This document shows positions 1-64,000 of a stretch of DNA of 64,000 bases, piece after piece. How positions within the stretch are numbered: position 1 is the stretch's first letter; each line of letters begins with the position of its first letter. Made by a program: the position numbers and the translations under genes. Source of the stretch: Pseudalkalibacillus salsuginis. Its GTDB lineage: Bacteria > Bacillota > Bacilli > Bacillales > Fictibacillaceae. The stretch lies in contig NZ_JAKJHW010000003.1 in the NCBI RefSeq assembly GCF_021646685.1, positions 310,001 to 374,000 of the forward strand, read 5' to 3'. A model generated the notes under the pieces. That model ran no database searches. It was given only the letters and a program-made list of their open reading frames with translations, and had not been told where the DNA came from.

Positions 1-423
1 GCCGATGATTATTATTTTGAGAAGCCCGGACTCTACCATTTTCACGGTTATTTTCTTATCAGGTTTCTTTAAGAGAGAATACGCGAAATAACCAATGATC
101 AAAGCATAAAGAATTGGAATAATCGTTTCATCGAAGCCGTTCCGTTCCAGCCAGAGTACGAATGGTTTCGCGAATTGGGTTGCAACAACACCACTTAAGC
201 CAAGCAAGACTGCTGTCTTCCATACGACATTGTTCATTTTAAAATGTGCCCATACGCCCGAAACCGAAGAGCCGATCGCGTATAACAGGCTTGTCGTGAT
301 CGCGACCACGGGTGCATAGCCGATCAACATCAACACTGGAGTCAAAATGAATCCGCCACCGATCCCGAAGTAACCAGATAAAATCCCGACAGTGAAACCA
401 AGAAAGATATATAGTAATTCCAT
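1..423 (-). CDS. TSUP family (TauE/SafE) permease, N-terminal part
   Basis: Reading the minus strand from an ATG at 423 gives an open frame of 141 codons that runs off the left edge, so only the N-terminal half is present. It begins MELLYIFLGFTVGILSGYFG, followed by a glycine-rich GIGGGFILTP segment and several hydrophobic helices. This pattern is typical of the TauE/SafE family of sulfite/sulfonate or anion exporters in the cytoplasmic membrane. An AAGGAG ribosome-binding site lies just upstream of the ATG. The substrate cannot be told from the sequence. Family assignment is fairly secure; function within the family is not. Confidence 0.75.
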   Translation of the reverse strand, partial: MELLYIFLGFTVGILSGYFGIGGGFILTPVLMLIGYAPVVAITTSLLYAIGSSVSGVWAHFKMNNVVWKTAVLLGLSGVVATQFAKPFVLWLERNGFDETIIPILYALIIGYFAYSLLKKPDKKITVKMVESGLLKIIIIG

Positions 424-551
424 AAGTTCTCCTTCTTAAAAAAGCAATATCCACTCCTTCTATGTTACAGGAAAGGATTCATGAGTTCCACCTCGTTCCT
501 TTTCCATAAATAGAAAAAGTGGCTCAAGGCCACTTTTCGGCTGAAAAGTAT

Positions 552-1250
552 CTAGTTTCCACTGTTTTGCTGCATGTAAATTTCCTCATATGGCTGTACG
601 ACCACAAACCCATTGCCTTCGAATTTCATCTGGATCGATTCACCGCTCCCTCGACCGAAGAACGTTTTCAAAGAGACATCCGTCTGGAAATCAGGGGAGA
701 GGGACCCGGACCATGCGACGGTGGCATTCGGATCGGTATAGACTGGTCGTCCCGGGTACACCTGGATTGTCAACGGTTCGTAGTGGGACGTGATGGCGAT
801 CATCCCTGTCCCCTGGCAATGAACGTTGAACAGACCGCCTGCCATCATCCCGGTGATGCGCCTCATCAATTTGATATCCCAATCGATTGAGGGTTCGAAT
901 GCGAGCAAGTCATTTCCGTTTACATAAATCGAATCATTTTGTAATTGGAGGATCGTAATTTTCTTTCCCTGGTCAGCGAGATAGAGCTTCCCTGAACCGT
1001 TCGCTTTCATGAGGGCGGCACCTTCACCGGTCAATGCTTTTTTGAACATTTTGCCAAGTCCATGTTCAAGGATCCCTTCCCGGACAAATTTGATGTTCCC
1101 ATGGTAAGTGACCATCGAACCCATCTTCGCCCAGATGTTGCCGTCAAGATTGATCTCCAGGATACGGGGAGTTTCGAGCTCGAAAAGGCCTTCGCCTTTA
1201 TCCTCCTGGGAAGTTTGTCTGACGAACTCTTCAATTGAATATTTGGACAT
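552..1250 (-). CDS. AIM24 family protein
   Basis: The 232-residue product matches the AIM24/TIGR00266 family of soluble beta-rich proteins. It shows the repeated Gly-rich strand pattern, with segments such as GSMVTYHGNIKF, GSGKLYLAD and the late WSGSLSPDF block followed by KTFFGRGSGE. Bacterial members have no agreed biochemical role; the name comes from a mitochondrial biogenesis factor. There is no signal peptide or membrane segment, so a cytoplasmic location is likely. The start is supported by a GAAGGTGAT ribosome-binding site. It is monocistronic on the minus strand between the permease and a broken DUF3221 gene. Confidence 0.8.
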   Translation of the reverse strand: MSKYSIEEFVRQTSQEDKGEGLFELETPRILEINLDGNIWAKMGSMVTYHGNIKFVREGILEHGLGKMFKKALTGEGAALMKANGSGKLYLADQGKKITILQLQNDSIYVNGNDLLAFEPSIDWDIKLMRRITGMMAGGLFNVHCQGTGMIAITSHYEPLTIQVYPGRPVYTDPNATVAWSGSLSPDFQTDVSLKTFFGRGSGESIQMKFEGNGFVVVQPYEEIYMQQNSGN

Positions 1251-1313
1251 TCTATCACCTTCAATTTTTAATAGTCTATCCGTTCAATTCGCCATTACAG
1301 TCCTTCGTTCCTT

Positions 1314-1695
1314 TTATTCGATATCTTCTATTATATTGATCCTCCCAGCTTCTCCCTGAGCAGGATAAGATTCTGCGATTGCCCCTTTTGGCCAAACCTC
1401 TACTTTCTGGCCGACCTTATAGGATTGTGGTGATTCCACATGGAACCAAATAGGCTCCTCCAACAGGATAGTCATCAATCTTTTTCGGTTCAAAACCCTT
1501 CAATTGCTCCTTTTCAATTCCCTCCAAAACAAGAATACGTTCATCTTCTTTATCGACAATATAGCCAGTGATCGATTGCTCCCATATATCCTCTTCAGGC
1601 ATATTTGCATTTCCAGGCAAGTTCGGAATAATGACGAAATTTGCGAATAGAAACATACAGACAATCAGTACAGCTCCATATAACCATCTTTTCAT
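1314..1695 (-). pseudogene. DUF3221-type lipoprotein/secreted protein gene, frameshifted
   Basis: A minus-strand frame from an ATG at 1695 with a good GGAGG site encodes an N-terminal hydrophobic segment (MKRWLYGAVLIVCMFLFANF) and then GYIVDKEDERILVLEG, the usual start of a DUF3221 domain. It hits a stop near 1417. The +1 frame, open from about 1490 down to a TAA at 1314, continues as EEPIWFHVES, then YKVGQKVEVWPKGAIAESYP, the expected C-terminal half of the same domain. A single shift between about 1500 and 1470 would restore one protein of about 125 residues. Either the gene is inactivated or the assembly has an indel. Function of DUF3221 proteins is unknown. Confidence 0.7.
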
Positions 1696-2041
1696 AGCAG
1701 GTCCTCCAAGTCAGTGATGCGTGATTTCAAGTTTCCTTATCTATATAGACGGGAAAAGCATGTCTGTTGTTTCATCCACTTGAAGAAAGTATAATCACTT
1801 TTACAAATCCTTAAGCAAATTCACGGCACTGGTGCGGGAAAAGCGAACCAGGCGTTACCCCTCAAGTGGCCTGCACATAAAAGGATCTTTGACTAAAAAC
1901 CAACACGTCCTGTGGTGAACGTGGAAACCAGCACATCTGTGTACAAGTGGTGAGGATTGCGGAATCGTCCGGTGGAAGGGGAGCGAAATCGCAAAATAGG
2001 CACCAATATTTAACATAACAGGGCCAACAGGCGAAAGAAGG
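1696..2041. other. Intergenic stretch with CACAGGACGTG-type repeat
   Basis: No convincing gene. The part from about 1860 to 1990 carries degenerate copies of a motif seen elsewhere in the window, such as CAACACGTCCTGTGG and CCAGCACATCTGTG. It is closely similar to the segment at about 62905-62990 between pgk and tpiA (shared GGATCTTTGACTAAAAACCA / GGATCTTCGACCAAAAACCA). It is therefore a dispersed intergenic repeat. Confidence 0.55.
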
Positions 2042-2055
2042 CGAATGTAAGTTCG
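2042..2055 (+). promoter_or_regulatory. LexA (SOS) box upstream of uvrBA
   Basis: CGAATGTAAGTTCG matches the Gram-positive SOS consensus CGAAC-N4-GTTCG except for T instead of C at position 5. It lies immediately upstream of the predicted -35 element of uvrB. LexA control of uvrBA is established in B. subtilis, so the position and the gene agree. Confidence 0.75.
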
Positions 2056-2061
2056 TTTTTC

Positions 2062-2092
2062 TTGTTATTTTTTCCTGATCCTGTGCTATAAT
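2062..2092 (+). promoter_or_regulatory. Predicted SigA promoter of uvrBA
   Basis: TTGTTA (2062-2067) and a perfect TATAAT (2087-2092) are separated by 19 bp, slightly long. A TG dinucleotide one base before the -10 makes it an extended -10, which could compensate for the spacing. Confidence 0.6.
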
Positions 2093-2129
2093 GTTTGATA
2101 GTGAGATTTAAGAATCGGAGGGTTGTCGC

Positions 2130-4112
<1,983 letters not shown>

Positions 4113-4117
4113 CTCCA

Positions 4118-6991
4118 ATGGCAAATGAATATATAACGATAAAAGGAGCGAGGGAACACAACCTGAAAGGGATCAATGTCACGATTCCTCGGAATAAGCT
4201 GGTCGTCATGACTGGCTTATCCGGTTCAGGAAAGTCTTCTCTTGCTTTCGATACGATTTATGCAGAAGGTCAACGCCGTTACGTAGAGTCGCTTTCTGCA
4301 TACGCACGTCAATTTTTAGGCCAAATGGACAAGCCCGATGTCGATTCGATCGAAGGGCTGTCACCAGCGATTTCAATCGACCAGAAGACGACAAGTAAGA
4401 ATCCCCGTTCTACAGTAGGTACGGTCACGGAAATTTATGATTACCTGCGGCTCTTGTTTGCGCGGATCGGTATGCCGATCTGTCCGAATCATAATGTTCC
4501 GATCACTTCCCAAACGATACAGCAGATGGTCGACCGTATCATCGAATATCCCGAACGTACGAAACTTCAGATCCTGGCACCGGTCGTATCCGGGCGTAAA
4601 GGGGAACATGTGAAGGTCCTTGAGGATATCAAGAAGGAAGGATATGTTCGTGTTCGTGTTGATGGGGAAATCATGGACGTCAGTGAAGAGATCAAGCTTG
4701 AAAAAAATAAAAAGCACTCGATCGAAATCGTCATTGACAGGATCGTCGTTAAAGAGGGTGTAGAAACACGGCTTGCAGATTCACTTGAAACGGCATTGAA
4801 CATTGCAGATGGAAAGGTGATCGTCGATGTTATCGACGAGGACGAGCTATTGTTCAGCCAGCATCATGCATGTCCTTATTGTGGTTTTTCAATCGGAGAA
4901 CTTGAGCCTCGCTTGTTCTCTTTCAATAGTCCGTTCGGGGCGTGTACATCCTGTGATGGATTAGGTACGAAGCTTGAGGTGGATCTGGACCTGATTATTC
5001 CAGATTGGGACCGTACGCTGCGTGACCATGCGATTGCCCCGTGGGAGCCGCAAAGTTCCCAATACTACCCTCAGCTTTTGAAAAGCATATGCGATCATTA
5101 CGGTATCGACATGGATGTCCCGGTCAAAAAGCTTAACAAAACACAAATGGATAAAATTTTATATGGCAGCGGAAGGGATAAAATTTATTTCCGCTATGAG
5201 AATGATTTCGGCCAAGTGAGGGAAAACAAGATTCATTTTGAAGGTGTCGTGAATAATATCAAGCGCCGTTATCGTGAAACAAGTTCTGATTACATCCGCG
5301 AACAGATGGAAGGCTATATGGCGCAAAAGCCTTGTCCAAGCTGTAATGGCCACAGGTTGAAGCCGGAAGCGCTGGCGGTCCGGATCAGAGATCATCATAT
5401 CGGAAACATCACGGACATGTCTGTAAAGGATGCGGACAAGTTTTTCAGAAATCTTGATTTAACGAAAAAGGAAGAACAGATCGGGCGGTTGATTTTGCGT
5501 GAAATCAATGATCGTCTTGGTTTCCTCGTGAATGTCGGACTCGATTATCTTACATTGAGCAGAGCCGCAGGCACATTATCAGGCGGGGAAGCACAGCGTA
5601 TCCGTCTCGCAACCCAGGTCGGCTCACGCTTGACTGGTGTCCTTTATATCTTAGATGAACCGTCAATCGGATTACATCAACGAGACAACGATCGATTAAT
5701 CAACACACTGGAAGAGATGCGAAGCCTCGGAAATACGTTGATTGTCGTCGAACACGATGAGGATACAATGCTGGCCGCCGATTACATCATTGATATCGGA
5801 CCAGGAGCTGGAGCACATGGCGGGGAGATCACCGCACAGGGTTCACCTCAGGAAATCATGGATGATGTAAATTCGCTGACCGGAAATTACTTGTCTGGGA
5901 AACGATTCATTCCTCTTCCGAATGAGAGAAGGAAATCGGACGGCCGTAAGCTGACGATTGAAGATGCTACCGAAAACAATTTGAAAAAAGTGAACGTAGA
6001 TATCCCGCTAGGTGTTTTTACGGGTGTTACAGGAGTCTCAGGTTCTGGTAAAAGCACCTTGATCAATGAGATCCTTCACAAGTCACTTGCACAAAAGCTT
6101 CATCGTGCCAAGGAGAAGCCGGGTGAGCACAAAAAGATCCTAGGACTCGATCACATCGACAAAGTCATTGATATTGACCAGTCTCCTATCGGCCGTACAC
6201 CACGCTCGAATCCAGCGACATACATCGGTGTCTTTGATGACATCCGAGACGTTTTTGCGCAAACGAACGAAGCGAAGGTGAGAGGCTACAAGAAAGGTCG
6301 TTTTTCCTTCAACGTAAAAGGTGGTCGTTGTGAAGCGTGCCGCGGAGATGGAATTATCAAAATCGAAATGCACTTCCTGCCGGATGTGTACGTTCCGTGC
6401 GAAATTTGTCATGGGAAACGATACAACCGCGAAACCCTTGAAGTGAAATATAAAGGGAAGAACATCGCAGATATTCTTGACATGACCGTTGAGGAAGCGG
6501 TTGAGTTTTTCGCAAACATCCCTAAGATCAAACGGAAAGTCCAGACGATGATGGACGTCGGTCTCGGCTACATCAAGCTCGGACAATCCTCGACTACGAT
6601 ATCTGGAGGGGAAGCACAACGTGTTAAGCTCGCTTCCCAGCTGCACAAGCGTTCAACAGGAAAAACGTTCTATATACTTGACGAACCGACGACAGGCTTG
6701 CATGTTCATGACATTTCGCGTTTGTTGACTGTCCTCCAGCGTCTCGTTGATAATGGAGATTCGGTTCTGGTCATTGAGCATAACCTCGATGTTATCAAGG
6801 CGGTTGACCATATCATCGATCTCGGCCCAGAAGGCGGGGACAAGGGCGGCACGATTGTAGGTACTGGTACACCTGAAGAAATCGCTGAGAACAAAGCTTC
6901 CTATACAGGTAAGTATTTAGCTCCTATTTTGAAGCGTGATCGCAAACGTATGGAAGCGAAAATCAAGAAAACTGAAACCATAGCGAAATAA
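4118..6991 (+). CDS. uvrA: Excinuclease ABC subunit A
   Basis: UvrA is the ABC-type ATPase that dimerises, scans DNA for lesions and hands them to UvrB. Both ATPase halves are present: [14 protein letters not shown] near the N terminus, [13 protein letters not shown] near residue 640, and two [16 protein letters not shown] signatures. Zinc-binding CPYCG/CTSCDG and [17 protein letters not shown] clusters are also seen. I chose the ATG at 4118 (MANEYI, 957 residues, the usual length) because GGAAGG at 4103-4108 is well spaced for it. An upstream in-frame ATG at 4109 overlaps uvrB by 4 bp but has no room for an SD. A terminator follows. Confidence 0.97.
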
Positions 6992-6999
6992 AATCGTAA

Positions 7000-7038
7000 A
7001 GTCTTCTAAGATGGCTGCTCTTAGAAGGCTTTTTTTTA
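7000..7038 (+). terminator. Intrinsic terminator of uvrBA
   Basis: AGTCTTCTAAGA (7000-7011) pairs with TCTTAGAAGGCT (7019-7030), with a short loop, and is followed by a run of eight T residues. Confidence 0.85.
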
Positions 7039-7143
7039 TTTATGTCGAATCAATAGAGTGCTGAATGTCAGACAGCCGTATCACATACATATAATAAGTG
7101 CTTCAAATATTCATTTTCATATTTTGAATGGGGGAGAACAAGG

Positions 7144-7449
7144 GTGTCTTCATCGGGGAAGTTGTTTAAATCATTAAGTTATATGAGTATATTTTTCGCG
7201 CCTTTCATCGTACCAGCCATCATTTTTCTGCTAATTGATGATTTAGATGTAAGGCAGCATGCTAGGCTTGCATCTACCTCACATTTAATCCCAGTGATTG
7301 CCTTAGCGACCTTGTCGATTTTATTTTTTGAGTCCGGCCAGATCCTGAATCATTTTACGATTATCAGTATGATCCTATTAGGCGGAGTTGCAGTGACCGC
7401 TGCCATCTGGAACCTTATGAAGGGCATTCGCGTCTTACAACAGAAATAG
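7144..7449 (+). CDS. Small membrane protein, DUF4870-like (YvlA position)
   Basis: This 101-residue protein starts at a GTG with GGGGGAG about seven bases upstream. It has three predicted membrane helices (about residues 12-30, 48-64 and 72-92). A short polar stretch, DLDVRQHARLASTSHLIP, sits between the first two; this layout resembles DUF4870-type proteins. It occupies the yvlA position of B. subtilis, directly ahead of yvlB. A joint membrane or envelope role with the next two genes is inferred from order only; no function is known to me. Confidence 0.65.
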   Translation: MSSSGKLFKSLSYMSIFFAPFIVPAIIFLLIDDLDVRQHARLASTSHLIPVIALATLSILFFESGQILNHFTIISMILLGGVAVTAAIWNLMKGIRVLQQK

Positions 7450-7500
7450 CATTTTGAATAAACATAACCTGATAACTTTGAATATGGAGGGGGATTTGAA

Positions 7501-8625
7501 ATGGAAGAACGGAAGATGATTTTAAGAATGCTGGATGAAGGGAAGATTACATCAGCTGAGGCGGTTGAGTTATTGAAGGCAATGGGAAATGACCGTACCG
7601 ACAAAGAGCAGATGCAGACTCCCGAGGCTCCATCAGTCGAAAACATCGATCAAAAACAAAAATCCAACGAGCAGGAAAACCAGGAGAGAAGCAAATCCAG
7701 TACGTATGGGAAAAAATCCGAACTGTCTACGATCAGTAAGTTTTCCGGCTTGATCGATCGGGTAGTGACCAAATTAAAAGATACAGATTTTGATTTCAAT
7801 TTCGGTCAATCAATAGAAGTCGATCATATTTTCCAAGAAAATGAGGTCGATTTCAACCGATTGAAGGTCCGTGTAACCAATGGGGGGATCCAGCTGCACC
7901 AATGGGAAGAACAAAGCGTCCGGGTGGAGTGCCGTGCTTCTGTTTATAGGACCCAGTCGGCTGAAGAGGCGAAGGCCTATTTTTTGAAAAATACTCACTT
8001 TGGAACAGAAACAGGAGAGCTCCAGTTCCTGGTGGATGAAAACCGCTTGAAGGTGCAAGCGCATATGTATGTGCCGACAAAAGTGTATGAGGAAATCCAA
8101 CTGCGTACAGGGAATGGCCCAATTACACTTGATGAATTACAGACCAACCGGATGATCGTGCGCACGACAAACGGCGCTGTGTCATTGAACCGGGTAGATG
8201 GTGGATCCTTGAATGCCTCGACATCGAATGGAAAAATCAGATTAGAGAATGGCAGTTGGCAAAAGCTTGATCTCGAGACGCTGAACGGGGCGATTCGCTT
8301 AAATGGAAAATATGAAGACGTAGAGGCTGAAACCCTGAATGGTTCGATTACATTTACACTGGATGAAGCCATGCCAGGAAAAGCTTCATTCAAAACAGTC
8401 GCAGGTAAAATTGAAATCCTCGTACCGGACAGCCTGCGTGTTGATGGAAATATGAGAGCTACAATTGGAAGTTTGAATTGTTTCCTTGATAATGTTGATA
8501 TTAAAAAGGAAACAAAGGATGTGGTGCTCAGGCGTATGGAGTTCATAGCGAACGAAGGGGCGCCGACTACCTATGAAGTTGAAGCAATTGCGAAGACCGG
8601 TTCGATTACGATTGCGAAGCGGTAA
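7501..8625 (+). CDS. yvlB: DUF4097 family beta-strand repeat protein YvlB
   Basis: The 374-residue product begins with a SHOCT-like helical hairpin (EERKMILRMLDEGKITSAEA) that is typical of YvlB. A charged linker follows, then from about residue 90 a DUF4097/LiaG-type region of repeated short strands (LRTGNGPITLDEL, VRTTNGAVSLNRV, STSNGKIRLENG, ETLNGAIRLNG), which suggests a right-handed beta-solenoid. In B. subtilis this gene belongs to a cell-envelope stress group. A strong GGAGGGGG site supports the ATG. It lies 51 bp after the small membrane gene and 12 bp before yvlD, so the three are probably cotranscribed. There is no signal peptide. Confidence 0.85.
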   Translation: MEERKMILRMLDEGKITSAEAVELLKAMGNDRTDKEQMQTPEAPSVENIDQKQKSNEQENQERSKSSTYGKKSELSTISKFSGLIDRVVTKLKDTDFDFNFGQSIEVDHIFQENEVDFNRLKVRVTNGGIQLHQWEEQSVRVECRASVYRTQSAEEAKAYFLKNTHFGTETGELQFLVDENRLKVQAHMYVPTKVYEEIQLRTGNGPITLDELQTNRMIVRTTNGAVSLNRVDGGSLNASTSNGKIRLENGSWQKLDLETLNGAIRLNGKYEDVEAETLNGSITFTLDEAMPGKASFKTVAGKIEILVPDSLRVDGNMRATIGSLNCFLDNVDIKKETKDVVLRRMEFIANEGAPTTYEVEAIAKTGSITIAKR

Positions 8626-8637
8626 GGAGGTAGGATT

Positions 8638-9000
8638 GTGAAAGGATGGATTGTTTCTTTAATCGTTAATACGATCGTATTGATGGTCGTCTCTGGTTTT
8701 TTCAGTGAGTCATTTTATTTATCCGGAATCGGAGCGGCCATCATTGCTAGTATATTGTTGGCGATCATGAATGTAATCGTCAAACCGATTTTAGTGATTT
8801 TGACCTTACCTGTAACGATATTAAGCCTGGGGCTTTTCTTGTTCGTCATCAATGCGATTACACTGATGCTGACGCAGGCATTAATGGGAGATTCATTCAT
8901 GATCTCTGGTTTCAGCATGGCGCTTCTCGCAGCGGTTATCATTTCGATATTGAACTTGTTGATCAATAACTTGATCGTCAAACCGTTGAAAGAACGTTAA
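8638..9000 (+). CDS. yvlD: Phage holin family 4-type membrane protein YvlD
   Basis: The 120-residue protein consists of four hydrophobic helices and ends in a basic tail (IVKPLKER). The segment IMNVIVKPILVILTLPVTIL is characteristic of the YvlD / phage holin superfamily IV group. Despite the family name, chromosomal members are not lysis proteins with any certainty; they are conserved membrane proteins of unknown role. It starts at a GTG with AAGGAGG at ideal distance and follows yvlB by 12 bp. B. subtilis yvlC (a PspC protein) is missing between the two genes here. Confidence 0.85.
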   Translation: MKGWIVSLIVNTIVLMVVSGFFSESFYLSGIGAAIIASILLAIMNVIVKPILVILTLPVTILSLGLFLFVINAITLMLTQALMGDSFMISGFSMALLAAVIISILNLLINNLIVKPLKER

Positions 9001-9300
9001 AAAGTGAAGACTGGCCTGGATTCGATGAAAATCGCTTCTTGGTCAGTCATTTTAGTGTCCATTCAGTACTTTCTTACTACCTCTGATTATCAAAGCTCAT
9101 CCTCAGATCTGCCTTTATTATAAGGCATCCTCATTTTTATCTCATTAAAGTTCTTTGTCTTCGTACATGTAAGCGATTCCAGTGCCGACCGCCTCTCTAA
9201 ATCATCTCTATACCGGTTTCACCTCCATTTTTGATCGTTTTGATGGATTCTTTTCATAGCGTAATGGCGTAAAATTATAATTCGAGGCGATTTCCAATTT
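9001..9300. other. Intergenic region between yvlD and the 21-nt repeats
   Basis: About 300 bases with no gene I can support. A weak hairpin directly after yvlD (GACTGGCC ... GGTCAGTC, about 9008-9050) could act as a terminator but lacks a clear T-run. Confidence 0.35.
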
Positions 9301-9384
9301 TATCGGAGCAAATGAACAATATATCGGTGCAAAGTTGAAATTTATCGGTGCAAATCCGAAATATTTCGGTGATTTACTTAAGTG
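9301..9384. repeat. 21-nt tandem repeat array, three clear units plus a degenerate fourth
   Basis: Units start at 9301, 9322, 9343 and 9364 with an exact 21-nt step. The core TATCGGTGCAAA is followed by variable AT-rich sequence; the last unit has lost the GCAAA part. The 21-nt period equals two turns of B-DNA. The array lies about 110 bp upstream of hprK and encodes nothing plausible. Confidence 0.7.
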
Positions 9385-9496
9385 ACCCCTGATTTTTCAT
9401 CCTATTTATGGAAAACCAAGTGTAGATTCGGCATGATTTGCAAAAGAATGCTAAAATATAGTGTGGTAGAAACGCTAAAAAGTAGGAGGGATCTTC

Positions 9497-10432
9497 ATGG
9501 CGAACGTACATATAAAAGATTTGATCGATGAATTCCGATTGGAGCTCGTCCATGGCGAACGCGGGATCCATCGAACGATTTCGACAAGTGATATTTCCCG
9601 TCCTGGCCTTGAGATGGCTGGGTATTTTGCCTATTATCCAGCTGACCGTCTCCAGCTGTTAGGGAAGACAGAATTGTCATTTGTGAACGGTCTTGATGAG
9701 CGGATTCGCAGGGAACGTCTTCGGAAGCTTTGTCGGGAGCAAACACCCGGGATCATCATCTCGAGAGGATGGGAGGTCCCTCCGGAATTAGGGGAAGCTG
9801 CAGAGGAAATGGGCCTCCCGATTTTGCGGTCACAATTGACGACGACCCGTCTAAGCAGCCGGCTGACAAACTATTTAGAAAGCAAGCTTGCTCCAACGAC
9901 AGCTGTCCATGGTGTCCTTGTCGATATCTATGGGATTGGCGTTCTCATCACAGGGGCAAGCGGTGTAGGCAAAAGTGAAACCGCACTTGAACTTGTTAAA
10001 AGGGGACACAGGTTGGTTGCGGATGATTCGGTCGAGATCCGGCAAGAGGATGAAAAGACTCTAGTCGGAAGCCCACCTGATCTGATCCAGCATTTATTGG
10101 AAATCCGTGGGCTCGGAATAATCAACGTCATGACCCTGTTCGGGGCTGGTGCTATCCGTAATTTCAAAAAAATTGCCTTGACGATCCATCTAGAAACATG
10201 GAATCAGAACAAAACATACGACCGTCTAGGTCTTGATGAAGAAACGATGAAAATCATCGATTGTGAGCTTCCGAGGTTGACGGTTCCCGTCCGTCCAGGT
10301 CGTAACCTTGCTGTCATCATCGAGGTGGCAGCCATGAATTTCCGTCTCAAAAGAATGGGTGTGAATGCAGCCCAGCAGTTTTCGGATAAGCTGAACAATG
10401 TCATCGATACTCCAGACTACGATGACTTTTAG
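9497..10432 (+). CDS. hprK: HPr kinase/phosphorylase
   Basis: HprK phosphorylates HPr and Crh on Ser46 using ATP or pyrophosphate, and reverses this by phosphorolysis. It is therefore the sensor of carbon catabolite repression in Firmicutes. The 311-residue protein has the Walker A motif GASGVGKS at residues 153-160 and the family signature [20 protein letters not shown] that follows. Length is as in B. subtilis. The ATG has a GTAGGAGGG site. It starts the hprK-lgt-yvoD-ppaX-yvoF cluster; lgt begins 13 bp downstream. The substrate Crh is encoded in this window at 35733. Confidence 0.97.
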
Positions 10433-10445
10433 GAGGTAAGTAGCT

Positions 10446-11258
10446 ATGGTTGCAAATATACAGCCGTTGGACCGTGTCGCACTTGAAATCGGGCCATTGA
10501 CCATATACTGGTATGGGATTATTATAGGATTTGGAGCTTTACTCGGACTATATATCGCAGTCCGCGAATCAAAACGTTTAGGCATAAACTCAGAGACATT
10601 TGTTGATCTCGTCATGATCGCTGTGCCAGTAGCGATCATTAGTGCGCGGATCTATTATGTTACGTTCGAATGGCATTATTATAAAGATCATCTTGGGGAA
10701 GTCTTCAAAATTTGGGAAGGCGGGATTGCGATCCATGGTGCGCTGATCGGTTCGTTTTTGACAGCTTACGTGTTTTCAAAAGTGAAAGATCTATCGTTCT
10801 GGAAACTTGTGGATATCGCAGCGCCAAGTATCATCCTCGGCCAGGCAATCGGACGCTGGGGAAATTTCATGAATCAGGAAGCCCATGGCGGCGAAGTGGC
10901 ACGTGGATTTTTAGAAGGCTTACATCTGCCGGATTGGATCATCAATCAGATGTACATAGATGGGGCGTACTATCATCCCACGTTTTTATATGAGTCAATC
11001 TGGAATTTCATAGGTTTTGCCCTGTTAATTGGAATGAGACGCGTCAATTTACGCCGGGGCGAGCTGTTTTTGACTTATGTCATTTATTATTCAGTTGGAC
11101 GATTCTTTGTGGAAGGAATGCGGACAGACAGCTTGATGCTGACGGAATATTTGCGTATCGCCCAGGTGATTTCCATCGTGTTGATTGTCGTCAGCATCGG
11201 TCTTATCATTTATCGCCGTAAGACGGGATTAGCAGATAAAAAATATAACGAATTATAG
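10446..11258 (+). CDS. lgt: Prolipoprotein diacylglyceryl transferase
   Basis: Lgt transfers diacylglycerol from phosphatidylglycerol to the lipobox cysteine of prolipoproteins in the cytoplasmic membrane. The 270-residue protein has about seven membrane helices. It carries the Lgt signature [13 protein letters not shown] near residue 138 and [11 protein letters not shown] with the essential histidine upstream. AGGAGG stands a few bases before the ATG. The gene follows hprK by 13 bp, the usual Bacillus arrangement, so transcription is likely shared. Confidence 0.96.
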
Positions 11259-11286
11259 CAGCATAGAGAAAGGGAAGTGCGGGGAA

Positions 11287-12243
11287 ATGATGAATACATT
11301 GAAAAATGGCTTAAAGGCAGGCTTAGATACAACTTGGGTGCTAGGAAAAATCATCTTCCCGATCACACTTCTTGTTACGATTCTCGGACAGACTCCATTG
11401 ATGGATTGGCTTGTGAAGCTTGCAGAGCCTCTGATGAAATGGATCGGTCTATCAGGTGAAGCAGCCCTGCCGCTTGTCATCGGTAACTTTCTAAACCTAT
11501 ATGCAGGTATAGGAGCGATACTGAGTCTTGATCTTACTGTAAAAGAAGTGTTCATCCTGGCAGTCATGCTTTCGTTTTCACATAATCTATTGATTGAATC
11601 CTCCGTAGCCACAAAGGTCGGGATCAAGATGTGGATTGTGCTTGTCGTTCGGATCGGACTTGCTCTGATTTCCGCCTTCGTCATTTCAGTTATATGGAAA
11701 GGCGGCTCAGAGAAAGCGGTCTACGGATTCATTTCAGGAACAGAAGAACAGGTTTATGGTTTTTGGAACATTTTATGGCACGGTTTGGAAAAAGGATTCA
11801 TCGGAATCGTCCAGCTTGCAGCGATCGTCATCCCATTGATGATTTTCATTCAGATCATGAAGGATTTGAATTGGTTGACGGTATTTTCACGCTGGATGTC
11901 GCCGATTACAAGATCACTCGGTATGAAACCGAATACGTCTACAACTCTAGCAGCAGGGATTTTAATCGGGCTTGCATATGGTGCTGGAGTAATGATGCAG
12001 GCAGTCAAGGAAGATGGCGTTGAAAAGAAGGATCTCTATCTTGCATTCATCTTTCTCGTTTCCTGCCATGCTGTCATTGAAGATACGTTGATTTTCATAC
12101 CGCTCGGAATACCCGTATGGCCGTTGCTCGCCATCCGGCTTGTTGTTGCGATCTTATTGACGATGGTGGTTGCTTTTGTGTGGAACCGTGTTGAAGGAAA
12201 GAACGTTTATAGACATCGAAAGGAAGCCAACTATGAAAATTGA
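11287..12243 (+). CDS. yvoD: Nucleoside recognition (Gate) domain membrane protein YvoD
   Basis: The 318-residue protein is a polytopic membrane protein with two related hydrophobic halves, each containing a Gate/nucleoside-recognition-type pattern (NFLNLYAGIGAILSLDL and later AGILIGLAYGAGVMMQAV). It corresponds to B. subtilis YvoD, between lgt and ppaX. The substrate is unknown; related domains occur in nucleoside transporters and in spore membrane proteins. There are two adjacent ATG codons at 11287 and 11290, and I kept the first. Its 3' end overlaps ppaX by 11 bp, pointing to translational coupling. Confidence 0.8.
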   Translation: MMNTLKNGLKAGLDTTWVLGKIIFPITLLVTILGQTPLMDWLVKLAEPLMKWIGLSGEAALPLVIGNFLNLYAGIGAILSLDLTVKEVFILAVMLSFSHNLLIESSVATKVGIKMWIVLVVRIGLALISAFVISVIWKGGSEKAVYGFISGTEEQVYGFWNILWHGLEKGFIGIVQLAAIVIPLMIFIQIMKDLNWLTVFSRWMSPITRSLGMKPNTSTTLAAGILIGLAYGAGVMMQAVKEDGVEKKDLYLAFIFLVSCHAVIEDTLIFIPLGIPVWPLLAIRLVVAILLTMVVAFVWNRVEGKNVYRHRKEANYEN

Positions 12244-12877
12244 TACGATCCTTTTTGATTTAGATGGAACATTGATTAACACGAATGATTTGATCATCGC
12301 TTCATTTACACATACATTGGAACAGTTCAAGCCAAAGCAATACACTCGTGAAGATATCATTTCCTTCATTGGGGAGCCTTTGATGGATTCTTTTACAAGA
12401 GTGGATGAGACGTCGGTTGCCGAGATGGTCCGTACGTATAAAGAGCATAATCTTGCCCATCATGAAAAATATGTACAACCTTATGAAGGTGTAGCATATA
12501 CTGTGAAAACCTTGCATGAGAAAGGGTTTAAGCTTGGAATCGTGACCACGAAAATGCGGGATGCTGTTGAGCTGGGTTTAGAGATTACTGGTTTAGGTGA
12601 ATACTTCACCACGATAGTGACTATCGATGATGTCGAACGGGCGAAACCGGATCCGCAGCCAGTGACCCTTGCGTTGGACAAGCTTCAGTCGGACACAGCT
12701 TCAGCGATCATGGTCGGGGACAGCAAGTATGATATTGAGGCTGGTAAAAATGCGGGGACACTGACGGCCGCTGTTGCCTGGACGATCAAAGGGAGAGAAG
12801 CCCTTGAACGATCTGAGCCTGATTTCATGCTTGAGGAAATGCCGGACCTATTAAAAGTTCTAGAGGTGAATGTATAA
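12233..12877 (+). CDS. ppaX: Pyrophosphatase PpaX
   Basis: PpaX is a HAD-superfamily phosphatase that hydrolyses the pyrophosphate released when HprK dephosphorylates P-Ser-HPr. Its presence in this cluster is therefore functionally consistent. The DxD nucleophile motif FDLDGTL is at residues 8-14, motif II is IVTTK near 102, and motif III/IV is MVGDSKYDIEAG near 160. An open frame extends upstream to 12170 inside yvoD. I placed the start at the ATG at 12233, which gives 214 residues, has AAGGAAG upstream and puts the nucleophile at the usual distance from the N terminus. Confidence 0.93.
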   Translation: MKIDTILFDLDGTLINTNDLIIASFTHTLEQFKPKQYTREDIISFIGEPLMDSFTRVDETSVAEMVRTYKEHNLAHHEKYVQPYEGVAYTVKTLHEKGFKLGIVTTKMRDAVELGLEITGLGEYFTTIVTIDDVERAKPDPQPVTLALDKLQSDTASAIMVGDSKYDIEAGKNAGTLTAAVAWTIKGREALERSEPDFMLEEMPDLLKVLEVNV

Positions 12878-13404
12878 TGCGTAATACTGAGCGTCATCCT
12901 GTAAATGGGAGCAATGCGCTCTGGCAGATCTACAAAACGGTGCCGTTTTTCAAGGTATTGAAAAATTTTGTAGTCATACAGCTTGCCAGGTATACACCGA
13001 TCATCCCAGTGAAAAATTGGTTGTACCGCACTTTTTTAGGTATGAAAGTGGGGGAACAAACTGCTTTTGCATTGATGGTGATGGTCGATATCATGTTCCC
13101 TGAACGGATTTCGGTCGGTCGAAACGCCATTATCGGATATAATACGACAATTTTGACACATGAATATTTGATAAAAGAGTATCGTCTTGGTAATGTAAAT
13201 ATTGGAGACGAAGTGATGATCGGGGCAAACAGTACGATCCTGCCCGGTGTGACGATCGGTGAGGGCGCTGTCGTTTCAGCCGGAACATTGGTCCATAAGG
13301 ATGTTGAGCCCGGTTCATTTGTAGGAGGAAATCCTATGAGGCTTATTTATACAAAACAAGAGATGGCCAAATATAAACAATTGTCGAATAATGACGATAT
13401 ATAG
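12877..13404 (+). CDS. yvoF: Hexapeptide-repeat acyltransferase YvoF
   Basis: The 175-residue product has a left-handed beta-helix of hexapeptide repeats (ISVGRNAIIGYNTTI, VNIGDEVMIGANSTILPGVTIGEGAVVSAG) as in maltose/galactoside O-acetyltransferases. It ends with GGNPMRLIY, the usual acyltransferase C-terminal loop. The acceptor is unknown. The ATG overlaps the ppaX stop codon by one base, so the gene is coupled to the hprK cluster. It corresponds to B. subtilis YvoF by position and family. Confidence 0.85.
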   Translation: MRNTERHPVNGSNALWQIYKTVPFFKVLKNFVVIQLARYTPIIPVKNWLYRTFLGMKVGEQTAFALMVMVDIMFPERISVGRNAIIGYNTTILTHEYLIKEYRLGNVNIGDEVMIGANSTILPGVTIGEGAVVSAGTLVHKDVEPGSFVGGNPMRLIYTKQEMAKYKQLSNNDDI

Positions 13405-13423
13405 ATTAAAAGGTGGGTGTCAA

Positions 13424-13954
13424 ATGGAGCAAAAGAAGAGAATGTCGTTGATCTATATGAATGGTGAGTTTCAAATAAGCGATGCCTGGGTTCGGCCAGT
13501 TGTCCAGAAGAAAGTGAAACAGGAAACAGAGCAACAGGACCGTTTCTTCTTTTTGTCTGCTGTTTCCCGTCTAAGAGGTAGCGACTATATCCGTGATGCT
13601 TATTGGAACGGTAAAGAAGCGGTCATCCGTTTCGAAAATAGTGACCATGTCAGCCCGGAATATCTGGATGATTATGATCATTATTTTTCAACCAAAATGA
13701 AAATCGGAAGACTGCTGATTGACAACTTGGTCTATTTGTTCAAGGAGCTGCCGTACATTTCAATGTTGAAAATTGCTGTGCCATACCAGTCGAGTGAGCT
13801 TGTCGTACATATGCATCGAAAGCAACTCGAGAAATATCTTCAGACAGACTTCAGTTATTTCAAAAATGTCCATAGATGCCAGTTCCATTTCCATGTCCAG
13901 GAACGGGAAGTACGCCGTTTCGTCCATCGTTATGTGAACCACGTTTATAAATAG
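13424..13954 (+). CDS. Conserved-looking hypothetical protein after yvoF
   Basis: I do not recognise this 176-residue protein. It is hydrophilic, lacks a signal peptide and is rich in aromatic and charged residues, with an unusually basic/histidine-rich C terminus (CQFHFHVQEREVRRFVHRYV). An open frame reaches back to 13391. The ATG at 13424 is better because AAAGGTGGGTG lies about seven bases upstream and because it clears the end of yvoF. It is followed by a strong terminator, which makes it the last gene of the hprK operon. In B. subtilis yvoF is followed directly by hisZ, so this is an extra gene at that junction. Confidence 0.65.
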   Translation: MEQKKRMSLIYMNGEFQISDAWVRPVVQKKVKQETEQQDRFFFLSAVSRLRGSDYIRDAYWNGKEAVIRFENSDHVSPEYLDDYDHYFSTKMKIGRLLIDNLVYLFKELPYISMLKIAVPYQSSELVVHMHRKQLEKYLQTDFSYFKNVHRCQFHFHVQEREVRRFVHRYVNHVYK

Positions 13955-13973
13955 ATTGAGACTTTAAAGCTAT

Positions 13974-14026
13974 GAGCTTCATCCTGAGCGAATCTGTATC
14001 GATTCCTTCAGAGTGGGGCTTTTTTT
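13974..14026 (+). terminator. Intrinsic terminator closing the hprK cluster
   Basis: A stem of about 18 pairs (including G-U pairs) forms between AGCTTCATCCTGAGCGAATC and GATTCCTTCAGAGTGGGGCT around the loop TGTATC. A seven-T run follows. Confidence 0.8.
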
Positions 14027-14126
14027 ATGTTTATAATTACAATGAAGTATTTTTTCGTCTTCCTATGGTGCCAACAATCTTTTTGGACCTCCAGTGAAGA
14101 ACTTCGGGTCGCTCCCCTTCAAAGTG

Positions 14127-14285
14127 GTGCACTTCTTAATAATCCGGTGCAATTCTTTTACTCCTGATGCAATATGTTTGGGATTCGCGCAATTGTTCTC
14201 TGAAATCGTGCAATTAATCAATGAAACCGTGCAATAATTTTTATATTCGAGCAACCGTTCTGCAAAAACGTGCAATTAGACTCCC
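14127..14285. repeat. 20-21-nt tandem repeat array, about eight units
   Basis: The core GTGCAATT (allowing changes) recurs with GCA positions at 14129, 14149, 14169, 14189, 14210, 14231, 14251 and 14272, a step of 20 or 21 nt. Between cores the sequence is AT-rich and variable. It resembles the array at 9301 in period and in the CGGTGCAA-like core. No gene lies within it. Confidence 0.65.
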
Positions 14286-14433
14286 GTAGCACGATACTAC
14301 TCTTAGATTGACCGAAAAAATCGGTGGAATCTGCTTTTTAACCTGATTTTTGTGAGAGACCGGCATTTTTTTTCATATTTCTGGTCACCATCACGCAAAC
14401 ATGACTTCCATCTTACAAAGATAAAAAAGGAAG

Positions 14434-14552
14434 GGGGTGTCCCAAAAACAATAGTGTCAGACACCACCACACAACATTTTGTTTCAAAAACACACTTTTT
14501 CTCAAAATGTTTGCTAGGGACGGTGAGAGTCAGACACTAATGGGACAGCCCT
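14434..14552. repeat. 118-bp element with inverted termini, copy A
   Basis: The segment starts GGGTGTCCCA and ends TGGGACAGCCC. The internal TAGTGTCAGACACC on the left is mirrored by GAGTCAGACACTA on the right, giving imperfect terminal inverted repeats of about 30 bp. It is nearly identical to 51682-51799. It looks like a small non-autonomous mobile element or a large hairpin. It lies just downstream of the minus-strand antiporter gene. Confidence 0.7.
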
Positions 14553-14584
14553 ACGATTGAAATATTCAAAATGATTGGGCTATC

Positions 14585-15643
14585 TTATAACAAGTAGAAG
14601 CCGACGCCCATAATGAAATAAGCGGCAAGGAGGGTGGCCCCTTCGAACCAGTTCGTATCACCGTCATTAGCGATCGTATTCGTCAAGAGGACGGCGAGCA
14701 CCATGCTGACAAGCTCCGGTATCGTAAAGACGAGCGCCATCGGTTTAGGGAAAATCAGAGAAAGCAGCACGAGTACCGGTGCAACAAACATCGCTATTTG
14801 CAGGGTTGATCCGACTGCGATTTCCACTGCTATATCCATCTTATTTTTGTACGCCATAATGATCGCAGAGGCATGTTCTGCAGCATTACCCACAATCGCA
14901 ACGATGATGACCCCGATGAATACTTCACTCCAGCCGAATTGTTCACCGACGGTTTCGAATGTATGGACGAGCGCTTCACTTACATAAGCTACAGCAGCAG
15001 TCGCCAGAGCAAGGATGATCAACGCTTTCTTTCCGGTCCATTCAGCTTCTTCATCATGGGGTTCCTCATCTCCACCCTCAGTGCTGTATACACCGCGATG
15101 TGTCACCAGCTTGAAGAAAAGGGCACCTAAGTAAAGTGCGATCAATATTCCGGAGACCCAAATGCTTAGTGTCAGGGCTTCAGCCTCATTCAGATTCATC
15201 GCAAAAATTTCAGGAAAGACGAAGGCGACGACAACCCCGAACATGAGCAAGGCGGAATTATGCCTTGCATCGTGGACATTGAACCTTTGTCTTTTAAAAC
15301 GCAGGCCACCGATGAAAAAGGAAAGACCACCGACCAAGAGCAAGTTCCCTAGTACCGAACCAGTCAAAGAGGCAAGGACGATCGAGACGTAACCAGCTTT
15401 CAAAGCAAAAATCGAAATGATAAGTTCAACAGCATTTCCGAATGTAGCGTTCAACAGTCCGCCGATCCGCGGTCCAGAGTGGATAGCGAGGCTTTCTGTC
15501 GCCCGCCCCATATAAGCGGCAAGAGCTACGATGGTCAGACAGTATATAATGAACATGATCGCTTCTGGCCAATGCAGTATATTGCCTGCTACAGATACCG
15601 GGACACCGACCAATATGGCAAGGAAAAATATTTTATTGAACAT
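14585..15643 (-). CDS. Calcium/proton exchanger (CaCA superfamily)
   Basis: The 352-residue protein has about eleven membrane helices in two homologous halves. Each half carries a cation-binding signature: [19 protein letters not shown] near residue 67 and [20 protein letters not shown] near 255. These are typical of Cax/ChaA-type Ca2+/H+ antiporters such as B. subtilis ChaA (YfkE). It is expected to export calcium from the cytosol across the membrane. A short acidic loop ([13 protein letters not shown]) separates the halves. The ATG at 15643 has GAAGG at good spacing. It is monocistronic. Confidence 0.9.
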
Positions 15644-15877
15644 ATGACACCTTCTTTCACAGCTTATTTAATACGTACCAAGCAGAAAATCCCATTATGT
15701 AATTGCCGGGTGTACGGGAAAATATATGGATGCCTATTTAATATTTTCATTTTATCTTAACTTACTCTGAATTGTAAGGAACGATTCATGTTAATTAAAA
15801 TTCAAGTTTTTGTTCACTGGTTATTTTAAGAAGGAATAAATAGGGTAAAGATAAGCGTCAGATGTATAAATTTTTGG

Positions 15878-15906
15878 TTGACGTGTTTTGGGAAGAAAGT
15901 TAGACT
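15878..15906 (+). promoter_or_regulatory. Candidate promoter of the his operon
   Basis: TTGACG (15878-15883) and TAGACT (15901-15906) are separated by 17 bp. This would give a leader of roughly 460 nt that crosses both copies of the 123-bp repeat before hisZ. No T-box signature (AGGGTGG) is visible in that leader. Confidence 0.45.
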
Positions 15907-15963
15907 ACTTATTATACCTTTATCTTATTAGTTGATTAGCGAACTAAAGGATTTTTCGGTTTA

Positions 15964-16102
15964 GCACCTTTGCCCCCTTACACTGTCTCATTGGAAAAAG
16001 AGGCTTATTTGCAAGACAAAACGCTTTCTTTTTCATGAGCCATTGTTCGCTTCGCTCAAAAAATTCATCAATTTTTTTAAGGGGGCAAAGAAGCGGATCC
16101 AA
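15964..16102. repeat. 123-bp element with inverted ends, copy 1, upstream of hisZ
   Basis: The core runs from CTTTGCCCCCTTA (15968) to TTAAGGGGGCAAAG (16090), so the ends are inverted repeats. Flanks AGCACC and AAGCGGATCCAAA are also shared with copy 2 at 16157-16296. The two copies differ at only a few positions over about 138 bp. Confidence 0.75.
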
Positions 16103-16156
16103 ATTGAAGGTATTCGTGAGTGATGTTTACACAGATTCTTGAAGAATCCCTTACAA

Positions 16157-16296
16157 AGCACCTTGCCCCCTTAAACTGTCTCATTGGAAAAAGAGGCTTA
16201 TTTGCAAGACAAAACGCCTTCTTTTTCATGAGCCATTGTTCGCTTCGCTCAAAAAATTCATCCATTTTTTTAAGGGGGCAAAGAAGCGGATCCAAA
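16157..16296. repeat. 123-bp element, copy 2, upstream of hisZ
   Basis: Direct repeat of 15964-16102, offset by about 193 bp, with the same inverted ends (CCTTGCCCCCTTA ... TTAAGGGGGCAAAG). An open frame in phase with hisZ begins in this repeat, but that reading is not credible as HisZ protein. Confidence 0.75.
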
Positions 16297-16373
16297 AAGG
16301 GTTTGCGTATCAGGTTTTTTATAAACTCAATCCAATATTGAATTCAAATAGATCGATTCGGAGAGTGAGAGTT

Positions 16374-17552
16374 GTGACGAAACCATTAGTCTTTGAAAAA
16401 CCTTTAGGTATGCGGGATACGCTGCCTGACCTGTATGAAATCAAATCGAAGAGCCGTTCGGCGATGGAGCACGCTGTTCAAAAATGGGGCTATCGTTTTA
16501 TGCAGACCCCTACCATCGAATATTACGACACAGTAGGTGAAGCTTCGGCCACTCTGGAGCAGCAGCTTTTCAAATTGCTTGATCAAGAGGGTAAAACGCT
16601 TGTTCTGAGACCGGATATGACAGCCCCGATTGCACGTGTAGCTGCGTCAACCATGCAAGGTCAATCACAACCGATGCGGATTGCTTATTCGGCGAATGTA
16701 TTCCGTGCCCAACAGCAGGAAGGAGGACATCCTGCGGAGTTTGAACAATTCGGAGTGGAATTGATCGGTGATGGCTCGACAAGTGCGGATGGTGAAGTGA
16801 TTGCCTTAATGATCGAAACGCTTGAGCATGTGGGGCTGCGAAACTTCCAGGTTGCGGTCGGCCACCTTGGCTATGTAGATGTGTTATTCAAGGAAATCCT
16901 CGGAACGGACGAGCGTGTTGAAAAGTTGAAGCGCTTTTTATATGAGAAAAATTACGTCGGATACAAGCAGCATGTGAAGAAGCTTCCATTGTCGTCAATC
17001 GATCAAAAGCGCCTCCTGGACTTCCTTCATCTGAGAGGAGAAAATAAGCTGGAGGATGCTGAGAAGTTGATCACCTCAACAAGAGGATATGAAGCGATCG
17101 AAGAACTTCATGCATTGCGGGAATGCCTGAAAGCTTTTGGAGTCAATGAGCTTACCACGCTTGATCTAACATTGGTCAGCCATATGACCTACTACACGGG
17201 TGTCGTGTTTGAAGGTTACGCACCTGAGCTCGGATCACCGATCAGCAACGGTGGCCGGTACGATGACCTCCTAGGGAAATTTGATAAGGAAGCTAAGGCG
17301 ACCGGTTTTGGCATCGACTTGGATTACTTGATGGAAGCGATCCAGAGAGGAGAAACGGAGCCTTTCACACATTGCGTCATTTTTTCGGAAAAGCATAGGA
17401 AAGAAGCTTATGCGTTCGTGAGGAAATTGAGAGATAAAGGCGGAATGGTGGTTGCCCAGGACATCAAGGGGATCGAGAGCCTTGATGCTTATACGGAACA
17501 ATTTTCCAATGTTACGTATTATCTCGGAAAAGAAGAGGGGGGAGAGCATTGA
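16374..17552 (+). CDS. hisZ: ATP phosphoribosyltransferase regulatory subunit
   Basis: HisZ is a histidyl-tRNA synthetase paralogue without aminoacylation activity that pairs with the short-form HisG to make active, histidine-sensitive ATP phosphoribosyltransferase. The protein shows class II synthetase-like motifs ([12 protein letters not shown] near residue 75, [28 protein letters not shown], and [11 protein letters not shown]). An open frame starts at 16236. I chose the GTG at 16374, preceded by GGAGAG, giving 392 residues like B. subtilis HisZ; the earlier part is encoded by the 123-bp repeat. It overlaps hisG by 4 bp. Confidence 0.95.
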
Positions 17553-18196
17553 GTTCTTCAACATTGACGATCGCGATGCCGAAAGGGCGGATTTTTGAAG
17601 AAGCTGTCCAACTGCTTCGTGAAGCAGATTATACTCTTCCGCCAGAGTTTGAAGATTCCCGAAAATTGATCCTTGAAATCGAGGAGGCAAATTTACGCTT
17701 CATATTAGCGAAACCGATGGATGTTCCGACTTATGTCGAGCATGGTGTTGCAGATGTTGGAATCGCAGGGAAGGACGTTATGCTTGAGGAAAAGCGGAAC
17801 GTTTATGAAGTGCTCGATCTTGGGATTTCACGGTGTTATCTCGCGGTGGCTGGAATCCCAGGTACAGAACTTGATGCAGTAGCACCAAAAATCGCAACGA
17901 AATATCCGAATGTCGCTTCGAATTATTTCAGGAGCCAGGGCAAGCAGGTCGAGATCATCAAGCTGAACGGATCAATCGAGTTGGCCCCATTGATCGGGCT
18001 GGCGGATCGGATTGTCGATATCGTCTCGACTGGTCGGACGTTAAAAGAAAACGGGCTCGTTGAAACGGAAAAAATCATCGATATTACATCGCGGTTCATC
18101 GTAAACCCGGTCAGTTACCGGATCAAAGCAAACGCAGTCGATGAGATGGTGCATCGATTGGATAAGGTCATTGAAGGGGAGGAGATCGCGCGATGA
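17549..18196 (+). CDS. hisG: ATP phosphoribosyltransferase, catalytic subunit (short form)
   Basis: HisG catalyses the first step of histidine synthesis, joining ATP and PRPP. The 215-residue length identifies the short form that needs HisZ. Family motifs are [11 protein letters not shown] at the N terminus, [16 protein letters not shown] around residue 68, and [14 protein letters not shown] in the PRPP loop near 154. The start is a TTG overlapping the hisZ stop codon (TTGA) with GGGGGGAG upstream. It overlaps hisD by 4 bp (ATGA). Confidence 0.97.
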
Positions 18197-19461
18197 AAGT
18201 AAAACAATTAAAAGGAGCTAAGCTTCGGAAGCAGTTGAATCAAGGAACTGAAGAACAGAGGCAGGCTGTCATTGAGATTCTTGAACTGGTTAAATCAGAT
18301 GGAGATCAAGCTCTTTTCGAGTTGACGGAAAAATTTGACGGAGCAGAACTTGAAGCATTGAAGGTCACGAATGTCGAAATTGAAAAAGCTTATGAATCAC
18401 TTGATGAAGAAGTGATCGAGATCATCGAGGAGGCTGCCCGGAACATAAAGGTTTATCATAAAAAGCAAGTCCGTCAATCGTGGATGATGACAGAGGAAGA
18501 TGGAACTGTATTAGGACAGAAAATTACACCGCTTGAATCAGTGGGGATTTATGTACCAGGCGGAAAAGCAGAATACCCTTCATCTGTCCTGATGGGGGCT
18601 ATTCCTGCAAAGGTAGCAGGGGTCGGCAGGATCGCGATCACAACGCCTCCTCGCCCGGATGGAACGATTCCTGCAAGTGTTTTGGTCGCCGCACATGAGA
18701 GCGGGGTTGATGAGATTTATAAAGTTGGAGGCGCACAAGCGATCGGGGCATTGACGTTCGGAACCGACTCAGTTATGCCAGTCGATAAAATCGTCGGACC
18801 AGGAAACATCTACGTTGCGTTGGCCAAACGGGAAGTGTTCGGTCTCGTTGGAATCGATATGATTGCAGGCCCAAGTGAAATCTTAATCTATGCCGATGAT
18901 ACAGCGAATCCAGTCTTTTTGGCGGCAGACCTTTTGTCGCAGGCGGAGCATGATCAGATGGCATCGGCAATTCTTATAACGACCTCAATTGAAGTCGCCG
19001 AAGAAACGTCGAAGGAAGTGATCCGCCAACTCGAAAGCCTCCCGAGGAAAGAAATTGCTGAAGCATCTGTCATCAGCAATGGTGTGATTTATATAGCGAA
19101 TACGGAAGAAGAGGCGATTGACGCTGTCAACGAGCTTGCCCCGGAACATCTTGAGGTCGTGGCTCATGAACCGTTCGAGTTACTTGGACAGATCAAGCAT
19201 GCTGGTGCCATTTTTCTCGGCAAAAACAGTTCAGAGCCGATCGGTGACTATTTCGCAGGACCGAATCATGTTCTCCCGACAAATGGGACAGCCCGTTTTT
19301 CAAGTCCATTGAGTGTGGAGGATTATACAAAAAGATCAAGCATCATATCGTATGGTACCGACGCTTTATTTGAGAACGGCCGAAAAATCAGTAAACTCGC
19401 TCGTCTTGAAGGTTTGGAAGCCCATGCGCGAGCGATCGATTATCGATTGGAGGAAGAGTAA
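18193..19461 (+). CDS. hisD: Histidinol dehydrogenase
   Basis: HisD oxidises L-histidinol to L-histidine in two NAD-dependent steps and binds zinc. The 422-residue product has the signatures [37 protein letters not shown], the long [16 protein letters not shown] segment with metal ligands, and late motifs ELAPEHLEV and AGPNHVLPT. The start codon overlaps the hisG stop codon, and hisB begins 4 bp after its stop, so translation is coupled within the operon. Confidence 0.97.
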
Positions 19462-19464
19462 GGT

Positions 19465-20055
19465 ATGACAGAACGGACAGCAACGATTACACGGAAAACG
19501 AACGAAACGGCGATCCAACTGAGCCTCGAGGTTGATGGAGACGGTCAGTCGAATATCCAATCACCAGTGCCGTTTTTGAACCATATGCTCGATCTATGGA
19601 CCAGGCATGGACTGTTTGACTTGAACGTGCAAGCGGAAGGGGATACAGAAATTGATGATCATCATACGACGGAAGATATCGGGATTTGCCTTGGTCAGGC
19701 TCTCATTGAAGCGCTCGGAGATAAGCGCGGAATCCGCCGGTACGGGAATGCAATCGTTCCGATGGATGAAGCATTGGCCCAGGTTGTCATCGATCTCAGC
19801 AACCGTCCGCATCTTGAATGGAAGGCAGAGCTGCCGTCTGAAAAAGTCGGAACCTTTGACACAGAGCTTGTACACGAGTTCCTCTGGAAGCTTTCGATTG
19901 AAGCGAGGATGAACCTGCATGTGATCGTCCATCATGGAACGAATACCCATCACATCATCGAAGCGATATTCAAGGCGCTTGGACGGGCGCTGGATGAAGC
20001 GACACAGATCGATCCGAGGGTGAAAGGTGTACCCTCCACGAAAGGAATGCTGTAA
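19465..20055 (+). CDS. hisB: Imidazoleglycerol-phosphate dehydratase
   Basis: HisB dehydrates imidazoleglycerol phosphate to imidazoleacetol phosphate using manganese. The monofunctional 196-residue form carries two [13 protein letters not shown] / [18 protein letters not shown] metal-binding motifs and [17 protein letters not shown] near the N terminus. It follows hisD by 4 bp and its stop directly abuts the hisH start. Confidence 0.97.
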
Positions 20056-20703
20056 ATGATCGGGATTGTCGATTATGGAATGGGAAATCTGCACTCGGTA
20101 CAAAATGCGCTGAGACGTCTTGAAATTGATCACTTCCTCTCCGAAAAGAAAGAAGAATTGGTAGAGGCGGATGCGCTGCTGCTGCCTGGGGTCGGTGCTT
20201 TTAAAGACGCGATGCATGCGTTGAAAAAAGATGGCATGGACGGATTCATCGTCGAAGCTGTCCAGTCCGGAAAGCCGATTCTCGGCATTTGCCTCGGGAT
20301 GCAGCTGTTGTTTGAAGAGAGTGAAGAGAATGGTTTAACGGAAGGGCTGAAGCTTTTACCAGGACGTATCGTGCGTCTTCCGGGGATCACGTCAGACAAC
20401 ACGACTTATAAAGTACCGCATATGGGCTGGAATCGGATGCTCATTCAAAAGCCTGAAACACCTTTACTTCAGAATCTAAGCACTGATTTCGTCTATTTCG
20501 TCCATTCTTATTTTGTGCAGACGAAAGACAGGGATGTCCTGCTTGCAACGGCTGATTATTTTGAAGAAGTTCCGGCGGTCGTCGGCCGTGGCCATATTTT
20601 CGGGGCTCAATTTCATCCGGAAAAGAGCAGTGATGCTGGCATGGAAATCCTGAAAAACTTCGGTGCTTATGTGGAGAGGAGGCAGCAGGGTGAAGCGATT
20701 TGA
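20056..20703 (+). CDS. hisH: Imidazole glycerol phosphate synthase, glutaminase subunit
   Basis: HisH hydrolyses glutamine and channels ammonia to HisF. The class I glutamine amidotransferase features are present: the LLPGVGAF oxyanion strand, the nucleophile motif [11 protein letters not shown] with the cysteine near residue 79, and the His-Glu pair in [14 protein letters not shown] near 186. Length is normal at 215 residues. It overlaps the hisA start by 14 bp. Confidence 0.97.
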
Positions 20704-21424
20704 ACTGTATCCGGCCATCGATATGCGTGGCGGTAAATGTGTTCGGCTTTTTCAAGGGGATTATGAACAGGAGACTGTCTATGGCGATTCCCCGTTTGGA
20801 ATGGCGAAGCTTTTTGCAGATCATGGTGCCAAATGGATACATATGGTGGATCTGGACGGAGCGAAAACAGCTGAGAAAGTAAATCACAAACATGTCCTTC
20901 AAGTAGCCTCTGAGTTAGAGGTAAAGGTGCAGATCGGCGGTGGCATCAGGACGGAGGAAGACATCGATTTCTATTTGAGAAATGGGGTTGACCGCGTCAT
21001 TTTAGGAAGTGTAGCCGTTAAAAATCCTGTTTTCACGAAAGATATGCTCCATAAGTATGAAGGGAAAATTGCGATCGGACTTGATGCTCGCGATGGTTAT
21101 GTTGCAACGGAAGGCTGGCTCAATGACTCGAAGGTGAAAGCGGTCGAGCTTGCGAAAGAGCTTGCAGAGGCTGGTGCCATGCACTTCATTTTTACCGATA
21201 TTTCCCGTGACGGAACGCTTGAAGGCCCGAATGTCGAAGCGATCGCAGAGCTTGCAAGGGAATCAGGTGCAGAGGTGATTGCTTCCGGCGGAGTAAGCTC
21301 CCTGGAGGATCTACACGTATTAGCAGGACGGCAGCAAGATGGAATCCAAGGTGCGATCATAGGGAAGGCGCTCTATACGGAGCGTTTTACTCTTTCGGAG
21401 GCACTAGAAAAGGTAGGTCAGTAG
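20690..21424 (+). CDS. hisA: ProFAR isomerase
   Basis: HisA is the (beta-alpha)8-barrel isomerase that converts ProFAR to PRFAR. It has [20 protein letters not shown] at the N terminus with the catalytic Asp, GGGIRT, and FTDISRDGT with the second Asp near residue 130. An upstream in-frame ATG at 20663 lies within hisH. The GTG at 20690 is preferred because GAGGAGG is placed correctly and the product (244 residues) then begins [11 protein letters not shown], as in relatives. Confidence 0.96.
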
Positions 21425-22183
21425 ATGTTAACGAAACGAATCATACCCTGTCTTGATGTAAAGGACGGACGGGTTGTTAAAGGTATTCAATTTGTCAATA
21501 TCATAGATGCAGGAGATCCAGTCGAACTCGCTCAAGCGTATGACGAACAAGGTGCGGATGAGCTGATTTTCCTTGATATATCAGCTTCCAATGAACGGCG
21601 TAATGTGATTATAGGCTTGGTCGAGCAGGTTGCCGCAACACTCGCGATCCCATTTACGGTCGGCGGCGGAATCAACTCTTTGGAAGATATCAAGAGTGTA
21701 CTGCGCGCAGGGGCTGACAAGGTCTCCTTGAATACGGCAGCGGTTAAAAACCCGGATCTGATCACACTCGGATCTGAATATTTCGGTTCACAATGCATCG
21801 TCGTCGCGATTGATGCCCGTTATGACGAAAATCTCGGCTCATGGCGGGTGTATACGAATGGCGGGCAACGCTCTACTGATTGGGAAGTGATCGATTGGGC
21901 GAAGGAAGCTGTAAAACGAGGAGCCGGCGAGCTGTTACTTACGAGCATGGACCGTGATGGTGAGAAATCCGGCTTTCATATCGAACTTACGAAAGCGGTC
22001 CGTGATGCGGTGACAGTGCCAGTGATCGCTTCGGGTGGTGCAGGATCTGCCGAGCATTTTCATGAGGTTTTTGCAGAATCAGATGCGGATGCAGCATTAG
22101 CGGCTTCCATTTTTCATTACAAAGAGACTTCCATATCAGCAGTAAAAGATCATTTGCGGCAGCAAGGGGTGAATGTCCGATGA
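21425..22183 (+). CDS. hisF: Imidazole glycerol phosphate synthase, cyclase subunit
   Basis: HisF is the barrel subunit that uses ammonia from HisH to form imidazoleglycerol phosphate and AICAR. Seen motifs are [17 protein letters not shown] with the catalytic Asp near residue 11, [13 protein letters not shown], and [14 protein letters not shown] with the second Asp near 130. It starts directly after the hisA stop codon and overlaps hisI by 4 bp (ATGA). Confidence 0.97.
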
Positions 22184-22830
22184 AGTTAAGCGAGCTACGT
22201 TTTGATGAAAAAGGCTTGATTCCAGCAATCGTCCAGGATGTCAAGAGCAAGGAAGTGCTGACGCTTGCCTATATGAACGAGGAATCCTTGCAAAAATCCC
22301 TCAAAACAAAGGAGACATGGTTTTACAGCCGGTCAAGGCAGGAGCTCTGGCATAAGGGGGAGACATCCGGGAACACGCAGACAATCAACGATATCCGTTA
22401 TGATTGCGATCAGGATGCACTTGTAGTGCTGGTGAATCCGAAAGGGCCTGCTTGTCACAAAGGATCGTTCAGTTGTTTTGATGATTCGCTCCTCGACGAA
22501 GGGGAGGTCAAGGGTACAGGGCCTGATGGTCATTTGGCGATCCTTTCAGAGCTTGAACAGTTGATCGCCGAACGGGAGCGGACCCGTCCTGAAGGTTCTT
22601 ACACGACATACCTGTTTGGGGAAGGCGTCGATAAAATCCTCAAAAAAGTCGGTGAAGAGGCTTCGGAAGTGATCATCGCCGCCAAAAACCGGGACAAAGA
22701 TGAGCTAATGTGGGAATCTGCCGACTTGCTCTACCACTTGATGGTTTTGCTCAGAGAACAGGATCTGCCGCTCAACGATGTTTTAGCTGTTTTAAAAGAA
22801 CGACATACCAGGAAGAACGGAAAGGAATAA
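22180..22830 (+). CDS. hisI: Bifunctional PR-AMP cyclohydrolase / PR-ATP pyrophosphatase
   Basis: The protein fuses two histidine enzymes. Residues 1 to about 115 form the zinc-dependent cyclohydrolase ([40 protein letters not shown]). The C-terminal part from about 125 is an MazG-like pyrophosphohydrolase ([29 protein letters not shown]). Length of 216 residues is normal for a HisIE fusion. It is the last gene of the complete hisZGDBHAFI operon; hisC is not in the window. Confidence 0.96.
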
Positions 22831-23624
22831 TCGCCTAAATTGTGTCTAAAATAAAAAAGGCTCTTTGGAGGTTTTTTGAACTATACCCTATAAATGCGCA
22901 ATTTAATAAAAAGCGCTTATGCAGCTGAATCCATACAAGAAGAAATTCCTTATTAAAAAGTGTAAATGTTCAAGAAGATTTAGGTTTGACCTTCTGAGGT
23001 TTACAAGAAGATAACCTCGGTATGGTGGTATATCCCCTTCTAGTAGACAGTAGAAAGAGAGTTACTGTACTGTTTATTCTAGAGGGGATTTCTTATGGGG
23101 AAAAACACCATAATGTATGGTACAAGAAGCCATTGCATGGGCTGGAAAAAGCTATTTTTAAAGGAATTGTGTCACAGATATGTGTACATAAAAGTGTGAT
23201 TTTAACATGAAATGACTTCAGATGTGGAAAGGAAAACGTTAGAATCCTGTCGTTTTCTTTTGTAAAGAGCCTACAACAATAATTGATTGGTGTGTTATGT
23301 AAGACGAGCCATTAAATCACAATCCTCAAGTAAAATAAATACACTTTTCTGAAAATAGTTGCAATTTGTTACTTTTATAAATTTTTTAAATATATAATCC
23401 TATTCAAAAAGTATGTAAGCTGCTGTACCCTTTCCGCATTCCCCGAAGTTGATTTTTGTATAAAAATATCCATCGCTCACTGCAAACAGTGTCGATTTAA
23501 AAAAATTACACTTTCCCTAAAATTTTTCCACTTTTTTGTTTGCCTGCTCTCTATGTGTTAAAATATTTCTATTTTTCTGATAAATGATTCTATTCAGTTG
23601 ATTTTGAAAACGCTTTACAATTGA
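22831..23624. other. AT-rich gap after hisI, possible IS-element scrap
   Basis: No intact gene. From about 23020 to 23210 the sequence TATGGTGGTATATCCCCTTC, then TAGTAGACAG and a purine-rich run up to AGAGGGGATTTCTT, looks like the left end of an IS3-type element. A broken frame (GEKHHNVWYKK) could be the start of an OrfA transposase. This is a pattern impression, not an alignment. The rest is very AT-rich and featureless. Confidence 0.3.
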
Positions 23625-23816
23625 ACCAAGCCGGATTTTATTAAACCCGTTGATGGCTTTCTGATGGGGACCGGAGAAATGATTGGCGAGTATCTCGTAA
23701 TTACGGCCCAAAAAGAGAATAACACGGAGACAGCCATTATTTTTCTTCTGACCGGAGCATTGCTGGGGATTGTAGGACGAAGAGCGTCAGGAGTTCATTT
23801 TAAAACAAGGAGGTAA
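23625..23816 (+). pseudogene. C-terminal remnant of an MFS-like transporter
   Basis: An open frame of 63 codons without a start codon (preceded by an in-frame TGA) ends at 23816. It reads KPVDGFLMGTGEMIGEYL, a polar loop, then a membrane helix AIIFLLTGALLGIVGRR and a basic tail. This resembles the last helices of major facilitator exporters. The 5' part of the gene is gone. The stop codon lies in the ribosome-binding region of the GH43 gene, so it may once have been the upstream gene of the same operon. Confidence 0.4.
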
Positions 23817-23821
23817 AAAGG

Positions 23822-26800
23822 TTGAAGAGTAAAAAGTATTTCTCCATATTTTTAACGATCACCCTGTTATTTTCACTACTTCCAATACAAGCTGTGCAAG
23901 CGGAGGAATTAACAGACGAAGAATTGGTTGAGGAAGCAAAAGCTGATCTTGTCATTCCGAACGCAGACGACATTCGCGGCAATATCACCTTACCATCAAG
24001 CAGTATGGAAGGAGCCGCAATCACTTGGGAAACAGATAAAACGGATGTGGTCAATGTCAACGAACAGGTAAATGAAAACTATGATGACATTCCTTCAGGT
24101 GTTGTTACAAGGCAGGAAACCGATACAGAAGTAACCTTAACGGCAACAATCACATACGGGGAAGCAAGCGCAACAAAAGAGATTCCGCTCACAGTAAAAG
24201 CAAAACCAGAGGAAAAGGAATACGACGCATACTTAATGACTCATTTTACCGGCGAACATTCTACCGGTGAACAAATCTATTTCGCCAGTAGTACCGACGG
24301 ATTGAATTGGAAAGACTTAAATGACGGTAATCCGGTACTGACATCCGATGTAGGTGAAAAAGGTGTACGTGATCCGTATCTTTTCCGTTCTCATGAAGGC
24401 GATAAATTTTACATGATCGCCACGGATTTACGGATTGCTAATGGAAAAGGCTGGAATGCGGCACAAAGGGCAGGCAGCCGGTCGATTATAGTTTGGGAAT
24501 CTACTGATCTCGTGAACTGGTCGGAACCCAGAATGGTAGAAGTCGCACCGGAACAGGCGGGCAATGCGTGGGCACCGGAAGCTTTTTATGATGAGAAAAC
24601 CGGTGAGTATGTCGTGTTCTGGGCTTCAAGGATGCCTGGTGAAGAAGATTTTCAACCGCACGATATCTACTATGCAAAGACAAGAGACTTCCATACGTTC
24701 ACCGAACCACAGGTGTATATTGACCGCCCGGGCGATCAACATATTATCGATACAACCATCATCGAAGACGATGGATTGTATTACCGCTACTCGGGGGACG
24801 GACAGTTAACAATTGAAAAAAGCGAGGAAATCCTTGGCGAATGGTCAAAGGTTGGCAACCTTGAACCGCTGGGCTTAACCGGAAGTGATGTGGAAGGACC
24901 GCTCATCTTTAAGTTCAATGATCGTGAAGAATGGAACCTGATGGTCGATCAGTATGCAACCGGCAAAGGATATCTTCCACTACTGACGACTGACCTGGCA
25001 AGCGGGGACTTTGAAAAATTGTCTACTTCCGAGTATTCATTAGGTTCAAACAAAAAAAGACATGGTTCTGTGCTGAATATCACCCAGGAAGAGTATGATG
25101 CCGTAATGGAAAAATGGGCAGTCGAAGTGGAAACACCTGACGAAGAAGAACAAGAAGAGCCTGTGCTTACGTACAATTTTGACGAAACGGCTTCGGGCGA
25201 TACCATTCAAGACGTTTCCGGCAATAGCTACACCGGTACTTTGCATGGAAATGCCACGTATGTGACAGATGAAGAAAAAGATTCACAAGTGCTGTATTTA
25301 GATGGGACAAACGAAACGTTTGCTTCCTTTCCGATAGGTTTCTTCGAAGGAAGAGATACCGTGACCGTCTCCATGGATATTAAAGCGGAAACTGTTTCCG
25401 GAAACTTTTTCACCTTTACGGTTGGAAAAGATAATCAGAGATATATGTTCCTGAGAACCCGGAACAATGAAATTAGAAACGCCATCACGACAGGCAGTTG
25501 GTCAAATGAACAGGATGTGAAAACGAGTACCGATCCGATCCAGGGTAAGTGGATGAATATCACCTTGGTGATTGAACCTACGAGTATGAAGATGTATAAA
25601 GACGGCGTGCTTGTTGATGAAAACAATGATGTTACCGTGTCTATGTCAGACCTGGGGACAGACTTGCTGGCCTATTTAGGGAAGTCCTTTTACTCCGGAG
25701 ACCAGTACTTTGAAGGGTATTTCGACAATGTAAAAGTATATAACCGTGCTCTTAACGAAACAGAAGTCTTGGAATCTAATCTTGACGCCACAGATATCGG
25801 TAATTTCGAAGTCCCTGGCCAAAAGAGTCGATCGGAAATCGATAAAGATTCCAACACGATCACCGTTCATGTAAAGGACGGGGAAGGCGTTGACATTACC
25901 AATCTAACTCCAACGATTACTGTATTATCTGGTTCTACTGTAAGCCCTGCATCCGGTGAAGCGCAAGATTTTACGAATCCTGTTACGTACACGGTGACCG
26001 ATGAAGATGGCAATACAGAGGAATGGACGGTCCGTGTCAAGGTCCATCCAAAATCGACATTGCCTGGACTTTATGCGGACCCGCATATTGCTGTGTTCGG
26101 GGACACTTACTACTTGTACCCGACAACCGATGGATTTGAAGGATGGTCCGGTTCTCAATTCAAAGTGTTCTCTTCCAAAGATTTATTGAACTGGGAGGAC
26201 CAAGGGGTAATATTGGATCTGGCGACTGATGATGTGACATGGGCTGATAACCGCGCGTGGGCGCCTGCGATTGCGGAAAGGGATGGTAACTACTATTATT
26301 ACTTCTCAGCAGACACGAACATCGGCGTAGCAAAATCCTCCTCTCCCACAGGTCCGTTTGAAGATGCTTTAGGAGAACCTTTAATACCGGCAGGCCAACA
26401 TCCGGGACAGGCTATTGATCCGTATGTGTTTACAGATGATGACGGAGAGTCTTACTTCTATTGGGGCAATGGGCACTTATTTGGTGCCAAGTTGAATGCG
26501 GATATGGTTTCCTTTGCAGAAGACCCCGTTGAAATGACCCCGCCTAACTTTAGAGAAGGCGTAGTTGTTTTTAAGCGCAATGATACGTATTATCTCATGT
26601 GGTCAGAAAACGATACACGTGACGAAAATTACCAGGTTGCTTATGCAACAGGTGACTCACCGATGGGACCTTGGACAAAGCAGGGTGTGATTTTAAGTAA
26701 AGACTTATCGCAGGGAATCAAGGCGACTGGGCACCACACTGTGTTAAATGTTCCAAATACCGAAGATTACTATATGGTTTATCACCGACACGCAATTCCT

Positions 26801-27670
26801 GGCGGTAACGGGTATAATCGTGAAGTGATGATCGATAAGATGGAGTTTAACGAAGACGGTACAATCAAACAAGTTCAGCCGACTTTAGAAGGCATCACCG
26901 AACCGGTATTCATCGATTCCGGGAATGATACCGAAGGACCTGAAGGCAAGTTTACGATTAATAACGGAGATGAATTTACGAATGATCGGCAAATAACGCT
27001 TAAGCTCGAAGCGACCGATGAAGAGAGCGGAGTGAATCAGGTTCGTTTCTCTACAGACACAGAAGAATGGACAGAGTGGGAAGCGTACGAGGCTTCGAAG
27101 CCATTCACTTTACCGGCCGGCGATGGCGAAAAAACGGTATATGTCCAGTTTAATGATAATGCCGGAAATACCAGTGAAACGTACCGACAATCAATAACCC
27201 TTGATACAAACGCTCCTGTGATTGAGTTTAGCGGTAATGAAGAATCCTATTCCGTAGATGCCGCTATTGCAATCAATTGCAGTGTAACCGACGAGGTATC
27301 TGGTGTTGCTTTTAAAGAATGTTCGGTTGTTGAAGGACCAGCCTACAGCTTTGATATCGGAGAAAACACCGTAACTGCCACTGCTACTGACCATGCTGGA
27401 AACACGGCGGAAGCGAAAATCCAGTTTACAGTGAAAGTCGATTTTGATAGCTTAAGCCGTCTGACAGAGGAGTTTGTAACAAATAAAGGAGTTGCCAACT
27501 CACTGGTCAAATCGCTGCAAGCAGCAGAAAAATCAGCTGAAAAGGGTAATGATAAGACGGTGAATGGCCAGATTACCGCTTATCAAAATAAACTGGCTTC
27601 TCAGAAGGGAAAATCTATTACTGAAGAAAATAGCGATCTTTTGACAGAGTTAGCTGATCTTCTAAAATAA
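23822..27670 (+). CDS. Secreted multidomain protein with two GH43 domains
   Basis: The 1282-residue protein starts at a TTG with AAGGAGG eight bases upstream. A signal peptide covers residues 1-27. Then come an atrophied bacterial Ig-like domain (about 40-127), a GH43 five-bladed propeller (about 132-430, with GVRDPYLF and NAWAPEAFYD) and a LamG-like jelly roll (about 445-650). An Ig-like domain (about 655-745) precedes a second GH43 domain (about 750-1035, with YADPHIAVFGDTYYLYP, AWAPAIAERDG, DPYVFTDDDG and LMWSENDT). Two beta-sandwich segments and a helical FIMAH-type tail end the protein. GH43 enzymes act on arabinan, arabinoxylan or xylan; which one is not decidable here. It is likely extracellular. 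Confidence 0.88.
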   Translation: MKSKKYFSIFLTITLLFSLLPIQAVQAEELTDEELVEEAKADLVIPNADDIRGNITLPSSSMEGAAITWETDKTDVVNVNEQVNENYDDIPSGVVTRQETDTEVTLTATITYGEASATKEIPLTVKAKPEEKEYDAYLMTHFTGEHSTGEQIYFASSTDGLNWKDLNDGNPVLTSDVGEKGVRDPYLFRSHEGDKFYMIATDLRIANGKGWNAAQRAGSRSIIVWESTDLVNWSEPRMVEVAPEQAGNAWAPEAFYDEKTGEYVVFWASRMPGEEDFQPHDIYYAKTRDFHTFTEPQVYIDRPGDQHIIDTTIIEDDGLYYRYSGDGQLTIEKSEEILGEWSKVGNLEPLGLTGSDVEGPLIFKFNDREEWNLMVDQYATGKGYLPLLTTDLASGDFEKLSTSEYSLGSNKKRHGSVLNITQEEYDAVMEKWAVEVETPDEEEQEEPVLTYNFDETASGDTIQDVSGNSYTGTLHGNATYVTDEEKDSQVLYLDGTNETFASFPIGFFEGRDTVTVSMDIKAETVSGNFFTFTVGKDNQRYMFLRTRNNEIRNAITTGSWSNEQDVKTSTDPIQGKWMNITLVIEPTSMKMYKDGVLVDENNDVTVSMSDLGTDLLAYLGKSFYSGDQYFEGYFDNVKVYNRALNETEVLESNLDATDIGNFEVPGQKSRSEIDKDSNTITVHVKDGEGVDITNLTPTITVLSGSTVSPASGEAQDFTNPVTYTVTDEDGNTEEWTVRVKVHPKSTLPGLYADPHIAVFGDTYYLYPTTDGFEGWSGSQFKVFSSKDLLNWEDQGVILDLATDDVTWADNRAWAPAIAERDGNYYYYFSADTNIGVAKSSSPTGPFEDALGEPLIPAGQHPGQAIDPYVFTDDDGESYFYWGNGHLFGAKLNADMVSFAEDPVEMTPPNFREGVVVFKRNDTYYLMWSENDTRDENYQVAYATGDSPMGPWTKQGVILSKDLSQGIKATGHHTVLNVPNTEDYYMVYHRHAIPGGNGYNREVMIDKMEFNEDGTIKQVQPTLEGITEPVFIDSGNDTEGPEGKFTINNGDEFTNDRQITLKLEATDEESGVNQVRFSTDTEEWTEWEAYEASKPFTLPAGDGEKTVYVQFNDNAGNTSETYRQSITLDTNAPVIEFSGNEESYSVDAAIAINCSVTDEVSGVAFKECSVVEGPAYSFDIGENTVTATATDHAGNTAEAKIQFTVKVDFDSLSRLTEEFVTNKGVANSLVKSLQAAEKSAEKGNDKTVNGQITAYQNKLASQKGKSITEENSDLLTELADLLK

Positions 27671-27682
27671 AAAATATTTAAG

Positions 27683-27725
27683 AAAGAACACACAAATTTG
27701 AGGAATTTAGTTTGTGTGTTCTTTT
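27683..27725 (+). terminator. Intrinsic terminator of the GH43 gene
   Basis: AAGAACACACAAA pairs perfectly with TTTGTGTGTTCTT across a 14-base loop and is followed by TTTTATATA. Only 13 bases separate it from the stop codon. Confidence 0.85.
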
Positions 27726-28312
27726 ATATATATGTATCTGCCTCTTACTAACAATGGACCCGAAGAAAACTACGTCATGCAGTACTCCTTTTTGTTTGTA
27801 AATGGAATGAGGAAAACATGCCTCTAGAAAGGAAATATTATAGCCATCTTAATCTGTCACTTTTATTTTTAAAACGATTTTTCCTAACGTTCCTTAATAC
27901 TTGGAACTTTCCATCAAACCAATGTATAACATTTACAAGCCTTAAGAGTATGTACGGATGATTTCAATCGGATGAAAGAGTTTCTGATTGAGAAAGGTGT
28001 ATGAAATGTATACAGCTTACCCAAGATTGACTTCAGGCGAGTAGAAGCTTGTCACGAACGTTGTTAACGAAAGGTTTACTAGTGAGCAGGATGGGCACTC
28101 CTCCTGCATAATTAATTAAAATTTTTATTAATGGATCCGGAAATTGACATTCCATATTTATGTTCGAGTTACCGATCATTTAAAGTATTCACCTATATGT
28201 TGGGGTTTATTACAGGAAAGTGTGTATTCACAAGTAACACTTTGGTAATTCCTATAATTTTCCGTGAAATGAAAACTCTTGATTTATTGTGTTCGTCAGA
28301 GAAAGGGTGTGT
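27726..28312. other. Gap before yvcD with possible transposase scrap
   Basis: No intact gene. Around 28035-28115 the frame KLVTNVVNERFTSEQDGHSS is vaguely like the segment before the catalytic core of IS3-type OrfB transposases, but it is short and bounded by stops. An 88-codon frame at 28131-28397 overlaps the yvcD start, has no SD and is probably spurious. Confidence 0.25.
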
Positions 28313-28356
28313 TATACTTTCGATGGACAGTTTTAGAGAACGGGTGATTGAATTAA

Positions 28357-29973
28357 ATGAATGTAAACCAGAACACTCCGGTGAAATCAAGGGGTAATGT
28401 CGTTCCCTTTGCGAGAAGCGGGGAGTATTATTTTCAGCGTGGTATTAAATCGTACCAAAAGAAAGACCTTGTAAAAGCCAAACAGCTATTTGAAAAAGCG
28501 GTCCAAGTCGAACCTGAGGAACCGACTTACCTGTGCCAACTTGCAGCCACATTAGCAGAGTTAGGAGATTTCATCGAATCGAACGACTTGCTTGAATATA
28601 TCGTAAGCGAAATTGACTCAGACATTTCGGAATGCTATTACTTCATGGCGAATAATTATGCTCATCTCGGTATGTTCCGGGAAGCTGAAAGTGAAGCCGT
28701 ACGCTATATGGAGAACGATCCGAACGGTGAATTCTATGAGGATTGTGAGGAATTGCTTGATCTGATACATACTGAATTTGGGGAAGATCTAGAAAAGTGT
28801 TCATCCGAAGAGAAGCTGATTGTCAAACATGAAAAAGCGCGGCGCAGCCTTGAAAAAGGCGATTTTTCTGGTGCGCGGGATTTGCTTAAAGAGATGGTCC
28901 TGGCACATCCTGAATTTTGGGCGGCTTATAATAATCTGGCGCTCGCTCACTTTTATCTTGGTGAATATGATGAAGCTTTTTTGGTGCTTGATGATGTCCT
29001 CGGTAAAAATTCCGGGAATCTTCATGCGCTTTGTAATGCTGCTCTTTTTTATAAGCAGCTGCACCAGCAAAAAGAACTTGAACGTTTTACAAATTGTCTG
29101 AAGGTGATCCATCCGATCATCCCGGAACATCGTTACAAGCTTGGTAGCACGTTCGCTTTATTAGAAGAGGACGAGCTTGCTTTCCAGTGGCTGAATTCGG
29201 TGAGATCACATGGATACGCTTGGAATGTGACGTTTTTTCACTGGTTGGCAGTAGCTTCTTTAAAGACAGGGCGAATACAATCAGCGGAAAAAGCATGGGA
29301 AAAGGTACTTGATCTGGATGAGGAGAGCACAGTTGCAACGTACTATTTGGAAAAGTTGCGAGATAACACTCTCGATTCAGAGGAAGCTGAATATCAATAT
29401 ACTATGCCCTTGAATAAACTGCAGGATCCAAATGATCTGTCGGAAAGGATCAAGAAGCTGAAAAGTACGATCCATAAAAACAAGTTGTCCCATTTGTTGT
29501 TGATCCGGAACTGGAATGATGAGGACACGACGTCGACCCTGGAAGCATTCTGTGCGGAAAAAAATGAGACCTTGATCATGAAGGAACTGGCTGCGACGAT
29601 CTTGTTCGAACGAGGCTATGAATCGGTACAAATCCAGAAAGAGAGCGGAATCGAACACCTTCACCAGCCGTCAGACGATATGGAAAAGGGATTGGTCATT
29701 CTTGAACAAGTGCTAGCCATGCGAGGTGAACTTGATTCAAATACCGCATTCTTATGGCACCTCCTGATCAATGAGGCGAGAGAAGGATCACTGTCAATTG
29801 TAAATTCTAAAGCATGGGCCGCTGCAATCGCTTATATGGCAGACTATCTACAAGAGAAGCAAACAACCCAAAAGAGTGTAGCTGAACAATTCGGGATATC
29901 GGCCTCAACAATCCAAAAATATAGCAAAACGCTCAAAATACTCCACCACCGACAAACCATGAAACCAAACTAA
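28357..29973 (+). CDS. yvcD: TPR-repeat protein YvcD
   Basis: The 538-residue cytoplasmic protein has several tetratricopeptide repeats in its first 350 residues (for example YYFQRGIKSYQKKDLVKAKQ and AAYNNLALAHFYLGEYDEAF). A C-terminal helix-turn-helix-like segment (SVAEQFGISASTIQKYSKTL) is present. It matches B. subtilis YvcD by architecture and by its position upstream of trxB. Role unknown; TPRs mediate protein contacts and the HTH-like end suggests DNA or phage-type contact. The SD (GGGTGAT) is weak. A TATACT at 28313-28318 is a candidate -10. Confidence 0.85.
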   Translation: MNVNQNTPVKSRGNVVPFARSGEYYFQRGIKSYQKKDLVKAKQLFEKAVQVEPEEPTYLCQLAATLAELGDFIESNDLLEYIVSEIDSDISECYYFMANNYAHLGMFREAESEAVRYMENDPNGEFYEDCEELLDLIHTEFGEDLEKCSSEEKLIVKHEKARRSLEKGDFSGARDLLKEMVLAHPEFWAAYNNLALAHFYLGEYDEAFLVLDDVLGKNSGNLHALCNAALFYKQLHQQKELERFTNCLKVIHPIIPEHRYKLGSTFALLEEDELAFQWLNSVRSHGYAWNVTFFHWLAVASLKTGRIQSAEKAWEKVLDLDEESTVATYYLEKLRDNTLDSEEAEYQYTMPLNKLQDPNDLSERIKKLKSTIHKNKLSHLLLIRNWNDEDTTSTLEAFCAEKNETLIMKELAATILFERGYESVQIQKESGIEHLHQPSDDMEKGLVILEQVLAMRGELDSNTAFLWHLLINEAREGSLSIVNSKAWAAAIAYMADYLQEKQTTQKSVAEQFGISASTIQKYSKTLKILHHRQTMKPN

Positions 29974-29992
29974 AGAGCAGTGTCTTAAGAGC

Positions 29993-30055
29993 GGTGCCAG
30001 GCACCATCCACAACCCCTTGGGAGAGTAAGGCTGGATTTCGGTGCCAGACACTGC
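29993..30055. repeat. GGTGCCAGGCACC repeat pair after yvcD
   Basis: GGTGCCAGGCACC (29993-30005) is itself a palindrome, and a diverged copy GGTGCCAGACACTGC lies at about 30041. The same family occurs at 45630-45738 and 59850-59910. It may fold into a hairpin at the yvcD 3' end. Confidence 0.6.
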
Positions 30056-30200
30056 AGTTTATAGCGCCCAGTTACCAACGAAGCACATACTTAGGACGAT
30101 ATGAGCATTTTATTAGACGTAACATCGGGGCATTTAATACGATACTAATAAGAAGATCATTATCCGTTTAAACTAACTATAAATTGAAATTGGTTGTTGA

Positions 30201-31169
<969 letters not shown>

Positions 31170-31299
31170 AAACAAGTTGATTTTTCTTTAGTCGGAAAAA
31201 GTAATTCCGTCTTAACCATTTTGTAACAAATGTGAAATATTGGTGGGGTATTATAGACTTAAGAAATTGACCCCCTTTTAATAAATTTCTTATTTTTGT

Positions 31300-31330
31300 G
31301 CACGGGCCATATGGTTCCGTGCTTTTTTTT
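31300..31330 (+). terminator. Intrinsic terminator of trxB
   Basis: GCACGG pairs with CCGTGC, extended by GCC/GGT towards an ATAT loop, and is followed by eight T residues. It lies about 130 bp after the trxB stop codon. Confidence 0.85.
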
Positions 31331-31657
31331 GTTCCTAGACCTGCTTTTTGAGAAGGTTATGAGAAAAACCTTAATCGCACAAGATAACTACGTTCTATAT
31401 CATTAGTCGACACCAGAGATCTTTTATCCTGCAAATCATCAAAAAACAGCTTTCATTGAGCCAAATAGAGGCATGTATGTCCACTGATGTTTGAATCACT
31501 TGGTTTTTTCACTGATAAGGGCCTATATGTCCGCAAGAGATCTATTTACACGAAACGGCTTGATGCCAAATTGCTTTTTACCAATTAAAAGGAGTTCAAG
31601 CTGGGTTCATCGAAACTAGAGAAATCAATCCAAATAGGTAGGTGTCTTTTTCAAAAG
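31331..31657. other. Gap between the trxB terminator and a composite repeat
   Basis: No gene seen. GGCATGTATGTCC (31471) and GGCCTATATGTCC (31521) are 50 bp apart and may be two decayed units of another tandem repeat. The evidence is weak. Confidence 0.25.
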
Positions 31658-32103
31658 GATAAGAAAGTATAATGATTTTGTTGCTCCAACGCCCAACCCC
31701 TTGGATCACCTTCAGTCCTCTTGCGGCGGTCGATACATTGATTTAGGTCAAAGGGTTCACCCGCGCAGAACCGAACTTTGTTTGGTTCATAAGACCTTAA
31801 TGAGGCACTTACAACGCGAAAAATCGATTTTAAGGTACTCATAAGACCTGTATGAGGCACTTACAACGCGAAAAACCGATCTTAAGGTACTCATAAGACC
31901 TGAATGAAGCACTTACAACACGAAAAATCGATCATAAGGTCCTCATAAGGCCTTTATGAGGCACTTACAACGCGAAAAACCGATCTTAAGGTACTCATAA
32001 GACCTTTATGGAGTACTTACAACACGAAAAACCGATCTTATGAGCTTCCTCGTCGGGCTTCCAGTGACCTTCGTGGTTGTCCAGGGCATTTGCGCTTTTC
32101 TTA
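31658..32103. repeat. Composite intergenic element carrying a 52-nt repeat array
   Basis: The left flank (GATAAGAAAGTATAATG, then GCTCCAACGCCCAACCCCTTGG and TCAGTCCTCTTGCGGCGG) and the right flank (CTTCCTCGTCGGGCTTCCAG through GGGCATTTGCGCTTTTCTTA) match the short element at 36075-36191. Between them sits extra sequence with the array at 31788-32047. A near twin is found at 40615-41016. No coding potential: the 52-nt unit is not a multiple of three. Confidence 0.75.
31788..32047. repeat. 52-nt tandem repeat array, five units
   Basis: Units start at 31788, 31840, 31892, 31944 and 31996, exactly 52 nt apart, each beginning CATAAGRCCT. Across unit borders TAAGGT-N9-ACCTTA forms a small inverted repeat, and within each unit GAGGCACTTACAACGCGAAA is highly conserved. 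Units differ by only a few substitutions and no indels. Confidence 0.85.
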
Positions 32104-32139
32104 TATTCATTGAATTGTTACATAAACTAGTTAATAGAA

Positions 32140-32169
32140 TTGTTGGAGTGCTCGAAAACGTAGTATAAT
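32140..32169 (+). promoter_or_regulatory. Predicted SigA promoter of the yvcI-rapZ-yvcK-whiA cluster
   Basis: TTGTTG (32140-32145) and a perfect TATAAT (32164-32169) are separated by 18 bp, 12 bases upstream of the GTG start of yvcI. If this is the start point, the leader is very short. Confidence 0.55.
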
Positions 32170-32180
32170 CAAGGAAAGAG

Positions 32181-32648
32181 GTGAATCATGTGCAACGAGT
32201 GACGAATTGTGTACTCGAAAAAGATAATCAAATCTTAGTGCTGCAAAAACCTCGTCGTGGGTGGTGGGTAGCACCCGGTGGAAAAATGGAGTCTGAAGAG
32301 ACGATTAAAGATGCGGTTATCAGAGAGTATCGTGAAGAAACAGGACTTTATCTACTCAATCCAAGATTAAAAGGTGTTTTCAATTTTATCATTAAAAAAG
32401 ATGAGCAAATTGTAGAGGAATGGATGATGTTCACCTTCTATGCAACTGGCTTCGAAGGTGAAGTGGTTTCTGAATCGGAGGAAGGGAAGCTGGCCTGGAA
32501 ACCGAAAGAAGAAATTTCAAGCTTGCCGATGGCCCCAGGGGATTATCATATCCTCGATTATATGATGACCGGGAACGGGATGATCATCGGGACGTTTACG
32601 TATACACCTGACTTCAAACTGCTCAGTTATCGTTTAGATCCATCATAA
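32181..32648 (+). CDS. yvcI: NUDIX hydrolase YvcI
   Basis: The 155-residue protein has the Nudix box spanning about residues 38-60 (GGKMESEETIKDAVIREYRE followed by ETGL), which hydrolyses nucleoside diphosphates linked to another group. It corresponds to B. subtilis YvcI, the first gene of the conserved yvcI-rapZ-yvcK-whiA-crh set. I kept the GTG at 32181, with AAGGAAAG upstream. A second GTG at 32190 is possible. The substrate is not known. Confidence 0.88.
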   Translation: MNHVQRVTNCVLEKDNQILVLQKPRRGWWVAPGGKMESEETIKDAVIREYREETGLYLLNPRLKGVFNFIIKKDEQIVEEWMMFTFYATGFEGEVVSESEEGKLAWKPKEEISSLPMAPGDYHILDYMMTGNGMIIGTFTYTPDFKLLSYRLDPS

Positions 32649-32744
32649 AAAAGGTTGTCGAAAACAGGTGAATGTTTGATCGATTTCAAAGAGGCTGGAT
32701 CAAGCCTGTTTTACTTGAAATTAAATAAGAAAGGCGGGGTATAG

Positions 32745-33647
32745 ATGGAACAACAACAAGAATTCAGGATGGTCATCATCACGGGAATGTCCGGCGCAGG
32801 AAAAACGGTAGCGATGCAAAGCTTCGAGGACCTTGGCTATTTCTGTGTCGATAACCTGCCGCCAGCGCTCCTTCCGAAGTTTGTCGAACTGATGGAAGAT
32901 TCCACTGGTAAACTGACCAAAGTTGCACTTGTCATGGATTTACGCGGAAGGGAGTTCTTCGATCAGTTGTTTGAAACGATCGATGAACTGACAGATTCCT
33001 CAATTATAAAACCGCACATCCTCTTTTTGGATGCAGAGGATGCCACACTCGTGCAACGCTATAAAGAGACCCGGCGTTCACATCCTCTTGCTCCTGACGG
33101 CTTGCCGCTCGACGGAATCAAAAATGAAAGGGAATTGCTTGAAGAACTGAAAGGCAGAGCCCAAACCATTTTAAATACGACGGATATGAAGCCGAAACAG
33201 CTGAGGGAAACGATCATTGATCGATATAAGACCAATGAATCCCATCCATTTACGATCAATGTCTTGTCATTCGGCTTTAAATACGGAATGCCGATTGATG
33301 CTGACCTTGTGTTCGATGTCCGTTTCCTGCCGAACCCTCATTATGTCGAGCATATGCGTCCAAAAACCGGCCTGGAGGAAGAAGTCTCTTCCTATGTACT
33401 AAAGTGGTCTGAAACACAAAAATTCATCGAAAAGCTTACTGCACTACTGGACTTCATCATCCCTCATTATAAGCGGGAAGGAAAAAGCCAGCTTGTGATC
33501 GGGGTCGGTTGCACTGGCGGAAAACATCGTTCAGTCACCCTTGCTGAACACTTGAAGGATTATTTACGCAAAGAATATCACGTTCATAGCAGCCACCGTG
33601 ATATCAAGAAAGATAAAAAGGTACCAGAGATTGAATCGAAGGCCTAA
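32745..33647 (+). CDS. rapZ: RapZ/YvcJ family nucleotide-binding protein
   Basis: This 300-residue P-loop protein has Walker A GMSGAGKT near residue 14, [14 protein letters not shown], and the C-terminal RapZ domain ([17 protein letters not shown]). In Enterobacteria RapZ is an RNA adaptor for GlmZ decay. In Bacillus YvcJ hydrolyses nucleotides and has been linked to competence, so the E. coli role should not be transferred directly. GGCGGGG precedes the ATG. Its 3' end overlaps yvcK by 17 bp. Confidence 0.95.
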
Positions 33648-34587
33648 AGTAGTCGTTTTCGGCGGGGGGACAGGATTGTCAGTCCTGTTGAGAGGGTTGA
33701 AGAAATTCCCCGTTGATATTACAGCAATCGTTACGGTTGCTGATGATGGCGGGAGTTCGGGGAGATTAAGGGAAGAGCTCGACATCATACCTCCGGGAGA
33801 CATTCGGAACGTATTGGCTGCCCTTTCAGAAGTGGAACCGCTTGTGGAGCAACTTTTCCAGCATCGTTTTACAAATGGAAATGGCTTATCAGGACACTCG
33901 CTAGGAAATCTATTGTTGGCTGCAATGTCAGACATCACCGGTAATTTTGTGACGGGAATCCGGGAACTGTCGAAGGTTTTGAACGTACGCGGAAAAGTAC
34001 TGCCCGCTTCCGACCACCGTGTCATCTTGAATGCCCAGATGAATGATGGATCGATCGTATCAGGAGAGTCGAAAATCCCTCATACAGGTAAACAGATCGT
34101 TCGGGTCTTTTTGACGCCAGATACGGTAAAGCCTCTTGATGAAAGTTTACGTGCGATCCGGGATGCCGATCTGATCCTGATCGGGCCGGGAAGCTTATAT
34201 ACGAGCATACTTCCGAGCTTGCTCGTACCAGGCATTCCTGAAGAGATCAAGAATTCTACTGCCAGGAAAGTCTATATTTGCAATGTGATGACACAGCCGG
34301 GCGAGACTGACTACTTTACTGCTTCTGATCATGTGAATAAACTCGTCTCCCATATCGGACAACAGATAATTGATACAATTATTGTAAATAATGATAAAGT
34401 ACCAGACAATGTATTGACGAAATATGAAGCAGAAGGTGGAGAGCCTGTTGAATATGATGAGAAGAGGCTAAAATCCTTTGGCTTTAAGGTAATCAGTGAT
34501 AAAATAGTTCAATATAATGATTCGCTGATCAGGCATGATGCGAAGCGTGTTTCAGAAATCATTCTGGATTTAGTATCAGACTATTAG
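33631..34587 (+). CDS. yvcK: YvcK/GlmR gluconeogenesis factor
   Basis: YvcK (GlmR) is needed for growth on gluconeogenic carbon sources and binds UDP-GlcNAc, linking metabolism to cell-wall precursor synthesis. Motifs are [18 protein letters not shown] at the N terminus, [16 protein letters not shown] and [13 protein letters not shown]. An open frame begins at a GTG at 33598 without an SD. The TTG at 33631 has AAAAGG eight bases upstream and gives 318 residues starting [13 protein letters not shown], matching the family. Confidence 0.95.
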
Positions 34588-34621
34588 ACCCCGGTATGGA
34601 AAAGAAGAGGGGGTGTCCGTG

Positions 34622-35557
34622 GTGTCCTTTGCTTCAGATACGAAAAAAGAATTGACGAAGCTTGAGTTGAAAAAGTGCTGTTCAAAGGCTGAGTTGTCGG
34701 CCCTGATTAGAATGAATGGTTCAATTTCAATAGCGAACAGGGAAATTATACTTGATATTCCTACCGAAAATGCTGCAATCGCACGAAGGATTTATACATT
34801 GATCAAGCAGCTGTATGGTTATCCAGCTGAACTGCTCGTCAGGAAGAAAATGAGGTTGAAAAAGAATAATGTCTACATCGTACGGATCAAGCATGATTCA
34901 CGGACGTTATTGAACGAACTGGATATAATGGGTGAAGGCTTTTCCTTCAAGAGGGACGTTTCGAAAGAGATCACTAAGAAAAGCTGCTGTAAGAGATCCT
35001 ACCTGAGAGGCGCTTTCCTTGCAGGTGGATCCCTGAACCATCCGGAAACCTCGTATCATCTGGAAATATTCTCAATGTATGAAGAGCATACCCAATCGCT
35101 GTTGGAACTGATGAATTCTTTCGATCTCAATGCAAAAATGTTAGAGCGGAAAAAAGGATTTATCATCTACTTGAAAGAAGGAGAAAAGATCTCTGAGTTT
35201 CTGACTTTGATCGGCGCTCATAATGCTCTCTTATATTTTGAGGATGTGCGGATCATGAAGGATATGCGTAATTCGGTGAATCGTCTCGTGAACTGCGAAA
35301 CAGCGAATCTGAATAAGACCGTCGGAGCGTCCATGCGCCAGGTCGAGAACATCCGGTTGATCGAGCGTGAACTCGGACTGGAGAAACTGCCTGACAAACT
35401 TAGGGAAATCGCAGAACTGCGTGTAAAATATCAGGATGTTACACTACAAGAGCTTGGAGAACTCGTCACTTCTGGTCCAATCAGTAAATCCGGAATCAAT
35501 CATCGATTACGGAAGCTAGATGAAATGGCCAATAAAATACGCCTGGGAAAAATATAA
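34622..35557 (+). CDS. whiA: DNA-binding protein WhiA
   Basis: WhiA combines a degenerate LAGLIDADG homing-endonuclease fold (about residues 20-200) with a C-terminal helix-turn-helix ([22 protein letters not shown]). In Bacillus it affects cell division and chromosome segregation. The catalytic LAGLIDADG acids are replaced, as normal for WhiA. A GTG at 34613 gives three more residues. I chose the GTG at 34622 ([12 protein letters not shown]) because AGGGGG is spaced 8 bases from it and relatives begin that way. crh follows after 175 bp. Confidence 0.93.
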
Positions 35558-35732
35558 GACAGGCGTTTTTCTTTTCAAAATGAAGTGAACGCTTACATAT
35601 AGACCGGTCACAAGCAAAACGAAGGGGACAGCTGACTGCCTGTTTTAGGAGAACGTAATATAACTTTTTTACATTTATTATGAAGAGTTGTTATATAAAT
35701 CAATATAGGACTGTACAAGGAGGAATGATCCA

Positions 35733-35990
35733 TTGTTAGAAAAAAATTTGACGGTTGAATTGAAAACCGGCTTGCAGGCTCGTCCAGCAGCACTCTTCGT
35801 CCAAGAGGCGAATCGTTTTTCAGCGGATGTATTTTTAGAGAAAGACGGAAAGAAAGTGAATGCAAAGAGCATCATGGGAATTATGAGCCTGGCTGTAGGA
35901 TCAGGTTCGAAAGTAACGATTGTGACAGACGGGAAAGATGAAGAAGAAGCTCTCAAAGCGTTAGAAAAATACATTACAACAGCTGAATAA
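35733..35990 (+). CDS. crh: Catabolite repression HPr-like protein Crh
   Basis: Crh is an HPr paralogue that serves only in regulation. The position that is His15 in HPr is Gln here (TGLQARPAA), so it cannot carry a PTS phosphate. The regulatory Ser46 is kept (AKSIMGIMS). HprK, encoded at 9497, phosphorylates Ser46, and P-Ser-Crh then acts as CcpA cofactor. The TTG start has AAGGAGGA upstream. The 85-residue length is normal. A strong terminator follows. Confidence 0.97.
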   Translation: MLEKNLTVELKTGLQARPAALFVQEANRFSADVFLEKDGKKVNAKSIMGIMSLAVGSGSKVTIVTDGKDEEEALKALEKYITTAE

Positions 35991-35997
35991 GTACAAA

Positions 35998-36033
35998 AAC
36001 ACTGCTCCTTTGTGAAGGAGCGGTGTTTTTTTT
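35998..36033 (+). terminator. Intrinsic terminator of crh
   Basis: AACACTGCTCCTT pairs with AAGGAGCGGTGTT around a TGTG loop and is followed by a run of T residues. It probably ends the yvcI-crh cluster. Confidence 0.9.
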
Positions 36034-36074
36034 GGAAGATAGGAAAGGATAAAAATTATGTTTTCGAAGATGGA

Positions 36075-36191
36075 ATGTCCAGCTCCAACGCCCAACCCCT
36101 TGGCTCACTTCAGTCCTCCTGCGGCGGCGACAACCTCCTCGTCGGACTTCCAGTGACCTTCGTGGCTGCTCAGAGCGTTTACGCTTTTCTT
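36075..36191. repeat. Short form of the composite intergenic element (no array)
   Basis: Starts ATGTCCAGCTCCAACGCCCA and ends AGCGTTTACGCTTTTCTTG. It contains the same left and right parts as 31658-32103 and 40615-41016 but reads directly from GCGGCGGCGACAA to CCTCCTCGTCGGACTTCCAG, without the 52-nt repeats. An open frame over it (36012-36239) is not convincing as a gene. Confidence 0.75.
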
Positions 36192-36240
36192 GGAATTGGA
36201 TTTATTGATGCTACCAAACTAATTCAGAAAGAAAACTAAA

Positions 36241-36257
36241 ACTTACTTATTGTAAGT
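36241..36257 (+). promoter_or_regulatory. Operator 1 of catE, TTAC-N5-GTAA type
   Basis: ACTTAC-TTATT-GTAAGT is a perfect inverted repeat overlapping the predicted -35 element. The TTAC-N5-GTAA core is, as I recall, the operator reported for the DUF24/MarR-type repressor CatR of B. subtilis catE. Confidence 0.7.
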
Positions 36258-36277
36258 GTTGGGAATCATGGTATACT
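36250..36277 (+). promoter_or_regulatory. Predicted promoter of catE
   Basis: TTGTAA (36250-36255) and TATACT (36272-36277) are separated by 16 bp, 48 bp upstream of the ATG. The -35 box lies inside operator 1. Confidence 0.6.
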
Positions 36278-36287
36278 AAAGTCATTA

Positions 36288-36304
36288 ACTTATTTAAAGT
36301 AAGT
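36288..36304 (+). promoter_or_regulatory. Operator 2 of catE, near the transcription start
   Basis: ACTTAT-TTAAA-GTAAGT repeats operator 1 with one mismatch, 47 bp further on, where the transcription start is expected. The pair would flank the promoter. Confidence 0.65.
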
Positions 36305-36324
36305 ATTAGTGGGAGGAGTTTCAA

Positions 36325-37191
36325 ATGGCATTTCACAGTCAACCAAACATATATGTGGGTCTTGTACATTTATTCGTTTCTAATCTTGATCATTCACTTG
36401 ATTTTTATACGGATCTCTTAGGCTTTTCAGTTTTAGAGAAAAAAGAGGGAGTGGCATCGCTGACAGCTGATGGTAAAAATGTCCTCATCACCTTAGAAGA
36501 GAAGAAGGATGCTATACCGAAACGAACCAGAACGACAGGACTGTACCATTTTGCAATCCTGGTGCCCACAAGGGAAAATCTCGGTGCATCGTTAAAAAGG
36601 CTTTTAGAAAAGGAATATCGACTCCAAGGCGGATCAGATCATTTGTTCAGTGAAGCGTTATACTTAGCTGATCCAGATGGGAATGGCATTGAAATCTACA
36701 CGGATCGCCCTGCAGAGCAATGGACTTGGGTGGATGGGGAGCTGCCGTTTGTAAGTGATCCGCTTGATATGGAGGGTTTACTGAAGGAAGCTGACGGAAA
36801 AGGATGGGGTGGGCTTCCTGCTGAAACGGTGATGGGCCATATCCACCTTCACGTTAATGACCTTCGAGAAGCGAAGCGGTTTTATGCTGATGGGCTAGGT
36901 TTCGAAATAACTGTTCCATTTCGTCACCAGGCTTTATTTGTGGCATCAGGCGGCTATCATCATCATATCGGATTGAACACCTGGAATGGAACTGGATCAC
37001 AGCGGCCGCATGCAGATGAAGTTGGGATGAAGTGGTATACGATCAACTTTCCAGGTAATCAAGTACTCCAAGAGACTATTGGACGGTTAATTTCGATGGG
37101 CTTTACTGTTGAAAAAGAAAATGAAGACTATTGGACAGTGGATCCTTCAGGAAATCGCATCAACCTTGTCAATTTTAAAAGACATGGCTGA
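36325..37191 (+). CDS. catE: Catechol-2,3-dioxygenase CatE (VOC family)
   Basis: CatE is an Fe-dependent extradiol dioxygenase that opens catechol rings. It detoxifies catechols and protects against quinone stress. The 288-residue protein has two VOC modules. The first has GLVHLFVSNLDHSLDFYTDLLGF, TGLYHFAILVP and DPDGNGIEIY. The second has GHIHLHVNDLREAKRFYADGLGF, GGYHHHIGLN and VDPSGNRINLV, supplying His and Glu metal ligands. The close motif match and the CatR-like operators favour CatE over a generic glyoxalase. GGGAGGAG precedes the ATG. The partner catD is absent here. Confidence 0.85.
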   Translation: MAFHSQPNIYVGLVHLFVSNLDHSLDFYTDLLGFSVLEKKEGVASLTADGKNVLITLEEKKDAIPKRTRTTGLYHFAILVPTRENLGASLKRLLEKEYRLQGGSDHLFSEALYLADPDGNGIEIYTDRPAEQWTWVDGELPFVSDPLDMEGLLKEADGKGWGGLPAETVMGHIHLHVNDLREAKRFYADGLGFEITVPFRHQALFVASGGYHHHIGLNTWNGTGSQRPHADEVGMKWYTINFPGNQVLQETIGRLISMGFTVEKENEDYWTVDPSGNRINLVNFKRHG

Positions 37192-37302
37192 TCCACTAGT
37201 ATCTGGGGTTGCTATTTTTATGTACAGAGTGGGACTTAGTATAAAAATGCGATGTATGGAATGGCTAAAAGTGTGAAAGGTATGTTTAGGAGGTGCTGCA
37301 AC

Positions 37303-37470
37303 ATGAAGAGCTTTAACCAACCTGAACAACATAAGACAAGTAATGATACGATTGCCAGTTCAGGAACGAATATCGATGAAGTGAAAAGAAAGAACGCACA
37401 ATCCGGTTTGTCGTATAATCAGGTAAAAGAGTTATTGGCGAAATCCTATCAAGACAAAAAAGAGCAATGA
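37303..37470 (+). CDS. Small hydrophilic protein, gamma-SASP-like
   Basis: A 55-residue peptide starts at an ATG with an excellent TTTAGGAGGT site. It is rich in Asn, Gln, Ser and Lys and contains GTNIDEVKRKNAQSGLSYNQ, which resembles the repeated segment of gamma-type small acid-soluble spore proteins (SETN-x-VKxxNAQ). If so it would be a spore amino-acid store, made late in the forespore. The match is short, so the call is tentative. An upstream in-frame ATG at 37252 has no SD. Confidence 0.55.
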   Translation: MKSFNQPEQHKTSNDTIASSGTNIDEVKRKNAQSGLSYNQVKELLAKSYQDKKEQ

Positions 37471-37475
37471 AAAAG

Positions 37476-37502
37476 TGCCTGTCCCATCGATGGGGACAGG
37501 CA
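37476..37502. terminator. Bidirectional hairpin between the SASP-like gene and metE
   Basis: TGCCTGTCCC pairs perfectly with GGGACAGGCA around a seven-base ATCGATG loop. On the minus strand, downstream of metE, it is followed by ACTTTTTCATTG, a usable T-run. On the plus strand the following TTCTAGCTTTT is weaker. Confidence 0.7.
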
Positions 37503-37570
37503 TTCTAGCTTTTGACAGACAGCAAGCGGAGAGCTTAGTCAAAAAATGATTGATCGCAATAGCTTTTCGA

Positions 37571-39874
37571 TTACCCTATTACTGAAGCTGTCTGGTTTTC
37601 ACGTACACGAAGGGCTGCTTCCTGCATGTTTTTCAGAGCGGCGATGCTTTCTTCGATGCCGCGGGTTTTCAGACCGCAGTCAGGGTTAACCCAGAATTGG
37701 CGGGGGTCAAGGACCTGCAAGGCGCGGAGAATGCTTCTCTCCATTTCTTCGATGCTTGGGACACGAGGACTGTGAATATCGTACACGCCAAGTCCGATTT
37801 CTTTGTCGTAACCGATTTTCTCAAAGTCTTCAATTAATTCTCCATGACTACGGGCAGCCTCAATCGAAATGACGTCTGCATCCAGTTGGTCGATCGTATC
37901 AATGATTTCCCCGAATTCGGAGTAACACATATGAGTATGGATTTGTGTATCATTTTTAACAGATGAAGTGGCGAGCCTGAAAGCATAGACTGCTTCATCA
38001 AGATACGCTTGCTGTTTACCTTTTTTTAACGGTAAGCCTTCACGGAGTGCTGGTTCATCAACCTGAATCATGCTGATGCCATTGTTTTCCAAATGTTTAA
38101 TTTCCTTTTCCAATGCCAAGGCGATTTGTTTTGTGACCTCGGAAGGTTTGATGTCATCTCTGACGAAGGACCAATTCAGAATCGTGACTGGCCCTGTAAG
38201 CATTCCTTTGACCGGTTTTTTCGTAAGTGACTGGGCATAGGTGATTTCCTTGACGGTCATCGGTTCTGGTAAGGATACATCACCAAAAATGATCGGCGGC
38301 TTCACACAACGGGAACCGTAAGATTGAACCCACGCATAATCGGTAAAGGCGAATCCTTTGAGCTTTTCACCAAAGTATTCGACCATATCGTTCCGTTCGA
38401 ATTCTCCATGAACGAGAACGTCGAGCCCAATTTCTTCTTGGTGATCAATCCATTCGGATGTTTTTTCTTTAACGAACGTTTCGTAAGCTTCTTTTGACCA
38501 TTTCCCTTTACGGAAACGGGAGCGCGCTAGCCGGATTTCTGACGTTTGCGGAAGGCTTCCGATGGTTGTAGTCGGTAGTAATGGAAGCTGGAAAACCTTC
38601 TGCTGCAATGCCTGGCGTTCAGTGAAAGGTAGGGCACGTGCTGGCTCTTTTCCTTCCCATTTTTGCACTTCCTCCTGAACACTAGGGTTATTGCGTCCCG
38701 TTGAATTCCAAAACTGGTCAAGACGGCTCATTTGCTTCTCTATCTCAGCAGCGATACTGTCTTTTCCATCGTTCATACCTTTGGTCAAAAGCACGGTCTC
38801 TTGTAATTTCTGATCAGCAAAGGCTAACGCATGCTTCAGTTCATCTTCTAAATGTTCTTCCGATATAGTCGTAACCGGTACGTGCAGCAGGCTACATGAT
38901 GGTTGGATGATCAATTGTTCAACATTGACATGCTCGCGGATCACTTCGAGTTGCTGCCACGTTTTCGCCAAATCACTGCGCCATACGTTCCTGCCATCGA
39001 TGAGCCCTGCGGCAAGAGTTTTGTCAGCAGGAAAGCCATGTTTTTTCAGGGCGGCAAGATTTTCCCCGGCATCATGGACGAAATCGATTCCGAGGCCGTC
39101 GACAGGGAAAGTCAGGACTTCTTCATAATGATCAACCGATTCGAAATACGTTTGCAGAAGAACTTTCAAGTTAGGAAGTTCGCCTTGAATGTTCCCGTAT
39201 ACTTTTTTGAAATAGGCAAGCTCTTCTTTGTCCAAGGTTGTGCACAAAATCGGTTCGTCGATCTGTACCCATTCTGCGCCTTCCTTTTCCAGCTCCTGGA
39301 GCACTTGTATGTATAGCGGTACGAGTGCTTCCAGAAGATTTTCGAACGCTTCCTTTTCAAACCCTTTCGCAAGTTTCAAAAAGGTGATTGGGCCGAGAAT
39401 AATAGGCTTGCTTATGATGCCTAGCTTTTCTTTCGCTTCAAGGAAATAGGAAAGCGGGCGATTTTCTGTCAGGAATGGTTTTGCATCGTTCTCAATTTCA
39501 GGAACGATATAATGATAATTGGTATTGAACCATTTGGTCATTTCCGATGCGACGGCTTCATTGGTTCCACGGGCGATATCAAAATACGTTTGAAGCAGCG
39601 ATTTTTCCCCTGATGATTGGAAACGCTCCGGGATGAATCCGAACATGACTGCTGTATCAAGCACATGGTCATAATAGCTAAAGTCCCCGGTTGGGATCCA
39701 GTCGACACCGAAATCCTTTTGCTTCTTTAAATCTTGCAAGCGGAGCTGTTCCATTTTTGCAAGCAGCTCCTCTTCGGTCTGCTGTCCTTTCCAAAACTGT
39801 TCGAGTGCTTTCTTCCATTCGCGTTTTTCACCGATTCTCGGGTATCCGATGGTTGAACTCTTTGCATTTTGCAT
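37571..39874 (-). CDS. metE: Cobalamin-independent methionine synthase
   Basis: MetE transfers the methyl group of methyltetrahydropteroyltriglutamate to homocysteine with a zinc site. The 767-residue protein has the duplicated barrel layout. It has IGYPRIGEKREWKKALEQFW at the N terminus, then GMLTGPVTILNWSFVRDD, IQVDEPALRE, the zinc ligands in IHTHMCYSEF and the last cysteine in NPDCGLKTR. An open frame begins at a TTG at 39901. I chose the ATG at 39874 because GGAGGA is six bases upstream. Expression is governed by two riboswitches in the leader, as expected for a gene that is needless when methionine/SAM or B12 is plentiful. Confidence 0.96.
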   Translation of the reverse strand: MQNAKSSTIGYPRIGEKREWKKALEQFWKGQQTEEELLAKMEQLRLQDLKKQKDFGVDWIPTGDFSYYDHVLDTAVMFGFIPERFQSSGEKSLLQTYFDIARGTNEAVASEMTKWFNTNYHYIVPEIENDAKPFLTENRPLSYFLEAKEKLGIISKPIILGPITFLKLAKGFEKEAFENLLEALVPLYIQVLQELEKEGAEWVQIDEPILCTTLDKEELAYFKKVYGNIQGELPNLKVLLQTYFESVDHYEEVLTFPVDGLGIDFVHDAGENLAALKKHGFPADKTLAAGLIDGRNVWRSDLAKTWQQLEVIREHVNVEQLIIQPSCSLLHVPVTTISEEHLEDELKHALAFADQKLQETVLLTKGMNDGKDSIAAEIEKQMSRLDQFWNSTGRNNPSVQEEVQKWEGKEPARALPFTERQALQQKVFQLPLLPTTTIGSLPQTSEIRLARSRFRKGKWSKEAYETFVKEKTSEWIDHQEEIGLDVLVHGEFERNDMVEYFGEKLKGFAFTDYAWVQSYGSRCVKPPIIFGDVSLPEPMTVKEITYAQSLTKKPVKGMLTGPVTILNWSFVRDDIKPSEVTKQIALALEKEIKHLENNGISMIQVDEPALREGLPLKKGKQQAYLDEAVYAFRLATSSVKNDTQIHTHMCYSEFGEIIDTIDQLDADVISIEAARSHGELIEDFEKIGYDKEIGLGVYDIHSPRVPSIEEMERSILRALQVLDPRQFWVNPDCGLKTRGIEESIAALKNMQEAALRVRENQTASVIG

Positions 39875-39907
39875 TGCCATTCCTCCATGTTCCGTTTTCA
39901 ATCCAAT

Positions 39908-39934
39908 AAAAAATCCCTCTTTCCAGAAGAGAGA
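39908..39934 (-). terminator. Terminator of the cobalamin riboswitch expression platform
   Basis: On the minus strand TCTCTCTT pairs with AAGAGGGA around CTGGA and is followed by TTTTTT, about 30 bases before the metE start codon. Confidence 0.75.
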
Positions 39935-40032
39935 CGGCGGAGCGGCACAGGGAAAAAGCTGTAGAAAGAAGACAGACGAATCCCGTAAAATGCCAACACC
40001 TGCCTATTCCTCGTAGGTCGTAGTGTAGGGCT

Positions 40033-40197
40033 CCATAGGCAGGTCTCCTGACTTATGCTCATCACATACCTGCGCCTTCCCATCCAAAGATAGTGACATG
40101 CGTGCAGGCTGCTCCCATATACAGTGGCGGGACCGTGCCGGAATCTCACCGGACTTCCCTTTTAAGCTAGACCTGCCTTGAGGTCCAGCACCTATGG
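40033..40197 (-). ncRNA. Cobalamin (AdoCbl) riboswitch, metE leader
   Basis: Read on the minus strand, the segment has the P1 arms CCATAGG / CCTATGG, then GGGAAGTCCGGTGAGATTCC, GGCACGGTCCCGCCACTGTA, GGGAGC, GGGAAGGCG and GATGAGCATAAGTCAGGAGA, then CCTGCC. These are the standard conserved boxes, including the B12 box GCCACTG. It acts with the terminator at 39908 to stop transcription before metE when adenosylcobalamin is present. Confidence 0.95.
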
Positions 40198-40222
40198 AAT
40201 CTCGATATTGATATTGAATCAT

Positions 40223-40248
40223 AAAAAAACCTCTCAGAGGAGAGGTTT
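40223..40248 (-). terminator. Terminator of the SAM riboswitch expression platform
   Basis: On the minus strand AACCTCTC pairs with GAGAGGTT around CTCT, followed by a run of seven T residues. The 3' side of the SAM aptamer P1 stem (AGAGAGGTC) can alternatively base-pair in this region. Confidence 0.85.
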
Positions 40249-40260
40249 CGGCTGGAAAGA

Positions 40261-40370
40261 CCTCTCTTATTTCTCAAAGCATTCGCTTTGCTGGAATTGG
40301 CACCAAGATCCATCGTTTGATCGGTTGCCGGGTTTCATCGGGCCAGTCCCTCCACCACTCTGAATAAGAG
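40261..40370 (-). ncRNA. SAM-I riboswitch (S-box), metE leader
   Basis: Minus-strand sequence starts CTCTTATTCAGAGTGGTGGA, then GGGACTGGCCCGATGAAACC, CGGCAACC, GGTGCCAATTCCAGCAAAG and closes with AAATAAGAGAGG. These are the conserved S-box elements and the P1 stem. SAM binding should favour the terminator at 40223. It is the first of two tandem riboswitches in the metE leader. Confidence 0.96.
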
Positions 40371-40394
40371 ATTCATAATTGGATTGTTAAAAGA

Positions 40395-40423
40395 ATACTA
40401 GCATGGCCATCAAAAAGTGTCAA
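40395..40423 (-). promoter_or_regulatory. Predicted SigA promoter of metE
   Basis: On the minus strand a perfect TTGACA (40423-40418) and TAGTAT (40400-40395) are separated by exactly 17 bp, 25 bp upstream of the SAM aptamer. Confidence 0.75.
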
Positions 40424-40614
40424 ACACTGTTTCTTGAAAATTATGCTTCCAACTAAGGCAGTTGGGACACTTTTATATTGAACAATCGGGAGTATATCCG
40501 AAATTAGCTTATTGTGTTTGCATCTATGAAAAAAGAAAGAATTGATTAGAAAAGAAGACTCATAAAGGCAAAAGCCACTGAGAATTTTCATTTTTCTCAG
40601 TGGCTCTTTCTCAA

Positions 40615-41016
40615 AGATAAGAAGGTATAAAAAATTTTGTTTTGATGTCCAGCTTCAACGCCCAACCACTCGGATCCCCTCAGTCCTCCTATGGTGGCAA
40701 CACATTGATTTAGGTCGAAGGGTTTACCCACGCAGAACCGAACTTTTTTGGTTCATAAGACCTTAATGAGGCACTTACAACGCGAAAAATCGATTTTAAG
40801 GTACTCATAAGACTTGTATGAGGCACTTACAACGCGAAAAACCGATCTTAAGGTACTCATAAGACCTTTATGGAGCACTTACAACGCGAAAACCCGATCT
40901 TAAGTTACTCATAAGACCTTTATGAGGCACTTACAACCCGAAAAACCGATCTTTACAGCCTCCTCGTCGGACTTCCAGTGACGTTCGTGGCTAAACAGGG
41001 CGTTTACGCTTTTCTT
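40615..41016. repeat. Second composite element carrying a 52-nt repeat array
   Basis: It begins AGATAAGAAGGTATAA, then ATGTCCAGCTTCAACGCCCA and CAACACATTGATTTAGGTC, and ends CAGGGCGTTTACGCTTTTCT. It parallels 31658-32103 throughout, including the stretch GGTTYACCCRCGCAGAACCG before the array. It lies between the metE promoter and the 3' end of clpP. Confidence 0.75.
40754..40961. repeat. 52-nt tandem repeat array, four units
   Basis: Units start at 40754, 40806, 40858 and 40910, exactly 52 nt apart. Sequence is nearly that of the array at 31788 (CATAAGACCT, GAGGCACTTACAACGCGAAA, CGATCTTAAGG). Confidence 0.85.
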
Positions 41017-41050
41017 AATAGGGCTGCTGGTCCAGCTGCCTCTCCAACGA

Positions 41051-41650
41051 TTATTTACTATCTTGGGTTACTGGTTTTTCGATGACCTCATCTATCAGAC
41101 CGTATTCTTTCGCTGCTTCAGCACTCATGAATTTATCTCGATCTGTGTCACGTTCAACAATCTCTAGTGGTTGACCTGAACGTTCTGCGATGATCTTATT
41201 TAGTTTCTCACGCATCTCAATGATACGACGAGCATGGATTTCAATATCAGCCGCTTGACCTTGTGTTCCGCCTAGTGGCTGGTGAATCATCACTTCACTG
41301 TTCGGAAGGGCGAAACGTTTTCCAGGTTCTCCAGCTGTAAGTAAGAATGCCCCCATTGATGCTGCCATACCGATACAGATTGTGCTGACTTTCGGCTTGA
41401 TGAATTGCATCGTATCATAAATCGCCATACCTGATGTGATGGATCCTCCAGGACTATTGATATAAAGTGAAATGTCTTTATCAGGATCTTCGGCAGCCAA
41501 GAATAGGAGTTGCGCAACAATCGAGTTTGCGACATTGTCGTCAATCGCGCTTCCTAACATGATGATACGATCTTTAAGAAGGCGGGAGTATATGTCATAG
41601 GCACGTTCCCCGCGGTTCGTTTGTTCAATAACTGTTGGGATTAAGTTCAT
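41051..41650 (-). CDS. clpP: ATP-dependent Clp protease proteolytic subunit
   Basis: ClpP forms the tetradecameric serine protease chamber used with ClpX, ClpC or ClpE. The catalytic triad is intact: Ser98 in GMAASMGAF, His123 in [10 protein letters not shown], Asp172 in [10 protein letters not shown]. Length (199) and N terminus [20 protein letters not shown] are standard. AGAGGAGG precedes the ATG. A CtsR-type operator overlaps the predicted promoter, so it should be induced by heat and protein stress. Confidence 0.98.
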
Positions 41651-41709
41651 TTCAGAAATCCTCCTCTTTCCATAAGTATCTTTATGGCTTTACTTCATCT
41701 TACTCAATA

Positions 41710-41726
41710 GGTCAATATAGGTCAAA
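41710..41726 (-). promoter_or_regulatory. CtsR operator at the clpP promoter
   Basis: Read on the plus strand, GGTCAAT-ATA-GGTCAAA is a direct heptad repeat with a 3-bp spacer, the layout of the CtsR box, with one mismatch. On the minus strand it overlaps a -35 TTGACC (a TAAGAT -10 follows 17 bp later) upstream of clpP. Confidence 0.75.
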
Positions 41727-41739
41727 CTTTTAGGCTCCT

Positions 41740-42195
41740 ATCATCGGATTTTTCGTTCGACGTATTTCACCTTTTTCAAAAGCTCTGTTATTTTTACTTG
41801 TTGCTTTTCACGAAATCAACTCTCTTTCCGCGGGCGATCCGAAAGCTTTTCCCGTAGGAGTGTTGCAAATTTCGCTTTAAGCAATCAATCTGGAAAAATC
41901 AACATTTGAAATTAAGAAAGCTTTTTAAAAAAACCTATGACCCTTATGTAAGAATCTATGTATACATCATATCATTTTTCCCGTTCTTATCGGTTTTAAA
42001 CATTCAATTCTTTGGAGGAATGATAAAATGCACGGAGCACCAACTATCGATGAATTCGCTGAATATTGATAAATGGTTTATAGCAGGATTGAAAGGGAAA
42101 CAGAATACTAGAGACGGGCTTAAAGTAAGCGGTTAATTTTCAACATGATGATCGCTTGCTCTGTTTGTTGATTGTAAAATAAGGAGGGCTCAACC
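41740..42195. other. Gap between clpP promoter and formate dehydrogenase
   Basis: No solid gene. An open frame at 41906-42136 has no SD. A 13-codon frame at 42028-42069 (MHGAPTIDEFAEY) is preceded by GGAGGAATGATAAA, a good SD, and could be a leader peptide or a remnant; I cannot decide. Confidence 0.3.
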
Positions 42196-45153
42196 TTGTC
42201 TGGGGAAATGGTTCGAGTAATTGTAAATGGGACTGAGTATCAGGCGTCAGAAGGGCAGAATATACTACAATTCTTAAATGCGGAAGATGTAAATGTACCG
42301 GCCATCTGTTTCCATGAAAGCCTTGGACCGATCGAGAGTTGTGATACGTGCATTGTAGAAGTGGATGGAGAACTGCAACGGGCTTGTGGGATGGAGCTTG
42401 AAGCAGATATGGAGATCAACACACAGCATGAAGATGTACATAAAGCACAGGATCTAGCGATGGATCAGATATTGCACAAGCATGAATTGTATTGTACGGT
42501 TTGTGATTACAATAATGGTCGATGCGCTATCCATAACACGGTGGCTGAGATGCAGAAGGAACACCAACAGATTGCTTTTAAAGAAAAGGGGTACAACATC
42601 GATGATTCAGGTTCGTTTTACCGATATGATCCGAACCAATGCATTTTATGCGGTCGTTGTGTCGAGGTTTGCCAGGATGTCGAGGTCAATGAGACGCTGA
42701 CAATCGATTGGGAAAGGAAACAGCCGCGTGTCCTCTGGGATAACGATGTACCGATTGATGAGTCTTCTTGTGTCAATTGCGGTCAGTGTGTAACCGTTTG
42801 TCCGTGTAACGCGCTTATGGAAAAGTCCATGATCAAGGAAGCAGGGTATCTGACAGATGTTGAACAGGGGACTTTGAGGTCGATGATTGATTTCACAAAA
42901 AACGTTGAGTCTGGATTCGGGCCGTTGTTTGCGATTTCAGACACTGAAGCGGAAATGCGTGAAGATCGTATTGAGAAAACGAAAACGGTTTGTACGTATT
43001 GTGGGGTAGGCTGCAGTTTCGATGTATGGACGAAGGGCCGCCATATTTTGAAAGTCCAGCCTCAGCCTGAAGCACCAGCCAACGGGATTTCGACTTGTGT
43101 AAAGGGGAAGTTCGGCTGGGACTATGTGAATAGTGAAGAGCGGTTGACAAAACCTCTTATTCGACATGGGGATACATTCAAGGAAGCGGAATGGGATGAG
43201 GCGATTTCATATGTCGGAAAAAGATTGAAAGAAATCCATGCGGAAAGCGGACCGGATGCTCTCGGATTCATCGCCTCCTCCAAAGCTACGAATGAAGAGT
43301 CCTACTTGGTTCAGAAGCTAGCCCGGCAGGTTTTTGGAACGAACAATGTCGATAACTGTTCAAGATACTGTCAGTCTCCGGCAACGAAAGGTCTGTTCCG
43401 GACAGTCGGTTATGGCGGGGATTCGGGCTCGATCGACGATATTGCGACAGCAGACCTTGTCATTACAATCGGTTCGAATACTGCGGAATCGCATCCTGTT
43501 TTGGCTTCAAGGATCAAAAAAGCACAAAAGCTGTTCGGACAGAGGGTAATCGTTGCTGATATCCGTGAACATGAGATGGCTGAACGTGCGGATCTGTTCA
43601 TAAGTCCGAGACCAGGTTCAGACCTTGTCTGGCTGTCAGCAGTAACGAACTATATCATCAAACAAGGCTGGCATGACGAGAAATTTTTAAAGAACCGAGT
43701 AATTAATGTTGAAGAATACTTTGAAAAGATCAAGAAGTTTACGCTTGATTATGCTGAAGAAGTAACAGGCCTTTCGAAAGAGACGATGGTCAATATTGCA
43801 GAGGAAATCCATAGATCTGGATCGACGGTGATTTGCTGGGCGATGGGTGTTACGCAGCAAAAAGGCGGAAGCGATACGAGCACTGCGATTTCGAACCTGC
43901 TGATCGTAACAGGCAACTACGGTCGTCATGGGACAGGGGCTTATCCGCTTAGGGGGCACAACAATGTACAAGGGTGCAGTGACTTCGGCAGCATGCCAAA
44001 CACATTCCCTGGATACCAGGATGTCCAGAATGATGAGATCCGCAAAAAGTTTGAAGAGGCATGGAAAGTTGATTTGCCAGGTGAGCCTGGTCTGACCAAC
44101 CATGGGATGGTCGATGCCATTCATGATGGATCCTTACGTGCCCTTTACCTTCAGGGCGAGGATATGGGAATCGTGGATGCGAATGCCAATTACGTCCAGC
44201 GCGGTTTTGAACAGCTTGATTTCTTTGTCGTACAGGATTTGTTTTTATCAAGGACTTCAGAGTTTGCGGATGTGATTTTACCGGCAGTACCGAGTCTTGA
44301 GAAAGAAGGGACATTCGTGAATACGGAACGGCGTATCCAGCGGATCTATCCGGCTCTTCCTACACTTGGTGATGCAAAGCCTGACTGGGAAATTACGCAA
44401 ATGGTCGCGAATGAACTTGAAGCGGGATGGAATTATCAAGGCCCCGCTCAAATCATGGATGAAATCGCTAAGCTGACACCATTGTTTGCAGGTGTATCCT
44501 ACGAACGTTTGGAAGGTTATAAAAGCCTTCTCTGGCCTGTTGATGAAGAAGGAGTTGACATGCCGATGCTTTATGAAGAGGAATTTCATTTTAATGACGG
44601 AAAAGCCAGATTGTTTTATGTCGATTGGACAGAGCCGACAGGTACTAATGAAGAGTACGACCTTCATGTCAACAGCGGACGGTTGCTGGAGCATTTCCAT
44701 GAGGGGAATATGACCTACAAGTCAGAAGGGATCACCCGGAAAACCCCTTTCTGTTTTATTGAGGTATCTCCTGAGCTGGCAAAAGACCGTGGTCTGAAAG
44801 ACGGTTCTACAGTAAGACTGACATCACGGACAGGCTCGGTCAAAGGCAGGGTCGTGGTTACAGAAAGAGTGAAGGGGAAAGAGCTGTACATTCCCTTGAA
44901 TGATAATGGGGATCTAGCTGTAAACAAGTTGACGTCGAGTGAAGTGGATAAAGATACCGATACCCCTGCATATAAAGATACAGCGGTGAAAATGGATTTG
45001 CTGAATTTCGAAGGTCAGAGTCCGCTTCCGCATAACAACCATCGTTTTGGTAACCGGCAGCCGCAGATCGGTATTAGAATCGGGGGAAAATGGAAGCGTG
45101 ATGATTATGTGTTCCCAGGGGATGTCGTACGAGAGAAGGATGTGAAAAGATAA
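42196..45153 (+). CDS. fdhF: Formate dehydrogenase alpha subunit (molybdopterin, Fe-S)
   Basis: The 985-residue protein resembles the Bacillus YrhE/YjgC formate dehydrogenases. In order come a 2Fe-2S ferredoxin domain (residues 1-80, [16 protein letters not shown]), a His-Cys3 4Fe-4S site ([15 protein letters not shown]) and two 4Fe-4S motifs ([22 protein letters not shown]). A further cluster CTYCGVGC opens the molybdopterin oxidoreductase domain. The Mo ligand is a cysteine in SRYCQSP, not selenocysteine. It should oxidise formate to CO2 in the cytosol. The TTG start has AAGGAGGG at ideal spacing. It overlaps the DUF1641 gene by 1 bp. Confidence 0.93.
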
Positions 45154-45626
45154 TGGCTAAGGCTACCCGGAAAGTTGAACCTCTCGTTCCTTCCAAGGAC
45201 GAAGCCCGCGAAAAAGGGATTGAGGAGATCGAACAAGCATTGGCTGAACGGAAGGACGCGATCCTTGAGCTGATTGATCTAGTCGACAGGCTGCATGAAA
45301 GTGACCTGCTGCCATTCATAAGTGCATTGGTGAACCATAGGGACCAGGCGAGGTCTGCATTCTTCCGGGAAATCAACCGGCCTCATAATGCGAAGTTCGC
45401 TCGGAATGTCGTCGATTTCATCGGATTTTTGGGAACGATCGAATTCGAAAAGATGCAGCCATTCATGGAAAAAATCAACAGAGGTATATTAGAAGCAGAT
45501 ATCGAGGAAGAAAAAGATGACATGATCAGCATGCTTCAACTGATCAAATCGTTGAAAGACCCCGAGGTGAACCGCTCCATCCGCTCCATCCTCGCCTTCC
45601 TCAGAGGCATGGGCAAAGAAGAATAA
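45153..45626 (+). CDS. yrhD: DUF1641 protein, formate dehydrogenase partner
   Basis: This 157-residue soluble protein has the DUF1641 pattern (AILELIDLVDRLHESDLLPFI ... GRGILEADIEEEKDDMISMLQLIKSLKDPEVNRSI, shortened here in concept, with a helical C terminus RSILAFLRGMGKE). In Bacillus such genes stand directly downstream of formate dehydrogenase alpha subunits (yrhD with yrhE, yjgD with yjgC). The one-base overlap of stop and start codons here implies coupled translation. The biochemical role is not established; an accessory or electron-transfer role is inferred from linkage. Confidence 0.85.
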   Translation: MAKATRKVEPLVPSKDEAREKGIEEIEQALAERKDAILELIDLVDRLHESDLLPFISALVNHRDQARSAFFREINRPHNAKFARNVVDFIGFLGTIEFEKMQPFMEKINRGILEADIEEEKDDMISMLQLIKSLKDPEVNRSIRSILAFLRGMGKEE

Positions 45627-45629
45627 ATC

Positions 45630-45738
45630 GGTGCCAGGCACCATTTCAGAAGTGTTGGGGCGAAAGGGTTTTCAGGTGGTGCCTGACACCGATTCCAAAC
45701 ACATGCGTACCAAGGGTTTTCAAATGGTGCCTGGCACC
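45630..45738. repeat. GGTGCCAGGCACC repeat cluster, three copies
   Basis: Copies at 45630-45642 (GGTGCCAGGCACC), 45678-45690 (GGTGCCTGACACC) and 45726-45738 (GGTGCCTGGCACC), spaced 48 bp apart, each self-complementary. They begin four bases after the DUF1641 gene. AAGGGTTTTCA precedes the second and third copies. Confidence 0.7.
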
Positions 45739-45759
45739 TAAACAAATAAAAACACTTAA

Positions 45760-45815
45760 AAAAAGCTGCCCGGTAAACATCTTCTTAAGATGATTAAGGC
45801 AGCTTTCTTCTTTAT
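45760..45815. terminator. Terminator between the formate dehydrogenase and LCP genes
   Basis: AAAGCTGCC pairs with GGCAGCTTT, with an inner CATCTTCTTAAGATG hairpin, followed by TCTTCTTT on the plus strand. On the minus strand TTTTTTTAAGTGTTTTT follows, so it can serve both converging transcripts. Confidence 0.75.
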
Positions 45816-45845
45816 AACCGAAACTCTGGCTCAGCATCTGTTGAT

Positions 45846-45867
45846 CAGGGCGTTTGCGCTTTTCTTA
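45846..45867. repeat. Right-end fragment of the composite element
   Basis: CAGGGCGTTTGCGCTTTTCT-TA is the same as the right terminus of the elements at 31658, 36075 and 40615. Its last three bases are the reverse complement of the LCP gene stop codon. Confidence 0.6.
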
Positions 45868-46857
45868 TGATTCGGGTTCTTCATCATCGGATTGAGTTGT
45901 CATGTTCGAGGAATTAGGGTCTAATCCCAGGAATTCTTGCAAGGCTTGTTTGTTGGCTTCTATATCCATTTCAAGCACTTGACCGATACCCTGATAAGTT
46001 GGATCATTCCACGTGTTATCGACCGGGATTTTCATCGTCTCGATCTCACTCTTATTCAACATGACATCTTTTGCAAGGCCGATTGCGGTCAACATCTTCA
46101 TATTCGTATCAATGTAAGGTTGGATCGTCCCCATGACCTTTGGAAGCTTGGAGATCCCATAAAGGCTTGTGAACTCATCTTTCACCGCTGAAATCACTTT
46201 TTGCTGACGTCTTACCCGGCCAAAGTCTCCTTCTGCATCATGCCGGAACCTTGCATACCCGAGTAATTTCTTCCCATTCAGATTTTGGACACCAGGGTCA
46301 AGTGTAACACCGATATTCTGCGACATCCGTTTTTCGACATCCATTTCAATCCCATCTGGTGCGATTGTATCTACTACATCCTCAAACCCTTTGAAATCGA
46401 CCAAAGCGTAGTAATGGATATCTATGCCGAAATTATGCTTGATCGTTTTTCGTAAAAGCTCAGGACCACCATGGAAAAAGGCAGTATTGATCTTATTTTT
46501 ACTATAACCCGGTATCTCGACATAAGAGTCCCGCATCAAAGAAACAAGTTTTGTCTCTTCCGTTTTTGTATCGTACTGTGCAATCATGATCGTATCCGTT
46601 CTCGAGTCCTCTTCTCCTCGAGCGTCGACACCTAATAAAAGCACATTATATTTCCCCTCGATTTTTTCCTCTGGGGCATTGAATTCATAATCACTTTCCA
46701 TTTCTGCAGAAGGATCTGCTTGTTGCAGGCCTTGATAGTATTGGATCGCTGCATATCCAGCCACTGCGAAAAAAAGGAGTACCAATACCAACAAAGTCCT
46801 TTTCAGAAAACTTCCCTTCTTGCTTTTTTTCTTTTTTTGCTCCATCCGAGAAGCCAT
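45865..46857 (-). CDS. LCP (LytR-CpsA-Psr) family cell-wall ligase
   Basis: LCP proteins attach teichoic acids or other glycopolymers to peptidoglycan on the outer face of the membrane. The product has a basic N terminus, one membrane helix (about residues 19-38) and an extracellular LCP domain (NVLLLGVDARGEEDSRTDT, VSLMRDSYVEIPGY, KINTAFFHGGPELL, LDPGVQNLNGKKLLGYARFRH, GDFGRVRRQQKVI). An open frame begins at 46932. The ATG at 46857 (330 residues) is preferred for its GGTGGTGA site. The Bacillus relatives are TagT, TagU and TagV; I cannot say which. Confidence 0.9.
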   Translation of the reverse strand: MASRMEQKKKKSKKGSFLKRTLLVLVLLFFAVAGYAAIQYYQGLQQADPSAEMESDYEFNAPEEKIEGKYNVLLLGVDARGEEDSRTDTIMIAQYDTKTEETKLVSLMRDSYVEIPGYSKNKINTAFFHGGPELLRKTIKHNFGIDIHYYALVDFKGFEDVVDTIAPDGIEMDVEKRMSQNIGVTLDPGVQNLNGKKLLGYARFRHDAEGDFGRVRRQQKVISAVKDEFTSLYGISKLPKVMGTIQPYIDTNMKMLTAIGLAKDVMLNKSEIETMKIPVDNTWNDPTYQGIGQVLEMDIEANKQALQEFLGLDPNSSNMTTQSDDEEPES

Positions 46858-46869
46858 ATCTATATTCAC

Positions 46870-47240
46870 CACCATCATAAGTCGGTAATTATGAAGTTTT
46901 ATATTCTGCAAAATTATATCACATTTTGTCAAACCCTACACCGTAATGACAGGATTACCTTATAATACCTCTCATATATAGACGATTTAAAAGCATGAGA
47001 GTTTCAAAAGATCAAGAAATCATAGCCCGTGAAAATGTCGAATGGCTTGAACAGTTGGTATTCCTGACCTTCATAAAATAATTGTACATAAATACCTAGT
47101 TCTGTAGACCCTCTTATTGTCAAAGCGCGTTTAGATTTGTCGGATTCCTAGCTGTTCCTTCCTGTTTATTTTCATATTGAAGGTAATTTGTCAGTTTTAA
47201 TAGAAGGATGTATATATATTTCGATTTTCGAAAGGAAGGG
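46870..47240. other. Divergent promoter region between LCP gene and M14 genes
   Basis: About 370 bases with no gene. TTGACA occurs on the minus strand (about 46931) but no -10 is well placed relative to it. No repeat family recognised. Confidence 0.3.
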
Positions 47241-47247
47241 AAAAATA

Positions 47248-48291
47248 ATGATGAAAAAAACGATGAAAGTTTTGTCGAGTGTGGCGCTTAGTGCTGGGAT
47301 GCTTTTCAGCTTTCCTGTCGGTGATGCGTATGCAGTTGGAGAGGGTCCTAATTACAACGGAAATGAAACAATCAAAAATGAAAGACTCCACAATTATGAG
47401 GAAATGGTTGATTTCTTAGAGAAGCAGGATACGAAATCTGAAGCGTTGACTGTCGAATCGTATGGTAAGTCAGTTAAAAACAGAGACCTGTACCTGGCGA
47501 AATTCATCAGCAATCCTGATAATCCAACTATTTTATTTTTAACCCAACAGCATGGAAATGAAACCTTGATCACAGAAGGTGCATTGAAATTGATCCAGCA
47601 CCTGACATCGAACGGGAAGGATGTACAGCACATACTTGAGAACGTGAATGTGCTTGTTGCTCCTCGCCTGAATGTTGATGGCGCAGAAGGAGACGTCAAT
47701 TTTTCACTTGAAGATTATGTATCAGGGACCCACACGCGTTATAACGCGAATGAAGTGGACCTGAACCGTGATCATGTTGCAAAAGAACAGCCGGAAACTC
47801 AGGCGTTCCATGAAAATGTCCTGAAAAAATATCAACCTGATTACATGATTGATCTCCATCATCAGGGGACACAAACGACATTGGGAGATAGTGATGAACT
47901 TGTATCTGGATCGATCCTTTACCCTACGAATGAGAGTGTTTCACCTGAAGTGGTCGAGAATTCTAAAAAACTCGGCTCAGTAATCTATGAAGCAGTCGAA
48001 GCGAAGGGTTACGGAACATTGTCTAAGTATGTTGGTGGTACAGCTCCAACGATCGGCAGAAACGGAATTGCCATGGAATACGGGATTTCCACACTGTTAA
48101 TGGAAATGAGAGGGATGGCCGATCATTACTACGAGCCGTACGTGTTAGGTCAAAAGAGTAACGGATACTTAATCCAGCAAGCTGTAGTGGCTATGGAAGC
48201 ATCTTTGAAGGCAATTGCCGATGGTTCGATTGAAACAGCGGATACATCCTTCTGGGATACGTTGCCGGAAAGCGGTTGGAAAGGCGAATGA
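47248..48291 (+). CDS. Secreted M14-family zinc carboxypeptidase, first of a pair
   Basis: The 347-residue protein has a signal peptide ending near AYA (about residue 30) and a peptidase M14 domain. The zinc motif HxxE is HGNE in LTQQHGNETLITEG near residue 95, and the third ligand is in DLHHQG near 205. A late GISTLLMEMRG can supply the catalytic Glu. VDLNRDH resembles the substrate-binding Asn-Arg pair. It should trim peptides outside the cell. An open frame starts at 47188; the ATG at 47248 has AAGGAAGGG upstream. It is followed after 54 bp by a paralogue. Confidence 0.88.
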   Translation: MMKKTMKVLSSVALSAGMLFSFPVGDAYAVGEGPNYNGNETIKNERLHNYEEMVDFLEKQDTKSEALTVESYGKSVKNRDLYLAKFISNPDNPTILFLTQQHGNETLITEGALKLIQHLTSNGKDVQHILENVNVLVAPRLNVDGAEGDVNFSLEDYVSGTHTRYNANEVDLNRDHVAKEQPETQAFHENVLKKYQPDYMIDLHHQGTQTTLGDSDELVSGSILYPTNESVSPEVVENSKKLGSVIYEAVEAKGYGTLSKYVGGTAPTIGRNGIAMEYGISTLLMEMRGMADHYYEPYVLGQKSNGYLIQQAVVAMEASLKAIADGSIETADTSFWDTLPESGWKGE

Positions 48292-48345
48292 ACACTGCTT
48301 TCCAGATAAGAATGATTCCAGTTTGAAGTAGGAGGTTTTTATTAC

Positions 48346-49488
48346 GTGCAAAAATTGATGAAATTCATTACATTCCTGTCCATTGCCGGGGTTGTACTAG
48401 GGGCTAGCAGTGTTTATGCAGCGGGGAACACGAAGCCTGGCGGTCCATCGACAAACGGAAACGATAATATTAGCAGCATCATGACATATCAGGAGATGGT
48501 TGATCAGCTTTTCCATCTCGAAAAGAAAAGCAACGGAAAAATCGACGTATCTGCACTGGATGAATACGGGAAATCAGAGCAGGACCGAAGCATTTACGTT
48601 GCAAAAGTCGGTGAAGGGGACACGAAAGTCTGGATCCAAGCACAGATCCATGGCGATGAGAAATTGACGACAGAGGCTGTCATGCAACTTTTAAAAACGT
48701 TAGGAAGTTCAGGGAATCCGGACGTAAAGACGTTACTGGATGAACTTACTCTTTACGTGATCCCGATGTATAATCCTGATGGAAGTATCATGAATACGAG
48801 AGGAACACAACTGATGGATGAGAACGGTGACCCCGTTAGTGATTCGGCTTACGTCGATCTCAACCGGGATTGGAAGCTGGATGGCTTTGAAGCAAAGGAG
48901 TCTGAAGTCGTTTATTCCTATTGGACAGATGTTAAGCCGGATTTCGCGATTGATCTACACCATCAAGGCTTTAAGACTGTTTTTGGAACAAATGAATCAA
49001 CCAGTTTTTCACTTGGTATTTCTCTAGCACCAGATGGACCGACGCTCCCTGGGTTGCAAGACGGTTACTATAACAAGGTCACAAAACAGATGCAAGCCTA
49101 TGTGTATGACAGGCTTACCCGCTATGGATACACGCACATCGATCAATATCAGGTCGGTGGTGACGATGCAAAATATTATATAGACATCAAAGGCGGAGTT
49201 GTTTCGGCCATGATGCTTGGTCTGAATTACAATAATTTGAATCCTGATGGCCATAGCAACCCTGCGATCTTTTTTGAAACGAAAGGGAATACACGAGAAG
49301 GGAACCTAGGTCAGAAATCAAACGGATATTTGACTAAGCAAAACTACTTGGCGTTAAATGAATTGTTGAAAGGCATCGCTTCGAACGAGATCCATGAAGT
49401 CGATCCGGATCATTGGAATGATATTCCTGCTTATCCTGTGGACGGATACTTGACAGATTATGCAGGGATAGTACCAGTTGTAAATTGA
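48346..49488 (+). CDS. Secreted M14-family zinc carboxypeptidase, second of a pair
   Basis: The 380-residue protein is a diverged paralogue of the preceding gene. It starts at a GTG with TAGGAGG ten bases upstream and has a signal peptide (cleavage near VYA). HGDE in QAQIHGDEKLTTEA is the HxxE zinc site, DLHHQG gives the third His ligand, YVDLNRDWK the binding Asn-Arg, and IFFETKGNT the candidate catalytic Glu. The shared HNYEEMVDFL / MTYQEMVDQL start of the mature domain supports duplication. Substrate unknown. Confidence 0.88.
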   Translation: MQKLMKFITFLSIAGVVLGASSVYAAGNTKPGGPSTNGNDNISSIMTYQEMVDQLFHLEKKSNGKIDVSALDEYGKSEQDRSIYVAKVGEGDTKVWIQAQIHGDEKLTTEAVMQLLKTLGSSGNPDVKTLLDELTLYVIPMYNPDGSIMNTRGTQLMDENGDPVSDSAYVDLNRDWKLDGFEAKESEVVYSYWTDVKPDFAIDLHHQGFKTVFGTNESTSFSLGISLAPDGPTLPGLQDGYYNKVTKQMQAYVYDRLTRYGYTHIDQYQVGGDDAKYYIDIKGGVVSAMMLGLNYNNLNPDGHSNPAIFFETKGNTREGNLGQKSNGYLTKQNYLALNELLKGIASNEIHEVDPDHWNDIPAYPVDGYLTDYAGIVPVVN

Positions 49489-49527
49489 CAATAAAGTTAT
49501 TGAATTTTCAAAACCTCTGACACACAT

Positions 49528-49555
49528 AACCCCGTTCTAAATTTAGGACGGGGTT
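49528..49555 (+). terminator. Probable terminator of the M14 pair
   Basis: AACCCCGTTCT pairs with AGGACGGGGTT around AAATTT. The following bases are A-rich, not a T-run, so termination efficiency on the plus strand is uncertain. Confidence 0.5.
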
Positions 49556-49761
49556 AAAATATAGTTATTTAATTTTTGATGTAAGAAACTTTACTATACT
49601 TAAAAATATAACAATCAAGTCGTTAAAATTTATATGTTACTCCATAATACTGCCACGTTAGTTGAAGAACAATAGCTTATTCCAGTAAAGAACTTTTCAT
49701 ACGAAACACTTGTTCCTTTTTTAGGTGACAACTGGTCATCGCGTTATTTAACACGATGAAA

Positions 49762-50301
49762 TTAATGGACAAGCACACTCATGGAAGTTTGGATGTGTTC
49801 CGCATACTTTTTAGCCTCTTGCTCAAGATATTCACCCGTGCCTTCGTTTGCATTATAGGTGATAAATGCGGGAAGATAGGTGCCGTTGCATCTGGTGAGG
49901 GTACTTTGTATCGGTCTTAATAATTCGCTGATCGTGAACCAGTTGTAAGCCCCCGAACGGTATTGCCTTTCCGTACCGCCTGTCGTCGTTACGACCATAA
50001 ACTCTTTACCTTTCAAATGATCGCCTCCGGGTCCAAAAGCCCAGCCGAACGTCAATACATCATCGAACCACTTTTTTAAAAGAGGAGGGCAGCTATACCA
50101 ATAAAAGGGGAACTGAAACACAACCCGGTCATATTGCAGTAGCAATTGTTGCTCCCTCTCCACATTGATACTCCAATTGGGGTATTCCTGATAGAGGTCG
50201 CGAAAATAGATGTCATTGTGATCTTTCAGCTCTCGTGCCAAAGCCTTATTGGCCCGGGAATTATTTAGATTGGGATGTGCAGCGATAACCATAATGTTCA
50301 T
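49762..50301 (-). CDS. ywrO: NAD(P)H quinone oxidoreductase, YwrO-like flavodoxin fold
   Basis: The 179-residue protein has the flavodoxin-like NQO1/MdaB fold: MVIAAHPNLNNSRANKAL at the FMN/FAD-binding N terminus, FQFPFYWYSCPPLLKKWFDDVLTFGWAFG, and VVTTTGGTERQY. It closely follows the pattern of B. subtilis YwrO. Such enzymes reduce quinones or related electrophiles by two electrons. A frame begins at 50310. The ATG at 50301 is chosen because AAAGG is nine bases away. It is transcribed divergently from an HxlR regulator, which probably controls it. Confidence 0.87.
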   Translation of the reverse strand: MNIMVIAAHPNLNNSRANKALARELKDHNDIYFRDLYQEYPNWSINVEREQQLLLQYDRVVFQFPFYWYSCPPLLKKWFDDVLTFGWAFGPGGDHLKGKEFMVVTTTGGTERQYRSGAYNWFTISELLRPIQSTLTRCNGTYLPAFITYNANEGTGEYLEQEAKKYAEHIQTSMSVLVH

Positions 50302-50442
50302 AACGATCATCCTTTCTTTATTTTTCGTAGTATCGCGATCTACACCCCTATTATTATGCGGAAATTCATTTTTGCAAAGTACGCTTTTTTTTCAGACTAA
50401 GTCCTGTGAAACGTACCGTAGACGGCGCCTGATGTCGGTAGG

Positions 50443-50484
50443 TAGTACGGTAAACCGTACTAAGTATGATAAATCATCGTACTG
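50443..50484. promoter_or_regulatory. Paired palindromic operator between ywrO-like gene and hxlR
   Basis: TAGTACGG-TAAA-CCGTACTA (50443-50462) is a perfect inverted repeat. A second, imperfect one, AGTATGAT-AA-ATCATCGTACT, follows at once to 50483. The arms share the AGTA...TACT ends, consistent with two sites for one dimeric HxlR/DUF24 regulator. Confidence 0.7.
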
Positions 50485-50554
50485 TTTTCATTCTTGATAC
50501 TTTGTTAAAATTACAACTAACAAGGTAAAGATCATGTGATCGGGAGATGGTAAG

Positions 50555-50920
50555 ATGCGAGAGGAAATTCATGATTCTAATAACACACAGGGGATATTGG
50601 CCACTCTGCAGGTGATCGGAGGAAAATGGAAGCCACTCATTTTGTTTATTTTACTAAATCAAGGCACAAAGCGGTTCGGGGAATTGAGACGTCTGCTCCC
50701 GAATGTCACGCAAGGAATGCTTACCAATCAGCTTCGTGAAATGGAACGGGACGGACTCATCGAACGCCGAGTATATCCAGAGATTCCGCCCAAAGTTGAA
50801 TATTTTTTGTCCGATCACGGAAGAACGCTAAGTTCGGTTTTGACCGACATGTGCGGGTGGGGATTTAAGCATATCGAATTTATGAAGAATGCGAATGGAG
50901 ACAATGCGAACACCCTTTGA
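50555..50920 (+). CDS. HxlR (DUF24) family transcriptional regulator
   Basis: The 121-residue protein is a winged-helix HxlR regulator ([57 protein letters not shown]). Known Bacillus members YodB, CatR and HypR sense quinones or disulfide stress with an N-terminal cysteine. This protein has no such cysteine; its only Cys is at 100. The start has GGGAGATGG upstream. Divergent placement from the quinone reductase and the palindromes between them suggest local autoregulation and control of ywrO. It is followed by a terminator. Confidence 0.9.
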
Positions 50921-50927
50921 CCTCAAT

Positions 50928-50959
50928 GAAAAAAGACTCTGGCAAAGGTGCCTTTTTTC
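50928..50959 (+). terminator. Intrinsic terminator of hxlR
   Basis: GAAAAAAG pairs with CTTTTTTC, with an inner GGC/GCC stem and an embedded TTTTTT. Confidence 0.8.
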
Positions 50960-51429
50960 GTTCCTGTACATACCATTCCATTTCGAACATACATGTACTT
51001 TTTTATCGGAACGCGGCGTAACTTCCGTCCTAAAAGCTGTTGATTAAAATAAAGTTGTAAACTTCCGAAGATTTATGCAACCTCTAATTCAATTAAATGG
51101 CCCGATTATTGAATAGCATGACTGGCTTTTTTTAAAAACGACTTTATTGTAAATGAACAACTTTATTGTTACTTAACACCAATCCAATAAAGTGGATGAG
51201 GGACCTGAAGGCTGGAATCCAGCTTTTGAGGTCCCTTTTTACGGTAGGAAAATGGAGGGTTTTGGGTGGTGGTAGATGTCTAGATTCATTTGTTGTCTCA
51301 GAAGAACGCTCTGAGTTACTTGTAACCGCAGAAAATTGAGATATTTACCAAAATTCACTCCCTTTCTGCGGGCTTAAGAAAAACGAAAGCGACCCGTATA
51401 GTCACGTAGGTCACTAGAAGATTGAGCCA
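50960..51429. other. Gap with an orphan terminator; possible small RNA
   Basis: No protein gene seen. AACTTTATTGT-like segments recur at about 51142-51172. The strong terminator at 51200-51250 lies about 280 bp after hxlR, which already has its own. Something may therefore be transcribed within 50960-51250. Confidence 0.3.
51200..51250 (+). terminator. Strong orphan intrinsic terminator
   Basis: GGGACCT pairs with AGGTCCC, with an inner GGCTGG/CCAGCT stem, and is followed by TTTTT. No gene ends just before it on the plus strand. Confidence 0.75.
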
Positions 51430-51637
51430 TTTTGAGGTACACATGAAGGTGTTATGAGACCCTGAAAAAATGGGAAACTGATTTTGAGGTATTTATGAAG
51501 GCGTTATGAGACCCTGAAAAAGTAGAAGACCGATTTTGAGGTACTTATGAAGTCGTTATGAGACCCTGAAAAAGTGGGAAACCGATTTTGGGGTCCTCAT
51601 ACAACCCTTTAGGGGGACTGAAAATGAGAAAAATGGA
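51430..51637. repeat. 52-nt tandem repeat array, diverged family member, four units
   Basis: Units start at 51430, 51482, 51534 and 51586, exactly 52 nt apart, with TTTTGAGGTAC, GTTATGAGACCCTGAAAAA and GAAACCGA. Aligned in register with the arrays at 31788 and 40754 (TTTTAAGGTACTCATAAG), about half the positions agree, so it is a related repeat of the same length. It is not enclosed in the composite element. Confidence 0.75.
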
Positions 51638-51681
51638 ATTTGGGTTTCAAAGGGGCAGGTGGTGAACGTTGAGTAAGGGTG

Positions 51682-51799
51682 GGGCTGTCCCAAAACAATA
51701 GTGTCAGACACCACCACACAACATTTTGTTTCAAAAACACACTTTTTCTCAAAATGTTTGCTAGGGGCGGTGAGAGTCAGACACTAATGGGACACTCCC
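51682..51799. repeat. 118-bp element with inverted termini, copy B
   Basis: Starts GGGCTGTCCCA and ends TGGGACACTCCC. The inner 100 bases equal copy A at 14434-14552 except for one base gap and one or two substitutions. It lies 35 bp downstream of the 3' end of the tRNA-Arg gene. Confidence 0.75.
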
Positions 51800-51834
51800 G
51801 TGTCCTACCCTGAAGGACGGTCCTTCATTGTTAG

Positions 51835-51908
51835 CGCGCTCGGAGGGATTCGAACCCCCGACACATGGCACCGGAAACCATTGCTCTATCCAACTGAGCT
51901 ACGAGCGC
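51835..51908 (-). tRNA. tRNA-Arg (anticodon CCG)
   Basis: On the minus strand the acceptor arm GCGCTCG/CGAGCGC, D arm GCTC...GAGC, anticodon stem ATGGT/GCCAT with loop TTCCGGT, and T arm GGGGG-TTCGAAT-CCCTC form a complete cloverleaf. The anticodon CCG reads CGG. The discriminator base is G and the 3' CCA is not encoded. Confidence 0.95.
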
Positions 51909-52031
51909 AAGATGGTAAATAATCAAAAATGACTCTATAATAGGACATAGAATATTATAGTAGAAGCTGGATGTCGATGCAATCACAATTTTTCGAAAAC
52001 CAATGAAATGATTATTTTGGAGGCTCTTTTG

Positions 52032-53651
52032 GTGAAACTGAGAATGCCGAATTTACGGTTACAGACAACAATCATATTACTTGTATGCAGTGTCGTGATC
52101 ATCGCCCTGTTGGTTACATACCTCCTTATAGGTAAGGAGATCTCGGAGCGGACGTATCAGCATCTCGAGGAAAAAGCGACGGATATATCAAGGATGGTCG
52201 CTAATTCTCCAGTTGTGATCAATGGCATGGAAGGTGATCTGCCTGAGCGGGAGATCCAAACGTTTGCTGAAGACATCCGGGAGGTGACGGATGTAGATTA
52301 TGTCGTTGTTTTTGATATGAATAGCATTCGTAAATCCCATCCTGATGAAGAAAAAATCGGGAAGAGCTTTGTCGGCGGGGATGAGGCTGAAGTTCTAAAA
52401 GGGAAGGAGCATGTCTCGATCGCTAAAGGGACGTTAGGGATGTCATTGAGGTCCTTCACACCGATCTATAACTCGGATGAAAGTAAACAGATTGGTGCTG
52501 TTGCTGTCGGGATTTCGTTAAGCAGTATTGAAGAGGCTGTCAGTAAAAGCAGATACATCATTTACATAGGGATCCTTTTCGGGGCAGTAATCGGGGGTAT
52601 CGGGGCAATCCTCTTAGGCAGGAGAGTCCGGAAAATCCTGTTCGGTCTTGAACCCTCACAGATCGCAAAAGTGTTTGAAGAACGGAACAAGATGCTGCAG
52701 TCGACAGTAGAAGGGATCCTGACCATTGATGAAAAAGGTACGATTACGCTTGCGAATGATACAGCTGAAAAAATCTTCAAGCAAGCAGGTTTGCAGGGGG
52801 ACTTGTTAGGGGAGAATATCGGTACTTATCTGGATGATTCCAAACTCATGAAAGTGATTCAAACTGGAAGCCCGGAACTTGATCAAGAGACCAACTTGAA
52901 TGGCATCGCTTTGTTAGCAAATATCGTACCGATAAAAGTTGAAGGCAGAGTAGTCGGAGCAATCTCTACATTCAGGGATCTAACGGAAATCAAGCGACTT
53001 GCGGAAGAGCTCACAGGCGTTCGGATGTATGCAGAAGCACTCAGGGCACAAGCGCATGAATTCAAAAATAAACTTCATGTGATCTTAGGGATGGTCCATA
53101 TGAAATCTTATGAGCAGCTGCCAACCTACATCAGCCAGATTACAAACCATTATCAAGAAGAAATCGGTTTTATCGCAAAAAGGATCAAGGACCCGGTTTT
53201 AGCTGGTTTTGTCCTTGCCAAAATGAGTTATGCACGTGAACAAAGCATGCATGTTTCCTTATCAAGTGACACATTCGTTCCCATGCCGCGTGAAGAGGGA
53301 ATCATTCATGAAATCATCACGATTGTCGGAAATTTGATTGACAATGCGTTGGAAGCTGTAAAAAATGCAAAGGATAAAAAGATATTGGTCAGTTTTGTCT
53401 TTGATGAAGAGGAAGATACCCTTACAATTGAAGTTAAGGATAAAGGTACTGGCATGAGTGATGAAAAATTAAGTCAAGTCTTCCGCAAAGGATATTCGAC
53501 GAAAGATTCAGAAAGAGGGTATGGACTTCATCTCGTCGATGAAAGCATCCAGAAATTGAACGGGGAGGTCCAGGTCACCTCTGAACCAGGCAAAGGAACG
53601 ATTTTTGAAGTTCGAATCCCTTATGAAAGCAAGGATGAAAATGATGATTAA
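52032..53651 (+). CDS. Sensor histidine kinase, CitA/DcuS (MalK) family
   Basis: The kinase has a first membrane helix (about residues 10-33) and an extracytoplasmic PDC/Cache-type domain to about 165. A second helix follows, then a PAS domain (about 215-310, MLQSTVEGILTIDEKGTI) and a SpoOB-type H-box AQAHEFKNKLHVILGM with His near residue 345. A HATPase domain (NLIDNALEAVKNA, GYSTKDSERGYGLHLVDES) ends it. This family senses di- and tricarboxylates. A frame starts at 52008; the GTG at 52032 (539 residues) has TTGGAGG eight bases upstream. It overlaps its response regulator and precedes a 2HCT symporter, as in B. subtilis malK-malR-maeN. Confidence 0.9.
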   Translation: MKLRMPNLRLQTTIILLVCSVVIIALLVTYLLIGKEISERTYQHLEEKATDISRMVANSPVVINGMEGDLPEREIQTFAEDIREVTDVDYVVVFDMNSIRKSHPDEEKIGKSFVGGDEAEVLKGKEHVSIAKGTLGMSLRSFTPIYNSDESKQIGAVAVGISLSSIEEAVSKSRYIIYIGILFGAVIGGIGAILLGRRVRKILFGLEPSQIAKVFEERNKMLQSTVEGILTIDEKGTITLANDTAEKIFKQAGLQGDLLGENIGTYLDDSKLMKVIQTGSPELDQETNLNGIALLANIVPIKVEGRVVGAISTFRDLTEIKRLAEELTGVRMYAEALRAQAHEFKNKLHVILGMVHMKSYEQLPTYISQITNHYQEEIGFIAKRIKDPVLAGFVLAKMSYAREQSMHVSLSSDTFVPMPREEGIIHEIITIVGNLIDNALEAVKNAKDKKILVSFVFDEEEDTLTIEVKDKGTGMSDEKLSQVFRKGYSTKDSERGYGLHLVDESIQKLNGEVQVTSEPGKGTIFEVRIPYESKDENDD

Positions 53652-54354
53652 CGTATTGATCATAGAAGACGATCCAATGGTGGCAGAATTCAATAAACGA
53701 TACTTAGAGCAATTGGAAGGATTCAATCTTGTATCTGTTTCTGATAATGGGAAGGAAGCATTCAAGGTGCTCGAGCAGGAACAGGTCGATTTGATTTTGC
53801 TTGATATTTTCATGCCTAAGCTTAATGGTCTTGAATTCTTATCAGAGGTGCGTGCAAAAGATGCAGCAGTCGATATAATCATCATATCTGCGGCAAACGA
53901 TAAGGTGAATATCAATAAAGCTATCAGGCTGGGAGCAGTAGATTACTTGATCAAACCATTCGAATTTGAAAGGTTTGAATCAGCGTTGAGAAGATATAAA
54001 AGCAAGAAGGTCTACTTCGATCGTCATAAGGAATCCAGTCAAGAAGAGTTAGATGAGTTGCTTTTTCGTAAAGGGGAAGAGGATGTTGCTGAAATGGCTG
54101 AATTGCCGAAGGGATTGACGAGGGAGACCCTCAGGATGGTGTGGAATGAAATCATAGGTTTGGATGATGATTTTTCCACAGATGACCTCACCTTCAATGT
54201 AGGCGTTTCACGCGTCTCGACACGGAAATATCTATCATTCCTCACAGATATCGGTGTCCTTGAAGCCCAGACGGTATACGGATCCGTCGGCAGACCACAG
54301 ACGAGATACAGTCGGGTCCCAGAAAGTACCAATATCATCAAAAGCTATTTGTAA
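53644..54354 (+). CDS. Response regulator, CitB/MalR family
   Basis: The receiver domain (residues 1-120) has the acidic pair Asp9/Asp10, phospho-acceptor Asp54 in LLDIFMP and the lysine in LIKPF. A linker and a C-terminal helix-turn-helix (about 170-236, VGVSRVSTRKYLSFLTDIGVL) follow, as in DcuR/CitB/MalR regulators. A frame opens at 53605 inside the kinase gene. The ATG at 53644 (MINVLIIEDD, 236 residues) is chosen for AAGGA spacing and family length; ATG at 53641 is also possible. It likely activates the downstream symporter gene. Confidence 0.9.
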   Translation: MINVLIIEDDPMVAEFNKRYLEQLEGFNLVSVSDNGKEAFKVLEQEQVDLILLDIFMPKLNGLEFLSEVRAKDAAVDIIIISAANDKVNINKAIRLGAVDYLIKPFEFERFESALRRYKSKKVYFDRHKESSQEELDELLFRKGEEDVAEMAELPKGLTRETLRMVWNEIIGLDDDFSTDDLTFNVGVSRVSTRKYLSFLTDIGVLEAQTVYGSVGRPQTRYSRVPESTNIIKSYL

Positions 54355-54560
54355 AGTATTTCAGCCGTTTACTTACTTTTACTCGAACAAAGATTGGTCT
54401 AAGGGCAGCATTGGGTTCAGACTACCCCGGTAGGTTGTCCGAACCTCGATTTCTTTATTTACAAAACTTTTTCAATAATAACAAAACCTTAATGTTTTAC
54501 TCATCTTCTCTTACAATACGAATTAAGACTAATTTCGACATTTATCAGGTGCTCGGGTAA

Positions 54561-54575
54561 TTGAAACCGTTTGCA
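54561..54575 (+). promoter_or_regulatory. cre (CcpA) site upstream of the symporter gene
   Basis: TTGAAACCGTTTGCA fits the cre consensus WTGNAANCGNWNNCW at every specified position. It lies 32 bp before the symporter start codon, where CcpA binding would block or roadblock transcription. Confidence 0.65.
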
Positions 54576-54606
54576 ACCTGAGAAATCATTGTTAGGAGAT
54601 GAGAAG

Positions 54607-55929
54607 ATGAGTAATCTTGCGTATAAGGATGAAGAGAAATTCGAGAAACAGCCACAGATCCAAGAAGAACCGCCGAAAAGAATGACATTATTCAACACCC
54701 CAATTATATGGTTTGTCATTTTTGGGGCTGTCATGCTGACGGCGCTTTACACGGATACCTTGCCAGGCGGGATGATCGGAAGCTTGATCGTCATGATCAT
54801 CCTAGGTGAATTATTCGGCTGGTTAGGTGATCATACTCCGATTGTAAAGACATATTTAGGCGGGGGAGCAATTGTTGCCATTTTCGGGGCATCATTTCTC
54901 GTATACGGAAATATTCTGCCGGAACAAAGTGTCACCATGATCACCGACTTCATGAAAGATGGAGAGTTCCTGAACTTTTATATTGCAGCCCTGATTACAG
55001 GTAGTATACTAGGGATGAATTCGAAAATCCTGATCAAGGCTGGAGCACGTTTTGCGTTACCTCTTCTTTCAGCGGTAATCGGTGCGGTCATCCTTGCAGG
55101 GTTGGTCGGCTATATTGTAGGTTTTGATGTAATGGATGCTATACTTGTCATAACCCTTCCGATCATGGGTGGTGGAATGGGTGCTGGCGCAGTCCCAATG
55201 TCCCAAATCTACTCTGAGCTAATGGGGAATGATCCAAGCTATTATATTTCAATTCTGGTTCCTGCCCTGGCATTAGGGAACGTATTTGCGATCGTCATCG
55301 CAAGTGTCCTCAATATGATCGGTAAGAAGAAACCGTCACTTAGCGGGAATGGACAGCTGATGAAAGGCTTCACATATGAAAAAGAAGAAACGACTTTGAA
55401 TATTGGTAAAATGGGTGCAGGACTACTTGCCGCTTTAGCATTTTTCGTTTTTGGTCAAGTCCTTGCAGGTTTTATTCCATTGCATGCCTATGCTCTCATG
55501 ATTATTGCCGTTGCCGTATGTAAGATCTTCAACCTCATTCCAAATATTGTGGAAGAAGGAGCGAGCCAATGGTACCAATTCGTCGCTAAGAACTGGACGT
55601 TTGCTTTACTGATTGGAATCGGGATCGCTTATACGGATTTAGGTGCGGTAATTGATGCGTTGAGCCTTCAATATATTGCAATTGTCCTCGCTGTCGTACT
55701 TGGTGCTACGATCGGTTCAGCCCTGGTTGGTCGTCTTGTCGGTTTCTACCCGATTGAATCGGCGATCACAGCTGGATTGTGTATGGCGAATATGGGTGGT
55801 ACCGGAGACGTTGCGGTTCTGTCAGCTTCAAAGAGAATGGAACTTATGCCATTCGCACAGATTTCATCCAGGCTGGGTGGAGCGCTGATCCTTCTATTGG
55901 CCGGTATATTAATCCCAATATTATTTTAA
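54607..55929 (+). CDS. maeN: 2-hydroxycarboxylate:Na+ symporter (MaeN/CitS family)
   Basis: The 440-residue membrane protein belongs to the 2HCT family (TIGR00783-type), which takes up malate or citrate with sodium. Both re-entrant GGxG loops are visible: LPIMGGGMGAGAVPMSQIY near residue 195 and AGLCMANMGGTGDVAVLSAS near 400. About eleven helices follow a 40-residue polar N terminus. I chose the ATG at 54607 (AGGAG eight bases upstream) over an in-frame ATG at 54571 that falls in the cre site. Substrate choice (malate versus citrate) is inferred from the linked two-component genes. A cre box predicts glucose repression. Confidence 0.88.
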   Translation: MSNLAYKDEEKFEKQPQIQEEPPKRMTLFNTPIIWFVIFGAVMLTALYTDTLPGGMIGSLIVMIILGELFGWLGDHTPIVKTYLGGGAIVAIFGASFLVYGNILPEQSVTMITDFMKDGEFLNFYIAALITGSILGMNSKILIKAGARFALPLLSAVIGAVILAGLVGYIVGFDVMDAILVITLPIMGGGMGAGAVPMSQIYSELMGNDPSYYISILVPALALGNVFAIVIASVLNMIGKKKPSLSGNGQLMKGFTYEKEETTLNIGKMGAGLLAALAFFVFGQVLAGFIPLHAYALMIIAVAVCKIFNLIPNIVEEGASQWYQFVAKNWTFALLIGIGIAYTDLGAVIDALSLQYIAIVLAVVLGATIGSALVGRLVGFYPIESAITAGLCMANMGGTGDVAVLSASKRMELMPFAQISSRLGGALILLLAGILIPILF

Positions 55930-56005
55930 ATGAAGCAAATGGGGAGGGGACTCCTCATTTGTTTTTCCTGTTCATATAGATAAATAGAGTAATCAGGTGA
56001 AAGTT

Positions 56006-56911
56006 ATGTTCTTAATTGATTTGCTCAATATTGTATTCCCGGTGTTTTTTATCATTTTGATCGGTTTTATCGTGGGCAGGTATCTAGGTGTGAACCCAAA
56101 GCCAGTCTCTGATTTATGCATCTACGTTTTCAGTCCTGCCCTGTTCTTTTATTCAGTGACTACTTCATCCTTGAATTTTTCCGATCTAGGGAAAATTGCC
56201 CTTTTCGGGGTATCGTTGTTTGTTTTATTTGCCGTTTTGATGAATTTGATCAGTTTCTTTTTTAAATGGGGACCTTCTTATAAAAATGCGATGATGCTTG
56301 CGAGCGCGTTCCCGAACGCAGGGAACTATGGGCTTCCGATCCTCATGTTTGCATTTGGGGAAACAGGCGTGACGATCGGGATCATATTTGCCGTCATCCA
56401 ATCCCTGCTCATGAACTCTGCAGGAATCTATTATGCATCCAGGAACGAAGAGACAGGATTTAGCCAAGCCTTTTCGAACATTTTCAAAATGCCCGCATTC
56501 GTCGCAATCCTGTTGGCGATCTTTTTGAAATTAGCGGCTATCCAAGTTCCATCCGCGCTGTCGAACCCGATTGAACTATTGGGGAATGCAGCCATTCCTG
56601 CTTTACTGACGTTGCTTGGAATCAACCTATCAAACATCAACGTGAAGAGTGCGATGTCCTTCATCACTATGGCGACGACTTTCAAACTGATCGTTTATCC
56701 AGCGATTGCTTTTCTGATCATCGGATTCTTTTATCCATTGGATTCTCTTTGGGCGAAAGTGCTCATCCTTTCTTCTGCCACACCGACAGCGGCGACAACC
56801 ACTTTACTGGCTACAAAATTCGAGCTGAAGTCAGAATATGTCTCCAGTGCGATGTTTGTCAGTACGGTCGCAAGCCTTGCTACAATCTCATTTTTGTTAT
56901 TCATGATTTGA
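56006..56911 (+). CDS. AEC family transporter
   Basis: The 301-residue protein has ten predicted membrane helices with the auxin efflux carrier pattern: FPVFFIILIGFIVGRY at the N terminus, MMLASAFPNAGNYGLPILMFAFG with the conserved Asn-x-Gly, and SSATPTAATTTLLATKF near the C terminus. Bacterial members export malonate, malate or amino acids. Its position after the malate/citrate symporter suggests an organic acid, but this is inference. The ATG at 56006 follows AGGTGA by five bases; a GTG at 55997 is less likely. Confidence 0.85.
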   Translation: MFLIDLLNIVFPVFFIILIGFIVGRYLGVNPKPVSDLCIYVFSPALFFYSVTTSSLNFSDLGKIALFGVSLFVLFAVLMNLISFFFKWGPSYKNAMMLASAFPNAGNYGLPILMFAFGETGVTIGIIFAVIQSLLMNSAGIYYASRNEETGFSQAFSNIFKMPAFVAILLAIFLKLAAIQVPSALSNPIELLGNAAIPALLTLLGINLSNINVKSAMSFITMATTFKLIVYPAIAFLIIGFFYPLDSLWAKVLILSSATPTAATTTLLATKFELKSEYVSSAMFVSTVASLATISFLLFMI

Positions 56912-56988
56912 CTGCCAACTATTTTCAAAATATTTCAAGGTGCTAAAGCGCATACATTTTTGATAAGATGTTGGTAGGAGGGATTGTT

Positions 56989-58323
56989 ATGGAGTTAGGC
57001 TTATATCAGACGCAATCGATGAAACTTGTCATGACCCAGGAGTTACGGCAAGCGATAACGATTTTACAATATCCTACACTCGAACTTTCTCAATTTTTAC
57101 ATCAGCAGGCGATCGAAAATCCATTGATCGACCTGAAGGAAAAGCCGGTCGATACCAAGCGGGAGCAGAATTCGACTACGGAAAGCGATCGGGATTCCTG
57201 GTTTTACGATGAAGAAAATGATCTTAACCCAGTCAATTTCATAAAATCAGAAGATGAATCTTTACAGGCCCATCTTCTTGAGCAAATGACATGGCTTGAA
57301 CTGGCGGAAGAAGATAAAGCCATTGCAGAATATATGATTTATTGTTTGGATGAGAACGGGTATTTGGATTGCAGTCTGGAATGTCTGCAGAAAGAGCTTG
57401 GAGTCCCAAATGATAAAATTGAACGGATTTTGAGTGAAATCCAGCAGCTTGATCCGATCGGTGTTGGTGCGAGAACACTTTCAGAATGTCTGTTACTTCA
57501 GTTAAAAGCGTTGGATTGTGACAACCCAGTGGTCAAATCGATTATCGAGCATCATCTCGATGCGTTTGCAGATAAGAAGTTTGCCTATCTATCCAAGACT
57601 TTGAAAATTTCGATGAAAGAGTTGAAGGAAGCGGATGACTTTATTCGTTCCCTTAATCCGAGACCTTGTTCAGGTTTTGAAAAAAGCCGGGCGGATTGGA
57701 TCGAACCGGAGTTCTTTATCGAACAGGATAAACAGGGCGAGTTATCCATAAGAATGAATGATGACTTGGTGCCAGAAGTGTCATTGAACGAAAGGTATTT
57801 CCGGATTATGAAGCAGCATAGTGATGCAAAGGGCTATTTGGAAAACCAGCTTCATAAATTCGAGTGGCTGAAACGCAGTTTAGAGCAACGAAGGCAAACG
57901 CTTCAGCACCTCGGCGATTATTTGCTTGAGGCTCAACGCGCTTTCTTCGAACGGGGATATGAAGCATTGCGGCCAATGACATTGAAGGAAGTCGCAATGC
58001 ATATCGATGTCCATGAATCGACGATCAGCAGAGCCGTGAAAAACAAGACGGTCCAAACACCGAAAGGGACGGTCGCGTTGAAGTCTTTGTTTACTTCCAA
58101 GTTGGATAAAACCAATCAGACGGAAGATACATCTTCTGCGCAAGTGAAAATACAGATACAGCGAATGGTAGAAGAGGAACCGAAGCACAAACCGCTTTCT
58201 GATCAGAAGATTACTAACTCGCTAAAAGAGAAAGGCATTGACATTTCAAGGAGGACAGTTGCGAAATACCGAGAAGAACTACGGATTCCAGCTTCCTCAA
58301 AAAGAAAAAGCATCGTCGTTTAA
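56989..58323 (+). CDS. rpoN: RNA polymerase sigma-54 factor (SigL)
   Basis: Sigma-54 directs polymerase to -24/-12 promoters and needs AAA+ activators. The glutamine-rich region I (QTQSMKLVMTQELRQAITIL) is at the N terminus. The core-binding domain spans about residues 75-290. A helix-turn-helix (MHIDVHESTISRAVKNKTVQ) lies near 350 and the RpoN box (SRRTVAKYREELRI) near the C terminus; the usual first Ala of the box is Ser. A frame opens at 56968. The ATG at 56989 (444 residues) has AGGAGGG six bases away. As in relatives it lies just upstream of the cggR cluster. Confidence 0.95.
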   Translation: MELGLYQTQSMKLVMTQELRQAITILQYPTLELSQFLHQQAIENPLIDLKEKPVDTKREQNSTTESDRDSWFYDEENDLNPVNFIKSEDESLQAHLLEQMTWLELAEEDKAIAEYMIYCLDENGYLDCSLECLQKELGVPNDKIERILSEIQQLDPIGVGARTLSECLLLQLKALDCDNPVVKSIIEHHLDAFADKKFAYLSKTLKISMKELKEADDFIRSLNPRPCSGFEKSRADWIEPEFFIEQDKQGELSIRMNDDLVPEVSLNERYFRIMKQHSDAKGYLENQLHKFEWLKRSLEQRRQTLQHLGDYLLEAQRAFFERGYEALRPMTLKEVAMHIDVHESTISRAVKNKTVQTPKGTVALKSLFTSKLDKTNQTEDTSSAQVKIQIQRMVEEEPKHKPLSDQKITNSLKEKGIDISRRTVAKYREELRIPASSKRKSIVV

Positions 58324-58439
58324 CGATGGACGCACACAGTTCCATCGTTTTCGTTCACCTAAAAAGGGCTTTGTTACTTAAAGGAGTAATATTCGTAAAC
58401 CAATTAGAATAACAGAGCCTTAAAAAAGGAGCGAAAATC

Positions 58440-58685
58440 ATGTTGACCGTTCATTTTTATACGAAAGCAAATTGTCCATTGTGCGACAAAGCACTTCTAG
58501 TACTTGAGGAGCTGCAGGAAGAACTCGGTTTTACGATAGAAGAACGGGACATTTATCAGGATGACGAATGGTTAGAGGCGTACGGGGTGATAATCCCTGT
58601 CGTACAAGTGGACGGAGAAGACCTTCAATATGGTATCATCGAACGGATTCCGTTAAGAAAGCGCTTACTTACATTTTATAAGTGA
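58440..58685 (+). CDS. Glutaredoxin-like protein (DUF836)
   Basis: The 81-residue protein has a thioredoxin fold with a CPLC motif at residues 13-16 (TKANCPLCDKALLVLEEL) and the cis-Pro region VIIPVVQVDG. It matches the short glutaredoxin-like family often found between rpoN and cggR in Bacillaceae. It may act in thiol redox exchange; no substrate is known. AAAAAGGAG precedes the ATG. It lies 116 bp after rpoN. Confidence 0.85.
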   Translation: MLTVHFYTKANCPLCDKALLVLEELQEELGFTIEERDIYQDDEWLEAYGVIIPVVQVDGEDLQYGIIERIPLRKRLLTFYK

Positions 58686-58759
58686 TTTTTGTTGAAACCT
58701 TATTACAGACTTGCTAATATAATAAATATATAAGTAAGTCGTATTTTTTTTACCCTTAT

Positions 58760-58795
58760 CGGGACATATTATGACTATGCGGGACTGAAATGGTC
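58760..58795 (+). promoter_or_regulatory. CggR operator
   Basis: CGGGAC-N6-TGAC-N4-CGGGAC-N6-GGTC reproduces the two direct repeats and the exact spacing of the B. subtilis CggR operator. It lies 30 bp upstream of the cggR start codon. A TATAAT (58718-58723) further up is the likely -10. Confidence 0.85.
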
Positions 58796-58825
58796 CCTAA
58801 CCCTCATTTAACAAGGGGAGTTGCG

Positions 58826-59842
58826 ATGGAGCCCTTAATTGATTTACAACGAAAATTATTACCAGACTTGCTGGATGTTATGCAGAATCGCTATCGGATC
58901 CTACAAAATGTCCGGTACTTGCAACCAATCGGTAGAAGAAGTTTAGCTGCCAATCTGCAACAAACGGAACGGGTTCTCCGGGCAGAGGTGGAATTCTTGC
59001 ATGAACAGGGCCTTCTGAAGGTTACATCATCAGGTATGACTTTGAGCGATGAGGGCAATCATATTCTTCTAGAGCTTGAAGATATTATGAAACAAGTTTC
59101 AGGCCTCCATGTTTTAGAAGGACTATTGCGGGAAAACTTAAACCTGGCGGAAGTGATTATCGTCCCAGGAGATAGCGACCAAGATTCATGGGTGAAAAAG
59201 GAAATGGGAAAAGCCGCAATCAAGAGGCTTTTACCTCTTTTAAAGACTCAGAAGACAATCGCTGTCACTGGAGGAACGTCGCTGGCTGCAGTGGCGGATA
59301 TGATGACACCTTTACCGAAGAAGCGGCAGCCTTTGATCGTACCTGCACGAGGCGGGCTTGGTGAACAGGTTGAAAATCAGGCGAACACCATCTGTGCAAT
59401 GATGGCTCAAAAAGCGAACGGTGAGTATCGGTTGCTTCATGTTCCCGACCAATTAAGCAATGAAGCCTATCAAAGCTTGATTGGTGAACCTGGTGTAAAG
59501 GATGTTCTCGAAATGATCCGTTCATCCGAAATCGTCATCCATGGTATTGGGGAAGCAAAAACGATGGCTAAACGAAGGAAATCTTCCCCTGAGGTCTATC
59601 AGCAGATTGAAGAACAGGAAGCAGTAGCTGAAGCTTTCGGATACTATTTCGACAAGGATGGCAAAATTGTCCACAAAGTGAAAACAGTAGGCTTACAGCT
59701 GGATGATTTGACAAATGATAAAACAATCCTTGCGGTTGCAGGCGGGAGCAGCAAAGCAAGTGCAATCGCAGCATACATGAAACGCGGCCCGCATCAAATC
59801 CTCATCACAGATGAAGGCGCCGCAAAAAAACTGATGGAATAA
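58826..59842 (+). CDS. cggR: Central glycolytic genes regulator
   Basis: CggR represses the gapA operon and is released by fructose-1,6-bisphosphate. The 338-residue protein has an N-terminal winged helix (VRYLQPIGRRSLAANLQQTERVLRAEVEFLHEQGLL). A SorC-type sugar-phosphate-binding domain follows (AVTGGTSLAAVADMM, PARGGLGEQVENQANTIC, HGIGEA, AGGSSKASAIAAYM). A frame begins at 58790; the ATG at 58826 follows AAGGGGAG and starts like B. subtilis CggR. Its operator is just upstream, so it is autoregulated, and gapA follows after a hairpin-forming repeat. Confidence 0.95.
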   Translation: MEPLIDLQRKLLPDLLDVMQNRYRILQNVRYLQPIGRRSLAANLQQTERVLRAEVEFLHEQGLLKVTSSGMTLSDEGNHILLELEDIMKQVSGLHVLEGLLRENLNLAEVIIVPGDSDQDSWVKKEMGKAAIKRLLPLLKTQKTIAVTGGTSLAAVADMMTPLPKKRQPLIVPARGGLGEQVENQANTICAMMAQKANGEYRLLHVPDQLSNEAYQSLIGEPGVKDVLEMIRSSEIVIHGIGEAKTMAKRRKSSPEVYQQIEEQEAVAEAFGYYFDKDGKIVHKVKTVGLQLDDLTNDKTILAVAGGSSKASAIAAYMKRGPHQILITDEGAAKKLME

Positions 59843-59849
59843 GTGCTTC

Positions 59850-59910
59850 GGTGCCAGGCACCGTTCAAGAAACCAGGACTGGCAAGGGTTCCAAAACGGT
59901 GCCTGGCACT
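59850..59910. repeat. GGTGCCAGGCACC hairpin between cggR and gapA
   Basis: GTGCCAGGCACCGTT (59851-59865) and AACGGTGCCTGGCAC (59895-59909) are perfect 15-bp inverted arms around a 29-base loop. Each arm also contains its own palindrome. It fills most of the 119-bp gap between the two genes. Confidence 0.75.
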
Positions 59911-59928
59911 TATTAAAAAATAAATTAA

Positions 59929-60969
<1,041 letters not shown>

Positions 60970-60989
60970 AGGTTAGTTCAAAATATGAC

Positions 60990-61210
60990 GGGATGATAAA
61001 CGTCGAAATTTTGGCGCACAGGACGTGCTAGTGCTGCCGTTGTCACAAGACGTGACGATTTTAGGCAGTGATGGTTACTCGGTTTTACCGATCCTCCGGC
61101 GCACAGGATGTACTAGGTCCGGCGCGTCACAGGACGTGACGGTGTTTATCCGATTTCATTATCTGGTTCTCAAAACCTACGGGCCTTGAACTTTTCGTTT
61201 CTAATCCGTC
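60990..61210. repeat. Repeat A in the gapA-pgk gap, with nested CACAGGACGTG units
   Basis: GGATGATAAACGTCGAA, TTACTCGGTTT, CCGATCCTC, TCTCAAAACC and GGGCCTTGAACTTTTCGTTT recur in the same order in repeat B (61350-61469). Repeat A additionally contains GCGCACAGGACGTGCTAG, GTCACAAGACGTGACG and GTCACAGGACGTGACGG, which are absent from B. Confidence 0.6.
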
Positions 61211-61349
61211 AAGATTTTGAACAATCATCCTATATCTAACAGTTTCTCAGTATGAAAAAACTGTACCATTTTCATAAGTTTATATAGAATGTGGGGGAGG
61301 GGTAATTTTACTCCTCTTTTCACATGTACTTAGGGGAAGTTAAAAAAGT

Positions 61350-61469
61350 ATCCGAATGATAAACGTCGAATTTCATCGTTACTCGGTTTTTCCGGTCCTC
61401 AGGTATTATCATGATACATTCCGGTCCTCAAAACCGTCGTGCCTTGAACTTCTTGTTTCTTATTCGTCT
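61350..61469. repeat. Repeat B in the gapA-pgk gap
   Basis: A shorter version of repeat A: TCCGAATGATAAACGTCGAA, TTACTCGGTTTTTCCGGTCC, TCCTCAAAACC and GTGCCTTGAACTTCTTGTTT. No gene is present between gapA and pgk (570 bp); the intervening 61211-61349 is AT-rich without recognisable features. Confidence 0.55.
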
Positions 61470-61542
61470 CCTTTTTTAACAATTAAGCAGAAGTTCAACA
61501 ATTAAATTAATGTTTATTAAAACGAAGGAGGCTTTTCCGCAT

Positions 61543-62727
61543 ATGCAAAAACAGTCTTTGCGTGATGTGAATGTTGAAGGGAAGAGAGTTTTCTGTCGCG
61601 TGGACTTCAATGTGCCGATGAAGGATGGCGAAGTGAATGATGAAACTCGAATCCGTGCGGCGTTACCGACCATCCAGTATTTAGTAGAGAATGGTGCGAA
61701 AGTTATCCTGGCAAGCCACTTGGGACGTCCGAAGGGACAAGTCGTTGAGGATTTACGCCTTGATCCAGTCGCAAAGCGTCTAAGTGAACTCTTGAACCAG
61801 ACTGTCACAAAAACCGATCAAGTTTACGGTGAAGAAGTCGATAAAGCGATCTCACACTTGAACAATGGAGAAGTCCTACTGATTGAAAACGTTCGCTTTG
61901 AACCTGGTGAGGAAAAGAACGATCCTGACCTGGCAAAAGCGTTTGCTGGTCTTGCTGACTTGTATGTGAACGATGCATTCGGAGCGGCCCACCGTGCCCA
62001 CGCTTCAACAGAAGGAATCGCACACCATCTCCCTGGTGTTGCAGGCCTTTTAATGGAAAAAGAGCTTGAGGTGCTTGGTAAAGCACTTTCAACCCCTGAG
62101 CGTCCTTTTACGGCTGTCATCGGCGGTGCGAAAGTAAAAGATAAGATCGGTGTCATTGATAATCTTTTAGATAAAGTGGACAATCTGATCATCGGTGGAG
62201 GTCTTGCCTATACCTTTATAAAAGCTCTCGGCTATGATGTCGGGAAATCGCTTTTGGAAGAGGATAAAATCGACCTGGCGAAGTCCTTTATGGAAAAAGC
62301 AGAGCTAAAAGGCGTTAAAATGTATCTGCCTAAAGATGTCGTCGTTGCAGATGATTTTTCACAAGATGCGAATATTAAAGTAGTTACGATTGATGAAATC
62401 CCGTCCGATTGGGAAGCACTAGATATTGGGCCAGGTACTCGTGATGAGTACAGAACTGTCATTGAAGGATCGAAGCTTGTAATATGGAATGGACCGATGG
62501 GTGTCTTTGAATTTGATGCTTTTTCAAACGGTACGATGACAATCGCTAAAGCTTTGGCAGACGCGAAAGATACGTATAGTGTCATCGGGGGTGGAGATTC
62601 AGCGGCTGCAGTCGAAAATTTCGGACTAGCGGAATCGATGGATCACATCTCTACTGGCGGAGGTGCTTCTCTTGAATTTATGGAGGGTAAGGTTTTGCCA
62701 GGTGTCGCAGCGTTAAAAGACAAATAA
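61543..62727 (+). CDS. pgk: Phosphoglycerate kinase
   Basis: Pgk makes ATP from 1,3-bisphosphoglycerate. The 394-residue product has [14 protein letters not shown] near residue 20, [38 protein letters not shown], the hinge and [20 protein letters not shown], and the ATP-binding [11 protein letters not shown] near 360. A frame opens at 61510. I chose the ATG at 61543 with GAAGGAGG 11 bases upstream, slightly long, because the protein then begins as in relatives. It is unusually far (573 bp) from gapA. Confidence 0.96.
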
Positions 62728-62734
62728 AAGGATG

Positions 62735-62995
62735 TTCAATCGCACAGGACGTGCTAGTACTTCATAGGACGTGTCGCTTTTTAACCTGTATTGATGCTAA
62801 TTTACCTTTGAAGCTTTTAGACAATGAATACGAAAGGCTTTGTTAAATCAAAGAAATCCTCGACACTCTGTGGGGAAAGTGAATCGGCGAGTCTTCCAGC
62901 GAAAGGATCTTCGACCAAAAACCACCACTTCCTGTGGGAACGTCGAAGCCAGCACATCCTGTGCGCATGAGGAAGGTTTGTAGATCTACCGCAAA
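62735..62995. repeat. CACAGGACGTG-type repeats in the pgk-tpiA gap
   Basis: TCGCACAGGACGTGCTAGTA (62739) and CATAGGACGTGTCGC (62763) match units in repeat A. The part from about 62905 (GGATCTTCGACCAAAAACCA, CAGCACATCCTGTGCGCATG) matches the region upstream of uvrB at 1882-1945. No gene present in the 322-bp gap. Confidence 0.6.
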
Positions 62996-63046
62996 AATCA
63001 ACAATAAAGAATAACTGAGCCAAACTAAATGAAAGGTGGACCTTAA

Positions 63047-64000
<954 letters not shown>

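Follow-up and report, generated by a model that had tools for sequence, protein, structure and literature searches.

Tandem repeats with a constant unit length of 52 nt have been described in Bacillus by Subirana and Messeguer (PMC8161180), who searched for arrays of at least four repeats and reported "no sequence conservation" between species. According to the same report, the class is also found in other Firmicutes, a second class of constant size has units of 20-21 nt, and both a protein bound to one face of the DNA and an RNA with a repeated fold were already proposed for the 52-nt class. The constant length is described in print as having no obvious explanation, and the 52-nt repeats of B. 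coagulans have been reported as transcribed (PMC8625621). Another modular repeat is the BOX element of Streptococcus pneumoniae, which is described as an end module, a variable number of tandem boxB modules and an end module, with boxB sometimes absent (PMC3049150). Here, we analyzed three arrays in a stretch of 64,000 nt from Pseudalkalibacillus salsuginis (contig NZ_JAKJHW010000003.1, positions 310,001 to 374,000), hereafter referred to as the window.

Three homologous 52-nt arrays in the window

In the initial annotation, three loci were said to step by 52 nt without indels, and this observation was confirmed with Tandem Repeats Finder, which returned a period of 52 and 0% indels for array A (31787-32040, 4.9 copies, 88% matches), array B (40753-40953, 3.9 copies, 89% matches) and array C (51429-51594, 3.2 copies, 86% matches). 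The final unit of array C (51597-51648) is strongly diverged and matches the two consensuses at only 33 and 30 of 52 positions, so that this array consists of about three good units and a degenerate one. The three arrays are homologous, as had been claimed: aligned in register, the consensus of array C agrees with that of A/B at 36 of 52 positions, which is more than the half identity originally given for array C, as compared to 30 for the best register over 5000 shuffles. No direct link between arrays A and C was found with blastn, and both match a common set of additional arrays elsewhere in the genome (C2:5283-5593, C18 near 246200, C13 near 189000 and C6 near 21400). The arrays had also been considered non-coding and free of the unique spacers of CRISPR, and both statements hold: arrays B and C are not overlapped by any ORF of 60 aa or more, the only such ORF (69 aa, minus strand) overlaps part of array A, 52 is not a multiple of three, and the linkers repeat from unit to unit instead of being unique spacers.

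Table 1. Arrays and flanks of the composite element in the window. The strand of arrays A, B and C is the unit orientation in which the A-rich linker precedes TACTCAT.
Feature	Position	Strand	Remark
Array A, 5 x 52-nt units	31788..32047	+	last unit extends into right flank
Array B, 4 x 52-nt units	40754..40961	+	same subfamily as array A
Array C, 3 good units and 1 strongly diverged unit	51430..51637	+	subfamily differs from A/B
Left flank of composite element with array A	31676..31787	+	also found at B and at other copies in the genome
Right flank of composite element with array A	32041..32102	+	overlaps degenerate end of final unit
Left flank of composite element with array B	40645..40753	+	
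Right flank of composite element with array B	40955..41016	+	
Unit-free copy of the A/B composite element, shorter left flank	36075..36191	+	

Arrays A and B are embedded in a longer dispersed element, of which the left and right flanks are common to both. Among the stretches fetched from this genome, 10 copies of the element contain arrays and at least eight contain no units, and in four junctions compared the array splits the empty form between TTC and GAGC (CAGC in B). The layout of two end modules around middle units that vary in number and may be absent is restricted to this subfamily; most of the 52-nt arrays fetched lack the composite flanks. The boxB module of BOX elements is about 45 nt long. 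It is possible, if somewhat unlikely, that the repeats are selfish or neutral dispersed sequences of the BOX/MITE type, with the 52-nt unit as the central module of small elements that are non-autonomous. Hairpin-aided slippage would then generate the tandem copies, and the palindrome would be kept by template-switch correction between its arms rather than by selection. The composite element supports this explanation for one subfamily, whereas the absence of its flanks from most arrays argues against it.

A gapped-profile scan showed that 318 of 346 unit steps are exactly 52 nt, with two steps of 81-175 nt excluded from the count; the hand-chosen ungapped units of alignments A1-A3 were not used as evidence for constant length. 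The arrays contain 28 steps other than 52 per 2404 substitutions, as compared to 12 indels per 123 substitutions in the flanks of the composite element (Fisher p 4e-7), a control that was drawn from a single element family of a single genome and for which substitutions were counted differently than in the arrays. The flank indels amount to nine per 60 substitutions on the left and three per 63 on the right. Unit length is thus constrained beyond the expectation from flanking DNA, which bears out the earlier suggestion that length is kept while the sequence drifts, and unit length did not vary freely in the related genomes examined. The constrained length takes in the 21-nt linker. This deficit of indels is left unexplained if the arrays are BOX/MITE-type repeats.

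Distribution across genomes

A genome-wide search with a 52-nt profile, as proposed in the initial annotation, gave 129 matches in this genome. The units of the genome form several subfamilies with short common signals. With the unit profiles, arrays were detected in four of the eight genomes of the genus (the first genus) and in 10 of the 13 genomes of a second genus, which belongs to another family. Scans with order-wide models recovered the family in at least three of 397 and at least three of 150 genomes, numbers that are lower bounds because only 14 and 39 candidates were scored per genome. Among the 116 stretches listed in a pattern scan of genome contigs, two (L078 and L090) have the scores of family members, and the array in L090 is also that of G006. 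Many arrays across the family are shorter than four units.

Arrays with a common gene neighbour between species formed 25 groups, and the directions of the upstream and downstream genes agree in 20 of these. The groups are defined by one neighbour gene at an identity of at least 45%, and a small number of them could be paralogous. At such common places the number of units differs, for example 15 vs 4 and 11 vs 2, which is in line with dispersed repeats that expand and contract. The shared neighbourhoods themselves speak against the BOX/MITE explanation, as does the search of plasmids and phages with two array queries, which gave no match, and the scan of viral contigs with one stem variant, which gave 0 matches. 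Nor does it explain why one pitch and one core are found in distant lineages.

Short palindromic repeats that are interspersed at many intergenic places could also be REP-like sequences mobilized by a RAYT (Y1 transposase), and PF01797 was matched in all eight genomes of the first genus, with or without arrays. However, among the 17 genomes searched for PF01797, the array-rich genomes G257 and G358 had no match and G413, which is without array matches, had five; moreover, the unit consensus contains neither of the tags GTAG and CGTC given for such repeats in PMC3733652. Mobilization by RAYT is therefore not supported, since the repeats have no tag and are not consistently associated with a Y1 transposase, and we consider it highly improbable.

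A dyad common to part of the published class

Each unit carries a dyad around TCAT-N9-ATGA, with the family-wide form CTCAT-N9-ATGAG, whereas TAAGGT-N9-ACCTTA, originally put forward as the repeated fold, is present in some A and B units only. The outer arms differ between lineages yet are mostly complementary (75-83% of arm pairs), and they vary within one genome and even within one array (L253). Covariation of the arms was not significant for the units of this genome alone, for which 125 of 500 shuffles scored as high, and was significant with other lineages added or within the second genus when measured as paired cells, changed cells or score. The two measures based on the number of pairs or of pair types were mostly not significant (162, 34 and 110 of 500; 60, 6 and 43 of 500). 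Relatedness and template switching are possible causes of the covariation; template switching can, as reported in PMC8794818, produce compensatory changes without selection, which would suit repeats of the BOX/MITE type. The inverted repeat was not significant in the G000_U1, G004 and PAMC consensuses taken alone (p 0.063, 0.26 and 0.98).

The arrays belong to the published class of constant 52-nt repeats. We found the TCAT-ATGA dyad in six of the 27 families tabulated in PMC8161180, where 0.12 are expected and where it ranks first of 256 tetramer dyads; the other 21 tabulated families lack this core, and 17 of the 27 consensuses contain an inverted repeat at p<0.05. A pattern scan for TCAT-N7-ATGA in 398 Bacilli genomes identified eight rich genomes, in which the pitch is 51-53 in 43 of the 46 listed steps. 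The units of these genomes were read at one place each, and at three of these eight loci the uninterrupted stems reach no more than 4-5 bp. Since the pitch is still 51-53 with a loop of 7 rather than 9 nt, it is the distance from dyad to dyad that is kept, and not the geometry of a hairpin. What is new in relation to the printed description is, as judged from sequence, a TCAT-ATGA core that appears to be common to part of the class, including distant relatives, and this pattern lets part of the class be found across Bacilli.

Candidate mechanisms and comparison with described systems

The most likely reading, which we favour tentatively, is that the arrays represent a DNA lattice of putative protein sites. 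DNA has about 10.4 bp per turn, and 52 bp correspond to five helical turns, so that all dyads lie on one side of the helix. The dyad site TCAT-N7/9-ATGA, with outer arms that are more or less complementary, would be repeated every 52 bp from dyad to dyad, and each dyad would be occupied by a DNA-binding protein that these Bacilli have conserved; the protein would contact its neighbour and polymerize or bridge along the array, with a putative role in nucleoid organization or local gene control. Slippage or unequal exchange would alter unit number and homogenize each array, and units of other length would be lost. The proposal builds on the observed pitch constraint, the dyad, the arm covariation between lineages, the core common to other lineages and the arrays in shared neighbourhoods with varying unit number. 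The constraint on the linker counts in its favour, because a bare hairpin would not need a fixed linker, and so does the orientation of arrays relative to genes, which is not significantly biased (24:12, p 0.065; 36:12 before duplicates were removed), as expected of a symmetric DNA site. Arm variation within a genome or an array counts against a lattice, because a single specificity does not predict variable arms. The short uninterrupted stems at three loci, the 21 tabulated families without the core, the three consensuses in which the inverted repeat is not significant and the mostly non-significant pair-counting measures of covariation also count against it, while the inverted repeats in 17 of the 27 published consensuses count in its favour. 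In the full wedge model, none of eight consensuses had a predicted curvature above that of shuffles; in an A-tract-only model, four of the eight did. The 20-21 nt class of PMC8161180 corresponds to two helical turns and was counted on the side of the lattice.

In another reading, which we regard as unlikely, transcription of the arrays would yield strings of hairpins separated by A-rich linkers; such an RNA could, for instance, stabilize a 3' UTR or serve as a sponge for a protein or an sRNA. In RNA folding, 14 of the 14 two-unit segments tried were more stable than the shuffle mean (z -2.2 to -7.8), but folding with DNA parameters was likewise strong in five of seven segments and is therefore not specific to RNA. 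The covarying arms and the reported transcription in B. coagulans (PMC8625621) are consistent with an RNA, and, by raw count, many arrays follow a terminator-like hairpin. Across 11 outer stem pairs of the second genus, G-T mismatches outnumber A-C mismatches by 25 to 8 (16 of the 25 from one column), which leans towards RNA of that strand, whereas the first genus has no such excess (33 to 36). Against an RNA also speak the lack of a significant gene orientation and the fixed linker, the length of which should be freer. Rfam searches yielded no match at gathering score for the arrays of the window, nor for five other loci, in which only matches below gathering scores were obtained at E up to 1.

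For the DNA lattice, the shared core, the covarying arms and the deficit of length changes point to a specific site with a set spacing, which is experimentally addressable, and the palindromic core offers a definite target in tests for a candidate binding protein. It is conceivable, though rather doubtful, that the 52-nt class in Bacilli is largely one ancient system of TCAT-N7/9-ATGA lattices five turns apart, with lineage-specific outer arms and one conserved putative factor assembling along the array. If so, the class would have a common reader as well as a common length.

Like CRISPR arrays, the 52-nt arrays combine a palindromic segment and a spacer at regular pitch, but the "spacers" are repeats themselves. 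With the REP/RAYT system as described in PMC3733652 they share short extragenic palindromes in many copies, and they differ in holding a strict tandem pitch and in having no tag at the stem foot. The likeness to BOX elements (PMC3049150), which are modular, small and have predicted stem-loops, is one of layout, and most of the 52-nt arrays fetched are without end-module flanks. The closest system is the class in PMC8161180. As reported there, the units measure 52 nt and in some cases 51 or 53, the arrays are short and non-coding, each genome holds many families, a unit contains short shared signals together with their reverse, and the distribution over species is patchy; all of this applies here. 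As compared to the minimum of four repeats in that study, array A has five, array B four and array C three good units and a degenerate one. In contrast to the reported lack of conservation, a single 52-nt profile connects genera from two families, and the arms of the dyad covary between lineages.

Unit length and distribution of the 52-nt arrays

The initial annotation had reported three 52-nt arrays of invariant length, with spacing that might be selected. All three are intergenic and step by 52 nt, which bears out that description. Arrays A and B fall into one subfamily and array C into another, and the kinship of C with A and B holds, as the two consensuses, aligned in register, share 36 of 52 positions, compared to at most 30 for the best register of 5000 shuffles. 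In this genome (GCF_021646685.1), the unit combines an imperfectly palindromic stretch of about 31 nt, AAGGTACTCATAA-N5-TTATGAGnCCCTT, with roughly 21 nt of A-rich linker, in which GAAAAA is well conserved.

Features in the window
Feature	Position	Strand	Remarks
Array A	31788-32047		5 units
Array B	40754-40961		4 units
Array C	51430-51637		3 good units and 1 strongly diverged
GTGTCAGACACC / GAGTCAGACACTAATGGGACA motif	51680-51800		adjoins array C; similar stretch near an array in G005 (L056)
Large inverted repeat	45630-45738		arms 42 nt, 76% complementarity, 25 nt between; starts GGTGCCAGGCACC
Repeat of about 21 nt	9301-9371		3.4 copies, between ORFs
Cobalamin and SAM riboswitches, adjacent	40021-40370	minus	upstream of cobalamin-independent methionine synthase gene (37571-39901)
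Bacillaceae-1 RNA	1877-1943		above Rfam gathering score
Bacillaceae-1 RNA	61015-61080		above Rfam gathering score
Bacillaceae-1 RNA	62899-62965		above Rfam gathering score

The genome-wide 52-nt profile search that the annotation had called for recovered further units across this genome. R1, a sequence-only profile from 57 units, matched at least 129 units (E up to 0.01) when 150 of 2097 candidates were scored, and blastn gave 26 matches with array A and 13 with array C, the two sets having places in common. Matches to a second profile, R2, were obtained in four of eight genomes of the same genus, and Bacillus sp. PAMC26568 carries an array of roughly nine units at the 52-nt pitch. A genome of another family (G338) has the same architecture, there with an 11-bp dyad, TACTTCCTCAT-N9-ATGAGGAAGTA. 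A structure model, R3, matched 10 of 13 genomes of the G338 genus at E up to 1e-4 and 8 of 13 at E up to 1e-5, at which none of six genomes from three other genera of that family was matched. Plasmids and phages searched with two array queries gave no match. In several draft genomes, contig ends lie at most about 130 bases from a 52-nt array (C10, C16 and C2 in G415; C30 and C44 in G257; C55 in G055), and arrays may thus break assemblies, with unit numbers perhaps underestimated.

Related genomes keep the unit length that the annotation had described as constant: when indels were allowed for by a gapped profile, the step from one unit to the next was 52 nt in 318 of 346 cases (78/82 in G000, 21/26 in G005, 19/20 in G006, 12/13 in G004 and PAMC26568, 188/205 in the second genus, that of G338). 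Stricter scans gave 170/182 and 170/180, steps that overlap the 346 and are not added to the total. Neighbouring units at the 52-nt step differ by 2404 substitutions in sum, as compared to 28 steps of other lengths, while the flanks of the composite element around A and B show 9 indel events and 60 substitutions (left) and 3 and 63 (right). The pooled indel rates of flanks and units differ 8.4-fold (Fisher p 4e-7), an approximate factor because tree changes were counted in flanks and neighbour differences in units.

A dyad core in the published 52-nt class

The window arrays belong to the class of tandem repeats with constant 52-nt length and variable sequence that Subirana and Messeguer described for roughly 30% of the Bacillus species they examined (PMC8161180). 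That article, which gives 20-21 nt as the other constant repeat length in Bacillus (compare the repeat of about 21 nt at 9301-9371), states no sequence conservation for the 52-nt repeats and suggests either small RNAs or a protein whose polymerisation on DNA would require a constant repeat; a follow-up reports transcription of the B. coagulans repeats (PMC8625621). Our results add to this class inverted repeats in the consensuses and a TCAT-ATGA core shared across families. Among the 27 consensuses in Table 1 of PMC8161180, an inverted repeat was obtained at p<0.05 in 17 and at p<0.01 in 12 (dinucleotide shuffles). The CTCAT-ATGAG core was taken from our own alignments before Table 1, and the exact pattern TCAT-N5..11-ATGA, set after viewing it, is present in 6 of the 27, two of them near-identical families, compared to 0.12 expected. 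The runner-up among 256 tetramer dyads reached 3 of 27, and the best of 256 in 150 shuffled sets never exceeded 4.

As an independent test, 398 Bacilli genomes were searched for pairs of TCAT-N7-ATGA dyads separated by 35-65 nt, with a match in 116; the reversed control gave at most two matches per genome. Eight genomes from five families were dyad-rich (at least six matches each, 370 forward matches together), and among the matches listed their pitch was 51-53 in 43 of 46 steps, as compared to 4 of 35 in the 25 other genomes with listed matches. At one place read in each rich genome, units followed one another at 51 or 52 nt; the outer arms were different (e.g., TGTCCGTCAT/ATGACGGACA), and uninterrupted stems measured 4 to 14 bp. 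Since a loop of 7 goes with 37 and a loop of 9 with 35, both summing to 52, the dyad-to-dyad distance is what is kept. The core was not found reported in the passages covered by a literature search, which at sequence level used the arm sequences of our own arrays.

Covariation, folding and possible readings

In the units of this genome alone, arm covariation did not exceed shuffles. Cells changed on both sides numbered 37 with other lineages added (20.9 +- 3.6 in shuffles), 48 in a second such set (24.2 +- 3.8) and 53 within the second genus (22.2 +- 3.3), with 0 of 500 shuffles as high in each case, and sliding the partner arm by 1-3 columns lowered pairing every time. The counts of pairs with double changes (equalled or exceeded in 162, 34 and 110 of 500 shuffles) and of pair types (60, 6 and 43 of 500) are weak, and the signal therefore rests on few pairs. 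Among the invariant columns in three alignments of chosen ungapped units (A1-A3) are the A in CTCAT and the T in ATGAG, and one array (L253) holds two stem forms. Template switching could keep a palindrome without selection, according to PMC8794818.

A distance that stays constant although loop, linker and arms change agrees somewhat better with a protein lattice than with a string of RNA hairpins or a selfish repeat alone. The putative protein would line one DNA face, the constant distance being five helical turns. We offer this DNA reading, with its putative reader, tentatively; that arms vary within a genome counts against it, as does the possible role of template switching. A string of RNA hairpins seems somewhat less likely. 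In RNA folding, 14 of 14 two-unit segments lay below the shuffle mean (z -2.2 to -7.8); as single-stranded DNA, the tendency was clear in five of seven, weak in one segment (array A, z -2.2) and absent from another (array C, z 0.26). Mismatches in the 11 outer stem pairs were G-T 33 and A-C 36 in the first genus; in the second they lean to one strand (G-T 25, of which one column supplies 16, vs. A-C 8), which shifts the odds slightly from DNA to RNA.

Genomic places and the composite element

By neighbour genes, 98 arrays form 65 groups. Multiple arrays, contributed by different species of one genus, occur in 25 of the groups, and neighbour-gene directions agree in 20 of these 25. Unit numbers differ at shared places (e.g., 15 vs. 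4, 11 vs. 2). Outside the composite element, 24 independent groups between co-directional genes have units that run with the genes, and 12 have units that run against them (p 0.065). As a descriptive observation, a terminator-like hairpin precedes many arrays. Mobilisation by RAYT was not supported. Elsewhere in the window, the tandem riboswitches have an arrangement of the kind known from Bacillus clausii metE.

Arrays A and B sit inside a dispersed composite element, for which the fetched stretches hold 10 array-bearing and at least 8 unit-free copies. At four junctions the array lies between TTC and GAGC of the empty form (CAGC in B). Compared by description with PMC3049150, this element shares the architecture of pneumococcal BOX elements.
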